DNA from: Glutamicibacter creatinolyticus
GTDB taxonomy: Bacteria; Actinomycetota; Actinomycetes; Actinomycetales; Micrococcaceae
Direction: 5' to 3'
DNA length: 64,000 nucleotides
Assembly (NCBI RefSeq): GCF_006094275.1
Contig: NZ_CP034412.1
Span: forward strand, 1,364,001-1,428,000
Shown here: in pieces, positions 1-64,000 of the stretch
Position numbering within the stretch: position 1 is the stretch's first letter
Layout: each line of letters begins with the position of its first letter
Translations under genes and position numbers: made by a program
The notes under the pieces: generated by a model
The model's input: only the letters and a program-made list of their open reading frames with translations
Database searches by the model: none
What the model was told of the DNA's origin: nothing

Positions 1-2
1 CG

Positions 3-1211
3 TTTGTAAAAGAACATGGCCACGCGGCGATGGATTACGCTCTACGTCAGTTCATTTGGTTCAAAACAGAGGACTTGAGCGAGGAAGTATTCACTTTCTT
101 CAGCGAATTTTGCAACACCTATTGGAATTATATTTCTACATTCCGCTTCAGTCGTCGTCTGAATGAGCTCGTACTGGCAGCGCGTGACGGGAGCTATGAG
201 CAGTTCACGGACGCAAGCAGGCTCCGGCTCGTCCTGGCAGGCCACGACCTCAAGTTCATGGATGACATTTTGCCCGCTCTCAAGGAGCGTTACAACGTTC
301 GTATCGACAAATGGGCTGGGCACGTCGCTCATGATGAAGAATTAAGCCGCGTGCTCTTGGATTGGACTGACTACGTCTGGGTGGAATGGCTTCTGGGTGC
401 AGCCGTGTGGTACTCTGAGAACGTTACCTCACGCCACCGATTGATAGTCCGTGCTCATCGTAGCGAAATGTCGGTGGATTACGGTCTTGAATTGAAACTC
501 GAAAGCGTCTCAAGAATTATTGCTATTGCACCCCACTCGTTAAACGATTTTAGCGACCGTTTCGATATACCATATGAAAAATTTGCGCTGATCCCTAATG
601 CATTTGATGTGGAGTCGTACCGACGTGACGCTGACGATCCCGAGAACCGTCAATTTTGTCTTGCGATGATAGGAAGCGTTCCGGCATTAAAAGGCCTTCA
701 CAGAGCCATAGAGCTTCTCGCCAAGCTCCGGACAGTTGATACGCGCTATGAGTTAAATATCTTCGGTAAAAAATACGATGAGTACGCATGGGTAATGAAG
801 TCAGAGTCCGCGCGCAAGTACTACAGCACCTGCGAATCTCGTATCGACGAGCTCCAGTTGGCCAACGCGGTTCATTACCGCGGTTGGGTTGATACCAAAC
901 AGGAGTTGCGCAACGTCGGATTTGCTCTTTCGCTCAGTGACTTCGAGGGCATGCAGGTCGCACCTGGGGAAGCATTCTGCGCTGGGGGTCAGGGATTGTT
1001 CCTGCCGTGGAGGGGTGTAGACGCCTGTTATCCGGATGAGTTTATTTTCGATTCGGTAGATTCAATGGCAGAGTATATTTTGGGACTACGCAACGACTCG
1101 ACATCATACACTCGAGGAGCCAAATACGGCCGTCAGTTTATTTCGGAGCGATATGATGTTCGGGAAGTCATGTCAAGTATAGTAGATTTGATGGATCGTG
1201 TGCGAGCGTAG
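3..1211 (+). CDS. Glycosyltransferase, GT4-like, 5'-truncated by the window edge
   Basis: The protein looks like a GT-B glycosyltransferase of family 4 that adds a sugar to a surface polysaccharide in the cytoplasm. The C-terminal half carries the nucleotide-sugar-binding features: IGSVPALKG near the start of the second Rossmann domain (about residue 212 counted from the first ATG) and FEGMQVAPGEAF near residue 305, the E-x7-E pattern of the family. The first ATG is at 30, but the frame is open without a stop to the left edge (codons for FVKEHGHAA precede it), so the gene probably starts outside the window. A heparinase-like gene follows 36 bp downstream on the same strand. The donor and acceptor sugars cannot be read from the sequence. 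Codon use is AT-richer than in the core genes further right, as in its neighbours. Confidence 0.8.
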   Translation, partial: FVKEHGHAAMDYALRQFIWFKTEDLSEEVFTFFSEFCNTYWNYISTFRFSRRLNELVLAARDGSYEQFTDASRLRLVLAGHDLKFMDDILPALKERYNVRIDKWAGHVAHDEELSRVLLDWTDYVWVEWLLGAAVWYSENVTSRHRLIVRAHRSEMSVDYGLELKLESVSRIIAIAPHSLNDFSDRFDIPYEKFALIPNAFDVESYRRDADDPENRQFCLAMIGSVPALKGLHRAIELLAKLRTVDTRYELNIFGKKYDEYAWVMKSESARKYYSTCESRIDELQLANAVHYRGWVDTKQELRNVGFALSLSDFEGMQVAPGEAFCAGGQGLFLPWRGVDACYPDEFIFDSVDSMAEYILGLRNDSTSYTRGAKYGRQFISERYDVREVMSSIVDLMDRVRA

Positions 1212-1247
1212 TCGCGTTCTGCTAGGCCAAAAGGGAGAACAAACATT

Positions 1248-2864
1248 GTGAGGATTGATCCTTCGGCGTCACTTTGCAACCTGCTGCAAAGCTATGCCGG
1301 TACATTTTCCGACGGTGCCCCCCCTAACTGGAAGTTCAAACGGCAGGGCAATAATTGGGAAATTTCTTTCCCAAATTCTGCGGTCGTAAGGACAGAGGAC
1401 CTTCTTGACCCAAAGACCTGGTCAGTTCACCCGGAGAAGGACGCAAATACAACAATCCTGTGGCGCAATTCGCTCGCGTACTTGCCTAGACTCATCGAGA
1501 GTGCAGAGTCAGATGAGGAGACTATTGAACTTGTAGCCCAGATAGTTGAGTCGTTTATAGCCTGGCAAGATATGTCAATTTCGTTGGACATCGATTCGCT
1601 CCGTTCCGGGAGTCTCGATCACCAAAGTGCTTTACGTATCAGATCTCTTTTGTGGATCATTTCTTATCTTGAACGAAACTTGATGCAAGAGGTCGAAAAG
1701 TTCCGAGAACTGTACGGAAGAATGTTTGCCGCAGAGAACCGATTGTTATCAGAGTTCAGTCTGTTTCAACCTAACAATCATGGAATCATGCTTGGAATTG
1801 CGCATCTTCATGCGGAAACTCTTATGCCGAGTCCTGAATCTGACATGAACGCGTTGAAATGGATTGAAGCTTTGTACTCGACCTTCAATGAGATTATCGA
1901 TAGCGACGGCATCGCATCGGAGAACACTCCTAGCTATCAGATATTCTATGTGATGCTCTTGGAGGACTTAGTTTTATTCATTGCTTGGTCTCGAATGTTG
2001 GGAACTAGAGCAAGATTGTTTCAACTCCTATTACGCTCTGCGGAGTTAGGAGTCCGTAGGCAGCTGCTGCCCTCGGGGGCTGTTCCTCCTTTGGGGGACA
2101 GCCCCGGCGGAATGCAATATCGTTTTAAGCCAGTGTTAGGATTACTCTACTCGCCTGAGAATGGACTAGCGGTTAGAACCTCGAGTAACGAGTATATAGC
2201 ATATATTGCTGGCTTCAGAAGTGTGATACACAAACAGATTGACGATCTAAGTTTCTCTTGGTGGCGGAATGGAAGATTCATTCTGCGTGATGCGGGGCTA
2301 TTGAACTACGATACAAAGGACCAGGTTGCCGTTGACATGCGCGGCTCAAAAGGACATTCCTTACCTACCTATCGCAATTTAGATTCTTGGACAACGAAAA
2401 ACACAATATCTTACGGACGAAACTCGAGCAGGTTGCGCGCTGAATTCACAGGTGTAGAGAATTCAAGCAGTAATCTCGCGATATCGGCGAAATTACATCT
2501 TGATGACAGTGTGATCATTACCCGTTCTTTAGAGCATCGTGCTGAACTCGGAGTAAAAATTGTCGACTCATTTTTAGCCTCAAACCGCGGTGAGCCGCTT
2601 GTTCGTTTCCTCCTTGATCCAGAAACGATAATTACTTACAGGCAAGATGGTGATATAGGTATTCGTTCGGGTGAAGAGGATTTGCGGGTATGCTTTAAAG
2701 CCTCCTCAGGTATCCTTAATTTCGATATCAACCCTTCATTTGTTGCCTTAGAACATAATCGTAAGGCTAAAACAAACGAGATTGTTCTGACGGTAACTTC
2801 CGCTGAATATCCCGTTCGTGTCGAGACCTCGATCGTAATAACAAACCACGGGAAATGCCTATGA
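1248..2864 (+). CDS. Heparinase II/III-like protein in a polysaccharide cluster
   Basis: 538 residues with a GTG start preceded by a purine-rich stretch (gggagaacaaac). The N-terminal half is helical, as in the alginate-lyase-like toroid, and contains the family's NNHG motif near residue 177. The C-terminal half looks like the heparinase II/III beta-sandwich: it has RDAGLLNYD and the KGHSLPTYRNLDSW segment, which sits where many homologues have a GHAHxD-type motif. No signal peptide is visible, so an intracellular or cluster-specific role is more likely than secreted degradation. Such genes are common in bacterial capsule and exopolysaccharide loci, where they may act on uronic-acid-containing chains; here the locus also makes UDP-ManNAcA through wecBC. 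The substrate is inference. The gene lies between a glycosyltransferase and a decayed pyruvyl transferase on the same strand. Confidence 0.7.
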   Translation: MRIDPSASLCNLLQSYAGTFSDGAPPNWKFKRQGNNWEISFPNSAVVRTEDLLDPKTWSVHPEKDANTTILWRNSLAYLPRLIESAESDEETIELVAQIVESFIAWQDMSISLDIDSLRSGSLDHQSALRIRSLLWIISYLERNLMQEVEKFRELYGRMFAAENRLLSEFSLFQPNNHGIMLGIAHLHAETLMPSPESDMNALKWIEALYSTFNEIIDSDGIASENTPSYQIFYVMLLEDLVLFIAWSRMLGTRARLFQLLLRSAELGVRRQLLPSGAVPPLGDSPGGMQYRFKPVLGLLYSPENGLAVRTSSNEYIAYIAGFRSVIHKQIDDLSFSWWRNGRFILRDAGLLNYDTKDQVAVDMRGSKGHSLPTYRNLDSWTTKNTISYGRNSSRLRAEFTGVENSSSNLAISAKLHLDDSVIITRSLEHRAELGVKIVDSFLASNRGEPLVRFLLDPETIITYRQDGDIGIRSGEEDLRVCFKASSGILNFDINPSFVALEHNRKAKTNEIVLTVTSAEYPVRVETSIVITNHGKCL

Positions 2865-2889
2865 TTGGTGTAGCTGGAATTCTTCGTAG

Positions 2890-3211
2890 CTTGGCCCAGG
2901 ATTTTCGCTCGCGCATTCGGAATTCGTCAAATTTTCGTTTGGAACGAGATTCCATGTAAACATGGCTAGTAGGCTCTCTGGAAAGCCCGTTTTGTGGTTA
3001 ACCCATGATTCTCGGACATCAGAACTCACAGGTTCGCTAAATCTACGAGCCATGAATATTAATTTTACTGCAGAATTATCCATATCTGAGTTGATTGATG
3101 CGATGGACTATGAGCTTTTTTGCCAGCCTGGACGAGCTCTTCGGGAATTTTAATGAATTTCTGCGGTCAGCGGGGCTTCCTCGTCTAGAAGTTCCTCGCA
3201 AAGATCGCTAA
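2890..3211 (+). pseudogene. 3' remnant of a polysaccharide pyruvyl transferase (WcaK family), frameshifted
   Basis: The frame starting at 2890, which has no usual start codon at its head, encodes GTRFHVNMASRLSGKPVLWL followed by THDSRT. This is the conserved C-terminal block of polysaccharide pyruvyl transferases (family form GTRFHGNM ... HDSRT). The frame stops at 3153, but a one-base shift in the T run at 3115-3121 restores a family-like tail, FFASLDELFGNFNEFLRS then AGLP, ending at 3211. Only about the last 105 codons survive of a protein normally 300-400 residues long, and the N-terminal domain is gone. Such enzymes move pyruvate from PEP onto a glycan sugar, so the locus probably once decorated its polymer this way. 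The fragment lies between the heparinase-like gene and the asparagine-synthetase-like gene. The 32-codon ORF at 2862-2960 overlaps it and looks spurious. Confidence 0.7.
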
Positions 3212-3242
3212 CGATAAAAATTAATGAATTGTTGGTAATTAA

Positions 3243-5018
3243 ATGAGTGTACCTGTTTTTTCTTTTGGGACGGATCGTGGATATGCGCATGTCCAAGCGC
3301 GAGGTTCGGACAGGCTGCCCACTGGCGGTAGGTACACTGTACAGGGGTGCCATGGTGCTGGAACAGTACTGGGCAGTTCCTTTGTCTCTACGTCATCCGA
3401 CTTGGCGCGTGCATTGTCACTCTATGAGGGATCCGCAGACGACCTTGGCTCGTCGATTAGGGGTTCACTAACTATTTACTTGGAAGATAACCGTAGCGGT
3501 GAACTTCTAATTTTAAGCGACCCTTTTGGTAGTTCAACGGTTTTCTTGTACAAGACGGAACTCACCACTCTTATTTCGTCCTCTCTGGTTTCGTTAACTT
3601 CGCTGGCGAAAAGCGATGGTAAGCCCTTAAAGAAATCGTTGAAGTACGCTGCGATGCTTGCATCATCCAATAATGGGGGCTTGGTCGATTCCCCGTATGA
3701 AGGTGTTAGAGTTCTCGGTCAATTCAAATATATTTCGATATCGACTGCGGGAGTTTCCGAAAAGGAATATTCTATTCAGGATGATATATTTAGTATTGAT
3801 CTTTTTCGGCCTCAAAGCGCCGAACTTTTGCGCGAAAGGGTCAAGCAAGATATTGTCGCTAATATTTCTGCTGCATCTCGTTATCCCTCGTCCAGATATA
3901 TATGTCATTTAACCGGTGGAATGGATTCTCGAACAGTTCTGGCAGGCTTGATCTCTTCTGGGTATGAGAATAAATATGTTCTGCACTGTGGTGGCGATCC
4001 TTTGGCAGATGACATGCAGATATCGCGGAGATTGGCTAGTGCATTCGACCTTCAGATTAGTTACGATTCGGGACTCGAAGTTGGAGTGCTGTCAGGGTCG
4101 CCAGTTGTAGATAGTAAATGGAGCATGCACGAGACAGCCGGTCTCTTGCGAGGCCCTGCTAACCCTGGCTTGCGTCAGTCAGACGCGGTTGTATTGTCGG
4201 GTGGCTTCGGTGGACTTTTAAGGAATTCATTTGGTCTGCCGTTGGCCACAGTGCCTTCGGACGGTTTTGACGCTCGTTGCTTGATGAAACCGATGTTGGG
4301 CGCTCTAGGGGAACAGGACGGACATGGAAACAGTGTTCTGAACGGTGAACTGCGTATACATGCACTCGAGAGATTGTCCCAAGTGCAGGAGCGAGCGAAG
4401 ACGCTGGGAGTCCCAAATGAGGCTCTCCCAGAATTTGTGTGGTTTTCGTTTAGAAGCAGGTACTATGTAGGTGAAATATCCCGATCCTTGTCGAAGTATG
4501 TTAATCGCTTTGATCCCCTGTACAGCCCTTGGATGCTGGCGCTGGCTTGGAGCTATTCCCGCCAAGAAAGGGCGCTGAATTTCGCGCATCTTGATTTGAT
4601 TGTAGATATCCATGAAGAACTCGCGATGATGCCTTATGACAAGGAACGGATTACGTCTGCCTATTTGGATGCCAGACCGAATTTGACGATGGGTGCGCTG
4701 CCGCAGTCGCAGGCGCCGATGAAACGCAATTCTTTAGCAGCTGCGCCGTTCAATCTAGGACTTGGTAACACAGCTATTTCGTCTGAACAGTTCGAAAGTG
4801 CGCGTAAGATTGGACTGCCGCCAGCTACCGTCGCTTACTCTGAACTGTACCGAAGTCGCTGTCTGGAATTTATCGAGGAATTAGGTAAGGAAGAACTCAG
4901 TCAGTATTTCAACTTCGAACACCTCTACAAGTTGGTTGCGAACCCCCCCAAATGGCGTCCTCAGTATCGTTCCATCCGGGATTTGCACGACGTGCTTTCG
5001 TGGTACCTCGATGAGTAA
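3243..5018 (+). CDS. Asparagine-synthetase-like amidotransferase lacking the glutaminase cysteine
   Basis: 591 residues. The C-terminal half has the PP-loop ATP pyrophosphatase motif LTGGMDSRT near residue 223, the family's SGGxDS signature for activating a carboxylate as an acyl-adenylate. The N-terminal half has the feel of a class II glutamine amidotransferase (SDPFGSSTVFLY, RGSLTIYL), but the protein begins Met-Ser rather than Met-Cys, so the N-terminal nucleophile is missing. The same state is known in beta-lactam synthetases and lasso cyclases, and in asparagine-synthetase homologues of polysaccharide loci that may use free ammonia. With wecBC nearby, amidation of a uronic acid such as ManNAcA is a reasonable inference. 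A natural-product role is less likely because no precursor or peptidase gene is adjacent. Confidence 0.7.
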   Translation: MSVPVFSFGTDRGYAHVQARGSDRLPTGGRYTVQGCHGAGTVLGSSFVSTSSDLARALSLYEGSADDLGSSIRGSLTIYLEDNRSGELLILSDPFGSSTVFLYKTELTTLISSSLVSLTSLAKSDGKPLKKSLKYAAMLASSNNGGLVDSPYEGVRVLGQFKYISISTAGVSEKEYSIQDDIFSIDLFRPQSAELLRERVKQDIVANISAASRYPSSRYICHLTGGMDSRTVLAGLISSGYENKYVLHCGGDPLADDMQISRRLASAFDLQISYDSGLEVGVLSGSPVVDSKWSMHETAGLLRGPANPGLRQSDAVVLSGGFGGLLRNSFGLPLATVPSDGFDARCLMKPMLGALGEQDGHGNSVLNGELRIHALERLSQVQERAKTLGVPNEALPEFVWFSFRSRYYVGEISRSLSKYVNRFDPLYSPWMLALAWSYSRQERALNFAHLDLIVDIHEELAMMPYDKERITSAYLDARPNLTMGALPQSQAPMKRNSLAAAPFNLGLGNTAISSEQFESARKIGLPPATVAYSELYRSRCLEFIEELGKEELSQYFNFEHLYKLVANPPKWRPQYRSIRDLHDVLSWYLDE

Positions 5019-5029
5019 CAGACTTAAAC

Positions 5030-5215
5030 TTACTTCTTCTTCTTAACCGGCCCAACAACAGCGCGTGGTGCGCGTTTCCGTTTCGTTGCTTCTTGTCGAG
5101 CAAGCAGCAAAGAGAGCTCATCCCTTCCGAAGCTGCGTGCGGAAATGTACTTCGCGGCGCCGACGATTCTAAGACTGTGTCCTAGATATCGTAGTTGGGT
5201 ATTACGATGGTCATT
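5030..5215 (-). pseudogene. Possible 3' gene fragment ending in a Lys-rich tail
   Basis: The minus strand is open from 5215 down to a TAA at 5030-5032 and would encode about 61 residues, including KYISARSFGRDELSLLLARQ and a C-terminus APRAVVGPVKKKK. The regular helix-like pattern and basic tail resemble the C-terminus of an actinobacterial protein, but there is no good start codon and a stop lies just upstream at 5216-5218. It reads towards the end of the asparagine-synthetase-like gene. I do not recognise the family. It could be a leftover of a gene lost from the locus, or chance; both readings are open. Confidence 0.3.
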
Positions 5216-5280
5216 TCAACCGATTAATTTGCGGATACAATTTTTTGATTGTGTCAGGTGAGATTCAGACGAGTGAGTTA

Positions 5281-7194
5281 ATGAAACATTCGATAGCAGA
5301 GGTTCGAAAAGCGTTGTGGCACCTACGCAGCGGAGGACCCAGACAGTTGCGCGAATGGGCGAAACGGCGATCCTTTGAACATGCCAACAGCGGCTTACGC
5401 CCTGGATTGCGTTCCGAGATCGAGAAAGCCATCGGCATTCGTTTGCCAGACGTGACAGTGTCCAGCGGATACACGCAAGAAAAAGCTCTTACCGTGGCTG
5501 TGATTCTTGATGATTTTAGTGCAAAGGCCTGGTCGCCCGAGTGGAATTGCGTCTTCATCACACCAGACACATGGGAAGGGGAACTGGTTGAACGAAACTT
5601 CGATTTCCTTTTCGTGGAATCCGCGTGGGCAGGCAACAGGAAAGCTTGGCAGTATCACTTAACGGGACCTACAGCTCCGCGCCCCGCGTTCGTCGACATG
5701 GTCGCGGCCTTCAGGTCGAAGAACATTCCAACTGTTTTCTGGAACAAGGAGGACCCTCCGCACTTCGAAGACTTCCTGGATACGGCTAAACTATTCGACT
5801 TCGTATTTACGTCGGATGTTCGCATGATCCCGCGCTATCAACAGGAGCTTGGGCACGAAAGGGTCGAGTCTCTCAGCTTCGCAGCGCAACCGGCTTTCCA
5901 TAACCCTGTGCTACCCTTGTCTCAACCGCGGCGGGATGTAGCCTTTGCTGGGATGTACTTTGCCCACAAGTTCCCGGAACGTCGTGAGCAGATGGACATT
6001 GTTCTGGGTGGGGCAGAGATGGTTGCCCCGCGCTTGGAGTCAGGCTTCGATATTTTCTCGCGACAATTGGGTGGCGACGAAAAGTATCAGTTCCCGGAAC
6101 CGTTCAACGGCCATGTCGTGGGGTCGCTTCCCTATGAGAAGATGCTGACTGCCCATAAGTACTACAGCGTATTCCTCAATGTGAATTCAGTGGTGGATTC
6201 ACCAAGCATGTGCGCCAGGCGCATCTTTGAGATCACTGCAGCTGGTGCTGCGGTGGTCTCGGCACCGAGCACAGCGATCGGCAACTTCTTTGCTCCGAAT
6301 GAGGTGATCGAGGTTGGGGACCGGGAAGCTGCCGCTCACGCGATACGGAGCCTGGCCCGAAGTCCTGAACTGAGGGACCGAACCGTACATCTTGGACAGC
6401 GAAGGATTTGGTCCGAACACACTTATGCACACCGTGCCCGAGCGGTCGCCAAGAAGATCGGTATCGACGAGCAACAAGCGAAACCTCTGAGCATGGCTCA
6501 CGAGCCATCAGTCAGTGTCGTGGTCTCGACCATCCGGCCGTCACAAATTGATCACATCATTCGCACGGTAGCGAAGCAGTGGGGTGTGCAAGTTCAACTC
6601 ATCCTCGTAGCGCACAAGTTCCAGGTAGATGATCAGCAGGTCCATTCCAAGGTGTCCGCTGCTGGCATCGAGAATTTCAAACTGGTCCGGGCCGGTGAGG
6701 ATTTTTCGTTGGGCGACTGCCTGAATGAAGCCGTGGAGCTGTGCGATGGCGAATTCATTACCAAAATGGATGACGATGACCTTTATGGTGAGCACTATCT
6801 TTTCGATCAGGTGTCGGCCCTGCGTTATAGCGGCGCATCTGTGGTAGGGAAGCAGGCCCATTACATGTACCTAGGGCAGTCCGACGCTACACTCCTACGT
6901 TTTGCGGAGCGTGAACACCGCTTCACCAACCTGGTGATGGGTCCAACGATGCTGGGTCATGCTGCAGTATTCAAGTCCACGCCATTCGAATCCCGCAGTC
7001 GAGGGGAGGACACCCAATTCCTTCGTGATGTTGCCGACAACGGCGGCACCATCTACTCTGCAGACCGTTTCAACTTCCTGCAGATGCGTGCCGGTGACGG
7101 AAACAACCACACGTGGAATTTGAGCGATGCCGAACTCACGTCCACTGGTACTATTCAATGGTTTGGTAAGAATGACAGCCATATCTTCTTCTAG
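5281..7194 (+). CDS. Two-domain glycosyltransferase: CgeB-like GT-B plus GT2
   Basis: 637 residues from the ATG at 5281; the frame could also start at GTG 5251 or TTG 5245, and no start has a strong ribosome-binding site. Residues about 60-400 resemble the CgeB/glyco_trans_1_2 family: a FVESAW segment, PTVFWNKEDPPHF, DVAFAGMYFAHKFPERR and SMCARRIFEITAAGAAVVS. From about residue 405 a GT2-type GT-A domain follows (VSVVVSTIRPSQIDHIIRTV, with FITKMDDDDLY as the DxD-like metal site and GEDTQFLRDV later). The single chain could add two sugars in succession. It opens a run of three glycosyltransferase genes on the same strand that ends at wecCB. Substrates cannot be told from the sequence. Confidence 0.8.
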   Translation: MKHSIAEVRKALWHLRSGGPRQLREWAKRRSFEHANSGLRPGLRSEIEKAIGIRLPDVTVSSGYTQEKALTVAVILDDFSAKAWSPEWNCVFITPDTWEGELVERNFDFLFVESAWAGNRKAWQYHLTGPTAPRPAFVDMVAAFRSKNIPTVFWNKEDPPHFEDFLDTAKLFDFVFTSDVRMIPRYQQELGHERVESLSFAAQPAFHNPVLPLSQPRRDVAFAGMYFAHKFPERREQMDIVLGGAEMVAPRLESGFDIFSRQLGGDEKYQFPEPFNGHVVGSLPYEKMLTAHKYYSVFLNVNSVVDSPSMCARRIFEITAAGAAVVSAPSTAIGNFFAPNEVIEVGDREAAAHAIRSLARSPELRDRTVHLGQRRIWSEHTYAHRARAVAKKIGIDEQQAKPLSMAHEPSVSVVVSTIRPSQIDHIIRTVAKQWGVQVQLILVAHKFQVDDQQVHSKVSAAGIENFKLVRAGEDFSLGDCLNEAVELCDGEFITKMDDDDLYGEHYLFDQVSALRYSGASVVGKQAHYMYLGQSDATLLRFAEREHRFTNLVMGPTMLGHAAVFKSTPFESRSRGEDTQFLRDVADNGGTIYSADRFNFLQMRAGDGNNHTWNLSDAELTSTGTIQWFGKNDSHIFF

Positions 7195-7239
7195 GAATCC
7201 GGCTGACGGCGGGGAAGCAGTGGGGAGGGAATGTAGCGG

Positions 7240-8421
7240 GTGCGTATACTTCTGCTGACGCATTCCTTTTGGCCAGATATCTCTCCCCCTCAAAGGCGGT
7301 GGAGCGTCTTCACCCGGGAGTTTGCATCTGATGGTCACCAGATTGACGTGGTGGCCCCGGAAGTGTTCGATCAGAATCTCATCAGAATTTCGCAACAGTT
7401 AGCACCTCCAACAGGTGTGACGATGTACCGCTACCCTTCCATCAGCAAGCCCAGCACCATGGTGGGCAAGCTGCTCAAGCATGCGATAGATGCATTGCGC
7501 AGTATTCCCACAGCACTCCGAACACCGAAGCCGCAGGTCGTAATCGCCACTGTGCCGGCGATTCCCACCCTCGCCGTGGGGTACCTCATCAGCCGAATAC
7601 GCAGAACACCGTTTGTCGTAGACCTTCGTGATGCTTGGCCCGACCTACTACAGGATTCACAAGTTCTCCGCACTGCCTGGCTGGAGCCTCTGGTCTCTCG
7701 AATTCTGACATTCATGATCCATCGCAGTGATCTTGTTGTCACTGTATCCGAGGGCCTCGCGCGAAAACTTACTTCCGGGGGCGCAAGGAAAGCAATCACT
7801 ATTTCAAACGGCGTTGACATCGACAGATACGGCATGGAACTGCTGGCAACGCAACGTGGCGAGAAGCTGCGTGTACTCTACCTGGGAAACCTCGGCAGGA
7901 GCCAAGGCCTCGATCTGGTGATTCGCGCTGCCGCCTTGGCAGAGGGTAAAGTACAGCTTCGAATTGTCGGTCAGGGGACCGAGAAAAACACTTTGCAAGA
8001 ACTTGCTGCCGGACTCGGCGTTGATGTCGACTTCAGGGATCCAGTCTATGGTCCTAGCGTCCTGGACAATTACGCTTGGGCCGACACGTGTCTAGTCACC
8101 TTACGTTCGGACTGGGATAGTTTTGAACACACCATTCCGTCAAAGCTCTACGAGCTATTGTTCTTGGATCGCCACATTACCGGCCTGGTGAAAGGCGAAG
8201 CAGCGGAGATCATCCGTGCCTCGGGGGCAGGTCACGTCATTGAGCAGTCTCACCAGGCGTTGGCCGAACACTTTTTGAGTCTGTACTCAGAACGTAGTCG
8301 GTTGACGATAGGACTCGCCGGTTCCCAGTGGGTGCGCCGAAATGCGGCCTTGCCCACCCTGGGGCAGCAATACCTCCGAGAACTCAAAAGGTTGACTGAC
8401 CGCCATCAAGAATCGAAGTAG
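7240..8421 (+). CDS. Glycosyltransferase family 4 (WbuB-like)
   Basis: 393 residues with a GTG start and GGGAGG upstream. The N-terminus MRILLLTHSFWPDISPPQRR and the segment VDLRDAWPDLL are typical of WbuB/WcaI-like GT4 enzymes, which often transfer an N-acetylated amino sugar in O-antigen and capsule assembly. The C-terminal domain has LRVLYLGNLGRSQGLDLVIR (about 208-227) and IPSKLYELLFLDRHITG (about 299-315), where the family's E-x7-E region lies. It is cytoplasmic or peripherally membrane-bound. The gene ends 5 bp before the next glycosyltransferase, so the two are probably translated from one mRNA. Because the locus makes UDP-ManNAc/ManNAcA, one of these sugars is a candidate donor, but that is inference. 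Confidence 0.8.
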   Translation: MRILLLTHSFWPDISPPQRRWSVFTREFASDGHQIDVVAPEVFDQNLIRISQQLAPPTGVTMYRYPSISKPSTMVGKLLKHAIDALRSIPTALRTPKPQVVIATVPAIPTLAVGYLISRIRRTPFVVDLRDAWPDLLQDSQVLRTAWLEPLVSRILTFMIHRSDLVVTVSEGLARKLTSGGARKAITISNGVDIDRYGMELLATQRGEKLRVLYLGNLGRSQGLDLVIRAAALAEGKVQLRIVGQGTEKNTLQELAAGLGVDVDFRDPVYGPSVLDNYAWADTCLVTLRSDWDSFEHTIPSKLYELLFLDRHITGLVKGEAAEIIRASGAGHVIEQSHQALAEHFLSLYSERSRLTIGLAGSQWVRRNAALPTLGQQYLRELKRLTDRHQESK

Positions 8422-8426
8422 AGACG

Positions 8427-10178
8427 ATGCCTTTTCACCCACGGAGCACCCTCCACAATCTGGTCAATACCGTTGGTTTGGTGTACGCGAATATCACGGA
8501 CGATCCAAGCTTTTTCGTCCTGCAGGTTGTGCGGAAATTCAAGAATCCGTTCCTACGGCGGATTTTTCGATTCGTCGTATACGTGCCGATGAGCAAAACC
8601 CGACGTGAGGTACTGCAAAGTGTGCTTGCTGAAGATACCGGCCGCGTACTCGCGGAGGCCGAACATTGGTTAGCAGATATCGAGCGCAAAACTTCTGATG
8701 GGCTCGTGCTGGCCAATGTCTGCATTGCCTTCCACCAGTGGGACCCTGCCCAGCGTATCCTCGATCAGCTTGGCACTGACCGAGCGACGGCCCGTGTCCG
8801 GGCCCGTATCGCGTGGCATATGGGTGACCTGCGAGACGCCATGGAAGTGCTTTCAAGCAATGGTGCCTCTCGGCAACTGCGCCACTATGAAAGCGAATTG
8901 CAAGTCCTCTCGGGGTGGAAGCCAGCTATTGAGCCACAAGAAAACCCAGCTAGCAGTCGCAACAACCGGGTACTGTACTTTGCCACAAACTCGTTGCCGT
9001 ATACGGGCAGTGGTTATGCTCAACGCACCCATTCCATAGTTGCGTCGCTTCCTCAAGCTGGCTGGCGTGCGTCGGTGGCAACCAGGATAAATTACCCAGC
9101 GAGTATTGGGCATCTGCTGGCACCAACGCGGGAAACCGTCGACGCGGTCACCTATCAACGTATATTCTCCTTTCCGGCACGTACCGACATGAAGGGTCGA
9201 CTCAGGCAACAGACCGATGAACTGATGAAGCAAGTCGCCAAATCTCAACCGTCGGTACTGCACACAACCACGGACTTCAGCAACGCGGTATCTGTTCGTG
9301 CGGTTGCCGATGCGGCCGGCTTGCCATGGGTTTACGAAGTGCGCGGTCAGCTGGCCGACACCTGGGCTTCGACGCGCCCGGCGTCTGCACAGAGCTCCGA
9401 ACGCTACCGACTGTTCCAGGCACGCGAAGCCGAGGCGGCCCAAGCGGCGGACCATGTGGTGACCCTGGGCGAGCGCATGAAACATAATCTCGTCGCGGCC
9501 GGTGTGGCAGCAGATAAGATCACGGTTCTTCCTAACGGAATTGGAGACAAGTTCCTTGAAGAGCCAGTACCACGACTCAGCGCCAGGGCTCAGGTATCCT
9601 TGGAGCCCGAAGCCTTCTATGTCGGCACCGTCAGCAGCCTTGTCCCTTACGAAGGGCTAGACACACTACTGAAGGCAGCTGCTTTACTCATGCCGTCCCA
9701 CCCTTCGCTACGAGTGCTCATCGTTGGAGATGGAACTGAACGCGAAAATTTACGGAACCTCGCTCATGAACTGGGAATCATGGAAATCTGCCGCTTTCCG
9801 GGACGTGTGCCCAGGGGAAAAACGAATCTCTACCATGCCAGCCTGAACGCTTTCGTTGTTCCTCGCCAGGACCTGGCCGTGACTCGGTCCGTGACGCCGC
9901 TCAAACCAGTAGAGGCTCTTGCCAGCGGTGTTCCCGTGCTAGCATCTGATCTTCCTGCTCTTGGAGAACTGATCAGAGACGGTGAGAATGGTCACCTGAT
10001 CAAAGCTGAGGACATCGACGCTTGGGCGGCAGCCATTTCGGATTTAGTATTGCGCTCTGATCAGGCAGCTCGCATGGGGCGCGCAGGCCGTGACTTCGTT
10101 CTTCGCACGCGCACGTGGTCGTCGAATGCCCATCGTTTAAGCAAGATCTACGAGAACCTAATAAGTAAACCCTCGTGA
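8427..10178 (+). CDS. Glycosyltransferase family 4 with N-terminal helical repeat region
   Basis: 583 residues from ATG. Residues about 60-175 are alpha-helical and repeat-like (LANVCIAFHQWDPAQRILDQ, RARIAWHMGDLRDAMEVL), resembling TPR-type helix pairs. A GT4 enzyme follows: YFATNSLPYTGSGYAQRTHS at about residue 190, VYEVRGQLADTWAST, TVLPNGIGDKF, FYVGTVSSLVPYEGLDTLLK, and VTPLKPVEALASGVPVLASD near residue 490 with the E-x7-E pattern. The helical region may bind a partner of the assembly complex, which is inference. It is the last transferase before wecC, with 122 bp between them holding a weak GCAGGGC/GCCCTGC hairpin (10182-10218) that lacks a T run. Confidence 0.8.
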   Translation: MPFHPRSTLHNLVNTVGLVYANITDDPSFFVLQVVRKFKNPFLRRIFRFVVYVPMSKTRREVLQSVLAEDTGRVLAEAEHWLADIERKTSDGLVLANVCIAFHQWDPAQRILDQLGTDRATARVRARIAWHMGDLRDAMEVLSSNGASRQLRHYESELQVLSGWKPAIEPQENPASSRNNRVLYFATNSLPYTGSGYAQRTHSIVASLPQAGWRASVATRINYPASIGHLLAPTRETVDAVTYQRIFSFPARTDMKGRLRQQTDELMKQVAKSQPSVLHTTTDFSNAVSVRAVADAAGLPWVYEVRGQLADTWASTRPASAQSSERYRLFQAREAEAAQAADHVVTLGERMKHNLVAAGVAADKITVLPNGIGDKFLEEPVPRLSARAQVSLEPEAFYVGTVSSLVPYEGLDTLLKAAALLMPSHPSLRVLIVGDGTERENLRNLAHELGIMEICRFPGRVPRGKTNLYHASLNAFVVPRQDLAVTRSVTPLKPVEALASGVPVLASDLPALGELIRDGENGHLIKAEDIDAWAAAISDLVLRSDQAARMGRAGRDFVLRTRTWSSNAHRLSKIYENLISKPS

Positions 10179-10300
10179 CCTGCAGGGCTGAATTGCGATA
10201 AGGTTCTTACGGCCCTGCTGACAGATCCCTGAGCCGAGCGTGCATCATTGGATAGCCGTTGCGGCGGCCGTAATCACGCACCTGAGAGAAAGCGACTTTA

Positions 10301-11533
10301 GTGAACAGCATAAAGGAAGTTGCCGTTATCGGTTTGGGCTACATTGGTTTGCCCACCGCCGCGATCCTGGCATCCAAGGGAATTACGGTAAAGGGCGTCG
10401 ATGTTTCGCCTCGTACCGTTGAAGCTGTCAACAAGGGCGAAGTTCCATTTGTCGAGCCGGCTCTGGGCGAGTTTGTCGCCGAGGCCGTTTCGCAGGGTAC
10501 GTTGAGTGCAAGCTTTGAGACTCCTGAAGCCGAGGCCTACATCGTCGCTGTGCCCACGCCTTTCAACGAGGACCACTCGGCAGACCTTTCTTACATTGAA
10601 GCCGCTGCCGACGGGATCGCCCCGAAGCTCAAAGGTGGGGAGCTGGTCATCCTTGAATCGACTTCACCTCCAGGCGCGACCGAGCACATGGCCGATTACC
10701 TGCTTTCCAAGCGCCCAGATTTGTCCAAGGACAACCTGCTGATTGCCCACTGCCCGGAGCGTGTCCTTCCCGGGTACGTAATGGAAGAGCTGGTCACCAA
10801 CGATCGTATTGTCGGCGGCATCACGCCGGAAGCCGCTGATAAGGCCCGCGAACTGTACGAAACCTTCTGCGAGGCTGCCATCCTGACCACTGACGCCAAG
10901 ACGGCCGAAATGGCCAAGCTCGTGGAAAACTCCTATCGGGATGTCAATATCGCGTTCGCTAACGAACTTTCTGTCATCTCCGACAAGTTAGGCATCGATG
11001 TCTGGGAACTGATCAATCTGGCTAACCGTCATCCGCGTGTCAATATCCTGCAGCCGGGTCCGGGTGTGGGAGGACATTGCATCGCTGTTGACCCGTGGTT
11101 CATCGTTGCGGCAGCTCCTGAAGAGTCCGGTCTCATCAAAATGGCGCGAGACACTAATGACGCGAAGCCCAACTGGGTCATCAACAAGGTCAAGGAGGCC
11201 ACCAAGGCAGAGGACTTCAACGGCAAGGTAGCCGTTATGGGTCTGGCTTTCAAAGCCAACATCGATGACATGCGAGAATCGCCGGCGATCGCTATCACCC
11301 GAAAGTTGGCAGAAGGCAATCCAGACGTCGAGTTCCTAGCTGTTGAACCGCACGTAGAAGTGCTACCCAATCAGCTGGGCGATATCTCCAACTTGACCAT
11401 GGTGTCCACTGAGGACGCCCTGCAGGATGCGAGCGTTGTTACGCTTCTAGTCGATCACGACCAGTTCAAGGCTGTTCCTGCGACCGCGCTGGCAGGAAAA
11501 GCTGTTGTTGATACGCGCGGTCTGTGGCGCTAA
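10301..11533 (+). CDS. wecC: UDP-N-acetyl-D-mannosamine dehydrogenase
   Basis: 410 residues with a GTG start. It oxidises UDP-ManNAc to UDP-ManNAcA with two NAD+. The N-terminal Rossmann motif is VIGLGYIGLPTAAILASKG and the catalytic cysteine sits in PGPGVGGHCIAVDPWF (Cys260). ERVLPGYVMEELVTNDRIVG and GLAFKANIDDMRESPA match the WecC branch of the UDP-glucose/GDP-mannose dehydrogenase family better than UDP-glucose dehydrogenases. wecB, which makes its substrate, is 30 bp downstream. The pair shows that the locus can make a mannosaminuronic-acid donor. A related dehydrogenase of another UDP-HexNAc is the main alternative, but the wecB neighbour argues for ManNAc. Confidence 0.93.
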   Translation: MNSIKEVAVIGLGYIGLPTAAILASKGITVKGVDVSPRTVEAVNKGEVPFVEPALGEFVAEAVSQGTLSASFETPEAEAYIVAVPTPFNEDHSADLSYIEAAADGIAPKLKGGELVILESTSPPGATEHMADYLLSKRPDLSKDNLLIAHCPERVLPGYVMEELVTNDRIVGGITPEAADKARELYETFCEAAILTTDAKTAEMAKLVENSYRDVNIAFANELSVISDKLGIDVWELINLANRHPRVNILQPGPGVGGHCIAVDPWFIVAAAPEESGLIKMARDTNDAKPNWVINKVKEATKAEDFNGKVAVMGLAFKANIDDMRESPAIAITRKLAEGNPDVEFLAVEPHVEVLPNQLGDISNLTMVSTEDALQDASVVTLLVDHDQFKAVPATALAGKAVVDTRGLWR

Positions 11534-11563
11534 CGCCCCTTAGACGACAAGGTAATCATCCCC

Positions 11564-12748
11564 ATGAAGAAGATCATGCCGATCTACGGCACACGTCCTG
11601 AAGCCATCAAGGTAGCCCCAATCGTGAAGGCGCTCAAGGACTCCGAAGGTTTCGAATGTGTCGTAACCGTTACTGGTCAGCACCGTGAGATGCTCGATCA
11701 GGTCAATGAACTGTTCGACATCACCCCCGACTATGACCTTGATGTCATCCAACCGCGTCAGACCCTCAACGGTCTTTTGACGAAAACCATCAGCGGGTTG
11801 GATGAGATTTTCGAAAAGGAGAAGCCGGATGCCGTAGTTGTTCAGGGCGACACGACCACCTCCACGGCAGGAGCCATTGCCGCTTTCTACCGCGGCATTC
11901 CCGTCGTCCATGCTGAGGCAGGCTTGCGCAGCTACGACATTTTCTCGCCGTTCCCCGAGGAAGCCAACCGCAAACTCACGAGTCAGATCGCCAGCCTACA
12001 CCTGGCGCCAACTTCGCTGAGCAAGAACAACTTGGTACGAGAGACCTTCCGCGAGAACGATATCGTCATCACCGGCAATACGGTGATCGATGCTCTTCTG
12101 ACCGTGGTGGAGAAAAAAGTTCCGTTTTCTGATCCCAAACTTGAGAATCTTGTAAACTCGGGCAAGCGCATTGTTCTGGTGACGACACACCGTCGTGAAA
12201 ACCAGGGCGAGACGATGCGCGGAATCGGTCGGGCGCTGGCTCGGCTTTCCGCCGCTGAGCCGGATGTCGAATTTATCCTGCCAATGCACCGCAATCCTGC
12301 TGTGCGTGAAGCTTTATTACCGGAAATTGACGGTCTGTCGAACATCACCCTAACCGAGCCGCTGGCCTATGGTGAGTTCACTCGCATCATTGATGCCGCA
12401 ACGCTAGTGCTCACCGACTCAGGGGGAGTGCAAGAGGAAGCACCAAGCCTCGGTAAGCCGGTTCTCGTGATGCGTCTGAACACCGAGCGGCCCGAAGCAG
12501 TCGCGGCAGGCACCGTAAAGCTGATCGGCACCAACGAGGGGCGTATCTTCGAGTCGGTAACCGAACTCCTGCACAACCAGGACGCCTACAATGAGATGGC
12601 CAACGCAGTAAACCCTTATGGTGACGGCAGGGCCTCTGAACGAACCGTTGCAGCAATCGCAGAGTTGCTTGGCGTGGGAATCCGCATGGAGGACTTTGAT
12701 TCGAAGTTGCCGGATCCGGAAGACCTGATGCGAGCGGCCAGCATTTAG
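11564..12748 (+). CDS. wecB: UDP-N-acetylglucosamine 2-epimerase (non-hydrolysing)
   Basis: 394 residues, ATG start with AAGG upstream. It interconverts UDP-GlcNAc and UDP-ManNAc in the cytoplasm. Family motifs are GTRPEAIKVAPIVKAL at the N-terminus, VVQGDTTTS, HAEAGLRSYD, FPEEANRKL, VTTHRRENQGE and TDSGGVQEEAPSLGKPVLVM. The length is usual for the family. It follows wecC closely and is ended by a strong hairpin terminator, so it marks the right boundary of the first polysaccharide locus. Its base composition is closer to core genes than that of the AT-rich genes at the left end of the locus. UDP-ManNAc may also serve a linkage unit for wall polymers. Confidence 0.94.
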   Translation: MKKIMPIYGTRPEAIKVAPIVKALKDSEGFECVVTVTGQHREMLDQVNELFDITPDYDLDVIQPRQTLNGLLTKTISGLDEIFEKEKPDAVVVQGDTTTSTAGAIAAFYRGIPVVHAEAGLRSYDIFSPFPEEANRKLTSQIASLHLAPTSLSKNNLVRETFRENDIVITGNTVIDALLTVVEKKVPFSDPKLENLVNSGKRIVLVTTHRRENQGETMRGIGRALARLSAAEPDVEFILPMHRNPAVREALLPEIDGLSNITLTEPLAYGEFTRIIDAATLVLTDSGGVQEEAPSLGKPVLVMRLNTERPEAVAAGTVKLIGTNEGRIFESVTELLHNQDAYNEMANAVNPYGDGRASERTVAAIAELLGVGIRMEDFDSKLPDPEDLMRAASI

Positions 12749-12760
12749 CACGATCGCAGG

Positions 12761-12803
12761 GAAAGGAGTCCGAAATCTTACGATTTCGGACTCCTTTCCT
12801 TTT
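12761..12803 (+). terminator. Rho-independent terminator after wecB
   Basis: A perfect 17-bp stem (12761-12777 with 12782-12798) with a 4-base loop is followed by CTTTTCC. It ends the wecC-wecB unit. Confidence 0.9.
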
Positions 12804-12856
12804 CCTACCGGAGGGGTCAGACAGCGTTCACTGGTACCGCTTAGTAGGATCGACGT

Positions 12857-13870
12857 ATGATGAACCAGTCGGCCATATTTATTGATGCAGGTTTTCTTCT
12901 ATCCTTAGGTGGACACCGCGCTGCGGGCACCACGCTACGATCCGCGTTTACTATTCATTATGAAGCCCTGATCAAGGGGATAGTCCAGACCGTCAAGAAA
13001 AATACGGGCCTGAATAATCTGCGTGTCTATTGGTACGACGCTTCTAAGGATGGGTTGTTTACAGAGCAGCACAAACGCATTGGGTTCATTCCCGGTGTCA
13101 AGGTCCGACTTGGCCGTATCTCCTATAACGGCGAGCAGAAAGGCGTGGACCTGCGTCTGGCGCTGGACCTTGTCGGCGTTGCACGTCATGGCGCCGCATC
13201 CGTTGCTTATCTGGTTTCGGGAGACGACGACCTTGCTGAAGCGGTCGAAGAGGCCCAGGATCTTGGTATGAAGGTCATCCTCTTGGGAGTGCGGCGTGAC
13301 GAGAGCCGTTTGGGAGTGGCCTCAGTCGCAGAGCATTTGGCACTGACCGCAGACGCCATTGAGACAATCCCTGACCAGCTATTGGACAGTTCCTTTACCA
13401 AAGTCATTGAGTGGGACGATCACCACGCGTCCGAGTCCGCGACGATCGCGGCCGCTCCCACCGAAACAGTGGCATCAGAAGCGAAGCCCGCTGCTCCCAC
13501 CCCTGCGATAATGGCGCAGAGACTGAAGAACGTCAGCCAGGAGCAAGAGCGGGAACAGATAGCGGAGTCAGAAGTCATCTACTCTAGCGGCGGTGAAAAG
13601 TCGGGTTTCCAGGGCAAAGCTGCGTATGAGCAAGAAGAAATGGCTGTTGCCCAGGAAATTGGTGCCAACGTCGCAAATTCCTGGCTCGCCAGCACGACGC
13701 AACTTGAATTGGTGGAGCTCATGGCCGATCGACCCCAGCTGCCCCCCGAGATCGATCGGACGTTGCTCAAGGACTGTGCCCAAGTTATCGGTGAATGGAA
13801 AACCGACCAACAGCAAATCCGTCGCGTCCTGCGCGGAGCATTCTGGAGTTCTCTGGACAAGTACACCTAA
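12857..13870 (+). CDS. NYN-domain (PIN-like) putative RNA-binding nuclease
   Basis: 337 residues; the start is one of two adjacent ATGs. The N-terminal ~175 residues form a NYN/LabA-like (DUF88) domain of the PIN nuclease superfamily: SAIFIDAGFLL with the first acidic residue, VYWYDASKDG, QKGVDLRLALDLV and YLVSGDDDLAEAVEEA, so the usual acidic metal-binding set is present. A low-complexity linker rich in Ala, Glu and Thr follows (about 185-225), then a helical C-terminal region. Family members are thought to act on RNA, but no substrate can be named. The gene stands alone between the wecB terminator and metG. Confidence 0.8.
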   Translation: MMNQSAIFIDAGFLLSLGGHRAAGTTLRSAFTIHYEALIKGIVQTVKKNTGLNNLRVYWYDASKDGLFTEQHKRIGFIPGVKVRLGRISYNGEQKGVDLRLALDLVGVARHGAASVAYLVSGDDDLAEAVEEAQDLGMKVILLGVRRDESRLGVASVAEHLALTADAIETIPDQLLDSSFTKVIEWDDHHASESATIAAAPTETVASEAKPAAPTPAIMAQRLKNVSQEQEREQIAESEVIYSSGGEKSGFQGKAAYEQEEMAVAQEIGANVANSWLASTTQLELVELMADRPQLPPEIDRTLLKDCAQVIGEWKTDQQQIRRVLRGAFWSSLDKYT

Positions 13871-13927
13871 GAGCTAGACAACGTCTCTGACTCCTGAACA
13901 ACCATGTAACTAAGGTAAATTACTAAC

Positions 13928-15478
13928 GTGACTTCGCAGCAGAAACCCTATTACATCACCACCGCAATTTCGTACCCGAATGGCACGCCTCATATTGGTC
14001 ATGCCTATGAAGTAGTAGCCACCGATGCCATGGCGCGTTTCAAGCGCCTGGACGGATACGACGTCTTCTTCATGACCGGCACCGATGAGCACGGCCAGAA
14101 GATGATGCAGACGGCTGAGCGTGAAGGCATCTCGCCGGCCCAACTGGCCCAGCGTAATTCCGATGCCTTCCAGGCGATGAATGATGAGCTGGGAATCAGT
14201 TACGACCGATTCATCCGCACCTCCGATGCAGATCATCACGCTGCAGCGCAGGAACTCTGGCGCCGTATGGAAGCCAACGGAGATATCTACCTCGATGCCT
14301 ATGCGGGCTGGTATTCGGTGCGTGATGAAGCCTTCTACACGGAGGAACAAACCGAACTGCGTGAAGACGGGGTTCGCTACGCCGTTGAAACCGATACCGA
14401 GGTCACCTGGACCGAGGAGGAGTCCTACTTCTTCCGCCTCTCCAAGTACCAGGAGAAGCTGCTGAAGCTTTACGCGGAGCAGGAAGAATTCGGTGCTCCC
14501 AAGTCTCGCTTCAATGAAGTGATCCGCTTTGTTGAAGGTGGGCTGACTGACCTTTCGATCTCACGCACGACTTTCGACTGGGGCATCCCGGTTCCCGGTA
14601 ATGACAAGCACGTCATGTACGTCTGGGTGGATGCGCTGACCAACTACTTGACCGGTGCCGGTTTCCCTGATGTCGAGGCCGCTTCATTCAAGAAGTTCTG
14701 GCCAGCCGATGTCCATGTCATTGGTAAGGACATTTCTCGCTTCCACGCCATCTACTGGCCTGCTTTTCTGATGTCCGCGAAGCTGGAGTTGCCGAAGCGC
14801 ATCATGATCCATGGCTTCCTGCACAACAACGGTGTGAAGATGTCAAAGTCACTGGGTAATACCGTTTCCCCGGATGACTTTGTCCAGCAGTACGGGCTCG
14901 ATCAAGTACGCTACTTCTTCCTACGTGAAGTCCCGTTCGGTGCCGACGGCAGCTACAACCACGAAACGATCGTTGCGAGAATCAACAGCGATCTGGCCAA
15001 CAACTTCGGAAATCTGGCACAGCGTTCACTGTCCATGGTGGCCAAGAATTGTGGGGGAGCGGTACCGAATCCAGGGGTGTTCAGCGATGCTGACCGAGCC
15101 GAATTGGAAGCCGCCGCGGCGCTCTTGGACACCACTCGTGACTACTTCGCACGGCAGGAGTTCAGCCGCGCTCTGGAAGCGATCTGGCATGTTCTGGGCG
15201 ATACCAACGCCTACTTCGCGGAACAAGAACCGTGGAAGCTGAAGAAGACCGACCCGGCGCGCATGGAGACGGTGCTTTACGTGACCCTCGAAGTGGTCCG
15301 TCAGGTGGCCATTCTGCTGCAGCCGGTACTGCCCCAAACTATGACGGCCATGCTAGATCTCTTGGCTGTGGGTAGCGGATCTGCCCGCACCTTTGAGAAC
15401 TTCGACAAGGCGCTCGTTCCGGGGACCGAGTTGCCGGCACCGAGCCCGGTGTTCCCGAGGTACGAAGAGCCCAAGTAA
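13928..15478 (+). CDS. metG: Methionyl-tRNA synthetase
   Basis: 516 residues, GTG start. It charges tRNA-Met in the cytoplasm. The class I signature HIGH appears in [18 protein letters not shown] near residue 17, and KMSKS in [17 protein letters not shown] near residue 303. The protein lacks the C-terminal tRNA-binding EMAP-like extension found in E. coli MetG, as is usual for the short actinobacterial form. The zinc-knuckle cysteines of the long form are also not evident in the segment around 120-160. It is probably monocistronic and is closed by a perfect palindrome shared with the convergent response-regulator gene. Confidence 0.96.
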
Positions 15479-15490
15479 ACTCCGCAAGCT

Positions 15491-15530
15491 AAAGATCCAG
15501 CCCTGGCACATGTGCCAGGGCTGGATCTTT
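15491..15530. terminator. Bidirectional terminator between metG and the response regulator
   Basis: A perfect 40-base palindrome (15491-15510 pairs with 15511-15530) lies in the convergent gap. Its outer arms begin with AAA and end with TTT, so it can act on both strands. Confidence 0.85.
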
Positions 15531-15566
15531 AGGGACTGCGATTTACATAGCCACGAACCACCACCG

Positions 15567-16256
15567 TCAGGGAGTAGCCACGCCGGTTTGGTAGGCGATG
15601 ACGACAGCTTGAACCCGATCACGCGCTCCGAGCTTAGAGAGAATATGTCCTACATGGGTCTTCACGGTCGCTTCAGATAGGAAGAGATCTTGCGCGATTT
15701 CAGGATTCGATCGTCCGGCGGCGATCATTTCGAAAACTTCGCGCTCGCGTCGGGTTAAGGAATCAACGAGAGCCTGCAAGTTGGCATTCGGCTGCGAATT
15801 GCGTTTTAGAATCGGCGCCATGTGGTTTAGCAACCGTCGGGTGGTGGACGGTGCGATCACGGCATCACCTCGATTCACAGTCCGAATCGACTCCAGAAGT
15901 TCCTCCGGAGGGGCATCTTTGAGCAGGAACCCACTGGCGCCGGCCTGAATGGCATTGAGTGCGTACTCGTCCATATCGAAAGTCGTCAGCACGATGACTT
16001 TCGGAGCTGCTCCCGGGTACTTTTCTCCGTGGAGCAGGTGTTCTGTGGTCTCTATGCCGTCCATCTCCGGCATTCGTACATCCATGAGGATCACATCAGC
16101 GGTAGCCAACAGCGTCGACGCCAACGCCTCCCGGCCATTGGCGGCCTCCGCAATCACTTGCATGTCGTCTTGGGAGTTGATCAGCATTCGAAAGCCGCTA
16201 CGCACCAGCAGCTGGTCATCAACCAATGCGACTTTGATTTGCTCTGTATCGCCCAC
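15567..16256 (-). CDS. Two-component response regulator, NarL/LuxR family
   Basis: 229 residues. The receiver domain (about 8-125) has the acidic pocket (VALVDDQ), the phospho-acceptor Asp59 in ILMDVRMPEMDG, the switch Thr in VLTTFDMDEYAL and Lys in GFLLKDAP. The C-terminal LuxR-type helix-turn-helix (about 162-220) includes LTRREREVFEMIAAG and SEATVKTHVGHILSKLG. The gene begins 6 bp downstream of the histidine-kinase gene, so the two form one operon and one signalling pair. The target genes are not identifiable here. Convergent to metG. Confidence 0.93.
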   Translation of the reverse strand: MGDTEQIKVALVDDQLLVRSGFRMLINSQDDMQVIAEAANGREALASTLLATADVILMDVRMPEMDGIETTEHLLHGEKYPGAAPKVIVLTTFDMDEYALNAIQAGASGFLLKDAPPEELLESIRTVNRGDAVIAPSTTRRLLNHMAPILKRNSQPNANLQALVDSLTRREREVFEMIAAGRSNPEIAQDLFLSEATVKTHVGHILSKLGARDRVQAVVIAYQTGVATP

Positions 16257-16262
16257 GTGTTT

Positions 16263-17462
16263 TTAGTCCTCCGAGTAAGGGATGAAAACTGAGACCTTGA
16301 AACCTCCACCCGGTTTCGGGCCAGCCGCGCATTCCCCATCGTATAGGGCAACTCGCTCGGCCATACCTCGTAACCCCTGTCCGGTACCTTCACTGGATAG
16401 GGCTCCGGCACCTCGTCCATCATCTTCAACGCTGATATCCAGGCCTCGTGTTCCCCAGGAGAGGGAAACTTCGGCGCTCGCGCTGGCGCCAGCGTGCTTG
16501 ACTACGTTCGTCAGAGCCTCCTGCACACAGCGATACCCGGTGAGCTCTGCGCCAGCGGGAAGGGAGCGTCGCGGCGTTCCCTGCAACGCCAAACCCACTT
16601 CCAAGCCCGTGCGCCTGACGGTGCCAACTAGATCAGGGATATCTGCCAGCGTGGGCAGTGGCCGATTGTCTGCTCCGTGGCCCGTTCGGAGTACTCCGAG
16701 CAGGCGCCGCATCTCCCGCAATGACGAACGCCCCGTGTCGGCGACGGTTTTCAACGTGTCGATGGCGACCTGCGGATCCTTTGCGGCGGCATAACGTGCA
16801 CCGTCGGCCTGGGTAATGATGACCGACAGTGAGTGGGCCACGATGTCATGCATTTCACGGGCAATGTGGTTTCGTTCGTCGGAGGCCGCCAAGTCACGTT
16901 CGTACTGGCGTTCCAGTTCCAGCCGCTTGGCGTGGTCGCGCAGGGCATCCATTGTCAGTCTGCGTGTCCTTGCCAAGTCACCAAACGTCCAGGAGACCAG
17001 GACAATCAAGGAGAGCCCCACGAAGGATACGAAGGTGTCGAAGGAGAGGGGCTGAGCATAGGGCAGATTGGAGAACATCCGCACAGTTGCCGCCAGCGCG
17101 CCGCAGATCCCTATGCCCAGAGTGGTCAGCGACTGCCAGCGCTTGCCGTATTTGGCCATGGTGTAGACGAGGATTGGCACTGAAAATTGCGAGGGCAAAA
17201 AGTAGTTGCCGTGCAACAGCTGCAAAAGGTGGCCGACAACGACAACTACAGTGGCTGGCCAGGGAAAGCGTCGTCGGACAATCAGCGGCGCCGACTGTAG
17301 GAACGCAATCAGAACAACAACGGATGTTCCCACTCCGTAGACCAGGCCGAAGCTGCCGGCTACGCAGAAGAGTGTGTAGAAGGACCCGGCAATGGCGTCC
17401 ACGCGATACGGGTTGTCCCGCACCCACTGATCGATGCGCCGGTGAAGACTTAAGAGTTCCAA
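16263..17462 (-). CDS. Sensor histidine kinase, HisKA_3/NarX-DesK type
   Basis: 399 residues. The N-terminal ~160 residues contain several hydrophobic membrane segments without a large extracellular domain, so it probably senses membrane-derived signals. The dimerisation and phosphotransfer motif is ERNHIAREMHDIVAHSLSVI with His205. The HATPase domain near the C-terminus has VQEALTNVVKHAGA (N box), VEDDGRGAG and GQGLRGMAERVALYDG. It passes phosphate to the regulator encoded 6 bp downstream. The ligand is unknown. It is divergent from leuB across about 160 bp. Confidence 0.92.
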   Translation of the reverse strand: MELLSLHRRIDQWVRDNPYRVDAIAGSFYTLFCVAGSFGLVYGVGTSVVVLIAFLQSAPLIVRRRFPWPATVVVVVGHLLQLLHGNYFLPSQFSVPILVYTMAKYGKRWQSLTTLGIGICGALAATVRMFSNLPYAQPLSFDTFVSFVGLSLIVLVSWTFGDLARTRRLTMDALRDHAKRLELERQYERDLAASDERNHIAREMHDIVAHSLSVIITQADGARYAAAKDPQVAIDTLKTVADTGRSSLREMRRLLGVLRTGHGADNRPLPTLADIPDLVGTVRRTGLEVGLALQGTPRRSLPAGAELTGYRCVQEALTNVVKHAGASASAEVSLSWGTRGLDISVEDDGRGAGALSSEGTGQGLRGMAERVALYDGECAAGPKPGGGFKVSVFIPYSED

Positions 17463-17573
17463 GAAAAGGTGCCCACTCGTGATTTTCCTACTGTTCCTCT
17501 CAGGGTACTGAACAGAAGCAGAGCAGACCTCATGCCCAGGGTTGAAAATGAGAGGAGAATACAGCTGAGTTCA

Positions 17574-17579
17574 TATAAT
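17574..17579 (+). promoter_or_regulatory. Candidate -10 box for leuB
   Basis: A consensus TATAAT lies 45 bp before the leuB start. No good -35 box is found 16-18 bp upstream (TTGAAA at 17542-17547 is 26 bp away), so the call rests on the -10 box alone. Confidence 0.35.
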
Positions 17580-17624
17580 GAGACGACTTCTCACATGGTG
17601 GATTCCTCCGGTTAGGATCTAAAC

Positions 17625-18683
17625 ATGGGAAACGTATTGAAGATTGCAGTCATACCCGGGGACGGCATCGGGCCCGAGGTTGTCGCCGAAGCCGTTAAGG
17701 TTCTGAAAGTTGCCACCAGCGCCAGCGCCACACAGGTCGAACTCACGGATTACGCACTGGGAGCCGAGCACTGGCTGGCCACAGGGGAAAGCCTGAGCAC
17801 AGAAACCCTGGAGTCAATCAAGAAGCACGACGCCATCCTCTTCGGAGCCGTCGGTGCCGCGCCGGGGGATACCCGCATCCCTTCCGGGCTTATTGAACGT
17901 GAACTGCTGCTCAAGCTGCGCTTTTCCCTCGATCACTTTGTGAACTTGCGGCCAGCCAAGCTGTACCCGGGAATTGAGAGTCCTCTGGCCAATCCTGGCG
18001 ACATTGACTTCATCGTGGTGCGGGAAGGCACCGAGGGGCCGTATGTCGGCAACGGGGGATCGGTGCGAACGAATACGGTCCATGAAATCGCCACCGAAGT
18101 CTCGGTCAACACCGCCTATGGCGTGGAGCGCGTGGTGCGTGATGCCTTCACCCGAGCTGCCGCCCGCCCCCGCAAACACGTAACACTGGTGCATAAGCAC
18201 AACGTCCTCGTACATGCCGGACATTTGTGGCGTCGTACGGTCGAGGTCGTGGCGGCGGACTTCCCGGAGGTGACCCACGATTATCTGCACGTGGATGCCG
18301 CCACCATCTTCCTGACCACTGACCCTTCGCGGTTCGATGTCATTGTCACCGACAATCTTTTCGGCGACATTCTTACCGATCAGGCTGGTGCCATCACCGG
18401 GGGCATTGGCTTGGCCGCCAGCGGCAACATCAACATGGACCGGACCTATCCCTCGATGTTCGAGCCGGTGCATGGCTCTGCGCCGGATATCGCCGGGCAG
18501 CAGAAGGCCGATCCCACGGCAGCGATCCTGTCCGTGTCATTGATGCTTGACCACCTGGGATTATCCAAGGAAGCGGCCGCTGTTGAGCAGGCTGTCGAAA
18601 AAGAGATCACCTCACGGCAGGAATTGACCGATCAGCGCACCACGGCCGAAATCGGCGATGCAATTGTGTCACTGCTGGCATAA
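17625..18683 (+). CDS. leuB: 3-isopropylmalate dehydrogenase
   Basis: 352 residues from ATG. It oxidatively decarboxylates 3-isopropylmalate to 2-oxoisocaproate with NAD+ in leucine synthesis. The sequence starts with [20 protein letters not shown], has [30 protein letters not shown], and the metal- and substrate-binding [19 protein letters not shown] near residue 241, then [15 protein letters not shown] tartrate dehydrogenase is the related alternative, but the length and actinobacterial pattern fit LeuB. ilvE, the last step of leucine synthesis, follows after a hairpin terminator; leuC and leuD are 11.7 kb to the right. Confidence 0.94.
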
Positions 18684-18740
18684 GCTACACATAGAAGCCC
18701 AGCTGGCGAAGTGAATCTTCCCTGATGGGCGCAACCACGA

Positions 18741-18776
18741 ACGGGTGTTCCGCTTTAGGCGTGGGCACCCGTTTTT
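18741..18776 (+). terminator. Terminator after leuB
   Basis: The ACGGGTG arm (18741-18747) pairs with CACCCGT (18766-18772) and runs into TTTTT. Because ilvE starts 31 bp further on, it may allow partial read-through. Confidence 0.7.
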
Positions 18777-18807
18777 CGTCACCGAAGTAAGGAAGTCCTA
18801 GGTCGAT

Positions 18808-19902
18808 ATGGAATTCACCGAACATCTCTCAACGAATCGCGCCACCGACGAAGAGCGCGCCCGCATCTTGGCGAACCCGGGTTTCGGTGACTTCTTTACG
18901 GATCACACCGCCGTGATTGACTGGACCGCCAGCGAAAATGGCGAGGGCGGCAACTGGCATGATGCACGGATTGAACCCTACGGGCCCATTGCCCTGGACC
19001 CGGCCGCCTCGGTGCTGCACTATGGGCAGGAAATCTTCGAAGGCCTGAAAGCCTACCGCCACGCAGATGGCACCGTCTGGACCTTCCGGCCCGACAAGAA
19101 CGCCGCACGCCTCAACCGCTCCGCGGCCCGTCTGGCTCTCCCGCAGCTCGACGAGGAACTGTTTGTGGAGTCCCTGCGCAGACTCGTGAAGGCGGATGTG
19201 CAGTGGGTTCCTTCCGAAGAAGGCGAGTCGCTGTACATTCGCCCGTTCATGATCGCCACCGAGGCCTTCCTTGGGGTGCGGGCAGCACGCGAAGTGTCCT
19301 ACCGCGTAATCTGCTCGCCGGCCGGAAACTACTTCGGCGGCGAGCTGAAGCCGGTGTCCATCTGGGTCTCCACCAAGTACGCGCGCGCCGGTCGCGGCGG
19401 CACCGGCAATGCCAAGTGCGGCGGCAACTACGCTGCCTCCCTGGTCGCCCAGATGGAAGCCGAGGCCAACGGATGCAAGCAGGTACTCTTCCTGGACCCG
19501 TTCAACAACAATGCCGTCGAAGAGCTTGGCGGAATGAACGTGTTCTTTGTCATGAAGGATGGAACACTGGTCACCCCGGCGCTCACTGGAACCATCTTGG
19601 AGGGCGTAACCCGTGAATCGGTGCTGCAGCTCGCCGAGGACCGCGGGATGAAGGTCGAGGAACGGACCATCACCCTGGATGAATGGCGTGAAGGAGTTAA
19701 CAGCGGTGACATCAGCGAAGTCTTCGCCTGCGGAACCGCGGCCGTGATCACCCCGATCGGTGTTCTGAAGAATGGGGATGAGGTTATTGGGGACCCTCAG
19801 GCCGCTGCCGGGGAAGTCACCATGGCCATTCGTGAAGAACTGCTGGGCATCCAGCTGGGAACCGTGGAAGACCGTCACGGCTGGCTGGAGCAGCTGGCGT
19901 AA
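18808..19902 (+). CDS. ilvE: Branched-chain amino-acid aminotransferase
   Basis: 364 residues from ATG with AAGGAAG upstream. It transfers the amino group between glutamate and the branched-chain keto acids, using PLP. The PLP lysine is Lys203 in GTGNAKCGGNYAASL. Other family motifs are LHYGQEIFEGLKAYRH, RPDKNAARLNRSAARL, YIRPFMIATEAFLGVRA, and FACGTAAVITPIG. The length and the N-terminal extension match the large IlvE type of actinobacteria and eukaryotes rather than the E. coli type. It follows leuB and so groups two steps of leucine synthesis. Confidence 0.95.
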   Translation: MEFTEHLSTNRATDEERARILANPGFGDFFTDHTAVIDWTASENGEGGNWHDARIEPYGPIALDPAASVLHYGQEIFEGLKAYRHADGTVWTFRPDKNAARLNRSAARLALPQLDEELFVESLRRLVKADVQWVPSEEGESLYIRPFMIATEAFLGVRAAREVSYRVICSPAGNYFGGELKPVSIWVSTKYARAGRGGTGNAKCGGNYAASLVAQMEAEANGCKQVLFLDPFNNNAVEELGGMNVFFVMKDGTLVTPALTGTILEGVTRESVLQLAEDRGMKVEERTITLDEWREGVNSGDISEVFACGTAAVITPIGVLKNGDEVIGDPQAAAGEVTMAIREELLGIQLGTVEDRHGWLEQLA

Positions 19903-19925
19903 CGAGCAGGCAGTATCGATAGAAT

Positions 19926-19954
19926 GGCTCGGGCTTTTCCTTGAAGTCCGAGCC
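19926..19954 (+). terminator. Weak hairpin after ilvE
   Basis: A 7-bp stem (GGCTCGG at 19926-19932 with CCGAGCC at 19948-19954) is not followed by a clear T run. It may be a weak terminator between ilvE and galE. Confidence 0.4.
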
Positions 19955-19981
19955 GTTCGTCCGCGAAGCTAAAGGAATACG

Positions 19982-21088
19982 ATGCGCGTACTTGTCACCG
20001 GTGGAGCTGGGTACATCGGCTCCCACACCGTTCTGTTGTTGCTCGAAGAAGGGCACGAGGTGGTCGTTGTCGACAACTTCAGCAACTCCTCGCCTGAATC
20101 ACTGCGTCGTGTCTCTGCCCTCACCGGTCGGGCTCCTCGCTTCTTCAACGTTGATTTGCTGGACGCTGATCGCCTAAACGAGGTTGTCGTTGAAGCAGCT
20201 CCCGATGCAGTAATACATTTTGCCGGATTGAAGGCCGTCGGTGAGTCGGTCTCAAAGCCACTGATGTACTATCGCAACAACGTCACCGGCACCTTGAATC
20301 TGTTGGACGCCATGGAACTTTCCGGATGCCGTCAGCTGGTCTTCAGTTCGTCGGCCACGGTGTACGGCGAGTCGACCGAGCTTCCCCTGGTGGAGTCCAC
20401 CCCGCGCAGCGCGACCAACCCGTATGGGCGCACCAAGCTTCACATCGAGGAGATGCTTGAAGAGCTTGCGGCGGCAGATGAGCGTTGGTCCATTGCCGCC
20501 CTGCGCTACTTCAACCCGGTAGGCGCCCACGAGTCGGGTCGTATCGGGGAAGATCCTCAGGGAATCCCGAACAACCTCATGCCCTATGTAGCACAGGTAG
20601 CGATCGGACGCCGTGAGCAGGTCAACGTCTTCGGCGGAGACTATCCAACTGTGGACGGCACCGGCGTGCGCGACTACATCCACGTCGTCGACCTGGCGTC
20701 CGGACACCTGGCTGCCCTGGACTATCTTTCAGACCGCACCGGATCTTTTGTCTGGAACTTGGGGACGGGTGAAGGTTCCAGTGTGCTGGAGGTGATCGAG
20801 GCCTTTGGGCGGGCAGCGGAGAAAGACATTCCCTATCAAATCGTTGAGCGTCGGCCCGGGGATGTCGCTGAAAACTATGCTGATCCAGTTAAGGCGCGGC
20901 TCGAGCTGGGCTGGAAATCCGAGCGTGGATTGGAGCAGATGGTCCGCGACATGTGGCGCTGGCAGGAGAACAATCCCACCGGTTTCCCGGAAGAGGACTC
21001 TTCACCTTCGGATGAGCAGCTAAATAACGAGATGCTTCTGGCGGCGCAACGCGTCTCAGATCCCAAGAACGCCAAAGAAAGTAACTAG
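19982..21088 (+). CDS. galE: UDP-glucose 4-epimerase
   Basis: 368 residues from ATG with a strong AAAGGA site. It interconverts UDP-glucose and UDP-galactose with bound NAD+, and supplies UDP-galactose for surface glycans. It is an extended short-chain dehydrogenase: [16 protein letters not shown] binds NAD at the N-terminus, and the catalytic pair is Tyr148 and Lys152 in [32 protein letters not shown] and [15 protein letters not shown] are typical of GalE. The C-terminus runs about 30 residues longer than usual with an Asn/Ser/Glu-rich tail. The next gene starts 8 bp downstream. Confidence 0.93.
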
Positions 21089-21096
21089 GTAAAGCA

Positions 21097-21861
21097 ATGC
21101 GCATTGCACGATTCGTAGTAGACGCTGACCCGCTGTACGGCGTTATTGAAGAGCAAAAAGTCCACACCCTGGCGGGCGACCCCTTCTTCCAAGGCATCAA
21201 ACTCACCGGACAAAGCCACAAGCTCGATGATATCCGCCTGGTGGCCCCCATCATTCCTCGCTCAAAGGTGGTGGCCTTCGGACGCACTTATCGCAAACAC
21301 GCTGAAGAGCTGGGCAATGAGGTACCGCCGGAGCCGATCATGTTCCTCAAGCCCAACACCTCCGTGGTGGGACACAATGAACCGGTCACGCTTCCTTCGT
21401 TTTCCGACGAAGTCTCCTTTGAGGGGGAGCTGGCCGTGGTGATCGGACGCATTTGCAAAGACGTTCCCGTGGAAAAAGTGCCCGAAGTTATTTTCGGCTA
21501 CACGGCGGCAAACGATCTAACCGCCCGGGATGCCCAGCGCAGCGACCTGCAGTGGGCTCGCGCCAAGGGCTTTGACGGTTCATGCCCCCTGGGCCCATGG
21601 ATCGAGACCGAGCTGGATAATCCCGACGACATCGGGATTGTCACCAGGGTTAACGGTGAGGTGAAGCAGGACGGGTCCACGAACGAACTGATCTGGTCAG
21701 TTCACGAACTTGTTGCCCGAGCTTCTGAAGCCTTCACGCTGTTGCCGGGTGATGTGATATTGACCGGCACCCCTGGCGGCGTGGGCGAGGTACGTGAAGG
21801 GGACCGCGTCGAGGTCGAGGTCGAAGAAATCGGTAGTCTTGGCAACATTTTCCGGCGCTGA
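21097..21861 (+). CDS. Fumarylacetoacetate hydrolase family protein
   Basis: 254 residues. The FAH-type fold is shown by VVAFGRTYRKHAEELG, PIMFLKPNTSVVGHNEPV, the metal ligands in DEVSFEGELAVVIG (E-x-E), YTAANDLTARDAQRSDLQW with a further Asp, and TGTPGGVGEVREGD at the C-terminus. The family includes fumarylpyruvate hydrolases, oxaloacetate decarboxylases and homoprotocatechuate-pathway enzymes, so the reaction is not fixed. It sits 8 bp after galE and just before gltX, a place where Micrococcaceae often carry this gene. Cytoplasmic, needs Mg2+ or Mn2+ by family knowledge. Confidence 0.88.
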   Translation: MRIARFVVDADPLYGVIEEQKVHTLAGDPFFQGIKLTGQSHKLDDIRLVAPIIPRSKVVAFGRTYRKHAEELGNEVPPEPIMFLKPNTSVVGHNEPVTLPSFSDEVSFEGELAVVIGRICKDVPVEKVPEVIFGYTAANDLTARDAQRSDLQWARAKGFDGSCPLGPWIETELDNPDDIGIVTRVNGEVKQDGSTNELIWSVHELVARASEAFTLLPGDVILTGTPGGVGEVREGDRVEVEVEEIGSLGNIFRR

Positions 21862-21905
21862 GAATTGAAACTGTCTTCGCTTTACCGCGGTTAGTAAAGA
21901 GTTTG

Positions 21906-21950
21906 AGCAGGACCTCTAGGTTGGATAACTAGAGGTCCTGCTTCTCTTTG
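21906..21950 (+). terminator. Terminator between the FAH gene and gltX
   Basis: A perfect 14-bp stem (21906-21919 with 21929-21942) and 9-base loop is followed by TCTCTTT. Confidence 0.85.
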
Positions 21951-22008
21951 CGGTCTTTCTAGCGCTGAATGGAGCGGCCCGTAGAAGTGGGCATAGAATG
22001 AAGTCATC

Positions 22009-23514
22009 ATGATTGATCTATCGCTGATTCCCGCAGTAACCGATGACACTCCCGTCCGGGTTCGCTTTTGCCCCTCGCCAACCGGCACTCCGCACGTAGG
22101 CTTGATCCGCACCGCGCTGTTTAACTGGGCCTACGCCCGGCACACCGGTGGCAAGATGATCTTCCGTGTCGAAGACACCGACGCCAACCGCGACTCCGAA
22201 GAAAGCTACAACCAGCTGCTGGACGCGCTGGACTGGATGGGCATCGACTGGGATGAAGGGGTGAACGTCGGCGGACCGCACGAGCCGTACCGCCAGTCCC
22301 AGCGCAGCGACATCTACCAGGATGTCATTGCCAAACTGCGCGCTGCCGGTCATCTGTACGAGTCCTACTCCACCCCGGAGGAGATTGAGGCCCGCCACCG
22401 AGCTGCCGGTCGTGACCCCAAGCTCGGCTACGACAATTTTGACCGCGAGCTGACCGATGAGCAGGTTGCCGCGTTCAAGGCAGAAGGCCGCGAGCCGGTG
22501 TTGCGCGTTCGCATGCCCGACACCGATCTGAGCTTCACTGACCTGGTCCGCGGGGAAATCACCTTCAAGGCGGGCTCGGTCCCGGACTTCGTGGTGGTGC
22601 GCGCCAATGGGAAGCCGCTCTACACCCTGGTGAACCCGGTGGACGATGCCCTAATGGGGATCACCCACGTCTTGCGTGGCGAGGATATCCTTTCATCCAC
22701 CCCGCGCCAGATCGCCCTCTACGCGTTGCTGCATGACATTGGCGTCGCCAAGTACATGCCGCGCTTCGGTCACCTGCCCTACGTCATGGGCCAGGGCAAC
22801 AAGAAGCTGTCCAAGCGTGATCCGGAATCCAGCCTCTTCCTGCACCGGGAACGCGGCTTTATCCCCGAAGGGCTGCTGAACTACTTGGCACTGCTGGGCT
22901 GGTCGCTGAGCGCGGATGAAGACATCTTCACCCGGGAGCAGCTGATCGAGGCCTTTGACGTGAAGGACGTGCTCTCCAACCCCGCACGCTTCGACCAGAA
23001 GAAGGCCGAAGCCATCAATGGCACCCATGTGCGTATGCTGGAGCCGCAGGACTTCAGGGACCGGCTTGTGCCCTACCTGCAGTCTGCGGGCCTGGTCGGT
23101 GAGGAACTGAGCGAGCGGGAGGCACAGATCCTGGATGCTGCAGCACCACTGGTCCAGGAGCGCGTGGGCCTGCTGGGAGAAGCGGCCGACATGATGGCCT
23201 TCCTCTTCCTGGCCGACGAGCAGATCACCGTGGATGAGAAGGCATTGAAGGGCATGCCGGCCAATCTTGGCGAGGTTGTCCAGGCCTCCATCCAGGCACT
23301 GGAGCCGCTCACCGAGTGGAGTGCAGCGGCAATCCAGGAAGCTCTGCGGGCAAAGCTCGTCGAGCAGATGGAGCTGAAGCCGCGTCATGCCTTCGGTCCG
23401 GCCCGCGTGGCGGTCTCCGGCAAGAAGGTCTCACCGCCGCTGTTTGAATCCATGGAGATCCTGGGCAGGGAATCAAGCCTCAACCGGCTTCGGGCTTTTG
23501 GCGAAGGCCGATAG
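22009..23514 (+). CDS. gltX: Glutamyl-tRNA synthetase
   Basis: 501 residues from ATG. It charges tRNA-Glu and, in actinobacteria, usually also mischarges tRNA-Gln, which GatCAB then corrects. The class I HIGH-like motif is [20 protein letters not shown] near residue 25, and the KMSKS-like motif is [13 protein letters not shown] near residue 265. The helical anticodon-binding part fills the C-terminal third. Both substrate tRNA types (tRNA-Gln CTG and tRNA-Glu CTC) are encoded 0.9-1.4 kb downstream. A strong terminator follows. Confidence 0.96.
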
Positions 23515-23547
23515 AAACGGTTATCGCCACTGCGGCTGAAACAGCTG

Positions 23548-23597
23548 ACGCCCTCGACACTCCCGTTCTTTCGGGAGTCGTCGGGGGCGTTTTTTTG
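23548..23597 (+). terminator. Terminator after gltX
   Basis: A long stem (ACGCCCTCGACACTCCCG with CGGGAGTCGTCGGGGGCGT) with a small TTCTTT loop ends in seven T residues. The T run overlaps the start of the broken HAD gene. Confidence 0.9.
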
Positions 23598-24342
23598 ATA
23601 TTGACGATACGCTCGTCGATTTGCGCCATGCTGCGGTCGACGGGTTCCGGGCAATGGTCCACGACGATTTCTGCGTCGTGGACCACGCGCTGCGGCTACA
23701 GATTGCTGGCGACTTTGCCGATGATGGGGCCCGCGCCTATGGGCGCTACATGGCCGGAGAATTGCCGTTTCCTGAACAACGTATTCTGCGCGTTCAGCGG
23801 GCGTATGACCTCGCTTCAGTTCCGGCGCCAGATGCCTTGGCACTGACAGGCTGGGTGCAAAGCTACGAATCCTATGTTCGAAGCGCCTGGAAGCCCTTCT
23901 CAGACGTTCACGAGCACCTTGAGACGCTATCTCGGCTCTAGGGATCCCGTTCGGTGCCGTGAGCAACAACGTTGAGGCGTATCAGCGTGAGAAGCTGAGG
24001 CTCGGTGGACTGGGCATGTTCGAAGTGGCTATCGGTTCGGATACCGCCGGTGCCCCGAAGCCTGATGCAGCTCCCTTCCTGGCCGGTTGTGAGCAATTGG
24101 GAACCGATCCGGGCAGGACCCTTTACGTGGGCGAAAACGCCATAAACGATGTGGTGGGGGCAAGGAATGCCGGACTGCCGGCAGTCTTGCTGGATCGTGG
24201 GGCACGTCACAAGAATTTCGAATCGGCGCGGGTGGAAAATCTGACCGAGCTAACCCCTGAAATCCGCGAGAATTCAAGGGATTTGGCGGCTCGGGCAGCG
24301 GGGGCACCCTCGATTTGTTTCTTCCCGAAAACGCCGGTATAG
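23591..24342 (+). pseudogene. HAD-family hydrolase, disrupted by frameshifts
   Basis: Two frames together make one haloacid-dehalogenase-like phosphatase of about 250 residues. The first (23591-23940) has the catalytic FFDIDDTLVDLRHAAVDGF with the DxDxT motif. It stops at a TAG at 23939. The second (from about 23938) continues as LGIPFGAVSNNVEAYQREKL (motif II) and ends with APKPDAAPF and YVGENAINDVVGARNAG (motifs III and IV). One base appears to be missing in the CTCTA around 23936-23940. No usual start codon precedes the DxDxT motif; restoring one T in the T7 run at 23590-23596 would join an upstream open frame reading LDTPVLSGVVGGVFFDIDD. A sequencing error is possible, but two separate losses make decay more likely. 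The terminator of gltX lies over its 5' end. Confidence 0.7.
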
Positions 24343-24411
24343 TTATATCTCGTGCTGAGGCGAACAGGAAAGTTCGAAAAGCTGAGCTTTCCGAAAAGCC
24401 GCAGGTCACAA

Positions 24412-24483
24412 TGGGATATGGTGTAATTGGCAACACAACGGTTTCTGGTTCCGTCATTCTAGGTTCGAGTCCTGGTATCCCAG
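24412..24483 (+). tRNA. tRNA-Gln (anticodon CTG)
   Basis: A cloverleaf forms with the acceptor arms TGGGATA and TATCCCA plus G discriminator. The T loop is GGTTCGAGTCC and the anticodon loop is TTCTGGT with anticodon CTG. No CCA is encoded. Two short hairpins follow (CACCAAAT..ATTTGGTG and GCTAAGAA..TTCTTAGC) before the tRNA-Glu array. Confidence 0.93.
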
Positions 24484-24531
24484 CGCTTCACCAAATTTAT
24501 TTGGTGAGCTAAGAAGAAGTTCTTAGCGTGC

Positions 24532-24604
24532 GGCCCCATCGTATAGCGGCCTAGTACGCCGCCCTCTCACGGCGGTAACGCGGGTTCGAATCCCGCTGGG
24601 GTCA
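24532..24604 (+). tRNA. tRNA-Glu (anticodon CTC), copy 1 of 4
   Basis: Acceptor GGCCCCA pairs with TGGGGTC plus A discriminator. The anticodon stem CCGCC/GGCGG holds the loop with CTC, and the T arm is GCGGGTTCGAATCCCGC. No encoded CCA. First of four identical genes. Confidence 0.96.
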
Positions 24605-24649
24605 CAAGTTTTTCTTCATCTTAGGTTCCCCGAGGCATCGGGGTTTTGC

Positions 24650-24722
24650 GGCCCCATCGTATAGCGGCCTAGTACGCCGCCCTCTCACGGCGGTAACGCG
24701 GGTTCGAATCCCGCTGGGGTCA
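24650..24722 (+). tRNA. tRNA-Glu (anticodon CTC), copy 2 of 4
   Basis: Identical to copy 1 over all 73 bases and spaced 118 bases from it. Confidence 0.96.
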
Positions 24723-24767
24723 CAAGTTTTTCTTCATCTTAGGTTCCCCGAGGCATCGGGGTTTTGC

Positions 24768-24840
24768 GGCCCCATCGTATAGCGGCCTAGTACGCCGCCC
24801 TCTCACGGCGGTAACGCGGGTTCGAATCCCGCTGGGGTCA
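24768..24840 (+). tRNA. tRNA-Glu (anticodon CTC), copy 3 of 4
   Basis: Identical to copies 1 and 2, again 118 bases further on. Confidence 0.96.
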
Positions 24841-24885
24841 CAAGTTTTTCTTCATCTTAGGTTCCCCGAGGCATCGGGGTTTTGC

Positions 24886-24958
24886 GGCCCCATCGTATAG
24901 CGGCCTAGTACGCCGCCCTCTCACGGCGGTAACGCGGGTTCGAATCCCGCTGGGGTCA
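24886..24958 (+). tRNA. tRNA-Glu (anticodon CTC), copy 4 of 4
   Basis: Identical to the other copies, but its downstream sequence differs: it leads into a strong terminator instead of the 45-base spacer. Confidence 0.96.
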
Positions 24959-24965
24959 CGCATGA

Positions 24966-24997
24966 ACAAAAGCCACGGGAAACCGTGGCTTTTGTTG
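24966..24997 (+). terminator. Terminator of the tRNA-Glu array
   Basis: A 13-bp perfect stem (24966-24978 with 24983-24995) with a GAAA tetraloop; the 3' arm itself carries the TTTTGTTG tail. It starts 7 bases after the last tRNA. Confidence 0.9.
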
Positions 24998-25051
24998 TAC
25001 CCGCTGCGTGTGCCCTCTTGCCCTGACCTCACTTTCGGGCAAGATGGGCAT

Positions 25052-26821
25052 ATGGATCCGATATCTTCCACTGGCCCGAACCCAGAGCCGCAGCCGAACA
25101 GCACTGAAGGACAAGCCAGTGCGCTGGAGCGGACTTTGGTGGGGCTGGAGGACATCCTGGCTCGGCTGATGTTCGTGCACGGCTATCGGTGGGGAACCGG
25201 GGATCCCGGGGAACTTAAAACCGCGATCAGGAACCAGATCGGTGATTATCTCCTGCCTCGGGCCCGCAATGCCCACGCGCCACTGCTGACCGTGGTCGGT
25301 GGTTCCACCGGGGCTGGCAAGTCGACTCTGGTCAATTCACTGCTTCAACATGTGGTTACCCGTACCGGGGCCGTGCGTCCCACGACCCGCACGCCTTTGC
25401 TGGTGCATCACCCAGATGACCACCAGTGGTTCACCGGCTCAAGAATCCTGCCCTCCCTGACCCGGCTGACCGGCAGTGGGTACCAGGACGCCTCAAGTCT
25501 GCAGCGTTCAGATGCACTGCTCTTAGTGGCCGACCAACGGATTCCATCGGGGCTGGCGCTACTGGATGCTCCCGACATTGATTCCATTGCGGATGAGAAT
25601 CGTGAACTGGCCGGCCAGCTGTTGAACGCGGCGGACCTTTGGATCTTTGTCACCACCGCGAACCGCTACGCGGACGCCGTCCCCTGGCAGCTGCTGCAAT
25701 CCGCGGGGCGCCGCTCGGTGACGGTTTCGGTGATCCTGAACCGGGTTCCGCATGGTGCGGAGTCTCAAATTGTGCCTGAGCTGGCAGCCCTGCTGGAGGC
25801 CCACGGGATTGACCCGGAGCTGTTGCAGGTGATCCATGAAGCGGAGCTGAGCGAAGAGGGGCTGATTCCTTACGGAGAAGTCCAGCAGCTTGGAGCTTGG
25901 CTGCAGTCCTTGGCCGCCGATGCGGCCGAGCGCCGGAGGGTAGCGGCCCAAACCCTACGCGGTGCCTTGGAGCAGTTGGCGGAGGACCTCGACACCCTGG
26001 TGGCCGCAGCCCATGAGCAGGATAGGGAAGTAGGAGCGCTTCAGGAGTATGTCGGGGAACGCTTTGCCTTGGCCCTGGAGCGAACCCAGGACTCGCTGCA
26101 CGATGGTTCCCTGTTGCGTGGCGAAATCCTGGCCAGATGGCAGGACTTTGTCGGTGCGGGGGAGCTGATGCGTGGTCTTGAGGGGACCGTGGGCCGGGTC
26201 CGAGATCGTGTTGCCGGTTTCTTTACGGGAAGACCACCGACCCCCAAGAAGGTGGAGAGCGCTATTGAGACCGGACTCCACCTGGTGCTGGTCAATGAAA
26301 TCACCAAGGCATGCCAGGACGTGGACCGGCGGTGGGTTGACTCCGCACTGGGCACCGAACTGCTGCTGGATATTGACTCTCCCCGTCCGTCGGCGGATCT
26401 TCCCGAGGATGCTGCGCGAACGATCCGGGACTGGCAGCGGGATGTGCTGGATATGATCCGCAAGGAAGGCGCCGGCAAGCGCAAGACCGCGCGTATCGCC
26501 GCCTTCGGGGTCAACGGGCTGGCGGTAGCGCTCATGGTGGTGGTCTTCGCCTCCACCGCCGGCCTGACCGGGCTGGAAGTGGGAATCGCCGGCGGTTCTG
26601 CAGTCGTTGGGCAAAAGCTGCTGGAGGCGATCTTCGGCGAAGACGCTGTGCGCCGCATGTCACAGCGGGCGAGCGTCCTGCTCCAGGAACATTGCCGCGC
26701 CCTGATAGAACGTTACGAGGGGAACTACACCCGCGCCACAGAGCATGTCCTAGAGCAAAGTGTTGCCAGTGAGCTGGCCGAACAAATCGGCGTGCTGGGG
26801 CGGGACGGAGGAAATTCTTGA
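25052..26821 (+). CDS. Dynamin-like GTPase, first of a pair
   Basis: 589 residues from the ATG at 25052. The frame is open further up to 24962, but that part is the tRNA terminator, so the upstream start is unlikely. The G domain has a P-loop VGGSTGAGKSTLVNSLL (about 83-98), a conserved switch Thr in VRPTTRTPL, the DxxG-like LLDAPDIDSI and a guanine-specificity-like segment VILNRVP. A helical region follows, then a hydrophobic stretch near residue 495 (GLAVALMVVVFASTAGLTGL) that could insert into the membrane. Its partner gene overlaps it by 4 bp. Paired GTPases of this kind recall the DynA/DynB membrane-remodelling dynamins of Streptomyces; that function is inference. Confidence 0.75.
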   Translation: MDPISSTGPNPEPQPNSTEGQASALERTLVGLEDILARLMFVHGYRWGTGDPGELKTAIRNQIGDYLLPRARNAHAPLLTVVGGSTGAGKSTLVNSLLQHVVTRTGAVRPTTRTPLLVHHPDDHQWFTGSRILPSLTRLTGSGYQDASSLQRSDALLLVADQRIPSGLALLDAPDIDSIADENRELAGQLLNAADLWIFVTTANRYADAVPWQLLQSAGRRSVTVSVILNRVPHGAESQIVPELAALLEAHGIDPELLQVIHEAELSEEGLIPYGEVQQLGAWLQSLAADAAERRRVAAQTLRGALEQLAEDLDTLVAAAHEQDREVGALQEYVGERFALALERTQDSLHDGSLLRGEILARWQDFVGAGELMRGLEGTVGRVRDRVAGFFTGRPPTPKKVESAIETGLHLVLVNEITKACQDVDRRWVDSALGTELLLDIDSPRPSADLPEDAARTIRDWQRDVLDMIRKEGAGKRKTARIAAFGVNGLAVALMVVVFASTAGLTGLEVGIAGGSAVVGQKLLEAIFGEDAVRRMSQRASVLLQEHCRALIERYEGNYTRATEHVLEQSVASELAEQIGVLGRDGGNS

Positions 26822-28461
26822 GCGAGCGCAAACGGCAGCGTGCCGCATCAAATCTGACCGAACAGATCAATGCTTTGAACCAGGCGCTGGAACTCGGTGG
26901 CGACTTTATGGATCCAGTCCACTACCAGGAGAGCCAGGCTGTGCTGGACAAGGCAGCGGCACGGCGAGAACTGTCGGCCGAGCACACCGTCATCGGACTC
27001 TTCGGGGCCACCGGCAGCGGCAAGTCCAGCTTGTTCAATGCCCTGGTTGGGAAGGACATCGCGCTGACCGGCGTGGTACGTCCCACCACCCGCGCTGCGG
27101 TGGCCGCCGTATGGAAGCCGGAGAACGCGGCGGAACTGCTCGATTGGCTGCAAGTTCCAGAACGCCACAGTATGACTGAACCGCTGCAGGGAGCGGCCTC
27201 CAGCCGCAAGGCGGCGCACACCAGCGGATTACTGCTGTTGGATTTGCCGGACATGGATTCCACCTCCGTTGAACATCACCAGATCGCCGCACGACTTGCC
27301 GGGCAGGTGGACTTTCTCATTTGGGTGCTGGATCCGCAAAAGTACGCTGATGCCAGCATCCACCACGGCTATTTGTCCAGCCTGGGCGCCCAAGCAGGCA
27401 ACCTGATGGTGGTGCTGAACCAAATCGACACCCTCTCACCAGCCGACCGGGAGGACGTCCTGGCCTCACTGAAGAACCTGCTGAAGGACCAGGGGCTGAA
27501 GGACGTGCCAGTCGTGGTGGCTTCAACATTGACCGGGGAAGGCGTAGAGGAAGTGCGAAGCCAGATTGTCACCGTCATGCGACGGCATGAACTGGCAACG
27601 CAGCGGATTCGCAACGATGTTGACGCCATTGCCCGGCAGTTGGAGGAGGAGCTTCCCGCCTCCCGGGTTTCCCTACCGGGAAAATCATCTCAACAACAGC
27701 TGGAGCGAAGCGTGGCTGCGGCCCACGGAACCGAGAGAATCGCTGACGCGGTGGGCACGTCCTACCGATTGCGGGCCGCCAAGAGTACTGGCTGGCCGTT
27801 GACGTCCTGGCTCACCCGTTTGCGAAACGACCCGTTGCAGCGAATGAATCTGGGCCGAAACGAGAAACCTAGCGACCTGTCCCTGACCTCGCGGCCAGAA
27901 CTGTCCGCGGGGGAGGTGGCCGCGGTTGACCGGGCAGTGGAAGGCTATGTTCACCAGGCCACCGAGCCGATGCCGCCAAGCTGGCGCCAACCGTTGATGG
28001 ATGACATGTCGGAGGCCGGAGAGCGGATGGAAGGGCCAATCGACCTGGCGATTGCCTCGACGCCGCTGGGAGTGGAAAAAGGTTCCTGGTGGTGGCCGCT
28101 GATCAAAATCCTGCAATGGGTAAGCGTTGTGCTCGCCGCTGCAGGTGCCCTGTGGCTCGGCGCGCTGGCTGCCGCCCAGTTCATGCAGTTCTCCTTGCCC
28201 GAACCACCACGAATTGAGGGAATTGCGATTCCCACCCTGCTGCTGCTCGGCGGTATCCTAGTAGGTATTGTGCTTGGCCTTGGCGGCTCGATTTTCAATC
28301 GGCTACTCGCTAGGATCAAGCGCAAGAAAGCCTTGGGGAACTTGAACAAGTCAGTAGCGCAGGTCGTGCGGCAGGAAGTCGTGGATCCAACAGGGGAACA
28401 CGTGGATCGATACAACAGCTTCGCCGGAATGATTCGCCAAGCAGCAAAGAGAGTGCAATAG
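26818..28461 (+). CDS. Dynamin-like GTPase with C-terminal membrane segments, second of a pair
   Basis: 547 residues, TTG start overlapping the stop of the preceding gene (TTGA), so translation is probably coupled. The G domain has GLFGATGSGKSSLFNALVG (about 60-78), VRPTTRAAVAAV, LLLLDLPDMDSTS and the specificity motif VVLNQIDTL (N-x-I-D). A long helical part leads to two strongly hydrophobic segments at about 425-450 and 468-492, consistent with a membrane hairpin, and a short basic tail. It is related to its neighbour and probably forms a hetero-oligomer with it. YfjP-like GTPases are the nearest general description; the cellular role is not established from sequence. Confidence 0.75.
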   Translation: MSERKRQRAASNLTEQINALNQALELGGDFMDPVHYQESQAVLDKAAARRELSAEHTVIGLFGATGSGKSSLFNALVGKDIALTGVVRPTTRAAVAAVWKPENAAELLDWLQVPERHSMTEPLQGAASSRKAAHTSGLLLLDLPDMDSTSVEHHQIAARLAGQVDFLIWVLDPQKYADASIHHGYLSSLGAQAGNLMVVLNQIDTLSPADREDVLASLKNLLKDQGLKDVPVVVASTLTGEGVEEVRSQIVTVMRRHELATQRIRNDVDAIARQLEEELPASRVSLPGKSSQQQLERSVAAAHGTERIADAVGTSYRLRAAKSTGWPLTSWLTRLRNDPLQRMNLGRNEKPSDLSLTSRPELSAGEVAAVDRAVEGYVHQATEPMPPSWRQPLMDDMSEAGERMEGPIDLAIASTPLGVEKGSWWWPLIKILQWVSVVLAAAGALWLGALAAAQFMQFSLPEPPRIEGIAIPTLLLLGGILVGIVLGLGGSIFNRLLARIKRKKALGNLNKSVAQVVRQEVVDPTGEHVDRYNSFAGMIRQAAKRVQ

Positions 28462-28468
28462 GTTTAGA

Positions 28469-29485
28469 GTGACTGATCACGTACAGACTTCCGAACGCAC
28501 CGTGGCAAACATCGGCGAAAGCGGAATTCTTCAAGTCATTCTCCCCATCTTCAAATCCCAGGGTGTCGTGCTCGGCCCCGGGGATGACGCCGGCGTCTTG
28601 CAGATCCGCACCGGTGAAGTCCTGGTGACCGTGGACACCATCGTCGAGGACCAGGATTTTCGGCTGAAATGGCCCAGCGGCGCGGTGCATGAGGCCTTTG
28701 ACATTGGATGGAAGTCTGCCGCCCAGAACCTCTCAGACATCAATGCCATGGGTGGCCAACCCACCGGCGTGGTCATTTCCCTATCGCTGCCCGGCGAGAC
28801 GAGCATCGGTTGGGTTGAGGATTTCGCCCGCGGGTTCGCCCAGGCACTGCATGAGCTGAGCGAACACCCGATCGTCGTACTCGGTGGAGACCTGGGGCTG
28901 TCCAAGGAAATCTCCGTCACCACCACTGCGCTCGGAGAGACCAGCAAGGGACGGGTGCTGCGCAGCGGCGCGAAGCCGGGGGATGTCGTGGCGGTGGCTG
29001 GCCGGGTTGGTATGGCCTCGGCGGGCCTGGCGCTGCTGGACAAACCCGATTCCGAGCACTCGTGGAGCCGTGCTCTGCGCCGCGTGGTGCAGGGCCAATG
29101 CCGCCCGGTGCCACCGTTGGAATCCGGTCCGCGGGCAGCCGAAGCCGGTGCCACCGCGATGCTTGACCTTTCCGACGGCCTGATGATTGATGCCCAACGT
29201 CTGGCAACCGCCAGCGAGGTGACACTCGCATTGGATTCCCAGCCACTGGCCGACTTCGCCCGCCGGCTGCAGCCAGCGGCCGACTTCCTGGGTGAGGAAG
29301 CCATGCAGTGGGTTTTGTATGGGGGAGAGGACTTCGGATTGCTGGCGACCTTCCCCAAGGATGCCACCATTCCGGAGGAATTCAGCATCATCGGAAAGGT
29401 CGCAACGACGGGCAGCAAGGGGACCGCCATCACCATTGATGGGGAGCAAATGTCCACCAGCGAAGGGTTTGACCACTTTTCCTGA
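28469..29485 (+). CDS. thiL: Thiamine-monophosphate kinase
   Basis: 338 residues with a GTG start 7 bp after the GTPase gene. It phosphorylates thiamine monophosphate to thiamine diphosphate, the cofactor form. The family pattern is clear: GPGDDAGVLQ near residue 30, TVDTIVEDQDFR, the metal-binding SAAQNLSDINAMGGQPTG, VLGGDLG, LDLSDGLMIDAQRL near residue 230 and VLYGGEDFGLLATF. The length is usual. It converges with the IclR-type regulator gene 58 bp away. Confidence 0.94.
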   Translation: MTDHVQTSERTVANIGESGILQVILPIFKSQGVVLGPGDDAGVLQIRTGEVLVTVDTIVEDQDFRLKWPSGAVHEAFDIGWKSAAQNLSDINAMGGQPTGVVISLSLPGETSIGWVEDFARGFAQALHELSEHPIVVLGGDLGLSKEISVTTTALGETSKGRVLRSGAKPGDVVAVAGRVGMASAGLALLDKPDSEHSWSRALRRVVQGQCRPVPPLESGPRAAEAGATAMLDLSDGLMIDAQRLATASEVTLALDSQPLADFARRLQPAADFLGEEAMQWVLYGGEDFGLLATFPKDATIPEEFSIIGKVATTGSKGTAITIDGEQMSTSEGFDHFS

Positions 29486-29543
29486 CCGGTCACAGCGCCA
29501 GGTATAACCGCTGGCCTGCCCCGAATGCTGCTGCCGGGTGCTG

Positions 29544-30275
29544 CTAGTAAGCAGGTGCGTCCTCCTGGACGCGCAACAGCTCCGAGAGTTCGTCGGCCGT
29601 CTGGACGACCGCCTCGTGGTGGATCTTGCCTGGCTGACGGGTTAGACGCTCAATAGGGCCGGACATGGACAGGGCGGCGATCACCCTTCCGGACTGTCCG
29701 CGGACCGGCGCCGAAACCGAGGCGACACCCGGTTCGCGTTCGCCCAGCGACTGCGCCCAACCGCGGCGGCGCACCCCGGCAAGAATGGTGGGAGTGAAAC
29801 GGGCACTGCGCAACCCGTCGACCAGACGCTCGTTGTCTTCCCAGGCCAACAACACCTGGGCCGCTGAACCTGCCTTCATGGACAATTGCGTACCGACGGG
29901 GATGGTGTCCCGAAGTCCCACCGGACGCTCCGCACTGGCAATGCATACGCGGTATTCCCCCTGCCTGCGGAAGACCTGGGTGCTTTCGCCGGTCTGGTCA
30001 CGTAACCGAACCAACAGCGGGCCGGCCGCCGTGACCAATCGATCTTCACCCGCTGCCCCAGCCAATTCAACCAGTCGGTCACCGAGTTCAAAACGACCGT
30101 GCATGTCCCGCCCAACCAAGCCATGATGAGCCAGCGACTGGGCGATTCGGTGAACCGTGGGACGGGAGATGCCGGTAGCGTCCACGAGTTGGGCCAGGGA
30201 GAAGGGGCCCTGTTCCAGGGCGTTGAGTATCGCGACGGCCTTATCCAGCACGCCGACACCGCTGCTAGTTGTCAT
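29544..30275 (-). CDS. ndgR: IclR-family regulator next to leuCD (NdgR/LtbR-like)
   Basis: 243 residues. The ATG at 30275 is preferred to the one at 30284 because GGAAGG lies 9 bases upstream of it. The N-terminal winged helix-turn-helix (about 5-65) reads VLDKAVAILNALEQGPFSLA and ISRPTVHRIAQSLAHHGLVG. The C-terminal IclR effector domain (about 75-235) includes RLRDQTGESTQVFRRQG and SVSAPVRGQSGRVIAALSMS. Divergent position next to leuC is the conserved context of NdgR (Streptomyces) and LtbR (Corynebacterium), which control leuCD and other amino-acid genes. A perfect palindrome in the gap is the likely operator. Gene name by synteny and family, not by tested function. Confidence 0.85.
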   Translation of the reverse strand: MTTSSGVGVLDKAVAILNALEQGPFSLAQLVDATGISRPTVHRIAQSLAHHGLVGRDMHGRFELGDRLVELAGAAGEDRLVTAAGPLLVRLRDQTGESTQVFRRQGEYRVCIASAERPVGLRDTIPVGTQLSMKAGSAAQVLLAWEDNERLVDGLRSARFTPTILAGVRRRGWAQSLGEREPGVASVSAPVRGQSGRVIAALSMSGPIERLTRQPGKIHHEAVVQTADELSELLRVQEDAPAY

Positions 30276-30290
30276 GGAAGACATCCTTCC

Positions 30291-30307
30291 ATCTCAATAT
30301 TTGAGAT
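30291..30307. promoter_or_regulatory. Palindromic operator candidate between ndgR and leuC
   Basis: ATCTCAA-TAT-TTGAGAT is a perfect inverted repeat with 7-bp arms, 16 bp from the ndgR start and 83 bp from the leuC start. The place and symmetry fit a dimeric IclR-type regulator acting on both genes. Confidence 0.6.
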
Positions 30308-30389
30308 TCAAGTCCGCATATTGGAAATCTCCGCCCAAGCGCTGGCACACTGGAAACTGTAGGAAGAACAAGTTGAAGGAGTGTGTCGT

Positions 30390-31838
30390 ATGTCTGCGCA
30401 GCAGTCACCCATGACACTGGCCGAGAAGGTCTGGAACGCCCACGTTGTGCGTCGCGGAGAAGGCGAAGGAGCTGCGCGTCAGCCCGATTTGATCTTCATT
30501 GACCTTCATCTACTGCATGAGGTCACCAGCCCGCAGGCCTTTGAGGGGCTGCGCCTGGCCGGTCGGAAGCTGCGTCGCCCAGATCTGACCATCGCGACCG
30601 AAGACCACAACACTCCCACGCTTGACATCGACAAGCCCATTGCGGATCTGACCAGCCGTACCCAGATTCACACCCTGCGGGATAACTGCAAGGAATTCGG
30701 GGTGCGCCTGCACTCGCTGGGCGACAAAGAACAGGGAATCGTGCACGTGGTCGGGCCCCAGCTGGGCTTGACCCAACCGGGCATGACCGTGGTGTGCGGT
30801 GACTCCCATACCTCCACCCACGGCGCCTTCGGTGCTTTGGCCTTCGGCATCGGCACCTCCGAGGTGGAACACGTCATGGCCACCCAGTCCCTGAGTCTGA
30901 AGCCGTTCAAGACCATGGCCATCAACGTGGAGGGAACACTCAAACCCGGTGTCACTTCCAAGGACATCATCCTGGCCGTGATTGCCAAGATTGGCACCGG
31001 CGGGGGACAGGGCTACGTCCTGGAATACCGGGGCTCGGCCATCCGATCCCTGTCCATGGATGCACGCATGACCATTTGCAACATGTCCATCGAAGCCGGC
31101 GCCCGTGCGGGTATGATCGCACCGGATGAGACCACTTTCGAGTACGTCAAGGGACGCCCACACGCGCCGGAAGGCGAAGACTGGGAAGCCGCAGTCGAGC
31201 ACTGGAAGACCCTGCACACCGACGAAGGCGCCGAATTCGACGCCGAAGTCTTCCTGAACGCGGACGAACTCGAGCCCTTCGTTACCTGGGGAACGAACCC
31301 GGGCCAGGGGGTGTCACTGTCGGACTCGGTGCCAGGTCCTGAGGACTTCGAGGACGAAAATGACCGTCAGGCCTGTGAACGCGCCCTGAAGTACATGGGG
31401 CTGGAAGCCGGAACCCCCATGAAGGACATTCGGGTGGACACCGTGTTCCTGGGCTCCTGCACGAACTCGCGCATGGAGGATCTGCGCGCCGCCGCAGAGA
31501 TCATTAAGGGGCGGGAAAAGGATCCGGACGTGCGCATGATCGTGGTCCCCGGCTCGGCTCGTGTTCGCCTGGAGGCAGAGGCCGAGGGCCTGGACAAGAT
31601 CTTCAAGGACTTTGGGGCCGAGTGGCGTTTCGCAGGGTGCTCCATGTGCCTGGGCATGAACCCGGACCAGCTCTCGGAAGGGGAGCGCTGCGCCTCAACC
31701 TCGAACCGCAACTTTGAGGGACGCCAGGGCAAGGGTGGGCGAACCCACCTGGTGTCACCACTGGTCGCCGCGTCCACGGCCATTCGCGGAACCCTGTCCT
31801 CACCCTCGGATGTCGCCCAGACTCCGGTTGCCGTCTAG
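30390..31838 (+). CDS. leuC: 3-isopropylmalate dehydratase, large subunit
   Basis: 482 residues from the ATG at 30390, chosen over GTG 30381 because AAGGAG (30375-30380) lies at the right distance. With LeuD it isomerises 2-isopropylmalate to 3-isopropylmalate. The [4Fe-4S] ligands are Cys357 in [13 protein letters not shown] and Cys417 and Cys420 in [35 protein letters not shown] and EDHNTPT are the usual aconitase-family active-site motifs. It heads the leuCD operon under the control of the divergent NdgR-like regulator. Confidence 0.96.
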
Positions 31839-31852
31839 AAAGGAACGCTTCC

Positions 31853-32458
31853 ATGGAAAAGTTCACCTCTCATACCGGAATCGGTGTTCCCCTGCGCTCT
31901 AGCAACGTGGACACCGACCAGATCATCCCGGCCGTCTACCTCAAGCGCATTACTCGTACCGGTTTCGAGGACGCGCTGTTCGCCGGCTGGCGCAAGGATG
32001 AGAACTTCATCCTGAACCAGGAGCCCTACTCCTCAGGCAGCGTGTTGGTGGCGGGTCCCGACTTCGGCACCGGCTCTTCTCGTGAACACGCCGTGTGGGC
32101 CTTGAAGGACTACGGGTTCAAGGCAGTGCTCTCATCAAGGTTTGCCGATATCTTCCGGGGCAACTCCGGAAAACAGGGCTTGGTGGCGGCCCAGCTGGCT
32201 CAGGATGACATTGAGTTGATCTGGAAGGAACTGGACAACAATCCAGGTACGCAGATCACCGTGGACCTGGACTCCCGGACTGTCACCTGTGGTTCCCTGG
32301 TTGCCCCGTTCGATATTGACGACTACACCCGCTGGCGCCTGATGGAGGGGCTGGATGACATTGGTCTGACGCTGCAGCACGAGGACGCCATCACCGAGTA
32401 CGAGCAGTCACGACCTTCCTTCAAACCGAAGACCCTGCCAGCACGCACCGCCAGCTGA
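31853..32458 (+). CDS. leuD: 3-isopropylmalate dehydratase, small subunit
   Basis: 201 residues from ATG with AAAGGAA upstream, 14 bp after leuC. This is the swivel-domain subunit of isopropylmalate isomerase. Family motifs are [40 protein letters not shown] and [16 protein letters not shown]. The subunit is useless without LeuC, encoded just before it. A hairpin terminator follows. Confidence 0.96.
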
Positions 32459-32487
32459 CTCCTGCTATTCGGTCACATCATGCTGTG

Positions 32488-32537
32488 GGCGGCACCACCC
32501 GATTTCTCATTGGAAAGACGGCGGTGCCGCCTTTATT
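32488..32537 (+). terminator. Terminator after leuCD
   Basis: GGCGGCACC (32488-32496) pairs with GGTGCCGCC (32523-32531), followed by TTTATT. The remaining ~190 bp up to murA must hold its promoter, but I see no convincing -35/-10 pair there. Confidence 0.7.
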
Positions 32538-32724
32538 GCCTTCCAGCGCAGTGCTTTCCCAAGATGTGGTGTGAATTGCCTGATAAGACGGAAATAATGT
32601 GGACGGCTCGCAACGTTGGAACCAAGAGGACACAGGGCCAGGCGGTATGCTGGCTTAGTCCTATCCACTTTCGGAATCCGAAGGCAGTGGACAGTTTCAA
32701 CTACGTGATGAGGGTAATTCATTC

Positions 32725-34065
32725 ATGGGCAAGATCCTGACAATCCATGGTGGTGTGCCACTGAAAGGCACCGTAAGAGTTGGCGGAGCCAAGAACTTGG
32801 TCCCCAAGGCCATGGTTGCCTCTCTGCTCGGCAATACGCCCTCGGTCCTGCGCAACGTCCCGGAAATCAAGGACGTTTCAGTGGTACGCAGTTTACTGGA
32901 ACTACACGGGGTCAATGTCACGCAGGACCCGCAGACCGGGGACCTGACGATGGATCCCACCGACGCGAAGTCCGCCTCCAACCGCGCGATTGACGCCCAT
33001 GCTGGTGACTCGCGCATCCCGATTCTTTTCTGTGGCCCGCTGATTCATTCGCTCGGCCAGGCCTTCATCCCGGACCTGGGCGGTTGCCGGATTGGTGACC
33101 GACCCATCGATTTCCACCTGGATGTTCTGCGCGAATTCGGCGCCGTGGTTCACAAGGGTGAGGACGGCATCCGGATCTCCGCGCCCCAGGGCCTGTCCGG
33201 CGCCAAGCTCGATCTGCCCTACCCGTCGGTGGGCACCACCGAACAGGTACTGCTCTCGGCTGTTCGCGCCCGCGGCGTGACCGAGGTGCGCAACGCCGCT
33301 ATTGAACCAGAAATCCTGGACCTGATCGCGCTGCTGCAGAAGATGGGCGCCATCATCTCCGTGCACCGCGACCGGATCATCCGGATCCAGGGTGTGGATG
33401 AGCTCCAAGGCTATGACCATACCGCCCTGCCGGACCGCAATGAGGCTGCCTCATGGGCTTCGGCCGCACTGGTGACCAAGGGTGATATCTTCGTCGAGGA
33501 TGCCCAGCAACGGGACCTGACCGCCTTCCTGCACGTATACCGCCAGATCGGCGGAGAGTTCGAGGTCAAGCACAATGGCATCCGCTTCTACCACCCCGGT
33601 GGCGAGCTAAACCCGCTGATCCTGGAAACCGACGTCCACCCGGGGTTCATGACCGATTGGCAGCAGCCATTGGTGGTGGCCTTGACCCAGGCCAGCGGGG
33701 TATCGGTGATCCATGAAACCGTGTACGAAAACCGTTTCGGATTCACCGAGGCGCTGCAACGAATGGGCGCAACCGTCCAGGTTCACGTGGATTGCCTTGG
33801 TTCCACCCCCTGCCGCTTCGGCCACCGCAACTTCAAGCACTCGGCGGTTGTCATGGGCCCAGTCGACCTGCGCGGTACCGACGTGGATATCCCGGATCTG
33901 CGTGGCGGGTTCTCCCACCTGATCGCGGCCCTGGCCGCCGAAGGCACCAGCACCGTAACTGGAATTGAAATCATCAACCGCGGTTATGAGCACTTCACTG
34001 AAAAGCTCATCTCCCTGGGCGCCAACGTAGAGCTCCACGAAGCGGGAGTGAAGGTTGGCAGCTGA
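32725..34065 (+). CDS. murA: UDP-N-acetylglucosamine 1-carboxyvinyltransferase
   Basis: 446 residues from ATG. It adds enolpyruvate from PEP to UDP-GlcNAc, the first committed step of peptidoglycan synthesis in the cytoplasm. The catalytic loop GGCRIGDRPIDFHLDVLREF contains Cys121, the fosfomycin-sensitive residue. The start VPLKGTVRVGGAKNLVPKAM includes the conserved substrate-binding Lys-Asn. HPGFMTDWQQPLVVALTQA and DLRGGFSHLIAALAAEG are typical of the C-terminal half. plsC overlaps its 3' end by 11 bp and gpsA and ddl follow, giving an envelope operon. Confidence 0.95.
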   Translation: MGKILTIHGGVPLKGTVRVGGAKNLVPKAMVASLLGNTPSVLRNVPEIKDVSVVRSLLELHGVNVTQDPQTGDLTMDPTDAKSASNRAIDAHAGDSRIPILFCGPLIHSLGQAFIPDLGGCRIGDRPIDFHLDVLREFGAVVHKGEDGIRISAPQGLSGAKLDLPYPSVGTTEQVLLSAVRARGVTEVRNAAIEPEILDLIALLQKMGAIISVHRDRIIRIQGVDELQGYDHTALPDRNEAASWASAALVTKGDIFVEDAQQRDLTAFLHVYRQIGGEFEVKHNGIRFYHPGGELNPLILETDVHPGFMTDWQQPLVVALTQASGVSVIHETVYENRFGFTEALQRMGATVQVHVDCLGSTPCRFGHRNFKHSAVVMGPVDLRGTDVDIPDLRGGFSHLIAALAAEGTSTVTGIEIINRGYEHFTEKLISLGANVELHEAGVKVGS

Positions 34066-34855
34066 CAGCACGGTGAGCAAGGAACCGCTGAAGTCCAGGC
34101 TGATCTTTGCAGGCCTGGCCGGCGCCGTTCGGCCGGTGATGAATGCCTTGATCGGCAAGACCTGGAAGGGCTTTGACTCCCTTCCGCAGGGCGGCTTCAT
34201 CCTCTGCGTCAATCACGTCACCAAGATCGACCCGCTCGTGATTGGCCACGCCATGTACAGCAATGGCCGATTGCCGCGTTGGCTTGCCAAGGAATCATTG
34301 TTCACGGCCCCCGTGCTGGGATGGATCATGAAAGCCTCCGGACAGGTGCCCGTGGCGCGCAAGAGCAGCGCAGCCGGTGACTCACTGGTGGTGGCCAAGC
34401 AGGTGCTGGACGCGGGTGGGGTAATCATCATTTACCCAGAAGGGACGCTGACCCGCGATCCAAACCTGTGGCCCATGCGCGGGCACACCGGCGCGGCGCG
34501 GCTGGCCCTGCAGACCGGTGCCCCGGTTGTGCCCATGGCGCACTGGGGCGCCCAGGAACTGCTGCCACGCTACAGCAAGAAACTGAACCTGTTTCCGCGC
34601 AAGCACGTGGTGATCTCAGCCGGGCCCGCGGTGGACCTGGATGATTTGCGCAATGGCCCGAGGACCCGCAGCGTCCTGCAGGAGGCCACGGACCGCATTA
34701 TGCGTGAGGTGACCCGTTTGCAGGCCGAGCTGCGCGGTGAAGAGCCGCCAGCCAAGCTATGGGATCCCAGCGAGCACGGCCAGGCGGCCACCGGTTCCAG
34801 CTATGAAGCATCAACTTCTGTCACCGAAAAGAACAAGCCAGCCGTAGAGGACTGA
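34055..34855 (+). CDS. plsC: 1-acyl-sn-glycerol-3-phosphate acyltransferase
   Basis: 266 residues from TTG at 34055, chosen because GGGAG lies 6 bases upstream; GTG 34073 has no such site. It transfers an acyl chain to lysophosphatidic acid at the membrane. The acyltransferase box NHVTKIDPL (H-x4-D) is near residue 51, PVARKSSAAGD near 95 and IIYPEGTLTRDP near 127. The C-terminus ends in a Ser/Thr/Glu-rich tail. The start overlaps murA by 11 bp and the end is 3 bp before gpsA, so the four envelope genes are probably cotranscribed. Confidence 0.88.
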   Translation: MAADSTVSKEPLKSRLIFAGLAGAVRPVMNALIGKTWKGFDSLPQGGFILCVNHVTKIDPLVIGHAMYSNGRLPRWLAKESLFTAPVLGWIMKASGQVPVARKSSAAGDSLVVAKQVLDAGGVIIIYPEGTLTRDPNLWPMRGHTGAARLALQTGAPVVPMAHWGAQELLPRYSKKLNLFPRKHVVISAGPAVDLDDLRNGPRTRSVLQEATDRIMREVTRLQAELRGEEPPAKLWDPSEHGQAATGSSYEASTSVTEKNKPAVED

Positions 34856-34858
34856 AAA

Positions 34859-35896
34859 GTGCCGAATACCTTGCCACGTAAGATCGCCGTCATGGGTGCC
34901 GGAAGCTGGGGGACCACCTTCGCCAAGGTGCTGGCAGACGCGGTGGAGCATCATGACATTCCCGTGATGATCTGGGCGCGGCGTAGCGAAGCAGCGGCGG
35001 AGATCAACGAACGGCACACGAACTCGCGGTACCTGCGTGAAACCAAGTTGCCGGCGAATATCAGCGCCTCAAGTGACAAGGCCGAAGTACTTGCCCAAGC
35101 CGATCTGGTGGTTCTGGCCATCCCTTCGCAGTCCTTGCGCAGCGAGCTCGCTGAGTTCAAACAGTACCTGGAGACCGGGGCGGTGCTGCTGTCCTTGATG
35201 AAGGGTCTGGAGCGCGGTACCGATCTTCGCATGAGTGAAGTGATCGCCGAAGTCACGGCACTGCCACAGGACAAGGTCGCGGTGCTTTCCGGCCCGAACC
35301 TCGCCATGGAAATCGCCCGGGAGCAGCCAACGGCATCCGTCGTGGCGTGCACCGACCCGGAAGTCGCCACCTGGATTGCCGAACTCTGCTCGGCTCCGTA
35401 CTTCCGTCCCTACACAAATGATGACGTGCTGGGGGTTGAGCTCGGCGGTATTGTCAAGAATATTATTGCGCTGGCCGTGGGAATGTGCGATGGCATGGGG
35501 TTCGGGGACAACACCAAGTCCAGCGTCATTACCCGAGGTCTTGCCGAAACCACCCGCCTAGTTCTCTCCCTGGGCGGACGCATGGACACCCTGGCCGGAC
35601 TTTCCGGGCTAGGGGATCTGGTGGCCACCTGCTCATCGGCGCTGTCACGCAACAATACAGCCGGCCGCCTGTTGGGTCAGGGCCTGTTCCTGGAAGAGGT
35701 TAACGACCGCATGTCGCAGACGGCCGAAGGCATCAAATCAGCACGGGCCGTTTTTGACCTTGCCACGGCTCATGGGGTGGATATGCCCATCACCGAGGCC
35801 GTCACCATGGTTCTGGAGGGGAACTTGAGCGTGGAAAACATGGCCCAGCGCTTGCTGGCACGTGATCTTAAATCCGAAGGAGAGCTGCAGTCATGA
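34859..35896 (+). CDS. gpsA: Glycerol-3-phosphate dehydrogenase [NAD(P)+]
   Basis: 345 residues with a GTG start. It reduces dihydroxyacetone phosphate to sn-glycerol 3-phosphate, used by PlsB/PlsC-type acylation and, here, possibly by the TagD-like enzyme of the surface-polymer island. The dinucleotide motif is MGAGSWGTTFAKVLAD at the N-terminus. LSGPNLAMEIAREQPTASVV, ELGGIVKNIIALAVG with the catalytic Lys, and GLSGLGDLVATCSSALSRNN are family signatures. It overlaps ddl by 4 bp (ATGA). Confidence 0.95.
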   Translation: MPNTLPRKIAVMGAGSWGTTFAKVLADAVEHHDIPVMIWARRSEAAAEINERHTNSRYLRETKLPANISASSDKAEVLAQADLVVLAIPSQSLRSELAEFKQYLETGAVLLSLMKGLERGTDLRMSEVIAEVTALPQDKVAVLSGPNLAMEIAREQPTASVVACTDPEVATWIAELCSAPYFRPYTNDDVLGVELGGIVKNIIALAVGMCDGMGFGDNTKSSVITRGLAETTRLVLSLGGRMDTLAGLSGLGDLVATCSSALSRNNTAGRLLGQGLFLEEVNDRMSQTAEGIKSARAVFDLATAHGVDMPITEAVTMVLEGNLSVENMAQRLLARDLKSEGELQS

Positions 35897-37014
35897 GTGA
35901 GGCCAAGGAAACCAAACCGCGAGTCCTGCTTCTGATGGGCGGCCAGTCCTCCGAACACCCGGTCTCCTGTGTCACGGCTGCCGGCGTCATGCATGCCATT
36001 GATGCGGAACAGTTCGAGGTCATTCCGGTGGGAATCACCCGCAAGGGTGCCTGGACACTCGTCGAAGAGGATCCGCGCGACTGGTCGCTGACCGGCAGCG
36101 ACCTGCCCGAGATCACCAGTGTGAGCACCGCCGTGGCGCTTTCGAGCAACGGCGTGGAAACCAGGCTGATCGCCCGGAACGGGGACACGGTCGAGGATCT
36201 GGGCAAGGTCGACGTGGTCTTCCCACTCCTGCATGGACCTTTTGGCGAGGACGGCTCCATTCAGGGCCTGCTGGAAATCAGCGGAGTGCCCTATGTCGGT
36301 TCCGGCATCGCAGCCAGCGCTGTCGGCATGGATAAGCACTTCATGAAGGTCATTTTCGAGGCAGCAGGGTTTAACGTGGGGCCCTACGTTGTCATTGGTA
36401 ACAAGGAATGGCAGCGCGAGCCACAGGCTTGCCTCGATAAGTGTGATGTCCTGGACTACCCGTTATTCGTCAAACCCGCTCGTGCTGGTTCCTCTGTTGG
36501 TATCACGAAGGTTGATTCCAAGGATGGACTGGCGGCCGCGATTGACTTTGCTCGCGCCGAGGACCCCAAGGTCATCGTTGAGCAGGGCATTGAAGGTCGT
36601 GAAATCGAGTGTGGCGTGCTGGAGGGCAACGGCGCTAACGTTGCACGTGCTTCACTGCCCGGCGAGATTGCGGTGGAAAGCCCGGATAACGCCTTCTATG
36701 ATTTCCAAGCCAAATACGTCAACGGCGCTGCGGCAAAACTGACCTGCCCGGCGGTGCTCAGCGATGAAGCCACTGCCGCCATTCGTGACCTGGCGGTCAA
36801 GGCATTCGACGCCGTCAACGCGGAAGGACTCTCTCGGGTTGACTTCTTCTACACCCCGGAAGGGGAGTGGATCATCAATGAAATCAACACCATGCCCGGA
36901 TTTACTCCGTCGAGTATGTACCCACACATGTGGCAAAAGACCGGCATTGAGTACCCGGAGTTGATTCATCGACTGATTGATCTGGCGTTGGAACGTACGA
37001 CTGGACTGCGCTAA
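35893..37014 (+). CDS. ddl: D-alanine-D-alanine ligase
   Basis: 373 residues; the ATG overlaps the gpsA stop, so translation is probably coupled. It joins two D-Ala with ATP for the peptidoglycan stem peptide. It is an ATP-grasp enzyme: LLMGGQSSEHPVSCVTAAGV at the N-terminus, VFPLLHGPFGEDGSIQGLLE, FVKPARAGSSVGITKVDSKD, and INEINTMPGFTPSSMYPHMW with the metal-binding Glu and Asn. Length is normal for the DdlA type. It ends the murA-plsC-gpsA-ddl operon at a strong shared terminator. Confidence 0.95.
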   Translation: MSEAKETKPRVLLLMGGQSSEHPVSCVTAAGVMHAIDAEQFEVIPVGITRKGAWTLVEEDPRDWSLTGSDLPEITSVSTAVALSSNGVETRLIARNGDTVEDLGKVDVVFPLLHGPFGEDGSIQGLLEISGVPYVGSGIAASAVGMDKHFMKVIFEAAGFNVGPYVVIGNKEWQREPQACLDKCDVLDYPLFVKPARAGSSVGITKVDSKDGLAAAIDFARAEDPKVIVEQGIEGREIECGVLEGNGANVARASLPGEIAVESPDNAFYDFQAKYVNGAAAKLTCPAVLSDEATAAIRDLAVKAFDAVNAEGLSRVDFFYTPEGEWIINEINTMPGFTPSSMYPHMWQKTGIEYPELIHRLIDLALERTTGLR

Positions 37015-37028
37015 GGCGTGATTTACTG

Positions 37029-37072
37029 CCAATAGGCAGCACCCGGTATGCCGGGTGCTGCCTATTGGTTCG
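37029..37072. terminator. Bidirectional terminator between ddl and the DUF3515 gene
   Basis: A perfect 18-bp stem (37029-37046 with 37051-37068) with a TATG loop in a convergent gap. The T run on either side is short. Confidence 0.8.
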
Positions 37073-37077
37073 TGTTC

Positions 37078-37593
37078 CTACATGTTGTCTAGGGCCTTGT
37101 CGTACGAGACGCATTTACGCTCGGCAGGGATCTTGCTTGCAGCATCAGCCAGAGAAGCCGTGACAGTGCTCGAGGGAATTTCTTGAGGATCTAAGAGAAT
37201 CTCCGTGGCCGGGCTCCGTCCATAGGTGGTCAGTGTCCACACCCCGTCGTCTCCCTCCCGAGCAATCCAGTCAACCCCGTTGACCGAGACGCAGGGGTCC
37301 GGAGTGGGGCCGGGCACCTGGACGCCGCACCGTAGCACCACTTGAGCAGGATCTCCCCACGCCGCAGTAGCCTGAGAACTGGTCGGGCGCTTTTCAACGT
37401 CACCCATGACTTCCGGGAGGACTACCATCATGTCGGCGCAGCGAGGATTCGCGGCATCTGGTGCGGCTTCAACGTTCAGCACAGCTTGGCACCCCGTCAA
37501 AAGTGTGACGGCGGCCATGGAGCCAGCAACCAAGCCTGCGCGTTTACTGAATCTTGAGACTCGACTTGATAACGGTTTGCGAAGAAAACTCAT
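37078..37593 (-). CDS. DUF3515-family lipoprotein
   Basis: 171 residues from the ATG at 37593; the open frame reaches 37668 but the extra N-terminus does not look like a signal. The N-terminus is basic, followed by a hydrophobic stretch and the lipobox LLTGC at about residues 30-34, so it should be a membrane-anchored lipoprotein. The rest carries DUF3515 features: PRCADMMVVLPEVM, TAAWGDP and LRCGVQVPGPTPDPC with paired cysteines. The function is unknown. Its place next to ddl is common in related actinobacteria. Confidence 0.82.
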   Translation of the reverse strand: MSFLRKPLSSRVSRFSKRAGLVAGSMAAVTLLTGCQAVLNVEAAPDAANPRCADMMVVLPEVMGDVEKRPTSSQATAAWGDPAQVVLRCGVQVPGPTPDPCVSVNGVDWIAREGDDGVWTLTTYGRSPATEILLDPQEIPSSTVTASLADAASKIPAERKCVSYDKALDNM

Positions 37594-37668
37594 TTTGGCC
37601 ACCTTATTAGCGTACCTGTCATTTCTGATAGCTAAGATGTAGTGAGTTAAAAGTGTGAAAGGTTGCAT

Positions 37669-38724
37669 ATGTCTGAACCAACTGCAGCGGTGGAAGAGAC
37701 TAAACGTCCACGGCGAAAGAAACGTCGGGGACTAGGTGTCCTCATTACTGTCTTGGCACTTGTTGTCATAGCGGCAATCGTCGCCGGTCTCTATGTTTGG
37801 AACTTGGGACGCACTTTCGACGAAAACTCGCAGCGTCTGCCCGACGCATTTCCGGCAGAGGAAACGCGCCCGGAGGTGAAAGAGGAATCCAAGGACGCAG
37901 TAAATATTCTGCTTTTGGGCAGCGACACTCGCGAACAACGCGCTGACGGGGACGATGACGAGGGGTTCGGCACTCTGCCCAACGGTGGTCGGTCTGACAC
38001 CATGATGTTGGTCCACATTCCGGAGAACCGTGAAAATGTGTATGTCACCTCCATCATGCGCGATACGTGGCTGGACATTCCCGGCGTTGGAACCGCCAAG
38101 ATCAACCGTGCGTTTGCCAGCGGGGGAGTTCCCAAGGCCGTCGAAACGCTGGAAAACCTCTTCGGGGTGAGAATCAACCATGTTGCTTCGATCGACTTTG
38201 AAGGATTCAAGGGGTTGACCGACGCTCTGGGCGGCGTCACTATCAACAACCCGATCGCCTTCCGTCAGTCGATCACCAACGGGATGTATTTCCCGGCAGG
38301 AACCCAGACACTGGATGGCGAACAGGCCCTCGCATTCGTCCGGGAACGCAAGTCGTTCCCTGGCAGCGATTATCAACGCGTGAAAAATCAGCAGCTGTTC
38401 GTGAAGGCGATGTTGGGACAAATCATGTCACGGGAGACGCTGACGAATCCCGGAAAGGTTTCGGATGTTATTTCAGAGATCTCTCCCTTCATTGCGGTCG
38501 ATGACTCGCTGAATTCTGCGGCCGTGGCTAAGCTTTCGACCGGTATGCTGGATGTGCGTCCCTCCGATATGACCTTCTTTACGCTTCCGAATAAGGGACC
38601 GGGACGGTCGGCAGACGGGCAATCCATTGTCATTCCTGACATGGAGGTCATCGACAAGTTCGGTAAGGCGTTACAAGACGATAAGGTCGATGAATTCGTG
38701 GCGTCGACAGACTTGTCACGGTGA
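37669..38724 (+). CDS. LCP (LytR-CpsA-Psr) family wall-polymer ligase
   Basis: 351 residues from the ATG at 37669 with AAAGG 8 bases upstream. A basic N-terminus and one transmembrane helix (about 22-44) place the catalytic domain outside. The LCP domain includes ILLLGSDTREQR, GGRSDTMMLVHIPENRE, SIMRDTWLDIPG with the conserved Arg and Asp, ALGGVTINNPI and FVRERKSFPGSDYQRVKNQQ. LCP enzymes move undecaprenyl-linked polymers onto peptidoglycan. A paralogue is encoded at 46174 within the polymer island, so each may serve a different polymer. Divergent from the lipoprotein gene; the DAK2 gene follows. Confidence 0.92.
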   Translation: MSEPTAAVEETKRPRRKKRRGLGVLITVLALVVIAAIVAGLYVWNLGRTFDENSQRLPDAFPAEETRPEVKEESKDAVNILLLGSDTREQRADGDDDEGFGTLPNGGRSDTMMLVHIPENRENVYVTSIMRDTWLDIPGVGTAKINRAFASGGVPKAVETLENLFGVRINHVASIDFEGFKGLTDALGGVTINNPIAFRQSITNGMYFPAGTQTLDGEQALAFVRERKSFPGSDYQRVKNQQLFVKAMLGQIMSRETLTNPGKVSDVISEISPFIAVDDSLNSAAVAKLSTGMLDVRPSDMTFFTLPNKGPGRSADGQSIVIPDMEVIDKFGKALQDDKVDEFVASTDLSR

Positions 38725-38744
38725 TGCAGAAAGATTGATTCCCC

Positions 38745-39707
38745 ATGAGCCAAAAACTCGATACCTCCGGACGAGCCATCACCCAATGGCTGGAACGGAG
38801 CGTTAAGAGTCTAGGCAATCACTCGGATCGGCTCAACGCGATTAACGTCTTTCCGGTCGCGGACGGTGACACAGGCAGCAACCTGTATCTCACCGCCCGC
38901 GCCGGGCATGATGCCGTGAGTGAGCTGGACAGCCCGGACGTGGGTGGATATCTGGAAATAGCCGCCCGCGCCGCCATGGAGTCTGCGCGTGGCAACTCCG
39001 GAACATTGCTTGCCGTCTTCCTCAGCGGTTTGGCTGAGCCGCTGATCGGCGCTGACCGTCTCACCGCGCCCGGGTTGGCGGCAGGCCTGGAACGAGCAAA
39101 GGTGCGGGCATGGTCCGCTCTCAGCGACCCTGTAGACGGAACCATGCTTTCGGTAATCAACGCTGCCGCCTTGGCGGCGAGCAGCACCGTAATGCACCTG
39201 AAGCATGACCCGGAAAGCCGAGCAGCCCTGGACGAACTGCTGACACAAGTCGCCCAGGCCTCCCGGCTGGCTGTCCAGGGAACAGAAAATGAACTGCCGA
39301 GCCTGGCGGAAGCCGGCGTTGTGGATGCCGGCGCTGTCGGCATGTTGATCATCATTGATGAATTGTGCGCCGCAGTGCGCGGCACGGACGCGCAGTTTGA
39401 ATTCTATGAAACCTTCCACGGATACAACATCCAAGACCCGCACGTCCATCTTTCGGTTGACAACGCCGAAGGGGTGGAGGTGATGTGCACCGTCACCTTG
39501 GATGCACTCGGTGCCGCTACTTTGCGCGGGCAATTGGATTCCATTGGTGATTCGGTGATCATGTCACCGGTGAACCAGCGGGGCGAGGCGTTCCGCTGGC
39601 GCGTACACGTGCACGTCCCCGAACCCGAAGAGGCATTGGCCCTGATTCGCCAGTATGCCGAGCCGGTCAACCTTAGTATCACCGACCTATGCCACCACGA
39701 TGCCTGA
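38745..39707 (+). CDS. DAK2-domain protein (dihydroxyacetone-kinase-like / FakA-like, short form)
   Basis: 320 residues. The N-terminal ~200 residues are a DhaL/DAK2 nucleotide-binding domain: INVFPVADGDTGSNLYLTAR with the Mg-ATP aspartates, and SARGNSGTLLAVFLSGLAEP. A smaller C-terminal part resembles the middle domain of the fatty-acid kinase FakA. The DegV-like third domain of full-length FakA is absent, so the partner or substrate may differ. It lies directly before recG, with which it shares a few bases, as in many Gram-positive genomes. Acyl phosphorylation is a guess from the family. Confidence 0.8.
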   Translation: MSQKLDTSGRAITQWLERSVKSLGNHSDRLNAINVFPVADGDTGSNLYLTARAGHDAVSELDSPDVGGYLEIAARAAMESARGNSGTLLAVFLSGLAEPLIGADRLTAPGLAAGLERAKVRAWSALSDPVDGTMLSVINAAALAASSTVMHLKHDPESRAALDELLTQVAQASRLAVQGTENELPSLAEAGVVDAGAVGMLIIIDELCAAVRGTDAQFEFYETFHGYNIQDPHVHLSVDNAEGVEVMCTVTLDALGAATLRGQLDSIGDSVIMSPVNQRGEAFRWRVHVHVPEPEEALALIRQYAEPVNLSITDLCHHDA

Positions 39708-41886
39708 AATGACGCGCAGCTCCCTGCTTGAAGCTCCTTTGGCTACCGTTGTTGGGGGCAATAATGCCAAACAGCTGCAGAAGGCCTTCGGCTATGAAAC
39801 AGTCGGTGAGTTTTTAGCACACTTTCCGCGACGCTATGTCGAAGTCGGGGAACTGACCCCGATTTCGGAGCTTCCCTACGACGAACACGTCACCATTGTT
39901 GCCCGCGTGGTAAACACCAGCCAGCGCAAAATGCACTCCCGACGGGGATTCATCTTTGAGGTGACCGTCAGCGATGAGCTCGACGCCAACGGTCAGCAAC
40001 TGCGGATGACATTCTTCAACGGATATCAGGCCCGCAACGAACTCCAGCACGATACCGTGGCAATGTTCTCCGGCAAGGTCAGCTGGTATCAGGACCACCT
40101 GCAGCTCAGCCAGCCGGAGTACGCGATCCTAGATGAGGCGGCCGAAGCCGACCCACGACCCATCCCGATCTACCCGGCATCAGCCAAAATGCCGAATAAG
40201 AAGATCCGTGATCTGATGCAGCTCGTACTTGACCGTCTATCGCCCGAGGATGTACCGGAATTCATCCCACAGAACCTATTGGAGTCGCGCGGCTACGCCA
40301 ACCGCTTCCAAGCCCTGCTGGAACGGCATCAGCCCCAGGAGATCCGTGACGGGTACCGGGCACGCAACCGCTTCGCTTATGAGGAAGCGCTGCTCTTGCT
40401 GTTGTCCTTAGCCGAGCGCAGCAGCGAGGTCAGCCAGCAGCGGGCCACACCCCGTCCACCCAAAGCCGCAGGAATCGGTGCCCGCTTTGATGCGAACCTG
40501 CCCTTCCAACTGACCGACGAGCAGATCACCGTGGGGAGGGAAATCAGCGACGACCTGCAAAAAGCGCACCCCATGCACCGACTGCTGCAGGGCGAAGTTG
40601 GCTCCGGAAAGACGTTGGTGGCCCTGCGAGCCATCCTCCAGGTCATTGATGCCGGGGGACAGGCAGCACTGCTGGCCCCGACCGAAGTCTTGGCGACCCA
40701 GCATTACGAATCAATCCGGAGCATGCTCGGACCCCTGACTGATCCTGGCCTCTTCGGTCAGGCTGAAGGCACCGGTGTTGCCCTATTGACCGGCTCGGCT
40801 AAAACTGCGCAACGCCGACAGGCTCTGCTGGGGATTGCCAGTGGCGAAACCGGGCTCATCATCGGTACCCACGCGTTGCTGGGAGAGCAGGTTCAGTTCG
40901 CGGACCTCGGGCTGGTCGTAGTTGATGAGCAACACCGCTTCGGGGTTGAGCAGCGGGACACGCTGCGCGCCAAGGGCAACGGCTCGGTCCCGCATACCCT
41001 GGTAATGACCGCGACCCCGATACCCCGCACTGTCGCCATGACGGTGTTCGGGGATTTGGAAATCTCCACCATCCGGCGAATGCCCTTTGGGAGGGCACCC
41101 ATCACCACGCACCTGGTACCGCTGCAACTGCCCGGGTATCAGCAACGCCTGTTTCACCGGATCGCCGAGGAAGTGTCCAAGGGGCACCAGGTGTATGTAG
41201 TATGCCCTCGTATTTCCGACACTCGCGGTGAGAGCGGCGTGCCCACGGTATCTGCGACTGCGGGCGACAGGGAACCAATGAGCGTCGAGGCCATGCATGA
41301 GCTGATGCACTCCATCCCGCTCTTCGACCAGGTGCGCGTGGAGTCGCTCCATTCCCAATTGCACGCCGAGGACAAGCACGCAATCATGGAAGAATTTGCT
41401 GCCGGGGAGATTGATGTGCTGATTTCCACGACGGTCATTGAAGTCGGTGTTGACGTTCATAACGCGACGTTGATGGTCATCGTTGATGCAGAAAATTTTG
41501 GCATCTCCCAGCTCCACCAGCTGCGCGGTCGAGTAGGCCGCGGTGGCTTGCCCGGCACCTGTTTGCTCACCACGTGGCTGGACGCGGATCACCCCTCGGT
41601 GAACCGGCTGCGCACCGTGGTGGGAAGTATTGACGGGTTCGAACTTGCCGAAGCGGATCTGGCCGAACGCAAGGAAGGTAACATCCTCGGAGTCCAGCAG
41701 TCGGGCAGCCGTTCATCGCTAAAAGTGCTCAGCGTGATGAAGGACCGGAACATCATCGAACGGGCGCGCGATGATGTGGCGCTATTGACGAGATCGGGAA
41801 CATGGAAGACTGATTTTCCGCGTCTTGCCACGACCCTTGCTTCCTGGGTGGATGACTCCACCCGCGAATTCCTCGAAAAGAACTAA
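39700..41886 (+). CDS. recG: ATP-dependent DNA helicase RecG
   Basis: 728 residues from the ATG at 39700, which overlaps the DAK2 stop by 8 bp; the open frame starts at 39655, which would overlap much more. RecG regresses stalled replication forks and processes branched DNA. The N-terminal wedge/OB region has VGEFLAHFPRRYVEVGELTP. Motor motifs are LLQGEVGSGKTLVALRAIL (Walker A), VVVDEQHRFGVEQRD (the RecG-type DEQH box), VMTATPIPRTVAMTVFGDLE and, near the C-terminus, QLHQLRGRVGRG. Length fits the family. rsmD follows by 36 bp. Confidence 0.94.
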   Translation: MPEMTRSSLLEAPLATVVGGNNAKQLQKAFGYETVGEFLAHFPRRYVEVGELTPISELPYDEHVTIVARVVNTSQRKMHSRRGFIFEVTVSDELDANGQQLRMTFFNGYQARNELQHDTVAMFSGKVSWYQDHLQLSQPEYAILDEAAEADPRPIPIYPASAKMPNKKIRDLMQLVLDRLSPEDVPEFIPQNLLESRGYANRFQALLERHQPQEIRDGYRARNRFAYEEALLLLLSLAERSSEVSQQRATPRPPKAAGIGARFDANLPFQLTDEQITVGREISDDLQKAHPMHRLLQGEVGSGKTLVALRAILQVIDAGGQAALLAPTEVLATQHYESIRSMLGPLTDPGLFGQAEGTGVALLTGSAKTAQRRQALLGIASGETGLIIGTHALLGEQVQFADLGLVVVDEQHRFGVEQRDTLRAKGNGSVPHTLVMTATPIPRTVAMTVFGDLEISTIRRMPFGRAPITTHLVPLQLPGYQQRLFHRIAEEVSKGHQVYVVCPRISDTRGESGVPTVSATAGDREPMSVEAMHELMHSIPLFDQVRVESLHSQLHAEDKHAIMEEFAAGEIDVLISTTVIEVGVDVHNATLMVIVDAENFGISQLHQLRGRVGRGGLPGTCLLTTWLDADHPSVNRLRTVVGSIDGFELAEADLAERKEGNILGVQQSGSRSSLKVLSVMKDRNIIERARDDVALLTRSGTWKTDFPRLATTLASWVDDSTREFLEKN

Positions 41887-41922
41887 AGTGACGTTTTTGA
41901 CCCATTCAGGGAAGGGCACATC

Positions 41923-42507
41923 ATGAGCCGCATCATTGCAGGGGCCGCCGGTGGAATCAGCCTCAAGTCTGTTCCCGGGAACGCGACCCGGCCCACAACC
42001 GACCGGGTTAAGGAGGCCTTGTTCTCACGCCTGGAAAGCTGGGATGTCTTGCAGTCCTCGCGCGTATTGGATCTGTTCGCCGGCTCCGGGGCATTGGGCT
42101 GCGAGGCAGCCAGCCGCGGGGCTCGCAACGTCCTCCTGGTTGAAAAAGCGCCCAAGGCAGCGGTGGTGTGTCAGCAAAACGCCGGAACCATTAACCGCGT
42201 CCTAAAAGCCGAAACCATTCACGTGCACCGAGGCAGTGTCGATACGGTGCTGGAAGGTTTCTTTGATAACCAAACCGGGAATCCTAGCCGCACCTTTGAC
42301 CTAGTGTTCTTGGACCCACCGTATCCCTTGACGGATGACGAACTGGCGCAGACCTTGCAGAAAGTCACCCGAGTTTTGGCTGATGATGCAACCGTAGTGG
42401 TAGAGCGATCGAGCCGTTCTTCTGCGCCTCGGTGGCCCGAGGCGCTAGCGCCCTTAGCCGATAAAAAATACGGGGAGACCCATCTATGGTTTGCCGAACC
42501 GATCTAG
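41923..42507 (+). CDS. rsmD: 16S rRNA (guanine966-N2)-methyltransferase
   Basis: 194 residues from ATG. It methylates G966 of 16S rRNA with SAM. The N-terminal RIIAGAAGG and RPTTDRVKEALFSRLESWD are typical, with the SAM-binding VLDLFAGSGALGCEAASRGA near residue 46 and the catalytic DPPY in LVFLDPPYPL. The recG-rsmD-coaD order of many bacteria is broken here by two minus-strand genes. Its 3' end overlaps the convergent spermidine-synthase-like gene by 24 bp. Confidence 0.93.
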   Translation: MSRIIAGAAGGISLKSVPGNATRPTTDRVKEALFSRLESWDVLQSSRVLDLFAGSGALGCEAASRGARNVLLVEKAPKAAVVCQQNAGTINRVLKAETIHVHRGSVDTVLEGFFDNQTGNPSRTFDLVFLDPPYPLTDDELAQTLQKVTRVLADDATVVVERSSRSSAPRWPEALAPLADKKYGETHLWFAEPI

Positions 42508-43266
42508 GTCGGTTCCACTGAGTACTTCCGAAGGATGAGGCCCCGCAGCCTTCCATTCCTCGACGGTGGAGGAATTCACCGACCGATTTGTGGCGCTAAG
42601 TACGAGGTTTCCTGGATATCTCCGGCTGAACATTTCGGTCGGGGCGCTGACGGCAACGAAGTTGAAATTGGCTCGCGCGGCCGCAACCTGACTGTCCGTG
42701 AAGCGCAGCGGTGGGTCATCTCCGATGTTGACGAACAGTACGCCACAGGGGGAGAGGCAGGAAGCCAACAGCCCATAGTAGTCCGGGGTGGTGAGATGTT
42801 CGGGGGCGTCCGGTCCGCTGAAGATGTCCAGGACGATGACCTCGTAGGTCTCGTTAGCCAACTCTGAAGTCAACACGTTGCGCGCATCTGCGGTGATCGT
42901 GTTTAGCTGTGTTCCTGCCGGCAGGGGCAATTCGCGAAGGACGAAGTCCACAAGTTCTCGTTCGAGGTCCACGGCGACTTGTGTGCTGCCCGGGTACTGT
43001 TGTCCCGCCCACCGTGCCAGAGTCAGGGCACCCGCTCCCAAATGCAACAAACGAAGAGGCCCGGCTGTTGGATGGAGGACTTTCACGTGGTTGGCAATAC
43101 GAGCCAGGTACTCGTAGGCGATCTTGCTCGGGTGATCCATGTTGACATGAGACTGCGGGGCATCACCGATGGAGAGCACCTTGGCGCCGGCAATCAATGG
43201 ATCCGTCTCGATAACGGCATGGGCTTGACGGATACTCAGCCACTGGGAGGGATGATGTGCTGCCAC
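42484..43266 (-). CDS. Spermidine-synthase-like SAM-dependent methyltransferase-fold protein
   Basis: 260 residues, GTG start. A Rossmann methyltransferase-like core of the SpeE family is seen: LLHLGAGALTLARWAGQQYP near residue 72, AVDLERELVDFVLRELPLP, NTITADARNVL and EVIVLDIFSGPDAPEHLTT. It lacks the full spermidine-synthase N-terminal beta domain, so it may not make polyamines; actinobacteria have many such short homologues of unknown reaction. It begins 3 bp after the aminotransferase gene and probably shares its mRNA. Confidence 0.75.
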   Translation of the reverse strand: MAAHHPSQWLSIRQAHAVIETDPLIAGAKVLSIGDAPQSHVNMDHPSKIAYEYLARIANHVKVLHPTAGPLRLLHLGAGALTLARWAGQQYPGSTQVAVDLERELVDFVLRELPLPAGTQLNTITADARNVLTSELANETYEVIVLDIFSGPDAPEHLTTPDYYGLLASCLSPCGVLFVNIGDDPPLRFTDSQVAAARANFNFVAVSAPTEMFSRRYPGNLVLSATNRSVNSSTVEEWKAAGPHPSEVLSGTDLDRFGKP

Positions 43267-43269
43267 AAC

Positions 43270-44475
43270 TCAACCCAGTTTTGTTTGCAGCGAATTCAAG
43301 CGCTCAATAGCCAACTGAAGCACTTCAGGACGTTTGCAGAACGCGAAGCGCAACAACGTCGAGCTACGTTCATCATGGGTGTTCTTGCAGAACACCGAGA
43401 GTGGAATGGCAGCCACGCCCGCTCTCTCGGGCAGGAGACGGGCGGTATTTACCGCGTCCGATAATCCAAGCGGTGCAATGTCCGTTACGAGGAAGTAGGT
43501 GCCCTGGGGACGCAGGACCGTCATACCCGCAGCTTCCAGGCCATCGGCCAGCTGCTCCATCCGAGCAGCTAGACCTGAAGCGAAATCAGCGAAGTAGCTG
43601 GCGGGCAGTTGCAAGGCTTGGGCAACCGCTTGCTGAAATGCTGGCCCTGAAGAGTAAGTCAAAAATTGTTTGACTGTCCTGACAGCATCGATGAGGTGCT
43701 CAGGGCCGGTGACCCAGCCAACCTTCCACCCCGTGAAAGAGAAGGTCTTGCCTGCCGAGGAGATGGTGATGCTTCGTTCAAATCCTCCGGGGAGGGAAGC
43801 AATGGGGGTATGGGCGACCCCAAAGGTCAGGTGTTCATAGACTTCATCCGAAATGACCAGACAGTCATGCCGGTGGGCCAATTCGATAATGCGTTGTAGA
43901 ACGTTGGGACTGAAGACGGCGCCGGTGGGATTGTGGGGGTTATTGAGGATGATCAATCGTGTGCGGTCGTTGATCACGGATGCTAGCTCATCCAGATCGG
44001 GTTGGAAATCAGGCTGGCGCAGCGGCACGACGCGGTGAACTCCATTAGCCAACCCAATCGTGGCCCCGTACGAGTCATAGAAGGGCTCGAAAGTGACCAC
44101 TTCGTCGCCGGGTTCCGTAAAGGCAAGGACGGAAGCCGCGATGGCTTCCGTCGCACCAGTAGTTATTACCACCTGGTTTCCGGGATCCACCGCGAGACCG
44201 TAGAACCGGTGCTGGTGCTCGGCAACTGCTTCACGCAATGCTGGAACACCACCACCCGGAGCGTACTGATTCGCACCGTCCGCGATTGCTTGGATGGCGA
44301 TGTCGCGGATTTCTTGCGGGCCCTCGGTATCGGGGAAACCCTGACCGAGGTTAACCGCCCCATGTTTGGATGCAAGCGCGGTGATCTCTTCAAAAATGGT
44401 GCGGCCCATCTGGCCACGGGCATCAACCAGATTCGCGCCAAGGGCGGTTCGCAACCATGGGCTAGGTGTCGTCAT
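43270..44475 (-). CDS. PLP-dependent aminotransferase, class I/II
   Basis: 401 residues from the ATG at 44475; GTG 44511 and ATG 44484 are also in frame and no start has a strong ribosome-binding site. Fold type I features: VNLGQGFPDTEGP near the N-terminus, ITTGATEAIAASVLAF, ILNNPHNPTGAVF, VISDEVYEHLTF with the PLP-binding Asp and Tyr, and SSAGKTFSFTGWKVGW with the Schiff-base Lys. It resembles the YbdL/kynurenine aminotransferase group and actinobacterial DapC-like enzymes. The amino donor and acceptor cannot be fixed from sequence. Divergent from coaD. Confidence 0.87.
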   Translation of the reverse strand: MTTPSPWLRTALGANLVDARGQMGRTIFEEITALASKHGAVNLGQGFPDTEGPQEIRDIAIQAIADGANQYAPGGGVPALREAVAEHQHRFYGLAVDPGNQVVITTGATEAIAASVLAFTEPGDEVVTFEPFYDSYGATIGLANGVHRVVPLRQPDFQPDLDELASVINDRTRLIILNNPHNPTGAVFSPNVLQRIIELAHRHDCLVISDEVYEHLTFGVAHTPIASLPGGFERSITISSAGKTFSFTGWKVGWVTGPEHLIDAVRTVKQFLTYSSGPAFQQAVAQALQLPASYFADFASGLAARMEQLADGLEAAGMTVLRPQGTYFLVTDIAPLGLSDAVNTARLLPERAGVAAIPLSVFCKNTHDERSSTLLRFAFCKRPEVLQLAIERLNSLQTKLG

Positions 44476-44590
44476 GGGAACCATTATGCGCGGCTCTGGA
44501 ACGGAATTCACACTTGTCGCGTCTTGTCTTGTTACACGCCACTAACTGAGGCTTCGGCGTTGCCTGCCGGATTCTTGATAGATTCAGACT

Positions 44591-45061
44591 ATGCGTCGAG
44601 CCGTCTGCCCCGGATCTTTTGATCCCATCCATAATGGTCATGTAGAGATCATCGCGCGTGCCGCGAGTCTTTTTGACGAGGTAATCGTTGCCGTCTCGAC
44701 GAATTATTCTAAGAAATACCTGTTCAGTGAGGAAGAACGCGTGGCCATGGTCGACGAGACTCTCGGTGGCCTGAGAGGGGTATCTGCGATGCCTATGGGC
44801 AACGGTTTGCTTGCCGATTTCTGTAAAGAACATGGAGCGGAGGCCATAGTCAAAGGGCTGCGCAGCACTGTTGACTACGCGTACGAAATCCCGATGGCAA
44901 CGATGAACCGGCACCTGACCGGAGTTGAAACGGTCTTCCTGCAGGCGGACACCCGGTATACCCATTTATCTTCCTCATTGCTCAAGGAAGTCTCGGCGTT
45001 GGGTGGAAACGTTTCAGAGTATTTTCCCCGAGCAGTTATGAAGCGGATTGCAAAGCTCTGA
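44591..45061 (+). CDS. coaD: Pantetheine-phosphate adenylyltransferase
   Basis: 156 residues from ATG. It makes dephospho-CoA from 4'-phosphopantetheine and ATP, the penultimate CoA step. The nucleotidyltransferase motif is VCPGSFDPIHNGHVEIIARA, with GLRSTVDYAYEIPMATMNRH and HLSSSLLKEVSALGG further on. In many actinobacteria coaD is followed by yceD-rpmF-rnc; here yceD is 16 kb away, and the polymer island starts 85 bp after the coaD stop. Confidence 0.95.
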   Translation: MRRAVCPGSFDPIHNGHVEIIARAASLFDEVIVAVSTNYSKKYLFSEEERVAMVDETLGGLRGVSAMPMGNGLLADFCKEHGAEAIVKGLRSTVDYAYEIPMATMNRHLTGVETVFLQADTRYTHLSSSLLKEVSALGGNVSEYFPRAVMKRIAKL

Positions 45062-45145
45062 GTCTCCCGCAGCGTCTGGGAGCGGCAAACGCACAGGCTG
45101 CTATATTGCAGTTTCATCAACTAACAGATTGGTAGGTCTCATAGT

Positions 45146-46048
45146 ATGAATTCTCAGCGCCGGATAACTAAAGCGGTAATACCAGCGGCCGGATTAGGAA
45201 CGCGTTTCCTGCCGGCAACTAAGGCCATGCCAAAGGAAATGCTCCCTGTGGTAGATCGCCCTGCTATCCAATATGTGGTGGCTGAAGCAGTGAACGCTGG
45301 ATTGAATGATGTCTTGATGATTACCGGACGTAGCAAACGTGCTCTCGAGGATCACTTTGACCGTGTTCCGGCTCTGGAGCAGACGCTGGAAGACAAGGGA
45401 GACATAGCTAAGCTTCGCAGCGTTCAAGAAGCTACGGCACTGGGAGACATCCACTACGTGCGCCAAACCGATCCGAAGGGTCTTGGGCACGCAGTGCTAT
45501 GCGCGAAGAAGCATGTTGGCAACGAACCATTCGCCGTTCTTCTGGGCGACGATCTCATCGATGAGCGCGATGAGGTTCTTAACACGATGATCGAGGTTCA
45601 AGAGCGTACTGGTGGCTCGGTTATCGCACTGATGGAAGTCGATCCAAAAAACATCAGCGCATACGGGTGCGCAGATGTCACCGAGATTGACGGGGAGAGC
45701 TACGTTAAGGTCAACGGACTGGTTGAAAAACCAGCAGTGGAGGAAGCGCCTAGCAATCTGGCTGTCATCGGGCGTTACCTCCTCCACCCGCGCGTTTTCG
45801 AGGTTCTGGAGCACACGCAACCAGGGCGTGGCAACGAGATTCAGCTGACTGATGCGCTCCAGGAACTTGCCGCCGCCGATGGTGATGGTGCAGGCGTATA
45901 CGCGGTGGTGTTCCGCGGTCGCCGTTACGACACGGGTGATAAGTTGAGCTACCTGCAGGCGATCATCTCTTTGGCTGTAGAGCACGACGAACTGGGCGAC
46001 GGACTGAAGCCGTGGCTTCGGGAGTTCGCTGCGAATATGGAGAACTAG
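45146..46048 (+). CDS. galU: UTP-glucose-1-phosphate uridylyltransferase
   Basis: 300 residues from ATG. It makes UDP-glucose from UTP and glucose 1-phosphate. The N-terminal nucleotide-binding motif is VIPAAGLGTRFLPATKAMPK then EMLPVVDRPAIQYV; FAVLLGDDLIDERDEVLN holds the metal-binding Asp; GLVEKPAVEEAPSNLAVIGR and FRGRRYDTGDKLSYLQA are typical of bacterial GalU. Placed at the entry of the surface-polymer island, it can supply UDP-glucose to the transferases there and to galE at 20 kb. It has its own terminator. Confidence 0.95.
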   Translation: MNSQRRITKAVIPAAGLGTRFLPATKAMPKEMLPVVDRPAIQYVVAEAVNAGLNDVLMITGRSKRALEDHFDRVPALEQTLEDKGDIAKLRSVQEATALGDIHYVRQTDPKGLGHAVLCAKKHVGNEPFAVLLGDDLIDERDEVLNTMIEVQERTGGSVIALMEVDPKNISAYGCADVTEIDGESYVKVNGLVEKPAVEEAPSNLAVIGRYLLHPRVFEVLEHTQPGRGNEIQLTDALQELAAADGDGAGVYAVVFRGRRYDTGDKLSYLQAIISLAVEHDELGDGLKPWLREFAANMEN

Positions 46049-46059
46049 GATCTTGGAGG

Positions 46060-46099
46060 GGCTACTCAGCATAATCACATTTATGTTGAGTAGCCTTTT
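46060..46099 (+). terminator. Terminator after galU
   Basis: A 15-bp stem (46060-46074 with 46081-46095, one G-T pair) is followed by TTTTC. Confidence 0.85.
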
Positions 46100-46173
46100 C
46101 ATTTGCGGCAACGAGAGTGAAAAGTATAGTAGCTTCGCTGTGAGCAAGAAACAGCCGACAAGCGGAGTATTGG

Positions 46174-47244
46174 ATGTCCCATAAGAGCAAGGGTGGATCT
46201 ACGGAAGTTGCTTCACGTAGCGTCCGATTCGGCATCGCACGTCGTCGTCGGCGTAGAGTGCGGGCGATTGTTCTTTCTGTTGTGAGCCTGGTGCTGGTGG
46301 CGGCGCTCGGTGCAGGCTACTATCTGTTCAACCTCAGCCATAAGTTCAATTCGCAGAAAAGCACAGTTTCGATTGATTTCACGCCTGAGGAGGAAGAAGC
46401 TCGTCCAGTTAAGGATCCTGAGGACGGCTCAATGAATATTTTGCTGCTGGGCGTGGATCACAGTGACGAAGCTGACGCTGGCGCGAATTCTCTTACCGAA
46501 GCGGCCGGTCAACGCAGCGATTCAATGATGCTGGTGCATATCCCGGAAACCCGGGATGAAGTCTTCGTCATGTCATTGGTCCGCGATACTTGGATTGAGA
46601 TTCCGGGCCACGGAATGAATAAGCTCAACTCTGCGATATCCCTGGGCGGTGTCCCACTACTCATGCAGACGCTGGAAGGAACTTTTGATACGAAGATCGA
46701 TCACGTCGCGATGATCGATTTTGAGGGATTCAGGGAGCTGAGCACTGCGCTAGGCGGAGTCACCGTTGATAACGACATCGCATTTACCGCTAACGATACT
46801 GATTACTACTACCCTGAAGGTTCAATTACCCTAGAAGGGGATCGGGCTCTTAGGTTTGTGCGCGAACGCAAATCCTTCACCGATGGCGATTACCAACGTG
46901 TACGGAACCAAAGGAAGTTTATTTCGGCAGCGGTCGATCAGATGTTGGCACCCGGAGTACTGACCAATCCGGCCAAGGTGTATGACCTGGTAGACAAGGT
47001 TTCTCCGTATCTGACCTTTGATGAATCTTTTGACGCTGCGACAATGGTCGGCCTAGGCATGCAACTTAAGAATGTGGGTGCAGAAGATCTTAAAATGTTC
47101 ACAATGCCCACCGCTGGAAGCTCAATCAGCCCTGATGGACAGTCAATAGAGTTAGCGAACGAGAAAGCAATCTCTCAGATCCGCGAGGCGCTACGAACCG
47201 ATAAAATGAGCGAGTACCTGGCTAAGAACCCGCCCCCCGATTAA
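46174..47244 (+). CDS. LCP (LytR-CpsA-Psr) family wall-polymer ligase, island copy
   Basis: 356 residues from ATG. A basic N-terminus (RRRRRVRA) and one transmembrane helix (about 32-52) anchor an extracellular LCP domain: NILLLGVDHSDEA, QRSDSMMLVHIPETRDEVF, SLVRDTWIEIPGHGMNKLN, TALGGVTVDNDIAF and FVRERKSFTDGDYQRVRNQR. It is clearly paralogous to the LCP at 37669 and shares its layout. Its place between galU and the ABC exporter suggests it attaches this island's polymer to peptidoglycan, which is inference. Confidence 0.92.
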   Translation: MSHKSKGGSTEVASRSVRFGIARRRRRRVRAIVLSVVSLVLVAALGAGYYLFNLSHKFNSQKSTVSIDFTPEEEEARPVKDPEDGSMNILLLGVDHSDEADAGANSLTEAAGQRSDSMMLVHIPETRDEVFVMSLVRDTWIEIPGHGMNKLNSAISLGGVPLLMQTLEGTFDTKIDHVAMIDFEGFRELSTALGGVTVDNDIAFTANDTDYYYPEGSITLEGDRALRFVRERKSFTDGDYQRVRNQRKFISAAVDQMLAPGVLTNPAKVYDLVDKVSPYLTFDESFDAATMVGLGMQLKNVGAEDLKMFTMPTAGSSISPDGQSIELANEKAISQIREALRTDKMSEYLAKNPPPD

Positions 47245-47251
47245 TATCGAA

Positions 47252-47277
47252 CGTTAGTGCGAGATGAGTCACTAACG
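47252..47277 (+). other. Hairpin without T run after the LCP gene
   Basis: CGTTAGTG (47252-47259) pairs with CACTAACG (47270-47277). It lies in the 142-bp gap before the ABC permease and may be a weak terminator or an mRNA-stabilising stem. Confidence 0.4.
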
Positions 47278-47386
47278 GAACTCAGAGGTGATTGCGCGTC
47301 TAGATGGCGCTATCAACTAGACTTTGAGCTGTCCTAATTGACTTTACGATTAGATCTTTACGCGTTGCAAGAGGAATCGAACGAAC

Positions 47387-48235
47387 ATGACAGTTGCCGA
47401 GGTCGCCGAACAGCATGGTTTGCACCGGGTAGGCGCTCGCCCATCGCTGGGCAACTATCTCAAGCAGACTTGGGAGCGGCGTACCTTTATTTATGAACTT
47501 GCGAAGGCACGCGTCCAATCCCAAAATGAGCGCAATCGTTTGGGTATGGTATGGGTTGTCCTCAAGCCAACCTTGAACGCTCTCATGTATGGATTCATTT
47601 TCGGAGTTCTGCAGGGAGGTAGTCGCCCTGCTGATTTCCCCATTTACGTAGTAATTGGCGTCTTCCTTTTCGAGTTCTTCAGCTCGTCTATGACCGGAGG
47701 AGCAAAGTCAATCACCGGCAACACTGCGCTCGTGCAGTCGCTTTCATTTCCTCGAATGTCGTTGCCCGTCGCGCAGGTTACTCAGAACTTCCTAACTCTG
47801 ATGCCGATGCTCGTAGTAATGTTCCTGTATGCGGTGATTTTGGGATCGATGCCTAAGTGGAGCTGGTTCGCAATCGTCCCGATAGTTCTGCTCTTTACTG
47901 TCTTTAACATGGGTATTGCTTTCATCTGCGCGCGAATCACTGTTCACATTAGGGACTTCACCAATATCCTTCCACTGATCGGTCGCGTTCTCTTCTACAC
48001 TTCTGGCGTTCTCTTCAGTGTTGATCGACTCCTGGGATCGTGGCCGTGGATGATCTCTGTCTTTGAGTATCACCCGATCTATCAGACGCTAACACTCGCC
48101 CGCTCGCTAATCATGGACAGCGTTCCGTATGAGCCCCGAGCATGGTTTGTTATCGCAGCGTGGGCGATCGGAACTCTAATATTTGGTCTCATCTTCTTCT
48201 GGAAAGCCGAGGAGCGTTACGGCCGTGTCAATTAG
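47387..48235 (+). CDS. Polysaccharide ABC exporter, permease (TagG/Wzm type)
   Basis: 282 residues from ATG. It is an ABC-2 type membrane protein with about six hydrophobic segments; the ABC-2 family pattern includes RVQSQNERNRLGMVWVVLKP near residue 46 and FIFGVLQGG, and the second half has FFSSSMTGGAKSITGNTALV. With the ATPase encoded next to it, it should export an undecaprenyl-linked polysaccharide or teichoic-acid-like chain across the cytoplasmic membrane. It overlaps the ATPase gene by 11 bp. Confidence 0.9.
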   Translation: MTVAEVAEQHGLHRVGARPSLGNYLKQTWERRTFIYELAKARVQSQNERNRLGMVWVVLKPTLNALMYGFIFGVLQGGSRPADFPIYVVIGVFLFEFFSSSMTGGAKSITGNTALVQSLSFPRMSLPVAQVTQNFLTLMPMLVVMFLYAVILGSMPKWSWFAIVPIVLLFTVFNMGIAFICARITVHIRDFTNILPLIGRVLFYTSGVLFSVDRLLGSWPWMISVFEYHPIYQTLTLARSLIMDSVPYEPRAWFVIAAWAIGTLIFGLIFFWKAEERYGRVN

Positions 48236-49103
48236 TTTCGATGACCTAATCAATCCGCAACTGCACCCCGAATATCAACCCGAACCTGTTTTCTCAGATG
48301 CCACGACGTTTGAGGCCAGTGAAGGGCAAGAAAAGGAGGAGCAGTCCTCCCTGGAGATCGATCCCAACCGAAACCCTGTCGTAATTGTAGACAACCTACA
48401 CGTCAAGTATCAGGTCTACTCCAGCGGAAAGTCTGTGGGAAATGCCGGAGCACGTCGTCTTCTACAGACAAAGATGAGGGGACTGCGCACCGTTCACGCT
48501 CTAAAGGGGATATCGTTCGTCGCGTACGAGAACGAATCGATCGGCATTATCGGGACCAACGGGTCTGGAAAGTCCACACTTCTGCGAGCTATTACAGGAT
48601 TGACTCCGCCATCTTCAGGAGCGGTGTATGCGACGTCGCGGCCGAATCTGCTAGGTGTAGGTGCTGCGTTGATTCCCGACCTTTCAGGCGATAAGAACAT
48701 CACCCTCGGTGGGCTGGCACTTGGTTATGACAGACCAAAAGTGGAAGAAATGCGTGAGGACATCACTAAGTTTGCAGAGCTAGAAGAATTCATCGATCTG
48801 CCAATGCGAACTTATTCGTCTGGCATGAGTGCGCGTCTGAAATTCGCCATTGCAGCTTCCAAACAGCACGATATTTTGATTGTTGATGAAGCATTAGCTG
48901 TAGGAGATGCCAAATTCCGCAAACGCAGTGAGGCCAAAATCCGGGAAATGCGCGAGAACGCAGGAACGATCTTTCTGGTTTCCCACTCGATGGGATCGAT
49001 CCGGCAAACTTGCAATCGTGTGATCTGGATTGAAAAGGGCGTGCAGAAAATGGACGGTGACCCGAATACCGTCATCAAGGCGTACGAGAAATTCAAGAAG
49101 TAG
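48225..49103 (+). CDS. Polysaccharide ABC exporter, ATPase (TagH/Wzt type)
   Basis: 292 residues from GTG 48225, which has GAGGAG 11 bases upstream; a TTG at 48183 is also in frame. ABC motifs: SIGIIGTNGSGKSTLLRAIT (Walker A), YSSGMSARLKFAIA (signature) and ILIVDEALAVGD (Walker B). About 50 residues rich in Glu, Pro and Ser come before the ATPase domain, which is unusual. It lacks the C-terminal carbohydrate-binding domain of Wzt, so it is of the TagH kind that exports without recognising a chain-end cap. It powers the permease encoded upstream. Confidence 0.92.
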   Translation: MSISFDDLINPQLHPEYQPEPVFSDATTFEASEGQEKEEQSSLEIDPNRNPVVIVDNLHVKYQVYSSGKSVGNAGARRLLQTKMRGLRTVHALKGISFVAYENESIGIIGTNGSGKSTLLRAITGLTPPSSGAVYATSRPNLLGVGAALIPDLSGDKNITLGGLALGYDRPKVEEMREDITKFAELEEFIDLPMRTYSSGMSARLKFAIAASKQHDILIVDEALAVGDAKFRKRSEAKIREMRENAGTIFLVSHSMGSIRQTCNRVIWIEKGVQKMDGDPNTVIKAYEKFKK

Positions 49104-49106
49104 CGT

Positions 49107-50153
49107 ATGACTAATTTTCCAGGTGTTTCATACGTCATGCCTGTGCTCAATGAGGCCAATTATTTAGTAGATGCCGTTGGTTCAATTCTTGACCAGAGCT
49201 ACCCAGGGGCAAAGGAACTGATTATTGCTCTAGGGCCAAGTGTGGACGGAACCAACGAGGTCGCTCAGCGCCTTGCGGAGACAGACGAGCGTATCGTTCT
49301 CGTGCAAAATCCGGAGGGGCGAACGCCAATTGCCTTGAATCTGGCGATACGAGCCTCGAGCTATCCGGTCATCATTCGCGTCGATGCCCACAGTGAGTTG
49401 CCGGAGCATTACACGCGTCGAGGGGTCGAGACACTATTCCGGGTCCAGGCACACGATGTAGGAGGGTTGATGGACGCTCGCGGCAGAACCCCGCTACAAC
49501 GCGCCATTGCGGCTGCCTATAATTCACGCTTTGGTTTTGGTGGGGCCGCGTACCATTCCGGTGCGCCCGAAGGTCCAGCCGAGTCTGCGTATCTCGGAAT
49601 CTTTCGGCGCGAAGTTTTCGACGAAGTGGGTTTTTACGATGAGTCCATGCTACGAGCTCAAGATTGGGAGCTCTGCCACCGAATCAGGGAAGCGGGCTAC
49701 AGAGTTTGGTTCGATCCGGAGCTGAAAGTAGGTTATTATCCGCGTGACACTTTCCGTGCTCTGGTTTCCCAGTCATTTGCCTCCGGTACCTGGAGAGCGG
49801 AAATTGCTCGCCGATACCGCGATGGAAAATCATTGCGTCATGTAATACCGCCGCTGATGGTAGTCGGTGTAACCGCTGGCGTCGTCGCAAACTTAATGCG
49901 GCCCTTGGTCAAAAGATCGGGGCCGTCCAGCGCGAGGCGTTTTTTGAACTTGGTTTCTGCTGCTCCCTATGTTTACGGAGGACTAGCTGTATGTGAGGGA
50001 ATGCGAGGCCAGGCCCCAAGAACGAGTGAAAGGCTTCTCACAGGGGCGGTATTCCCGGCCATTCACTTTCCCTGGGCTCTTGGGTATGTGCGCGGACTGC
50101 TTCTCGGTGCGGGAAAGACTGTTGATAGAGGCAGAGTGAACCATGGACGTTGA
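49107..50153 (+). CDS. Glycosyltransferase family 2, ExoA-like, with C-terminal membrane segment
   Basis: 348 residues from ATG, 3 bp after the ATPase gene. The GT-A core has GVSYVMPVLNEANYLVDAVG, IRVDAHSELPEHYTRRGVE with the D-x-H form of the metal site, and MLRAQDWELCHRIREAGYRV (E/D-x-x-x-R-x-x-x-G). This is the pattern of ExoA, a succinoglycan glucosyltransferase. A hydrophobic stretch at about 245-270 could bind the membrane. The last 11 bp overlap the phosphotransferase gene. It probably extends or primes the island's polymer; the sugar is not known. Confidence 0.86.
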   Translation: MTNFPGVSYVMPVLNEANYLVDAVGSILDQSYPGAKELIIALGPSVDGTNEVAQRLAETDERIVLVQNPEGRTPIALNLAIRASSYPVIIRVDAHSELPEHYTRRGVETLFRVQAHDVGGLMDARGRTPLQRAIAAAYNSRFGFGGAAYHSGAPEGPAESAYLGIFRREVFDEVGFYDESMLRAQDWELCHRIREAGYRVWFDPELKVGYYPRDTFRALVSQSFASGTWRAEIARRYRDGKSLRHVIPPLMVVGVTAGVVANLMRPLVKRSGPSSARRFLNLVSAAPYVYGGLAVCEGMRGQAPRTSERLLTGAVFPAIHFPWALGYVRGLLLGAGKTVDRGRVNHGR

Positions 50154-50961
50154 GCGACCAAAGAATCCAACGCTCGAGCAACTGCGCGAGATTTGTCAGC
50201 CGCCTGAGGTCCGCTCGCGGCGGAATGCTGAACATTGGACCGCCGAACTGTACCTTCGGCATGTCTCCATCTATCTAACCGCTGTTTTAGTGCGCACTCG
50301 AATTACGGCCAACGGAGTCACCGGCCTGATGATTCTCGCTGGGTGGAGCATGTCATTGGCGCTCCTGATCCCCGGCATATGGGGGCCGGTTTTGGCACTC
50401 TTGCTGTCGCAGTTGCAGCTTTACTTTGATTGCTCGGATGGTGAGGTAGCCCGTTGGAGATCGAGTCAGTCTCCCAAAGGCATCTTTATTGACATGGTCG
50501 GCCATCACACTACCGAAGCCTTCATTCCCCTTGCGTTAGGGTATCGAGCATTCCGGGAACTTTCTGCTAATGGAACGACGATCTCCCAGGCGTGGCCCAC
50601 TCTATTCATGGCAGCGTGTTTGGCCGTACTACTCGTATTGAACCGCTCTCAATCGTTGATGGTTCATGCCGCACGTGGAATGGCTGGGTTAGGCAAGCTG
50701 CCTGATACCGCTGAAGCGCGAGCGGTACCGACAACCAGTCTCATCGGTCGGCTGCGTGCCATGGCCAAATTTCTCCCTTTTCATAAGCTATTGCACGCTG
50801 TGGAGCTTAGCTTGATAATACTCTTTAGCGCCGTGGTGTCAGCCTTTCTCGGCCAACCGGGGTTGGGGGAGAAATGGGTGATTTGGATCCTTCTGCCAGC
50901 CACATTCCTAGTGAACATTGGGCACTTCATCTCTTCAATGGCGTCTTCACGCCTTAAGTAG
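50143..50961 (+). CDS. CDP-alcohol phosphotransferase-family membrane protein with altered motif
   Basis: 272 residues with several membrane segments. The CDP-alcohol phosphatidyltransferase signature D-x2-D-G-x2-A-R-x8-G-x3-D-x3-D is visible at residues 96-121 (DCSDGEVARWRSS ... KGIFIDMVGH), but the last Asp, the proposed general base, is His121. The spacing is otherwise exact. The enzyme should transfer a phospho-alcohol from a CDP-linked donor at the membrane. A CDP-glycerol-type donor could come from the TagD-like enzyme encoded 1 kb downstream. This suggests a polymer-linkage or phospholipid-headgroup role rather than housekeeping lipid synthesis, which is inference. Confidence 0.78.
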   Translation: MDVERPKNPTLEQLREICQPPEVRSRRNAEHWTAELYLRHVSIYLTAVLVRTRITANGVTGLMILAGWSMSLALLIPGIWGPVLALLLSQLQLYFDCSDGEVARWRSSQSPKGIFIDMVGHHTTEAFIPLALGYRAFRELSANGTTISQAWPTLFMAACLAVLLVLNRSQSLMVHAARGMAGLGKLPDTAEARAVPTTSLIGRLRAMAKFLPFHKLLHAVELSLIILFSAVVSAFLGQPGLGEKWVIWILLPATFLVNIGHFISSMASSRLK

Positions 50962-50996
50962 AAAAGCCTAAAACAACTAAGAGTCGTGAGGGGAAC

Positions 50997-51884
50997 GTGA
51001 TGCATGCAGTGCCACCGTCGGTGGGGGTAGTTATTCTGACTATGGGGAGGAGACCAGCCGAATTACAGCGTGCACTCAACTCTCTTCTTAGCCAGAAAGG
51101 CGTAAATATCGATGCGGTGGTGGTGGGAAATGGATGGGACCCTGAAAGAATCCCCGCCTCGATCAGGACTCTTTTCCTTCCAGAGAATCTGGGAATTCCG
51201 GCCGGACGTAACGCCGGTGTACCGATGGTCTCAGGCGAATTCCTATGCTTCCTTGATGATGATTCCTGGTTCCTTGAAGATAATTTTCTAACCTCAGCCA
51301 TTGAACGATTCCGCCTCCATCCGGGCATGGGGCTACTACAGCCTAGAATCACCGACCCAGAACGTGACGATGATCCTACACGTTGGATTCCGCGCTTGAA
51401 CAAGCGATCTGCTGAAGTACCGAGCAAGGTATTCCACGTCGGAGAAACGTGCCTGGTTATGCCCCGCGAGGTTTTCGAAGAAACCGGAGGATGGGCGGGT
51501 GGCTTCTGGTACGCCCACGAGGGCATCGAATTAGCATGGCGTGTTTGGGACACGGGTAGATACGCGTGGTATGCGGGCGATATGAGAATCGGGCATCCCG
51601 TGGTCGATCCTCGGAGACACGACGAATTTTACCGCCTGAACGCGCGCAACCGCGTCTGGCTGGCGCGCCGCAACCTGCCCCTGCCGTTCCGCTGGCTGTA
51701 CACCGTGGACTGGGCAATGGTGGAATGTCTACGGCTCCGTCGGAACAAGTCGGCTGTGCGCCAGTACCTCTCCGGTTGGAAGGCTGGTTGGAAGGGCAGC
51801 CCCTGGTACCAGCAGCCGCGCCGGAAAATCCGCTGGGCCACGATCCTGCGCATGAGCCTGGCCGGTCGCCCACCGCTCATCTGA
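50997..51884 (+). CDS. Glycosyltransferase family 2
   Basis: 295 residues; start GTG 50997 or the next codon ATG, with GAGGGGAA upstream. GT-A motifs: VGVVILTMGRRPAELQRALN, LGIPAGRNAGVPMVSGEFLC, the metal site CFLDDDSWF near residue 87, and YAHEGIELAWRVWDTGRYAW in the acceptor region. It looks like a rhamnosyl- or galactosyl-type GT2, but the donor is not readable. It sits between the phosphotransferase and TagD-like genes. Its 3' third is GC-richer than its 5' part. Confidence 0.85.
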   Translation: MMHAVPPSVGVVILTMGRRPAELQRALNSLLSQKGVNIDAVVVGNGWDPERIPASIRTLFLPENLGIPAGRNAGVPMVSGEFLCFLDDDSWFLEDNFLTSAIERFRLHPGMGLLQPRITDPERDDDPTRWIPRLNKRSAEVPSKVFHVGETCLVMPREVFEETGGWAGGFWYAHEGIELAWRVWDTGRYAWYAGDMRIGHPVVDPRRHDEFYRLNARNRVWLARRNLPLPFRWLYTVDWAMVECLRLRRNKSAVRQYLSGWKAGWKGSPWYQQPRRKIRWATILRMSLAGRPPLI

Positions 51885-51952
51885 TTTAGCGTTTGCGAGC
51901 GCACCGACTAGATTGGGAGAATCAGCCGCGATGCCTGAAAGGCGAACCTAAA

Positions 51953-52411
51953 ATGAAAACCGTATTAACTTACGGGACCTTCGACCTGTTCCACATCGGC
52001 CACTTAAACATGCTCAAACGGCTGAAGGAAAAAGGCGAACGGCTCATTGTGGGAGTCTCCACCGACGAGTTCAACGCCCTAAAAGGCAAACGACCAATCG
52101 TGCCCTTCGAGCAGCGTATCGAGATCGTACGCTCCATCCGTTACGTCGACGAGGCCATCCCTGAAATGACCTGGGGTCAAAAGCGCAGCGATATCGCCAA
52201 ATACGACGTGAACGTCTTCGGTATCGGCGAGGACTGGAAGGGCCGCTTCGACGACCTTGAGGATCTAGTGGAGGTCTTCTACCTGCCACGCACTTCGGGG
52301 ATATCCACCACTGAGATGAAGCGCGTGCTCAGCGAGTTTGATGAACGCCATGTGGAGTCGCTAAAGAACACCCTTGATACGCTGAGCCAGATCGTCAAGG
52401 AGCTGAGCTAG
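51953..52411 (+). CDS. tagD: Glycerol-3-phosphate cytidylyltransferase (TagD-like)
   Basis: 152 residues from the ATG at 51953; the frame is open 20 codons further up, but the family starts at MKTVLTYGTFD. The nucleotidyltransferase motif TYGTFDLFHIGHLNMLKRLK and the distal RTSGISTTEMK match TagD, which makes CDP-glycerol from CTP and glycerol 3-phosphate. GpsA (34.9 kb) can supply the substrate. Other cytidylyltransferases of this family use ribitol 5-phosphate relatives or ethanolamine phosphate, but RTxGISTT fits TagD best. It provides the strongest evidence that the island makes a phosphate-linked, teichoic-acid-like polymer. Confidence 0.88.
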   Translation: MKTVLTYGTFDLFHIGHLNMLKRLKEKGERLIVGVSTDEFNALKGKRPIVPFEQRIEIVRSIRYVDEAIPEMTWGQKRSDIAKYDVNVFGIGEDWKGRFDDLEDLVEVFYLPRTSGISTTEMKRVLSEFDERHVESLKNTLDTLSQIVKELS

Positions 52412-52488
52412 CCGTGCTGAGGTTGACGGGATCCATTCATCCCACGGCGGTTGCATCCGATCAGGACTAGAACAGGTAGGTACTCGAA

Positions 52489-53850
52489 ATGCTAGCAGGA
52501 TGGCGGGGCAAGATCGGGCGCAACCTTCCCGAACCGCTGGTACGCCGCATGCTTGAGGCAACGCTGAAGGCCCCGTCCGGTGACGTGCCTTACACCATCG
52601 CGCAGTTGCGCAAGGATGCCGAGCGTGCCTCTACGCGCATCGCCGCCGACCTGGGCATCGCATTCGACCGAGCGGGACCGGGCTTGCCGTTCACCATTCA
52701 CTCGGGTCACTGGGAACGCCTGCGCGACGCCCTGCGGTCCACCGGGCTGGTGGTTCAGAAGCTCCACCACGCCCACTCGAACGCCGCGGCGGCGGCCTGG
52801 AGTGTCAGCGTCGCTACCGCGCCGACCGGGGGCGTTGCCGATTTGCGCGGATGCGGGGCGGTTTGGCAAGCGTTCCCTGGAGGCCTGGAGGCGCTGGTGG
52901 ACGCGCAGGATTTCACCGGGACGGTGGACGCGGTCTACACCTGGGTGGATGCCAACGACCCCGTCTGGAACAGTGCTTACCAGGCCCAATTACGCGCCGC
53001 GGGCCGTCCCGCCGGAGACAGCGCGGTAAACCGGGCACGATTTGCCTCCCGTGACGAACTGCGCTACTCGCTGCGTTCCCTTGAGATGAACCTGCCTTGG
53101 ATCGATAAGATCTACCTAGTCACCGCTGGTCAACGCCCCGCTTGGCTGGCCGAGGAGCACCCCCGGCTAACCGTCGTGGATCATCGAGAAATCTTCAGCA
53201 ATCCTGACCGATGCCTGCCTACGTTTAACTCGCACGCCATCGAATCGCAGCTACCGAATATCCCGGGACTCAGTGAGCACTTCCTGTACGTAAATGATGA
53301 CGTGTTCTTCGGGCGGTATCTGCACCCCAACACGTTCTTCGGTCCTGCAGGGCAGGCTAAGTACTGCCTCACTAAGGGACACTTCGCACAGGCCGAGAAC
53401 CCCGGACTGCCGATCAATCAGGCTGCTGCCAATAACCGCGAAGTCATCCTGGAGCGCTTCAGCCGCACCGCCTCCCGCAAGTTCCAGCATGTTGCGCACC
53501 CGCAGCGCTTAACGGTCCACCGTCGCATCCACGAAGACCTCGGACCGAGAATCGCGGAGATCGCCACGCATCGTTTCCGGTCCGCGACCGACCTATCTAT
53601 TCCCTCCTCGCTCGCACACCAGTACGCCGCCCGCCTGGGCATGGGTTACCCCACCTCGGTTCAATACCAGTATGTGGACCTCGGGTCGGATCGCTTTCAT
53701 CTGGACATGCTACGTCTTGCACGCAACATCGATCTGGATATGTTCTGTATAAACGAAGTTCTATCAACCGTCGATGAAAATCAGCGTTCACAGGTCGTGG
53801 ATGAGTTTATGAGTACGCGGTTCCCGGTGTCTTCGTCGTTCGAGAAGTAG
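52489..53850 (+). CDS. Stealth-family sugar-phosphate transferase
   Basis: 453 residues from ATG. The four conserved Stealth blocks are present: CR1 VDAVYTWVDANDPVWN near residue 146, CR2 RFASRDELRYSLRSLEMNLP near 184 followed by PWIDKIYLVTAGQRPAWL, CR3 around FLYVNDDVFFG and HRRIHEDLGPRIAE, and CR4 near SLAHQYAARLG. Stealth enzymes (such as SacB, XcbA, GNPTAB) transfer a hexose-1-phosphate to a growing chain, giving phosphodiester links. The first ~140 residues are an N-terminal domain seen only in part in relatives. The 3' flank is AT-rich and holds a decayed IS3 element. Confidence 0.9.
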   Translation: MLAGWRGKIGRNLPEPLVRRMLEATLKAPSGDVPYTIAQLRKDAERASTRIAADLGIAFDRAGPGLPFTIHSGHWERLRDALRSTGLVVQKLHHAHSNAAAAAWSVSVATAPTGGVADLRGCGAVWQAFPGGLEALVDAQDFTGTVDAVYTWVDANDPVWNSAYQAQLRAAGRPAGDSAVNRARFASRDELRYSLRSLEMNLPWIDKIYLVTAGQRPAWLAEEHPRLTVVDHREIFSNPDRCLPTFNSHAIESQLPNIPGLSEHFLYVNDDVFFGRYLHPNTFFGPAGQAKYCLTKGHFAQAENPGLPINQAAANNREVILERFSRTASRKFQHVAHPQRLTVHRRIHEDLGPRIAEIATHRFRSATDLSIPSSLAHQYAARLGMGYPTSVQYQYVDLGSDRFHLDMLRLARNIDLDMFCINEVLSTVDENQRSQVVDEFMSTRFPVSSSFEK

Positions 53851-53975
53851 TTTTTAGAGATTTAGCGATGAATTTTCTCTTTACCATTTACTTTTTGATA
53901 GCGAAAGTCAATATACTCGCTTCTCCAGCCGCCGGAAGAAACAGCGCATAAGATAGAACCTGAGTAGGCGTTTGC

Positions 53976-54401
53976 TTACCGGTGCCATAGCTGGTTCGCC
54001 CTGTCTGCGACGAACTGATGGCGTTCACGACCGTCCTCGTCGATGACGACGCAGTGGTCGTCGTGAACGGCGGGGCCGGGCATCGTGCCGTTCTTGCCGC
54101 GCTTCTTCCCGAACACGCTCCACCAGCCATTCGACGAGGCAATCCGCCACGTGCTTTGGTCTGACATTACTTCGCTATACTCAACGCGGGCCTCGTCAGC
54201 CAGGAGCCGGTACCCGAACTCGAGGTCCTCGCGATGCGCGTCGAACAACACGTTTGCACGGTACGCCTCGTCGAGTTCGCGCCGCGTGATGGGATTCTTC
54301 TTCCAGCGGTAATACGGCTGGCGGGCGAGCTTGAGTACCCGGCACGACACCGCGACGGGGATTGCGTCTTCGGCGAGCTCGGTCACGAGCGGGTACATCA
54401 T
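53976..54401 (-). pseudogene. IS3 transposase orfB remnant (N-terminal part)
   Basis: About 141 codons of the HTH_21 part of an IS3 orfB: MYPLVTELAEDAIPVAVSCR, RQPYYRWKK, FDAHREDLEFGYRLLADEAR, WWSVFGKKRGKNG and HDDHCVVIDEDGRERHQF. The rve (DDE) catalytic domain that should follow is missing, so the transposase cannot act. Confidence 0.8.
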
Positions 54402-54687
54402 TTTCCCCGCAGATGAGCCTGTGACAGATACGCCCTCGCGCGGCGCAGGACTTCTACCTCTTGCTCGAGGAGCCGGTTGGGTTTGCGCAGCTCGCGCAGT
54501 TCCGCGGACTCTGACGTCTGGCCAGGCTGCTCGCCCGACTCGATGCGGGCCTCTTACAGCCATTTGCCGAGGGTCCGACATGGACGCCAAAGTCTTTCGC
54601 GACTTGCGCAATCGAGACGCCGGCCTCGCGGTTCATCGCGACGCGCACGACGTCATCGCCGAACTCCTTGCGGAAGGGCTTGGGCAT
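54400..54687 (-). pseudogene. IS3 transposase orfA remnant
   Basis: The helix-turn-helix start (FRKEFGDDVVRVAMNREAGV, then AQVAKDFGVHVG) is intact, but a frameshift follows. The expected continuation is in another frame: TLGKWL, then a TAA in place of a sense codon, then EARIESGEQPGQTSESAELR and the leucine-zipper part RLLEQEVEVLRRARAYLSQA, then HLRGK and a stop. It is not functional. Confidence 0.8.
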
Positions 54688-54969
54688 AGTGGCATCCTTT
54701 CATGTCAGCCTCCTCGGCTAGCTATGTTCGATGTCACCTACTCCTGCACCAGACCCCCTGTGTTGCACGGCAGAGGTTGTATCAAGACGCGACTTTGCTG
54801 GTCATGGCGCGAAGTCCTTCTAAGAACGAGTGACCGGCTCGAACTCTCTAGTAACTCACTCGAACCGGCTCCGTTTCAGATACGGATGCAAGTGGTACTA
54901 AAATTGGGTAACAGTCCGCACGACTACGACAGTGGTCGTGAATGCGTATCTAGGAGGCCGCGAAAGAAG

Positions 54970-55755
54970 TTGGGAAGCCAACACACAATAGCCAGCTCAT
55001 TGCAGGTCACAGACTATGCATGGTCTTCGGCCGGAAAACTCAGTTTTCTGCTCGCAGGGCGTCCTGATTCTAGTTCGGACAAGATACAGTCCGTCAAACT
55101 TGTTAGTCAAGATAAAAAATTGATGGCGCCCTCCGTCAAGATCTGTGGATCCGTAGGTGGCAGCCTCCATTGTGAGGTGCATGTTCCTACTGGTGCTAAC
55201 TACAGGATCGAAGCTCTGGACAGTAGTGGCAAATTATATCGTGTGGGGCTACCTATAGGACTCGCTAACAAAACGGGCAAATTTTCGGGTTTTATCTCCC
55301 GATATATACTCCGTTCTCCTGCGTATGCGATGACGCTCCAAAGGGAAATGAAACGCCTACCGAAGAAGATATCTGTAATAACGCGAAGTGATTCGATAGA
55401 GATATTAGACGAGGAAAATTTGGGACAGCAACTGCTCTTTACGCGTCGCGGTTCAAAAGATACGGTGCGTGGAAGCCTTTTGCAGAACGGAGCAAGTGTT
55501 TTTTCGATTAGTGAGTTTTCCGAAACGCTTTTGTGTCTACCCGATGGCGAAACGCTATGGGATTGCAGACTCGGTTCCAACAGCGGTCGTAGGCTCCAGT
55601 ACTGGGGAAGCGCTTCGGAAGAGCCGAGGAGACTTATGCAATATCCCTGGTACTGGATGGGAGACGAAGGCGCGAGCGCAAGAGCCAAGGTCTACTGGAC
55701 AAAAGATGGCCACTTGGCCTTGAAAATTGTGAAGAAAGGGCTCAAAGCAGCATGA
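54970..55755 (+). CDS. Hypothetical protein, possibly 5'-truncated, before the GT4-Stealth gene
   Basis: 261 residues if it starts at TTG 54970, 12 bases after a strong AGGAGG (54952-54957). The frame stays open into the IS3 remnant and other starts (ATG 54886) are possible, so the original N-terminus may have been lost. The protein is rich in beta-prone segments (KLSFLLAGRPDSSSDKIQSV, SLHCEVHVPTGANYRIEALD), as in the beta-sandwich modules next to glycerophosphotransferases and glycosyltransferases. I see no catalytic motif, signal peptide or membrane helix. It overlaps the next gene by 4 bp (ATGA), so it is probably cotranslated with it and belongs to polymer synthesis. Confidence 0.5.
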   Translation: MGSQHTIASSLQVTDYAWSSAGKLSFLLAGRPDSSSDKIQSVKLVSQDKKLMAPSVKICGSVGGSLHCEVHVPTGANYRIEALDSSGKLYRVGLPIGLANKTGKFSGFISRYILRSPAYAMTLQREMKRLPKKISVITRSDSIEILDEENLGQQLLFTRRGSKDTVRGSLLQNGASVFSISEFSETLLCLPDGETLWDCRLGSNSGRRLQYWGSASEEPRRLMQYPWYWMGDEGASARAKVYWTKDGHLALKIVKKGLKAA

Positions 55756-58505
55756 AGATCGCATTCATACTAACCACAGGCGACACAAGCGCGGGAACGG
55801 AACATGCGATCCAGTCGCAAGCAGTAGGTTTGCGTGATCGCGGTTACGAAATATCGATTTACAGTATTTACCGGACTAACGGGCGCCTCAGCAGAATTAT
55901 GCCCGATGACATCAAGGTTACATATTGGTTGGATTCTGAAGGTAAAGATCTGACGGGCATGTTGTCGGATGAACAAGCAGAACGCTTAAGCAAGGCACCT
56001 TCAACACTAATATCGCATGCTTGGGACAACCAGTACAGTAAATTAACCGACATTGTTTGTCGAAAGAAAATTGGCGGCCTCCGCGAGGATGCAGTCGTTA
56101 CTACCACGCCAGCGTTAGCAATGCTTGCATCATATTTCCTCCCAGAAGGGACGATGTTGGTTGCCGAAGAGCATCGAGCAAGCATGAGACGAGGTGTCGG
56201 CATTACGCCTCTTGCAAACGTCGTTCACGACGTAGACGCGATAATCTCGCTCAACAACGAAAATGCAGAATGGATCCGGGACCGTTTCCCAGAGTACGGG
56301 TTCGTCAGCGCTGTCATTCCGAACTCTATTCCTGATGTTCTACGCCCGCGAGCAGCAAGCAACTCGACGATTGTAATGGCTGCTGGACGTTTCGCTCCTG
56401 GCAAACAGTTTGATCAGCTACTTGAGGCCTTTTCTCTATTTAAGGCGGGACATCCCGACTGGACTCTGCGCCTATTCGGTGAGGGACCGGGTGAGACGAA
56501 ACTCAGAGAGTTAATTGGGAAACTGAATCTCCACGATTCCGTCGAGATCATCACTGGTGTAACCGATTTAACCGCTGAGTGGGCCGAAGCGGGAATTCAC
56601 GCTATGACGTCCAAAAGCGAAGGCCAACCGTTGGTAATTCTCGAAGCGTCTGCAGCAGGTGTTCCTACCGTTGCTTACGATTGTCCGATTGGGCCGAGGA
56701 ACATTCTTACTCATGGTATAGACGGTTTGCTCGTACCACTCAATGACACCGAAGCTTTCGCCCAGACACTGGCTTCGATTGCAGGCGATACGGAACGTCG
56801 TGCGAAAATGTCGTCTGCCGCAATTCAGACGGCGAAGAAGTACAGCCCTAAGAGTATTCTTGATGAATGGGAAAAGCTGTACTCAGAATTGGCCCAGCGA
56901 AGGACACCGAGTGAACCTCGCGTTGAAGCTAACCTTAAGATTTTACGAGGATCGCGTGAAAATGAAACAGTTACGCTCCCTGATGATCTCGATTTTAACG
57001 GAACTGAAAATGCAAAAAAGGGTTTCAACGTCCGTATCGTGGAGCCGCGTAGCTTATCTGCTCAACTCGCTCAGGACGTGAACCAGAAATTCGTTAAAGG
57101 TTTGCTAATGCGGGCTGAAATCTGTGCTGTTGAAATCCCGTCCTACAGCTACTACAGGCAGACTTTAGCGATTCGGGAAGAAGACAGTCTGCGACTTCTT
57201 CAGGCATTGTCACGGTCACCCCAGGAGGGTGTATGTGTGAGGGCCATGAAGGGAAATTCCAGATTGTCTACGAAAGACTGGCACCCTGGTGTCGATGAAC
57301 TTTCCGAGTACGACCGTGATTTGGCAAATGTTTTCCGGGTATTCATTCCGATTTCGGACGAACTTCGTCGCTTTACCTTCGGTTCAGTTTTCGCTGTAGA
57401 CATAGAAGTATGGTCTATTGATCAGGATGCGTACGTGGCACCCCGGTCCAATCCAGGTGTCGATCGGTTGTTGAACGATGACTTCCTTCGGGGCAGTGTC
57501 CTGCCGGAAGCGCCGCTTTGGGACGAAATTAACTTCCCGATTGATGCAGTGTATACGTGGGTTGATGATAGTGATCAGAACTGGCGTCGGACTAAGGACC
57601 ATTACGACGCTCTCGAAAACGGTTCACACCCTTTAGCAACTGGGTCTATGCGATTCAAGAACCGTGATGAGTTACGTTATTCAATACGGAGCGTACGCAC
57701 ATTTATGCCCTGGATACGTAATATATACGTAGTTACTGCAGACCAGTATCCGACGTGGCTATCGGAAGAATCCGACATACAAGTTATTACACACAGCGAC
57801 ATTTTTCCTGACAAGTCGGTCCTACCTGTCTTTAACTCGCATGCCATAGAAGCTTGCTTGCACCGGGTGCCAGGATTGGCGGAGCACTTCTTATATTTCA
57901 ACGACGATACCCTCCTTATGCGCATGCAAGATCCGCGTACCTATTTCCACGGCAACGGTGCGGCCAAATTTTTCATGTCCTCGGTAAAAATTGATACGAA
58001 TAATGCTGAGAATGAACCTCACATGTGGGCGGCGCGCAATAATAGAAAAATCCTATTTAGGGACTTCGGCAAAGTAATTACTCGTGGCATGCTACACACG
58101 CCATATCCCCACCGGAGATCGGTGCTATCAGAGATAGAGTCTGAATATCCTGAGGTTTTCAAAACGGTCAGAGCCTCTAGATTCCGCAGTCCTACCGATA
58201 TATCCTTGCTGTCCTCGTTTGCTCAGCATTATGGATATTTCGTAAATGAATACATACCTGGGAGCATACGTTATGCGTTCTGCTCGATGGCAGATGAAGG
58301 GATTCAAGCTAAGCTGTCCATGTTGCAACAAAGTGAACGGTTTGATGTTGTTACGTTTGGCGAGGGTGAAAACCCTGTCTATACAGGGGAGCAAATTGAC
58401 GGGATGATGGATCAGTTCTTCCGTAGTCGTTTCCCATATCCGGTCCAAGATGAGATTGGGTCGACTTCATTGACTGTAGAAGACTCGTCGGATTCGACGG
58501 AGTGA
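55752..58505 (+). CDS. GT4 glycosyltransferase fused to a Stealth sugar-phosphate transferase
   Basis: 917 residues. Residues 1 to about 385 are a GT-B family 4 enzyme: MKIAFILTTGDTSAGTEHAI, VVTTTPALAMLASYFLPEGT, IVMAAGRFAPGKQFDQLLEA, and SEGQPLVILEASAAGVPTVA (E-x7-E). A linker of about 200 residues follows. From about 595 the Stealth module starts: CR1 IDAVYTWVDDSDQNWRR, CR2 MRFKNRDELRYSIRSV, then MPWIRNIYVVTADQYPTWL, NSHAIEACLHRVPGLAEHFL, YFNDDTLLMRM and, near the end, HTPYPHRRSVL and SSFAQHYGYFVN. The chain may add a sugar and then a sugar phosphate to build a repeat unit. It overlaps the following Stealth gene by 4 bp. Confidence 0.88.
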   Translation: MKIAFILTTGDTSAGTEHAIQSQAVGLRDRGYEISIYSIYRTNGRLSRIMPDDIKVTYWLDSEGKDLTGMLSDEQAERLSKAPSTLISHAWDNQYSKLTDIVCRKKIGGLREDAVVTTTPALAMLASYFLPEGTMLVAEEHRASMRRGVGITPLANVVHDVDAIISLNNENAEWIRDRFPEYGFVSAVIPNSIPDVLRPRAASNSTIVMAAGRFAPGKQFDQLLEAFSLFKAGHPDWTLRLFGEGPGETKLRELIGKLNLHDSVEIITGVTDLTAEWAEAGIHAMTSKSEGQPLVILEASAAGVPTVAYDCPIGPRNILTHGIDGLLVPLNDTEAFAQTLASIAGDTERRAKMSSAAIQTAKKYSPKSILDEWEKLYSELAQRRTPSEPRVEANLKILRGSRENETVTLPDDLDFNGTENAKKGFNVRIVEPRSLSAQLAQDVNQKFVKGLLMRAEICAVEIPSYSYYRQTLAIREEDSLRLLQALSRSPQEGVCVRAMKGNSRLSTKDWHPGVDELSEYDRDLANVFRVFIPISDELRRFTFGSVFAVDIEVWSIDQDAYVAPRSNPGVDRLLNDDFLRGSVLPEAPLWDEINFPIDAVYTWVDDSDQNWRRTKDHYDALENGSHPLATGSMRFKNRDELRYSIRSVRTFMPWIRNIYVVTADQYPTWLSEESDIQVITHSDIFPDKSVLPVFNSHAIEACLHRVPGLAEHFLYFNDDTLLMRMQDPRTYFHGNGAAKFFMSSVKIDTNNAENEPHMWAARNNRKILFRDFGKVITRGMLHTPYPHRRSVLSEIESEYPEVFKTVRASRFRSPTDISLLSSFAQHYGYFVNEYIPGSIRYAFCSMADEGIQAKLSMLQQSERFDVVTFGEGENPVYTGEQIDGMMDQFFRSRFPYPVQDEIGSTSLTVEDSSDSTE

Positions 58506-60154
58506 GAAAAATGCGAAATTTTCAAGCGGTGCAAAGAAGTGCAAAGCGTGTGTTGACATCGGCCAGTAGTAAAATCGGCGCGCGACTCGCTCCTGGTGTT
58601 GCTTCAGTTAAGACGCTGTTAACGCGAGCTGTTTCAAGTGATTTTCGTGAACACTCTACCCTTCTTAAGCTCCCTGTGGGCTTCCGATTAGGACTAACCG
58701 CTTCTTCCTTGTCGCTTCCTGATGTATCTAAAAGTAACTTCGAACAGCTAGAGATGGCACTGAAATCGTGTGCTATCGACTATTGGGTGTTGAATGTTGA
58801 TCCTTCAGGCTCCATGCAGCTGAATATAATGACCGATGATTTCGATCGATTTATTCGTAATATAGTGAACGCTGTCGATTTCAAGCACTGGTATTATCAG
58901 ATGCTCAATGATAATGGCAAAACGTCAAGTTCCACGGGTTTATTGCATGCCGTGGGTTCTGATACCAGTAAGATAAACGGTGTTCGACTATTTCAGTATG
59001 TTGCTCCTTCAGTAGAATCATTCTTCTTCGCTGGGGCGGCGCAAGGTGTCGATGTAGTACGTTGGCGGGTCAGCGATGCGAACGGTGGAATCACGAGTGA
59101 GATATGGAACCCGAAATGCGTAGAACTTCCTAACCCAAAAGCAAGTCATAACGAGTTCTTGGATGTCCTGGCTCGAGCGAATGGAGCCTCCGGTCATCAT
59201 TTTTCCTGCCCAGTTGACGCAGTAATCACTTGGGTAGATGGTAACGACAAGAATTGGTTGAAGCGGAAAAATGCTGCTCTTGGCCTTGAGACGGAGCGGT
59301 TGGTCCAGGACGCGACGGATGCGTCTAGATTTGAGCCACTCGATGAGTTGAAATATTGCTTAAGGGCAATCGAACAGTATGCACCCTGGATTCGTAAGAT
59401 TTTTCTTGTCACGGACCGTCAGACGCCAGAGTGGCTGCAAGTCAAGGAAAACAACAGGCTCAAAGTTATTGATCATTCGGAAATTTGGAAGGATCCGGCA
59501 GATCTTCCGGTATTCAATTCCCATGCGATTGAAGCAAACTTACACCGTATAGATGGCCTCGCTGAACACTTCTTGTATCTGAATGATGACATGATCCTGA
59601 CGGCACCCGTCTCTCCGGATACCTTTTTTCATCCGAGCGGGGTGACTAAGGTGTTTTATTCGAAAGCTTTGGTAGATTTCAACGATTTATCGGATCAAGA
59701 CAATGTGTCGACGGTGGCAGCCAAGAATGCAAGAACAATTTTGCATTCTAGGGGGTTTCCTATTATGAATCGAAAGTTCTTTCATACGCCGTATGCGTTT
59801 AATCGAAGTATTTTGGAGAAGATTGAGCAGGAATTTGCCGATATTTCTGAACGCGTTAGCGCAACAAAATTTCGGTCTCTAGACGATGTAGCGTTTGCCG
59901 GTTCGTTCTACTTTAATTACGCGTTGGCGGTGGGTGCCGCCGTGCCCGGAAAGATTCGTTATGATTACATTGATCCCGCTGATTCGGGAGCATTGGATCG
60001 ACTGGACCGGATCATCAGAAAAAGACACACGCAGTGCATCGTCGTAAATGATGGTTCGCAGGCCGTTTCCCCCGAAGAGCGCGAGATTATAAAGAAGGTC
60101 ATCCCTGCTCGCTTGAGTCAGCTTCTTCCCGTGAAATCTTCATTTGAGCTTTAA
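58502..60154 (+). CDS. Stealth-family sugar-phosphate transferase, third copy
   Basis: 550 residues, GTG start overlapping the previous stop (GTGA). CR1 is VDAVITWVDGNDKNWLKRKN near residue 239, CR2 SRFEPLDELKYCLRAIEQYA followed by PWIRKIFLVTDRQTPEWL, then NSHAIEANLHRIDGLAEHFL, YLNDDMIL, KFFHTPYAFNRSIL and FYFNYALAVG. The N-terminal ~235 residues are not recognisable. It differs strongly from the other two Stealth proteins, so the three probably act on different sugars. It is AT-rich. An IS5-type element sits 3 bp after its stop codon, flanked by CTAG. Confidence 0.87.
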   Translation: MRKMRNFQAVQRSAKRVLTSASSKIGARLAPGVASVKTLLTRAVSSDFREHSTLLKLPVGFRLGLTASSLSLPDVSKSNFEQLEMALKSCAIDYWVLNVDPSGSMQLNIMTDDFDRFIRNIVNAVDFKHWYYQMLNDNGKTSSSTGLLHAVGSDTSKINGVRLFQYVAPSVESFFFAGAAQGVDVVRWRVSDANGGITSEIWNPKCVELPNPKASHNEFLDVLARANGASGHHFSCPVDAVITWVDGNDKNWLKRKNAALGLETERLVQDATDASRFEPLDELKYCLRAIEQYAPWIRKIFLVTDRQTPEWLQVKENNRLKVIDHSEIWKDPADLPVFNSHAIEANLHRIDGLAEHFLYLNDDMILTAPVSPDTFFHPSGVTKVFYSKALVDFNDLSDQDNVSTVAAKNARTILHSRGFPIMNRKFFHTPYAFNRSILEKIEQEFADISERVSATKFRSLDDVAFAGSFYFNYALAVGAAVPGKIRYDYIDPADSGALDRLDRIIRKRHTQCIVVNDGSQAVSPEEREIIKKVIPARLSQLLPVKSSFEL

Positions 60155-60172
60155 CGCCTAGGGCGTGTCTCT

Positions 60173-60751
60173 TTATTTGGTTAATACCGCGCTCCACACC
60201 ACCACAGCTTGTAAAACCACTGCAGCCCTGTAGGTCAGTGCGAGCTTGTCATACCGGGTGGCCAGTGACCTCCACTGCTTCAACGTGTTGAAGCTGCATT
60301 CCACGACATTGCGACGTTTATACGCCTCCTTGTCGTAGGTCACCGGCCGCCCACCAGCTGAACCCCGACGCAACCGGTTCGCTTTTTGGTCTTCCCTCTC
60401 TGGGATCACGCACTGAATGCCCCGAGCTCGCAAGTAGTGGCGGATCGCCTTGGACGAATAGGCTTTGTCCGCCATAGCCCGCACGGGACGTTTCCGGGCC
60501 GCACCAGGTCCTGGCTTCTGAACCTTGAGCGAGTCCAGCAGGTTCTGAAACATCGGCGCGTCCCCGCTCTGCCCGGGGCCGAGCAGCAAGACCAGTGGGC
60601 GGCGGTTGCCATCAACGAGCGCATGGATCTTCGTGCTCAACCCGCCCCTGGAACGACCGATCGCATGGTCTTCGGGTTCAGTGAGCAGATTCTTGTAACT
60701 TGATAGATCCCCCTGTGTGGCGTGGGAGGTTGGTCGCATGCTGGTGGGCAC
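60173..60751 (-). CDS. IS5-type transposase, second frame
   Basis: Up to 192 codons, of which those after the overlap are meaningful. The DDE part is intact: IGRSRGGLSTKIHALVDGNR, MADKAYSSKAIRHYLRARG with the second Asp, and KRRNVVECSFNTLKQWR with the catalytic Glu, then RYDKLALTYRAAVVL. It is probably made only as a fusion with the first frame. Confidence 0.85.
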   Translation of the reverse strand: MPTSMRPTSHATQGDLSSYKNLLTEPEDHAIGRSRGGLSTKIHALVDGNRRPLVLLLGPGQSGDAPMFQNLLDSLKVQKPGPGAARKRPVRAMADKAYSSKAIRHYLRARGIQCVIPEREDQKANRLRRGSAGGRPVTYDKEAYKRRNVVECSFNTLKQWRSLATRYDKLALTYRAAVVLQAVVVWSAVLTK

Positions 60752-61067
60752 GATTGATCGTGGAATCCACCGACACCTCCCAATTGATCAGGCCTCGCGT
60801 ATCAGCCGTTGACAGCAGCGCGGCAAGGATCTTGTCCCAGGTGCCGTCATTACTGAAACGGCGGTGGCGTTTCCAGACTGATTTCCATGACCCGAAATGT
60901 TCTGGAAGGTCACGCCAGGGAATCCCTACCCGGTACCTGTAGATCATGGCTTCGGTCGTTCGCCGGTGGTCGTTGAAAGGCCGTCCGCGTTTACCCGTCG
61001 AGTCGGGCATGAACGGCGCGATCAAGTCCCATTGCGCGTCGGTTAGAAGATGATAACGAGAACTCAC
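60678..61067 (-). CDS. IS5-type transposase, first frame
   Basis: 129 residues. The N-terminal DUF4096-like part of an IS5 transposase: LTDAQWDLIAPFMPDSTGKR, GRPFNDHRRTTEAMIYRYRV, GIPWRDLPEHFGSWKSVWKR and the first catalytic Asp in VSVDSTINRAHQHA. It overlaps the second frame by 74 bp; ribosomal frameshifting probably joins the two. Confidence 0.85.
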   Translation of the reverse strand: MSSRYHLLTDAQWDLIAPFMPDSTGKRGRPFNDHRRTTEAMIYRYRVGIPWRDLPEHFGSWKSVWKRHRRFSNDGTWDKILAALLSTADTRGLINWEVSVDSTINRAHQHATNLPRHTGGSIKLQESAH

Positions 61068-61206
61068 TGTTCAAGCGTGGCAAAGTTACCTATCCACATT
61101 TAGGAGACACGCCCTAGTAGTCGAAGTTGACGTGCATCACTGAACTTGTCTAGCGCTAAAGATCGCGCTAGGGTTAAATGTCGGTCTATGTTCAATAGGA
61201 GTTATC

Positions 61207-61827
61207 ATCAGCGAAAAGCGTTCTGATCGGTCACCGCACGGTGAGCCCGATCGCAGCTCGCCTCTGGTTATTTCAACCAAGGAGCTTGGACGGGCGCCCG
61301 GAGCAATGACAACGATCGTTGAGCATGTACCCGCGCCCGCTGAAGTGGGTGTCGCACTCATTGGTGTTCGTGAAGGATCTGAGGTTTCCTTGGGCCTGCG
61401 GCTCGAATCCGTACATGAGGGTGTTCTGGTTTCTGGTGTAGCCACCGTGGAAATCGCCGGTGAATGCGGGCGGTGCCTGACACCCATCGAGTATGATTAT
61501 GATGCTGATATCCAGGAGCTCTTCTACTATGAAGAGAATGCCGAAATCGAGCAAGACGATGAAGTAGACCAGTACTGGGTTGTCGATGATCTCATCGACC
61601 TTGACCCGGTATTGCGGAACGCAGTGGTGACCGCCCTGCCGTTCCAGCCGGTATGCCGGGAAGATTGTTTAGGGCTTTGCAGCGAATGTGGCAAGAACCT
61701 TAACGAGGATCCTGAGCATCACCATGAGGTCCTTGATCCTCGTTGGGCAGCGCTTGCGCAGCTGGCCGACATAGTCGCAGAAGATGCGACACAAAGTAAA
61801 ACGTCAGACGAGAGAGAAGAGAAGTAG
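61207..61827 (+). CDS. yceD: DUF177 protein (YceD), apparent non-standard start
   Basis: YceD-type proteins (DUF177) belong with rpmF and influence rRNA/ribosome metabolism. The first ATG in frame is at 61306 (173 residues), but the codons before it read [17 protein letters not shown], the conserved N-terminal block of the family. The frame is open further up and the only start-like site is ATC at 61207, 5 bases after AGGAG (61197-61201), giving a protein beginning (M)[14 protein letters not shown]. No ATG, GTG or TTG occurs between the upstream stop and 61306. Cysteine pairs CGRC, CREDC and CSEC suggest metal binding. Either a rare ATC start is used or the start was damaged; the ATG at 61306 is the fallback. 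Confidence 0.7.
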
Positions 61828-61829
61828 TC

Positions 61830-62033
61830 GTGGCTGTTCCAAAGCGGAAGATGTCCCGTGCGAATACTCGTGCCCGCCGTTCTCAGTGGAAGGCTACCGC
61901 ACCGAACCTGGTGAAGACCGTTGAAAACGGTCGAGTCACCTACAGCCTGCCGCACCAGGCCAAGGTCGTGACCGACTCGGCCGGTACCGAGCTGTTCCTT
62001 GAGTACAAGGGTCGCAAGGTCGCAGACGTCTAA
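61830..62033 (+). CDS. rpmF: Ribosomal protein bL32
   Basis: 67 residues with a GTG start, 2 bp after yceD. It is part of the 50S subunit. The N-terminal [20 protein letters not shown] is the usual L32 signature. The zinc-binding CxxC pairs of many L32 proteins are absent, so it is the cysteine-free form. Cotranscribed with yceD and rnc. Confidence 0.95.
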
Positions 62034-62035
62034 AT

Positions 62036-62734
62036 ATGTCTTCTGAAGAAGAACTTCTGAAGCGTCTCGGGGTCACTATTGACCCCGAGACGCTTCGTCT
62101 TGCTTTAACCCATCGTTCCTACGCCTATGAAAACGGCGGGATTCCCACCAATGAGCGTCTAGAGTTCTTGGGCGACTCCATCCTGGGCTTCAGCATCGCC
62201 GAGTATCTCTACGATGAGCTGCCTCACCTGCCGGAAGGGGACCTCGCGAAGCGCCGCGCGGCTGTCGTGAGCACTCGCGCGTTGGCTACGGTTGGCCGGC
62301 AACTCGCGCTGGGCCAGCACATCTACCTGGGTCGTGGTGAGAAGCAGTCCAACGGGGAAAACAAGTCCTCGATTTTGGCCGATACCATGGAAGCCATTTT
62401 TGGCGCCGTGTACCTCAACCATGGGATGGATATTGCCAAGGAGCTCATCCTGCGTTTGGTGACGCCGATGCTTGAGGATGGTGAACTGCTCGGAGCTGCC
62501 ACTGACTGGAAGACGGTCATCCAGGAAGAAGCAGCTGGCGGCAAACTCGGGGACGTGCTCTATGAAGTCACGGGAACCGGCCCGGACCACGCCCGCAGCT
62601 ACACCGCCACTTTGTGGATTGGGGAGCGCGAGCTGGGCCAGGGGCAGGGGCCTTCCAAGAAGGAAGCGGAACAGGAAGCCGCCAGGGCTAGTTGGAAGCT
62701 AATGCATCCCAATCAGACCTTGCCACAGCTCTAA
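62036..62734 (+). CDS. rnc: Ribonuclease III
   Basis: 232 residues from ATG, 2 bp after rpmF. It cuts double-stranded RNA, including rRNA precursors. The catalytic signature NERLEFLGDSILGFSIAEYL is near residue 39, with ADTMEAIFGAVYLNHG holding the second acidic pair. The C-terminal double-stranded-RNA-binding domain ends with GPSKKEAEQEAARASWKLM. The length is normal. mutM follows 16 bp further on. Confidence 0.95.
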   Translation: MSSEEELLKRLGVTIDPETLRLALTHRSYAYENGGIPTNERLEFLGDSILGFSIAEYLYDELPHLPEGDLAKRRAAVVSTRALATVGRQLALGQHIYLGRGEKQSNGENKSSILADTMEAIFGAVYLNHGMDIAKELILRLVTPMLEDGELLGAATDWKTVIQEEAAGGKLGDVLYEVTGTGPDHARSYTATLWIGERELGQGQGPSKKEAEQEAARASWKLMHPNQTLPQL

Positions 62735-62750
62735 GGATCGCCACTTCGCT

Positions 62751-63674
62751 ATGCCTGAACAACCGGAAGTCGAAGTAGTTCGCCGGGGACTTGAAACCTG
62801 GGTCCGCGGTCGCAGTTTCGAGACGGTCGAAGTCCTAGATCCACGCTCCGTGCGACGGCACCTGGACGGTGCCGAAGACTTCGTAGTAAGTCTTCAGGGA
62901 TGCTGTGTTGATGCAGTAGTTCGGCGCGGCAAGTTCCTCTGGATGAACCTGACTGGGCTGGAGACACCCGCTGCGCTCGTGGCGCATCTGGGAATGAGCG
63001 GGCAGCTGCTGATAGAGGAACCTGAAGCACCGGATGAAAAACATTTGAAGGTGCGTCTATCGCTGAGTTCCCGCGGCGAAGAACCAGGGGAGCTACGGTT
63101 TGTCGACCAACGGATCTTTGGCGGAATGTTCCTCTCGCCTCTTGTCAGCACTTCCGATGGGGGAGTCGGCGGCCAGGGGAGCGACCTCGAACTCATCCCA
63201 GCAGCGGCCTCCCATATTGCCCGAGACGTATTGGATCCGTTCCGGACCACCGAGTCCCTCTACGCTGCCCTGCGCAAACGTACCACTCAAGTCAAGCGGG
63301 CTATCCTCGACCAAACAGTGATCGCGGGTGTGGGGAACATCTATGCGGATGAGGCACTTTGGCAAGCTGGTTTCTCAGGGCTCCGGAATACCGCGACAAT
63401 TCGGCGGGCAGAAGTTGAACGGCTGGATGCCGCTCTGCGGGACGTAATGCTTCGTGCACTGGACGCCGGGGGCACGAGCTTCGATTCGCTGTACGTCAAT
63501 GTGAATGGAGCCAGCGGATACTTTGACCGCTCGCTCAACGCCTACGGCCGGGAGGGCAGAGAATGTGCTCGCTGTGCGAGCAATAGTCGTACTTCATTGA
63601 TTCGTCGCGACGCCTTTATGGGTCGTTCCTCATTCACCTGCCCTGTCTGCCAGCCCCGCCCCCGCCGTCGTTAG
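62751..63674 (+). CDS. mutM: Formamidopyrimidine-DNA glycosylase
   Basis: 307 residues from ATG. It removes 8-oxoguanine and formamidopyrimidines and nicks the abasic site. After removal of Met the protein starts PEQPEVEVVRRGLETW with the catalytic Pro and Glu. KFLWMNL and VAHLGMSGQL follow, the helix-two-turn-helix part has TVIAGVGNIYADEALW, and a C-terminal zinc finger is formed by ECARCAS and FTCPVCQPR. The last 41 bp overlap the convergent serine-hydrolase gene. Its place after rnc matches the usual actinobacterial order. Confidence 0.95.
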   Translation: MPEQPEVEVVRRGLETWVRGRSFETVEVLDPRSVRRHLDGAEDFVVSLQGCCVDAVVRRGKFLWMNLTGLETPAALVAHLGMSGQLLIEEPEAPDEKHLKVRLSLSSRGEEPGELRFVDQRIFGGMFLSPLVSTSDGGVGGQGSDLELIPAAASHIARDVLDPFRTTESLYAALRKRTTQVKRAILDQTVIAGVGNIYADEALWQAGFSGLRNTATIRRAEVERLDAALRDVMLRALDAGGTSFDSLYVNVNGASGYFDRSLNAYGREGRECARCASNSRTSLIRRDAFMGRSSFTCPVCQPRPRRR

Positions 63675-64000
63675 ACATCCTGCTGATACAGCGCGAGAAT
63701 TCCTGCAAAACACCGTTGTTGTAATCGCTCCACCTCTGGGCAGCCCAGGGGCCGAAAGCCTTATCAGTCAGCGTGACACAGGCCAGCCGGTGCTCTGGGT
63801 CAACCCAGAGAAAAGTTCCGGATTGACCGAAGTGGCCGAAGGTCGTCGCCGGATGATCCTTGCCGGTCCAATGCGGATTCTTGGTTCCGCGGATCTCAAA
63901 GCCAAGTCCCCAGTCATTGGGTTCTTGGCGTCCATAGCCGGGCAAGATGCCAATCCTGTCCGGGAAATGAACTGAGGTGGCGTTCTTCAACGATTCTGAT
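63634..64000 (-). CDS. Serine hydrolase of the beta-lactamase family, C-terminal part (cut by window edge)
   Basis: The frame is open from the right edge of the window to a stop at 63634, so only about 120 C-terminal residues are seen. They contain EPNDWGLGFEIRG and FGHFGQSGTFLWVDPEHRLA; the HFGQSG element lies where class C beta-lactamases and related esterases have the KTG/HxG active-site strand. The Ser-x-x-Lys nucleophile would be outside the window. The end overlaps the mutM 3' end by 41 bp, with a Gly-rich tail. Esterase, peptidase or beta-lactamase activity cannot be told apart. Confidence 0.75.
   Translation of the reverse strand, partial: SESLKNATSVHFPDRIGILPGYGRQEPNDWGLGFEIRGTKNPHWTGKDHPATTFGHFGQSGTFLWVDPEHRLACVTLTDKAFGPWAAQRWSDYNNGVLQEFSRCISRMSNDGGGGAGRQGR

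Follow-up and report, generated by a model that had tools for sequence, protein, structure and literature searches.

The interval between coaD and yceD in Glutamicibacter probably holds a resident locus for a phosphate-containing wall glycopolymer, composed of a kept frame of eight genes and a replaceable polymerase compartment, the latter occupied in the strain analyzed by enzymes of the Stealth, sugar-1-phosphate type. The window analyzed is a stretch of 64,000 nucleotides from Glutamicibacter creatinolyticus, whose genome is referred to as G000. This reading is supported directly by the gene content, the conservation of the frame, the variation of the compartment, the partly discordant gene trees, and the absence of PF04464 proteins above cut-off, and we infer the biochemical steps, the polymer structure, and the exchange route from sequence.

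Frame genes between coaD and yceD

The interval extends from the end of coaD (45061) to the start of yceD (61306), and each of these boundary genes gave a single match per genome in all 18 genomes of the genus. The features found are listed in Table 1. Searches of Pfam and NCBIfam bore out the gene content proposed in the sequence-only reading, namely, galU, an LCP enzyme, an exporter, GT2 enzymes, a CDP-alcohol phosphotransferase, tagD, and three Stealth enzymes between coaD and yceD. As in tag/tar-type wall teichoic acid loci, an LCP transferase (PF03816) is present. The Pfam domains of both parts of the TagGH-like exporter scored above cut-off, and the ATPase reached 186 bits against the NCBIfam TagH family, which is below the equivalog cut-off of 320. 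The best solved relative of the TagD-like protein is the glycerol-3-phosphate cytidylyltransferase 2b7l (E 1.9e-43); its score against TIGR01518 was 153.8 bits, below the equivalog cut-off of 165.4.

Table 1. Features of the coaD–yceD interval and its boundary genes (window positions)
Feature	Position	Strand	Basis
coaD, left boundary gene	44591..45061	+	Pfam CTP_transf_like, 83 bits
galU (UTP-glucose-1-phosphate uridylyltransferase), frame	45146..46048	+	NCBIfam TIGR01099, 347 bits (cut-off 327)
LCP family glycopolymer transferase, frame	46174..47244	+	Pfam PF03816, 138 bits (cut-off 24.6)
ABC-2 permease, TagG-like, frame	47387..48235	+	Pfam PF01061, 53 bits
ABC ATPase, TagH-like, frame	48183..49103	+	Pfam PF00005; best NCBIfam match TagH
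GT2 glycosyltransferase a, frame	49107..50153	+	Pfam PF00535
CDP-alcohol phosphotransferase, frame	50143..50961	+	Pfam PF01066, 26.9 bits (cut-off 22)
GT2 glycosyltransferase b, frame	50997..51884	+	Pfam PF00535
tagD-like glycerol-3-phosphate cytidylyltransferase, last frame gene	51953..52411	+	Structure 2b7l; NCBIfam TIGR01518
Stealth-1, 453 aa, CR1-CR4, compartment start	52489..53850	+	Pfam CR1-CR4 above cut-off; cluster c12
IS3-family transposase fragment at junction	53976..54611	-	NCBIfam transpos_IS3, 36.6 bits (cut-off 160), residues 73-209
Predicted all-beta protein, upstream partner of Stealth-2	54970..55755	+	Unannotated ORF, start codon inferred
Stealth-2, GT4-Stealth fusion, 917 aa	55752..58505	+	Pfam Glycos_transf_1 and Stealth CR1-CR3
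Stealth-3, 550 aa	58502..60154	+	Pfam Stealth CR1-CR3
IS5-family element	60161..61114	-	Pfam DUF4096 and DDE_Tnp_1; IS5, 148.7 bits (cut-off 110)
yceD, right boundary gene	61306..61827	+	Pfam PF02620, 107 bits

The distance between coaD and yceD ranged from 14.2 to 24.4 kb in the 18 genus genomes, and all of them carry the eight frame genes, galU to tagD, in identical order between these two genes. All eight were also present at the coaD–yceD site in 7/7 fetched loci of a sister genus (g23), as well as at the same site in one locus each of two further genera (g30 and g18), and the three loci inspected from another genus (g11) all contain LCP, TagG, TagH, and tagD. An insertion unique to the window strain can thus be rejected, and the presence of all eight genes in the 18 genus genomes and the seven sister-genus loci indicates that the left half of the locus is old. 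The frame tree and the rpoB tree have all six sister pairs in common. Their agreement is limited to 9 of 15 splits, and in one conflict both trees have strong support, which makes the frame imperfectly vertical. It also accepts insertions itself, since a Stealth gene lies between GT2b and tagD in four genus genomes, and galU and LCP are separated by a GDSL gene in five.

These data bear on the initial proposal that a genomic island was inserted between coaD and yceD and that whole polymer gene sets are swapped there at an exchange hot spot. Among the 122 family genomes in which a single contig carries coaD and yceD, 67 have the two less than 1 kb apart, as an inserted island would predict; this census comprised all 18 genomes of the genus and the family genomes among the matches listed, so that distant genera are under-represented. 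Transposase ORFs in the compartments of G000, G001, G009, and G011 point in the same direction, the scan for insertion sequences having covered these four of the 18 genus genomes. Against an island stand the frame itself, which is found throughout the genus and at the same site in other genera, and its tree, which retains the six sister pairs. Furthermore, no site-specific integrase family was matched among the scanned ORFs of the interval (Pfam), no tRNA was found in window positions 24960 to 64000, and one search of the locus borders for repeats returned none that was convincing. Within these searches, the locus shows no integrase, tRNA, or att site at its border, the marks of an integrative island. 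An Rfam scan of positions 44000 to 64000 had no hits at E 0.1 or below. Taken together, an island appears improbable.

Base composition was considered as a possible mark of recent arrival. The right half had been described as AT-rich, which holds for Stealth-2 and Stealth-3 (GC 0.480) but not for Stealth-1 (0.617), and thus not throughout; the segment from galU to tagD has a GC of 0.534. A background was measured in two genomes, G000 (0.574, window positions 1 to 44000) and G008, where the values were 0.581 for the flanks, 0.530 for the left part, and 0.485 for the Stealth pair. Across the eight further relatives for which GC was determined, the two parts of the locus resemble each other, with values of 0.50 to 0.58 in all, and AT-richness was therefore discarded as a sign of recent arrival.

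Of the proposed hot spot, the variability of the compartment stands, as its content differs within most sister pairs; the mobility of the frame does not. Comparison of the interval across relatives, which the sequence-only reading had suggested as a check, showed that the right half holds different polymer genes in different relatives at this site. In the left half, it largely revealed what that reading had named as evidence against exchange, i.e., the same gene set with a matching phylogeny. A conserved left half and a variable right half point to a resident locus, of which a single compartment varies, rather than to a fresh island.

The compartment of the window genome

All compartment phosphotransferases in the window genome are Stealth enzymes, whereas the compartments of its relatives contain mostly CDP-glycerol polymerases of family PF04464, either stand-alone or joined to GT2, GT4, or TPR domains. 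PF04464 was detected above cut-off in 17/18 genus genomes; G000 is the sole exception, genome-wide, even though it has kept tagD. The TagB/TagF-type PF04464 protein of a tag/tar-type wall teichoic acid locus therefore has no match above cut-off in the window genome, in which a 375-aa protein scored 21.5 bits for PF04464, just below the cut-off of 22.1. The locus would work like a TagF-type locus, yet we do not class it as one in this strain.

Stealth-1 belongs to a class (c12) present in 9/18 genus genomes. At the coaD–yceD site, the GT4-Stealth fusion represented by Stealth-2 was found in G000 and G008 only among the 18. In Stealth-2 and Stealth-3, regions CR1 to CR3 were found, and CR4 had no match at E 0.001. 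Stealth-3 aligned with Mycobacterium tuberculosis CpsY (8j2n) over 291 residues with 184 bits.

The ORF directly preceding Stealth-2 matched no family in Pfam, NCBIfam, or PHROG. A relative with 32% identity lies directly upstream of the GT4-Stealth gene of G008, and a profile of the ORF matched a protein upstream of the GT4-Stealth gene in Arthrobacter sp. SF27; the profile was built with the G008 and G014 sequences, so that its independent matches are the Arthrobacter protein and four weak ones. Its structure model is of low confidence (pLDDT 63, pTM 0.47). Among the best 50 of 1143 Foldseek matches, TM-scores were 0.09 to 0.39 with rmsd values above 11, and Staphylococcus aureus TarS ranked 19th; these matches suggest a beta-sandwich, no more.

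The two insertion sequences reported earlier reduce to one IS5-family element, since the other is no more than an IS3-family transposase fragment. The IS5-family element, of which the window genome has one full copy, is flanked by TA on both sides and begins shortly past the Stealth-3 stop codon.

Exchange and possible loss in the compartment

The gene content of the compartment differs within five of the six sister pairs. Alignments of the differing sisters are collinear to near tagD or the next gene, then broken, and collinear again from yceD or before. Trees discordant with the core, as cassette exchange would leave, were obtained in three cases. In the c12 tree, the Stealth-1 protein of G000 groups with G001, and its grouping with the sister G004 was rejected (AU p 0.00017). 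The c11 protein of G015 falls with G003/G016 (97/94), and a pairing with its sister G006 was rejected (p 1.6e-8). The c14 protein of G015 is nested within the G003/G016/G013 group, contrary to the rpoB order, and a position outside this group was rejected (p 0.0008).

Such discordance is absent for most of c13 and c14, the large polymerases, whose trees largely follow the species tree. It is conceivable that no exchange occurred and that an ancestor rich in polymerase genes at this site gave rise to lineages that lost different members of the set. In the case of c13 and c14, such loss would fit about as well as exchange, given that their trees are largely congruent with rpoB and that G002, G010, and G012 have both genes in tandem. 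Similarly, c12 comprises two subgroups at two positions, a pattern compatible with old paralogues; the AU rejection of a G008 and G009 grouping (p 0.0006) was not taken as exchange because these two proteins may be paralogues. As an account of the entire compartment, loss alone is nonetheless rather unlikely. The placements of Stealth-1 in G000 and of c11 and c14 in G015 argue against it, and the ancestor would need to have held c11, two c12 genes, c13, c14, Stealth-2/3, c6, and several GT2-PF04464 fusions together. In addition, the window compartment contains no PF04464 remnant, as judged from a search with 51 proteins encoded in the compartments of relatives. Exchange appears established for some parts of the compartment only, and others may reflect gene loss.

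Between non-sisters, the identity of compartment DNA reaches about 64 to 82% at most, tiles touching tagD or yceD being excluded, and hence no recent donor was seen. Homologous recombination in shared neighbor genes is the likely route of exchange. We considered whether yceD serves as the right-hand cross-over arm, since its third codon positions are 0.76 identical across 17 genomes, compared with 0.40 to 0.52 in the neighbors measured, and its codon adaptation is ordinary. The same excess occurs in two cassette-free genera of ten genomes each, in which synonymous codon identity for yceD and coaD was 0.85 versus 0.53 and 0.83 versus 0.62. This equal excess rules out yceD conservation as evidence for a recombination arm, a role that we consider highly improbable.

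Proposed function and comparison with known systems

In the resident locus that we favor, the frame enzymes would supply precursors, and the two GT2 enzymes and the CDP-alcohol phosphotransferase would build a lipid-linked start unit with the help of CDP-glycerol made by TagD. The compartment would encode the chain-building phosphotransferases, the TagGH-like transporter would carry the chain out, and the LCP enzyme would fix it to peptidoglycan. With Stealth enzymes only, one of them fused to GT4, the predicted backbone in the window genome consists of sugars in sugar-1-phosphate linkage. Between lineages, the compartment would alter by loss, gain, and replacement while the frame persists.

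The motif of CDP-alcohol phosphotransferases is D-x2-D-G-x2-A-R-x8-G-x3-D-x3-D. The window protein was aligned with AF2299 (4o6m), and the final Asp is replaced by His in all 26 proteins examined, the window protein included, so the frame enzyme is a divergent relative of the family. A strong homologue of it occurs in 49/245 family genomes, each of which also has a strong tagD, and the two genes lie within 5 kb in 48/48 single-contig cases. Strong tagD matches were found in 61 of the 245 genomes, 59 of which contain PF04464. The orphan tagD of G068 has no frame genes within 33 kb around it and was therefore rejected as a second case, like G000, of tagD without a polymerase. Possibly, TagD and the CDP-alcohol phosphotransferase form a priming step of their own that adds the first glycerol phosphate to the lipid-linked start unit, which is the job of TagB; we advance this only tentatively. 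The phosphotransferase would then be a membrane enzyme that uses the CDP-glycerol supplied by TagD, with His standing in for the last catalytic Asp. If true, this pair would explain why TagD is kept in the window genome without a recognized CDP-glycerol polymerase. CDP-glycerol or Stealth polymerases could then both extend one universal primer, which would make the compartment replaceable and the phosphotransferase beside TagD a candidate common primer enzyme.

The locus would represent a modular actinobacterial wall-polymer system that keeps initiation, export, and attachment constant while chain building alternates between two unrelated phosphotransferase families. Surface chemistry could thus change without replacement of the whole pathway, a testable statement on how a main surface polymer switches. 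No paper among the literature matches listed dealt with a Glutamicibacter wall-polymer locus; the wall chemistry of the genus may be described in subscription journals.

Several known systems share elements with this locus. Stealth phosphotransferases such as M. tuberculosis CpsY (PMC10668966) have in common with all three window proteins regions CR1 to CR3, and with Stealth-1 also CR4; the window genes differ in that they sit in a TagGH/LCP/tagD frame and that Stealth-2 adds a GT4 domain. Among 80 named loci of 575, GT4-Stealth relatives occur in Arthrobacter, Streptomyces, Micromonospora, and others, and are at most 40% identical except for G. protophormiae (57%), whose strain JCM 1973 carries the same pair of Stealth genes as the window between coaD and yceD. 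In Arthrobacter sp. SF27, the GT4-Stealth gene has tagD on its upstream side and another Stealth gene on its downstream side, as in the window. Gram-negative TagF-like capsule polymerases combine a TagF-like domain with a glycosyltransferase and often TPR, like proteins c14, c30, c32, c37, and c44 of the relatives; they serve the capsule and not the wall (PMC5974469), and such fusions are missing from the window genome. The nearest precedent is Bacillus subtilis wall teichoic acid, for which swapping of whole cassettes or regions has been inferred from genome comparison, with a switch between glycerol and ribitol (PMC8753576). Both systems have variable polymerase genes within a wall-polymer locus. 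In B. subtilis, strains within a single subspecies differ and the switch leads from one CDP-polyol chemistry to another, whereas here the differences lie between species, the frame persists and includes a CDP-alcohol phosphotransferase, and one state has Stealth enzymes in place of CDP-glycerol polymerases. By analogy, the Glutamicibacter locus may represent a variant, using Stealth enzymes, of the cassette exchange already known from B. subtilis wall teichoic acid.

Gene content of the coaD-yceD interval

In the window, the interval between coaD and yceD contains galU, followed by genes for an LCP transferase, an ABC-2 permease, an ATPase, a GT2 enzyme, a CDP-alcohol phosphotransferase and a second GT2 enzyme, and then a tagD-like gene; we refer to these eight genes as the frame. 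After tagD, in the part termed here the compartment, are Stealth-1, an IS3-family fragment, an open reading frame (ORF) of unknown family, a GT4-Stealth fusion (Stealth-2), Stealth-3 and an IS5-family element. The sequence-only reading had listed galU, LCP, ABC exporter, GT2, CDP-alcohol phosphotransferase, tagD and three Stealth genes, all of which were recovered, whereas of its two insertion sequences one is only the IS3-family fragment. The IS5-family element starts just past the stop codon of Stealth-3 (60152-60154) and is the sole full copy in the window genome, G000 (3.31 Mb, one contig). Three exact 70-base matches to its ends, without the rest of the element, were observed elsewhere (G000:C1 806282, 830771 and 2978460) and are perhaps remnants or non-autonomous copies.

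Features of the window, in window positions
Feature	Position	Remark
Second surface-polymer cluster	30-12748
tRNA array	24412-24959	one tRNA-Gln and four tRNA-Glu(CTC)
coaD	ends 45061	left border of interval
CDP-alcohol phosphotransferase	50143-50961
Stealth-1	52489-53850
All-beta protein (predicted), unknown family	54970-55755	upstream partner of GT4-Stealth genes
Stealth-2 (GT4-Stealth fusion)	55752-58505
Stealth-3	58502-60154
IS5-family element	60161-61114	TA on both sides
yceD	61306-61827	right border of interval

The polymer site between coaD and yceD is old. The two border genes were on one contig in all 18 genomes of the genus, 14.2 to 24.4 kb apart, with the complete frame between them in conserved order. 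Among the 122 family genomes with both genes on one contig among the matches listed, the spacing was at least 10 kb in 36, 1 to 10 kb in 19 and below 1 kb in 67. The large gaps were those of the 18 genus members, of 12/12 genomes of genus g23, of 3/3 of g11, and of one genome each of g18, g30 and g31. Outside the genus, we read 7 of the 12 g23 loci and all large-gap loci of the other four genera. All eight frame genes were found at the site in the 7 g23 loci and in g18 and g30; the three g11 loci contained LCP, TagG, TagH and tagD, with the CDP-alcohol gene absent there, and the g31 locus contained other genes. Three further genera (g8, g12 and g5) include 15 genomes with tagD and the CDP-alcohol gene on one contig, and in each of these the two genes were together; in the 12 genomes of g8 and g5 this pair was never between coaD and yceD, where the gap was at most 4.4 kb.

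In four genera, some having the cassette and others lacking it, synonymous codon identity was 0.76-0.85 for yceD versus 0.41-0.62 for coaD; the excess spans the whole gene, codon adaptation is ordinary in the 18 yceD genes of the genus that were measured, and no alternative reading frame stayed open over its full length in every set. The adjoining rpmF is similar (0.84-0.88). A nucleotide-level constraint may act on yceD. The second surface-polymer cluster, which precedes an NYN gene and a methionyl-tRNA synthetase gene, encodes glycosyltransferases, a UDP-sugar dehydrogenase, a UDP-GlcNAc 2-epimerase and a heparinase-like protein; several relatives carry PF04464-type (CDP-glycerol polymerase domain) or Stealth genes in the same place.

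Exchange and loss in the compartment

Compared across the genus, the interval held different genes after tagD, as expected for the exchange hot spot proposed by the sequence-only reading, but the frame was shared by all of its 18 genomes. Among the 18 genus genomes, the Stealth-1 class (c12) was present in 9, in four of them upstream of tagD, the PF04464 classes c11, c13 and c14 (the last with TPR and GT4) in 12, 9 and 8, respectively, and the minus-strand class c6 in 15. GT2-PF04464 fusions were found in G001, G004 and G009, and a GT4-Stealth plus Stealth pair in the compartment of G000 and G008 only. The rpoB tree, with good support on 12 of 15 inner branches, contained six sister pairs (G000/G004, G002/G012, G003/G016, G006/G015, G008/G009 and G013/G014), all of which were also recovered when the tree was built from the eight frame proteins. 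In G003 (L039), rpoB is split into two open frames of 532 and 688 aa, perhaps by a sequencing error. The frame and rpoB trees had 9/15 splits in common, and one conflict, the place of G003/G016, was strongly supported in both; the descent of the frame is thus not perfectly vertical.

Compartment genes were unlike in five of the six sister pairs, the exception being G003/G016. In pairwise DNA comparison the left parts were collinear, and collinearity ended near tagD in G002/G012, G006/G015 and G008/G009 and after c11 in G013/G014. On the rpoB tree, c13 and c12 required at least 6 changes each, c14 5, c11 4 and the Stealth pair 2.

This variation is probably only partly due to exchange. The trees of c13 and c14 mostly agreed with the species tree, so that an ancestor carrying both, followed by losses, is a reasonable interpretation there. 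The support for exchange comes from the cases in which a tree was rejected. Stealth-1 of G000 grouped with G001 and not with its sister G004 (AU p 0.00017). In G015, c11 grouped with G003/G016 (support 97/94; G006+G015 rejected, p 1.6e-8), c14 fell within a G003/G016/G013 group that the rpoB tree lacks (p 0.0008 against outside placement), and DNA identity to its sister G006, otherwise about 93%, was down to 69-80% over the stretch running from tagD to the end of c11. The rejection of G008+G009 in the c12 tree (p 0.0006) may simply reflect two c12 subgroups. In the GT4-Stealth tree, G000 and G008 formed one group (100/100), so two separate arrivals do not follow from that pair on its own. With one genome per species compared, the closest non-sister compartment DNA was 64-82% identical once tiles that overlap tagD or yceD had been excluded, suggesting that exchange events were old or donors unsampled.

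tagD without a recognized CDP-glycerol polymerase

PF04464 was above cut-off in 17/18 genus genomes. The single match in G000 (21.5 bits; cut-off 22.1) was an unlinked 375-aa protein, not among the matches listed in the family-wide search. A search of the window compartment with 51 proteins encoded in the compartments of relatives revealed no remnant of PF04464; the matches were confined to the GT4 part of Stealth-2. G000 is thus the extreme case of the genus, with tagD present (residues 1-127 of TagD align with 2b7l) and no PF04464 above cut-off. Across 245 family genomes, strong tagD matches (at least 149 bits) were found in 61, of which 59 had PF04464; the others were G000 and G068, whose tagD is isolated. 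Strong CDP-alcohol enzyme matches (at least 325 bits) were found in 49 genomes, all with strong tagD, and the two genes were at most 5 kb apart in 48/48 genomes with both on one contig; the enzyme was absent from 12 of the 61 tagD genomes. This co-occurrence and adjacency, together with the absence of PF04464 above cut-off, suggest that the CDP-alcohol phosphotransferase is the most likely CDP-glycerol user in G000. It has a His at the last motif position, Asp in AF2299; His was present in 26/26 proteins read.

As judged from protein families, the frame would make a lipid-linked start unit and export and attach the finished polymer, and the compartment would build the chain. In G000 the predicted chain builders are the three Stealth proteins, whose product would be a polymer containing sugar-1-phosphate linkages. 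Stealth-3 can be aligned with Mycobacterium tuberculosis CpsY, whose CR3 arginine is described as essential (PMC10668966); by eye and with deduced numbering, this arginine appears to be kept in an FRS stretch of all three window Stealth proteins.

In G008, a 32% identical relative of the predicted all-beta ORF immediately precedes the GT4-Stealth gene; G014 also carries a GT4-Stealth gene. A profile of the ORF was built from the window and G008 proteins plus those chosen by position in G014 and the g23 genome G197. It gave a match (E 1e-15) to the gene upstream of GT4-Stealth in Arthrobacter sp. SF27 and weak matches at four further loci of 38 searched; its matches in G. protophormiae and JC586 are own profile members.

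An already-known counterpart is described for Bacillus subtilis, in which wall-teichoic-acid cassettes are exchanged through homologous recombination (PMC8753576), and fusions of TagF-like polymerases to GT and TPR domains are known in capsule systems (PMC5974469). As far as the literature was searched, three features are new: a frame that is conserved throughout a genus while a single compartment is replaceable, one phosphotransferase family taking the place of another, and a state in which tagD occurs without a polymerase.
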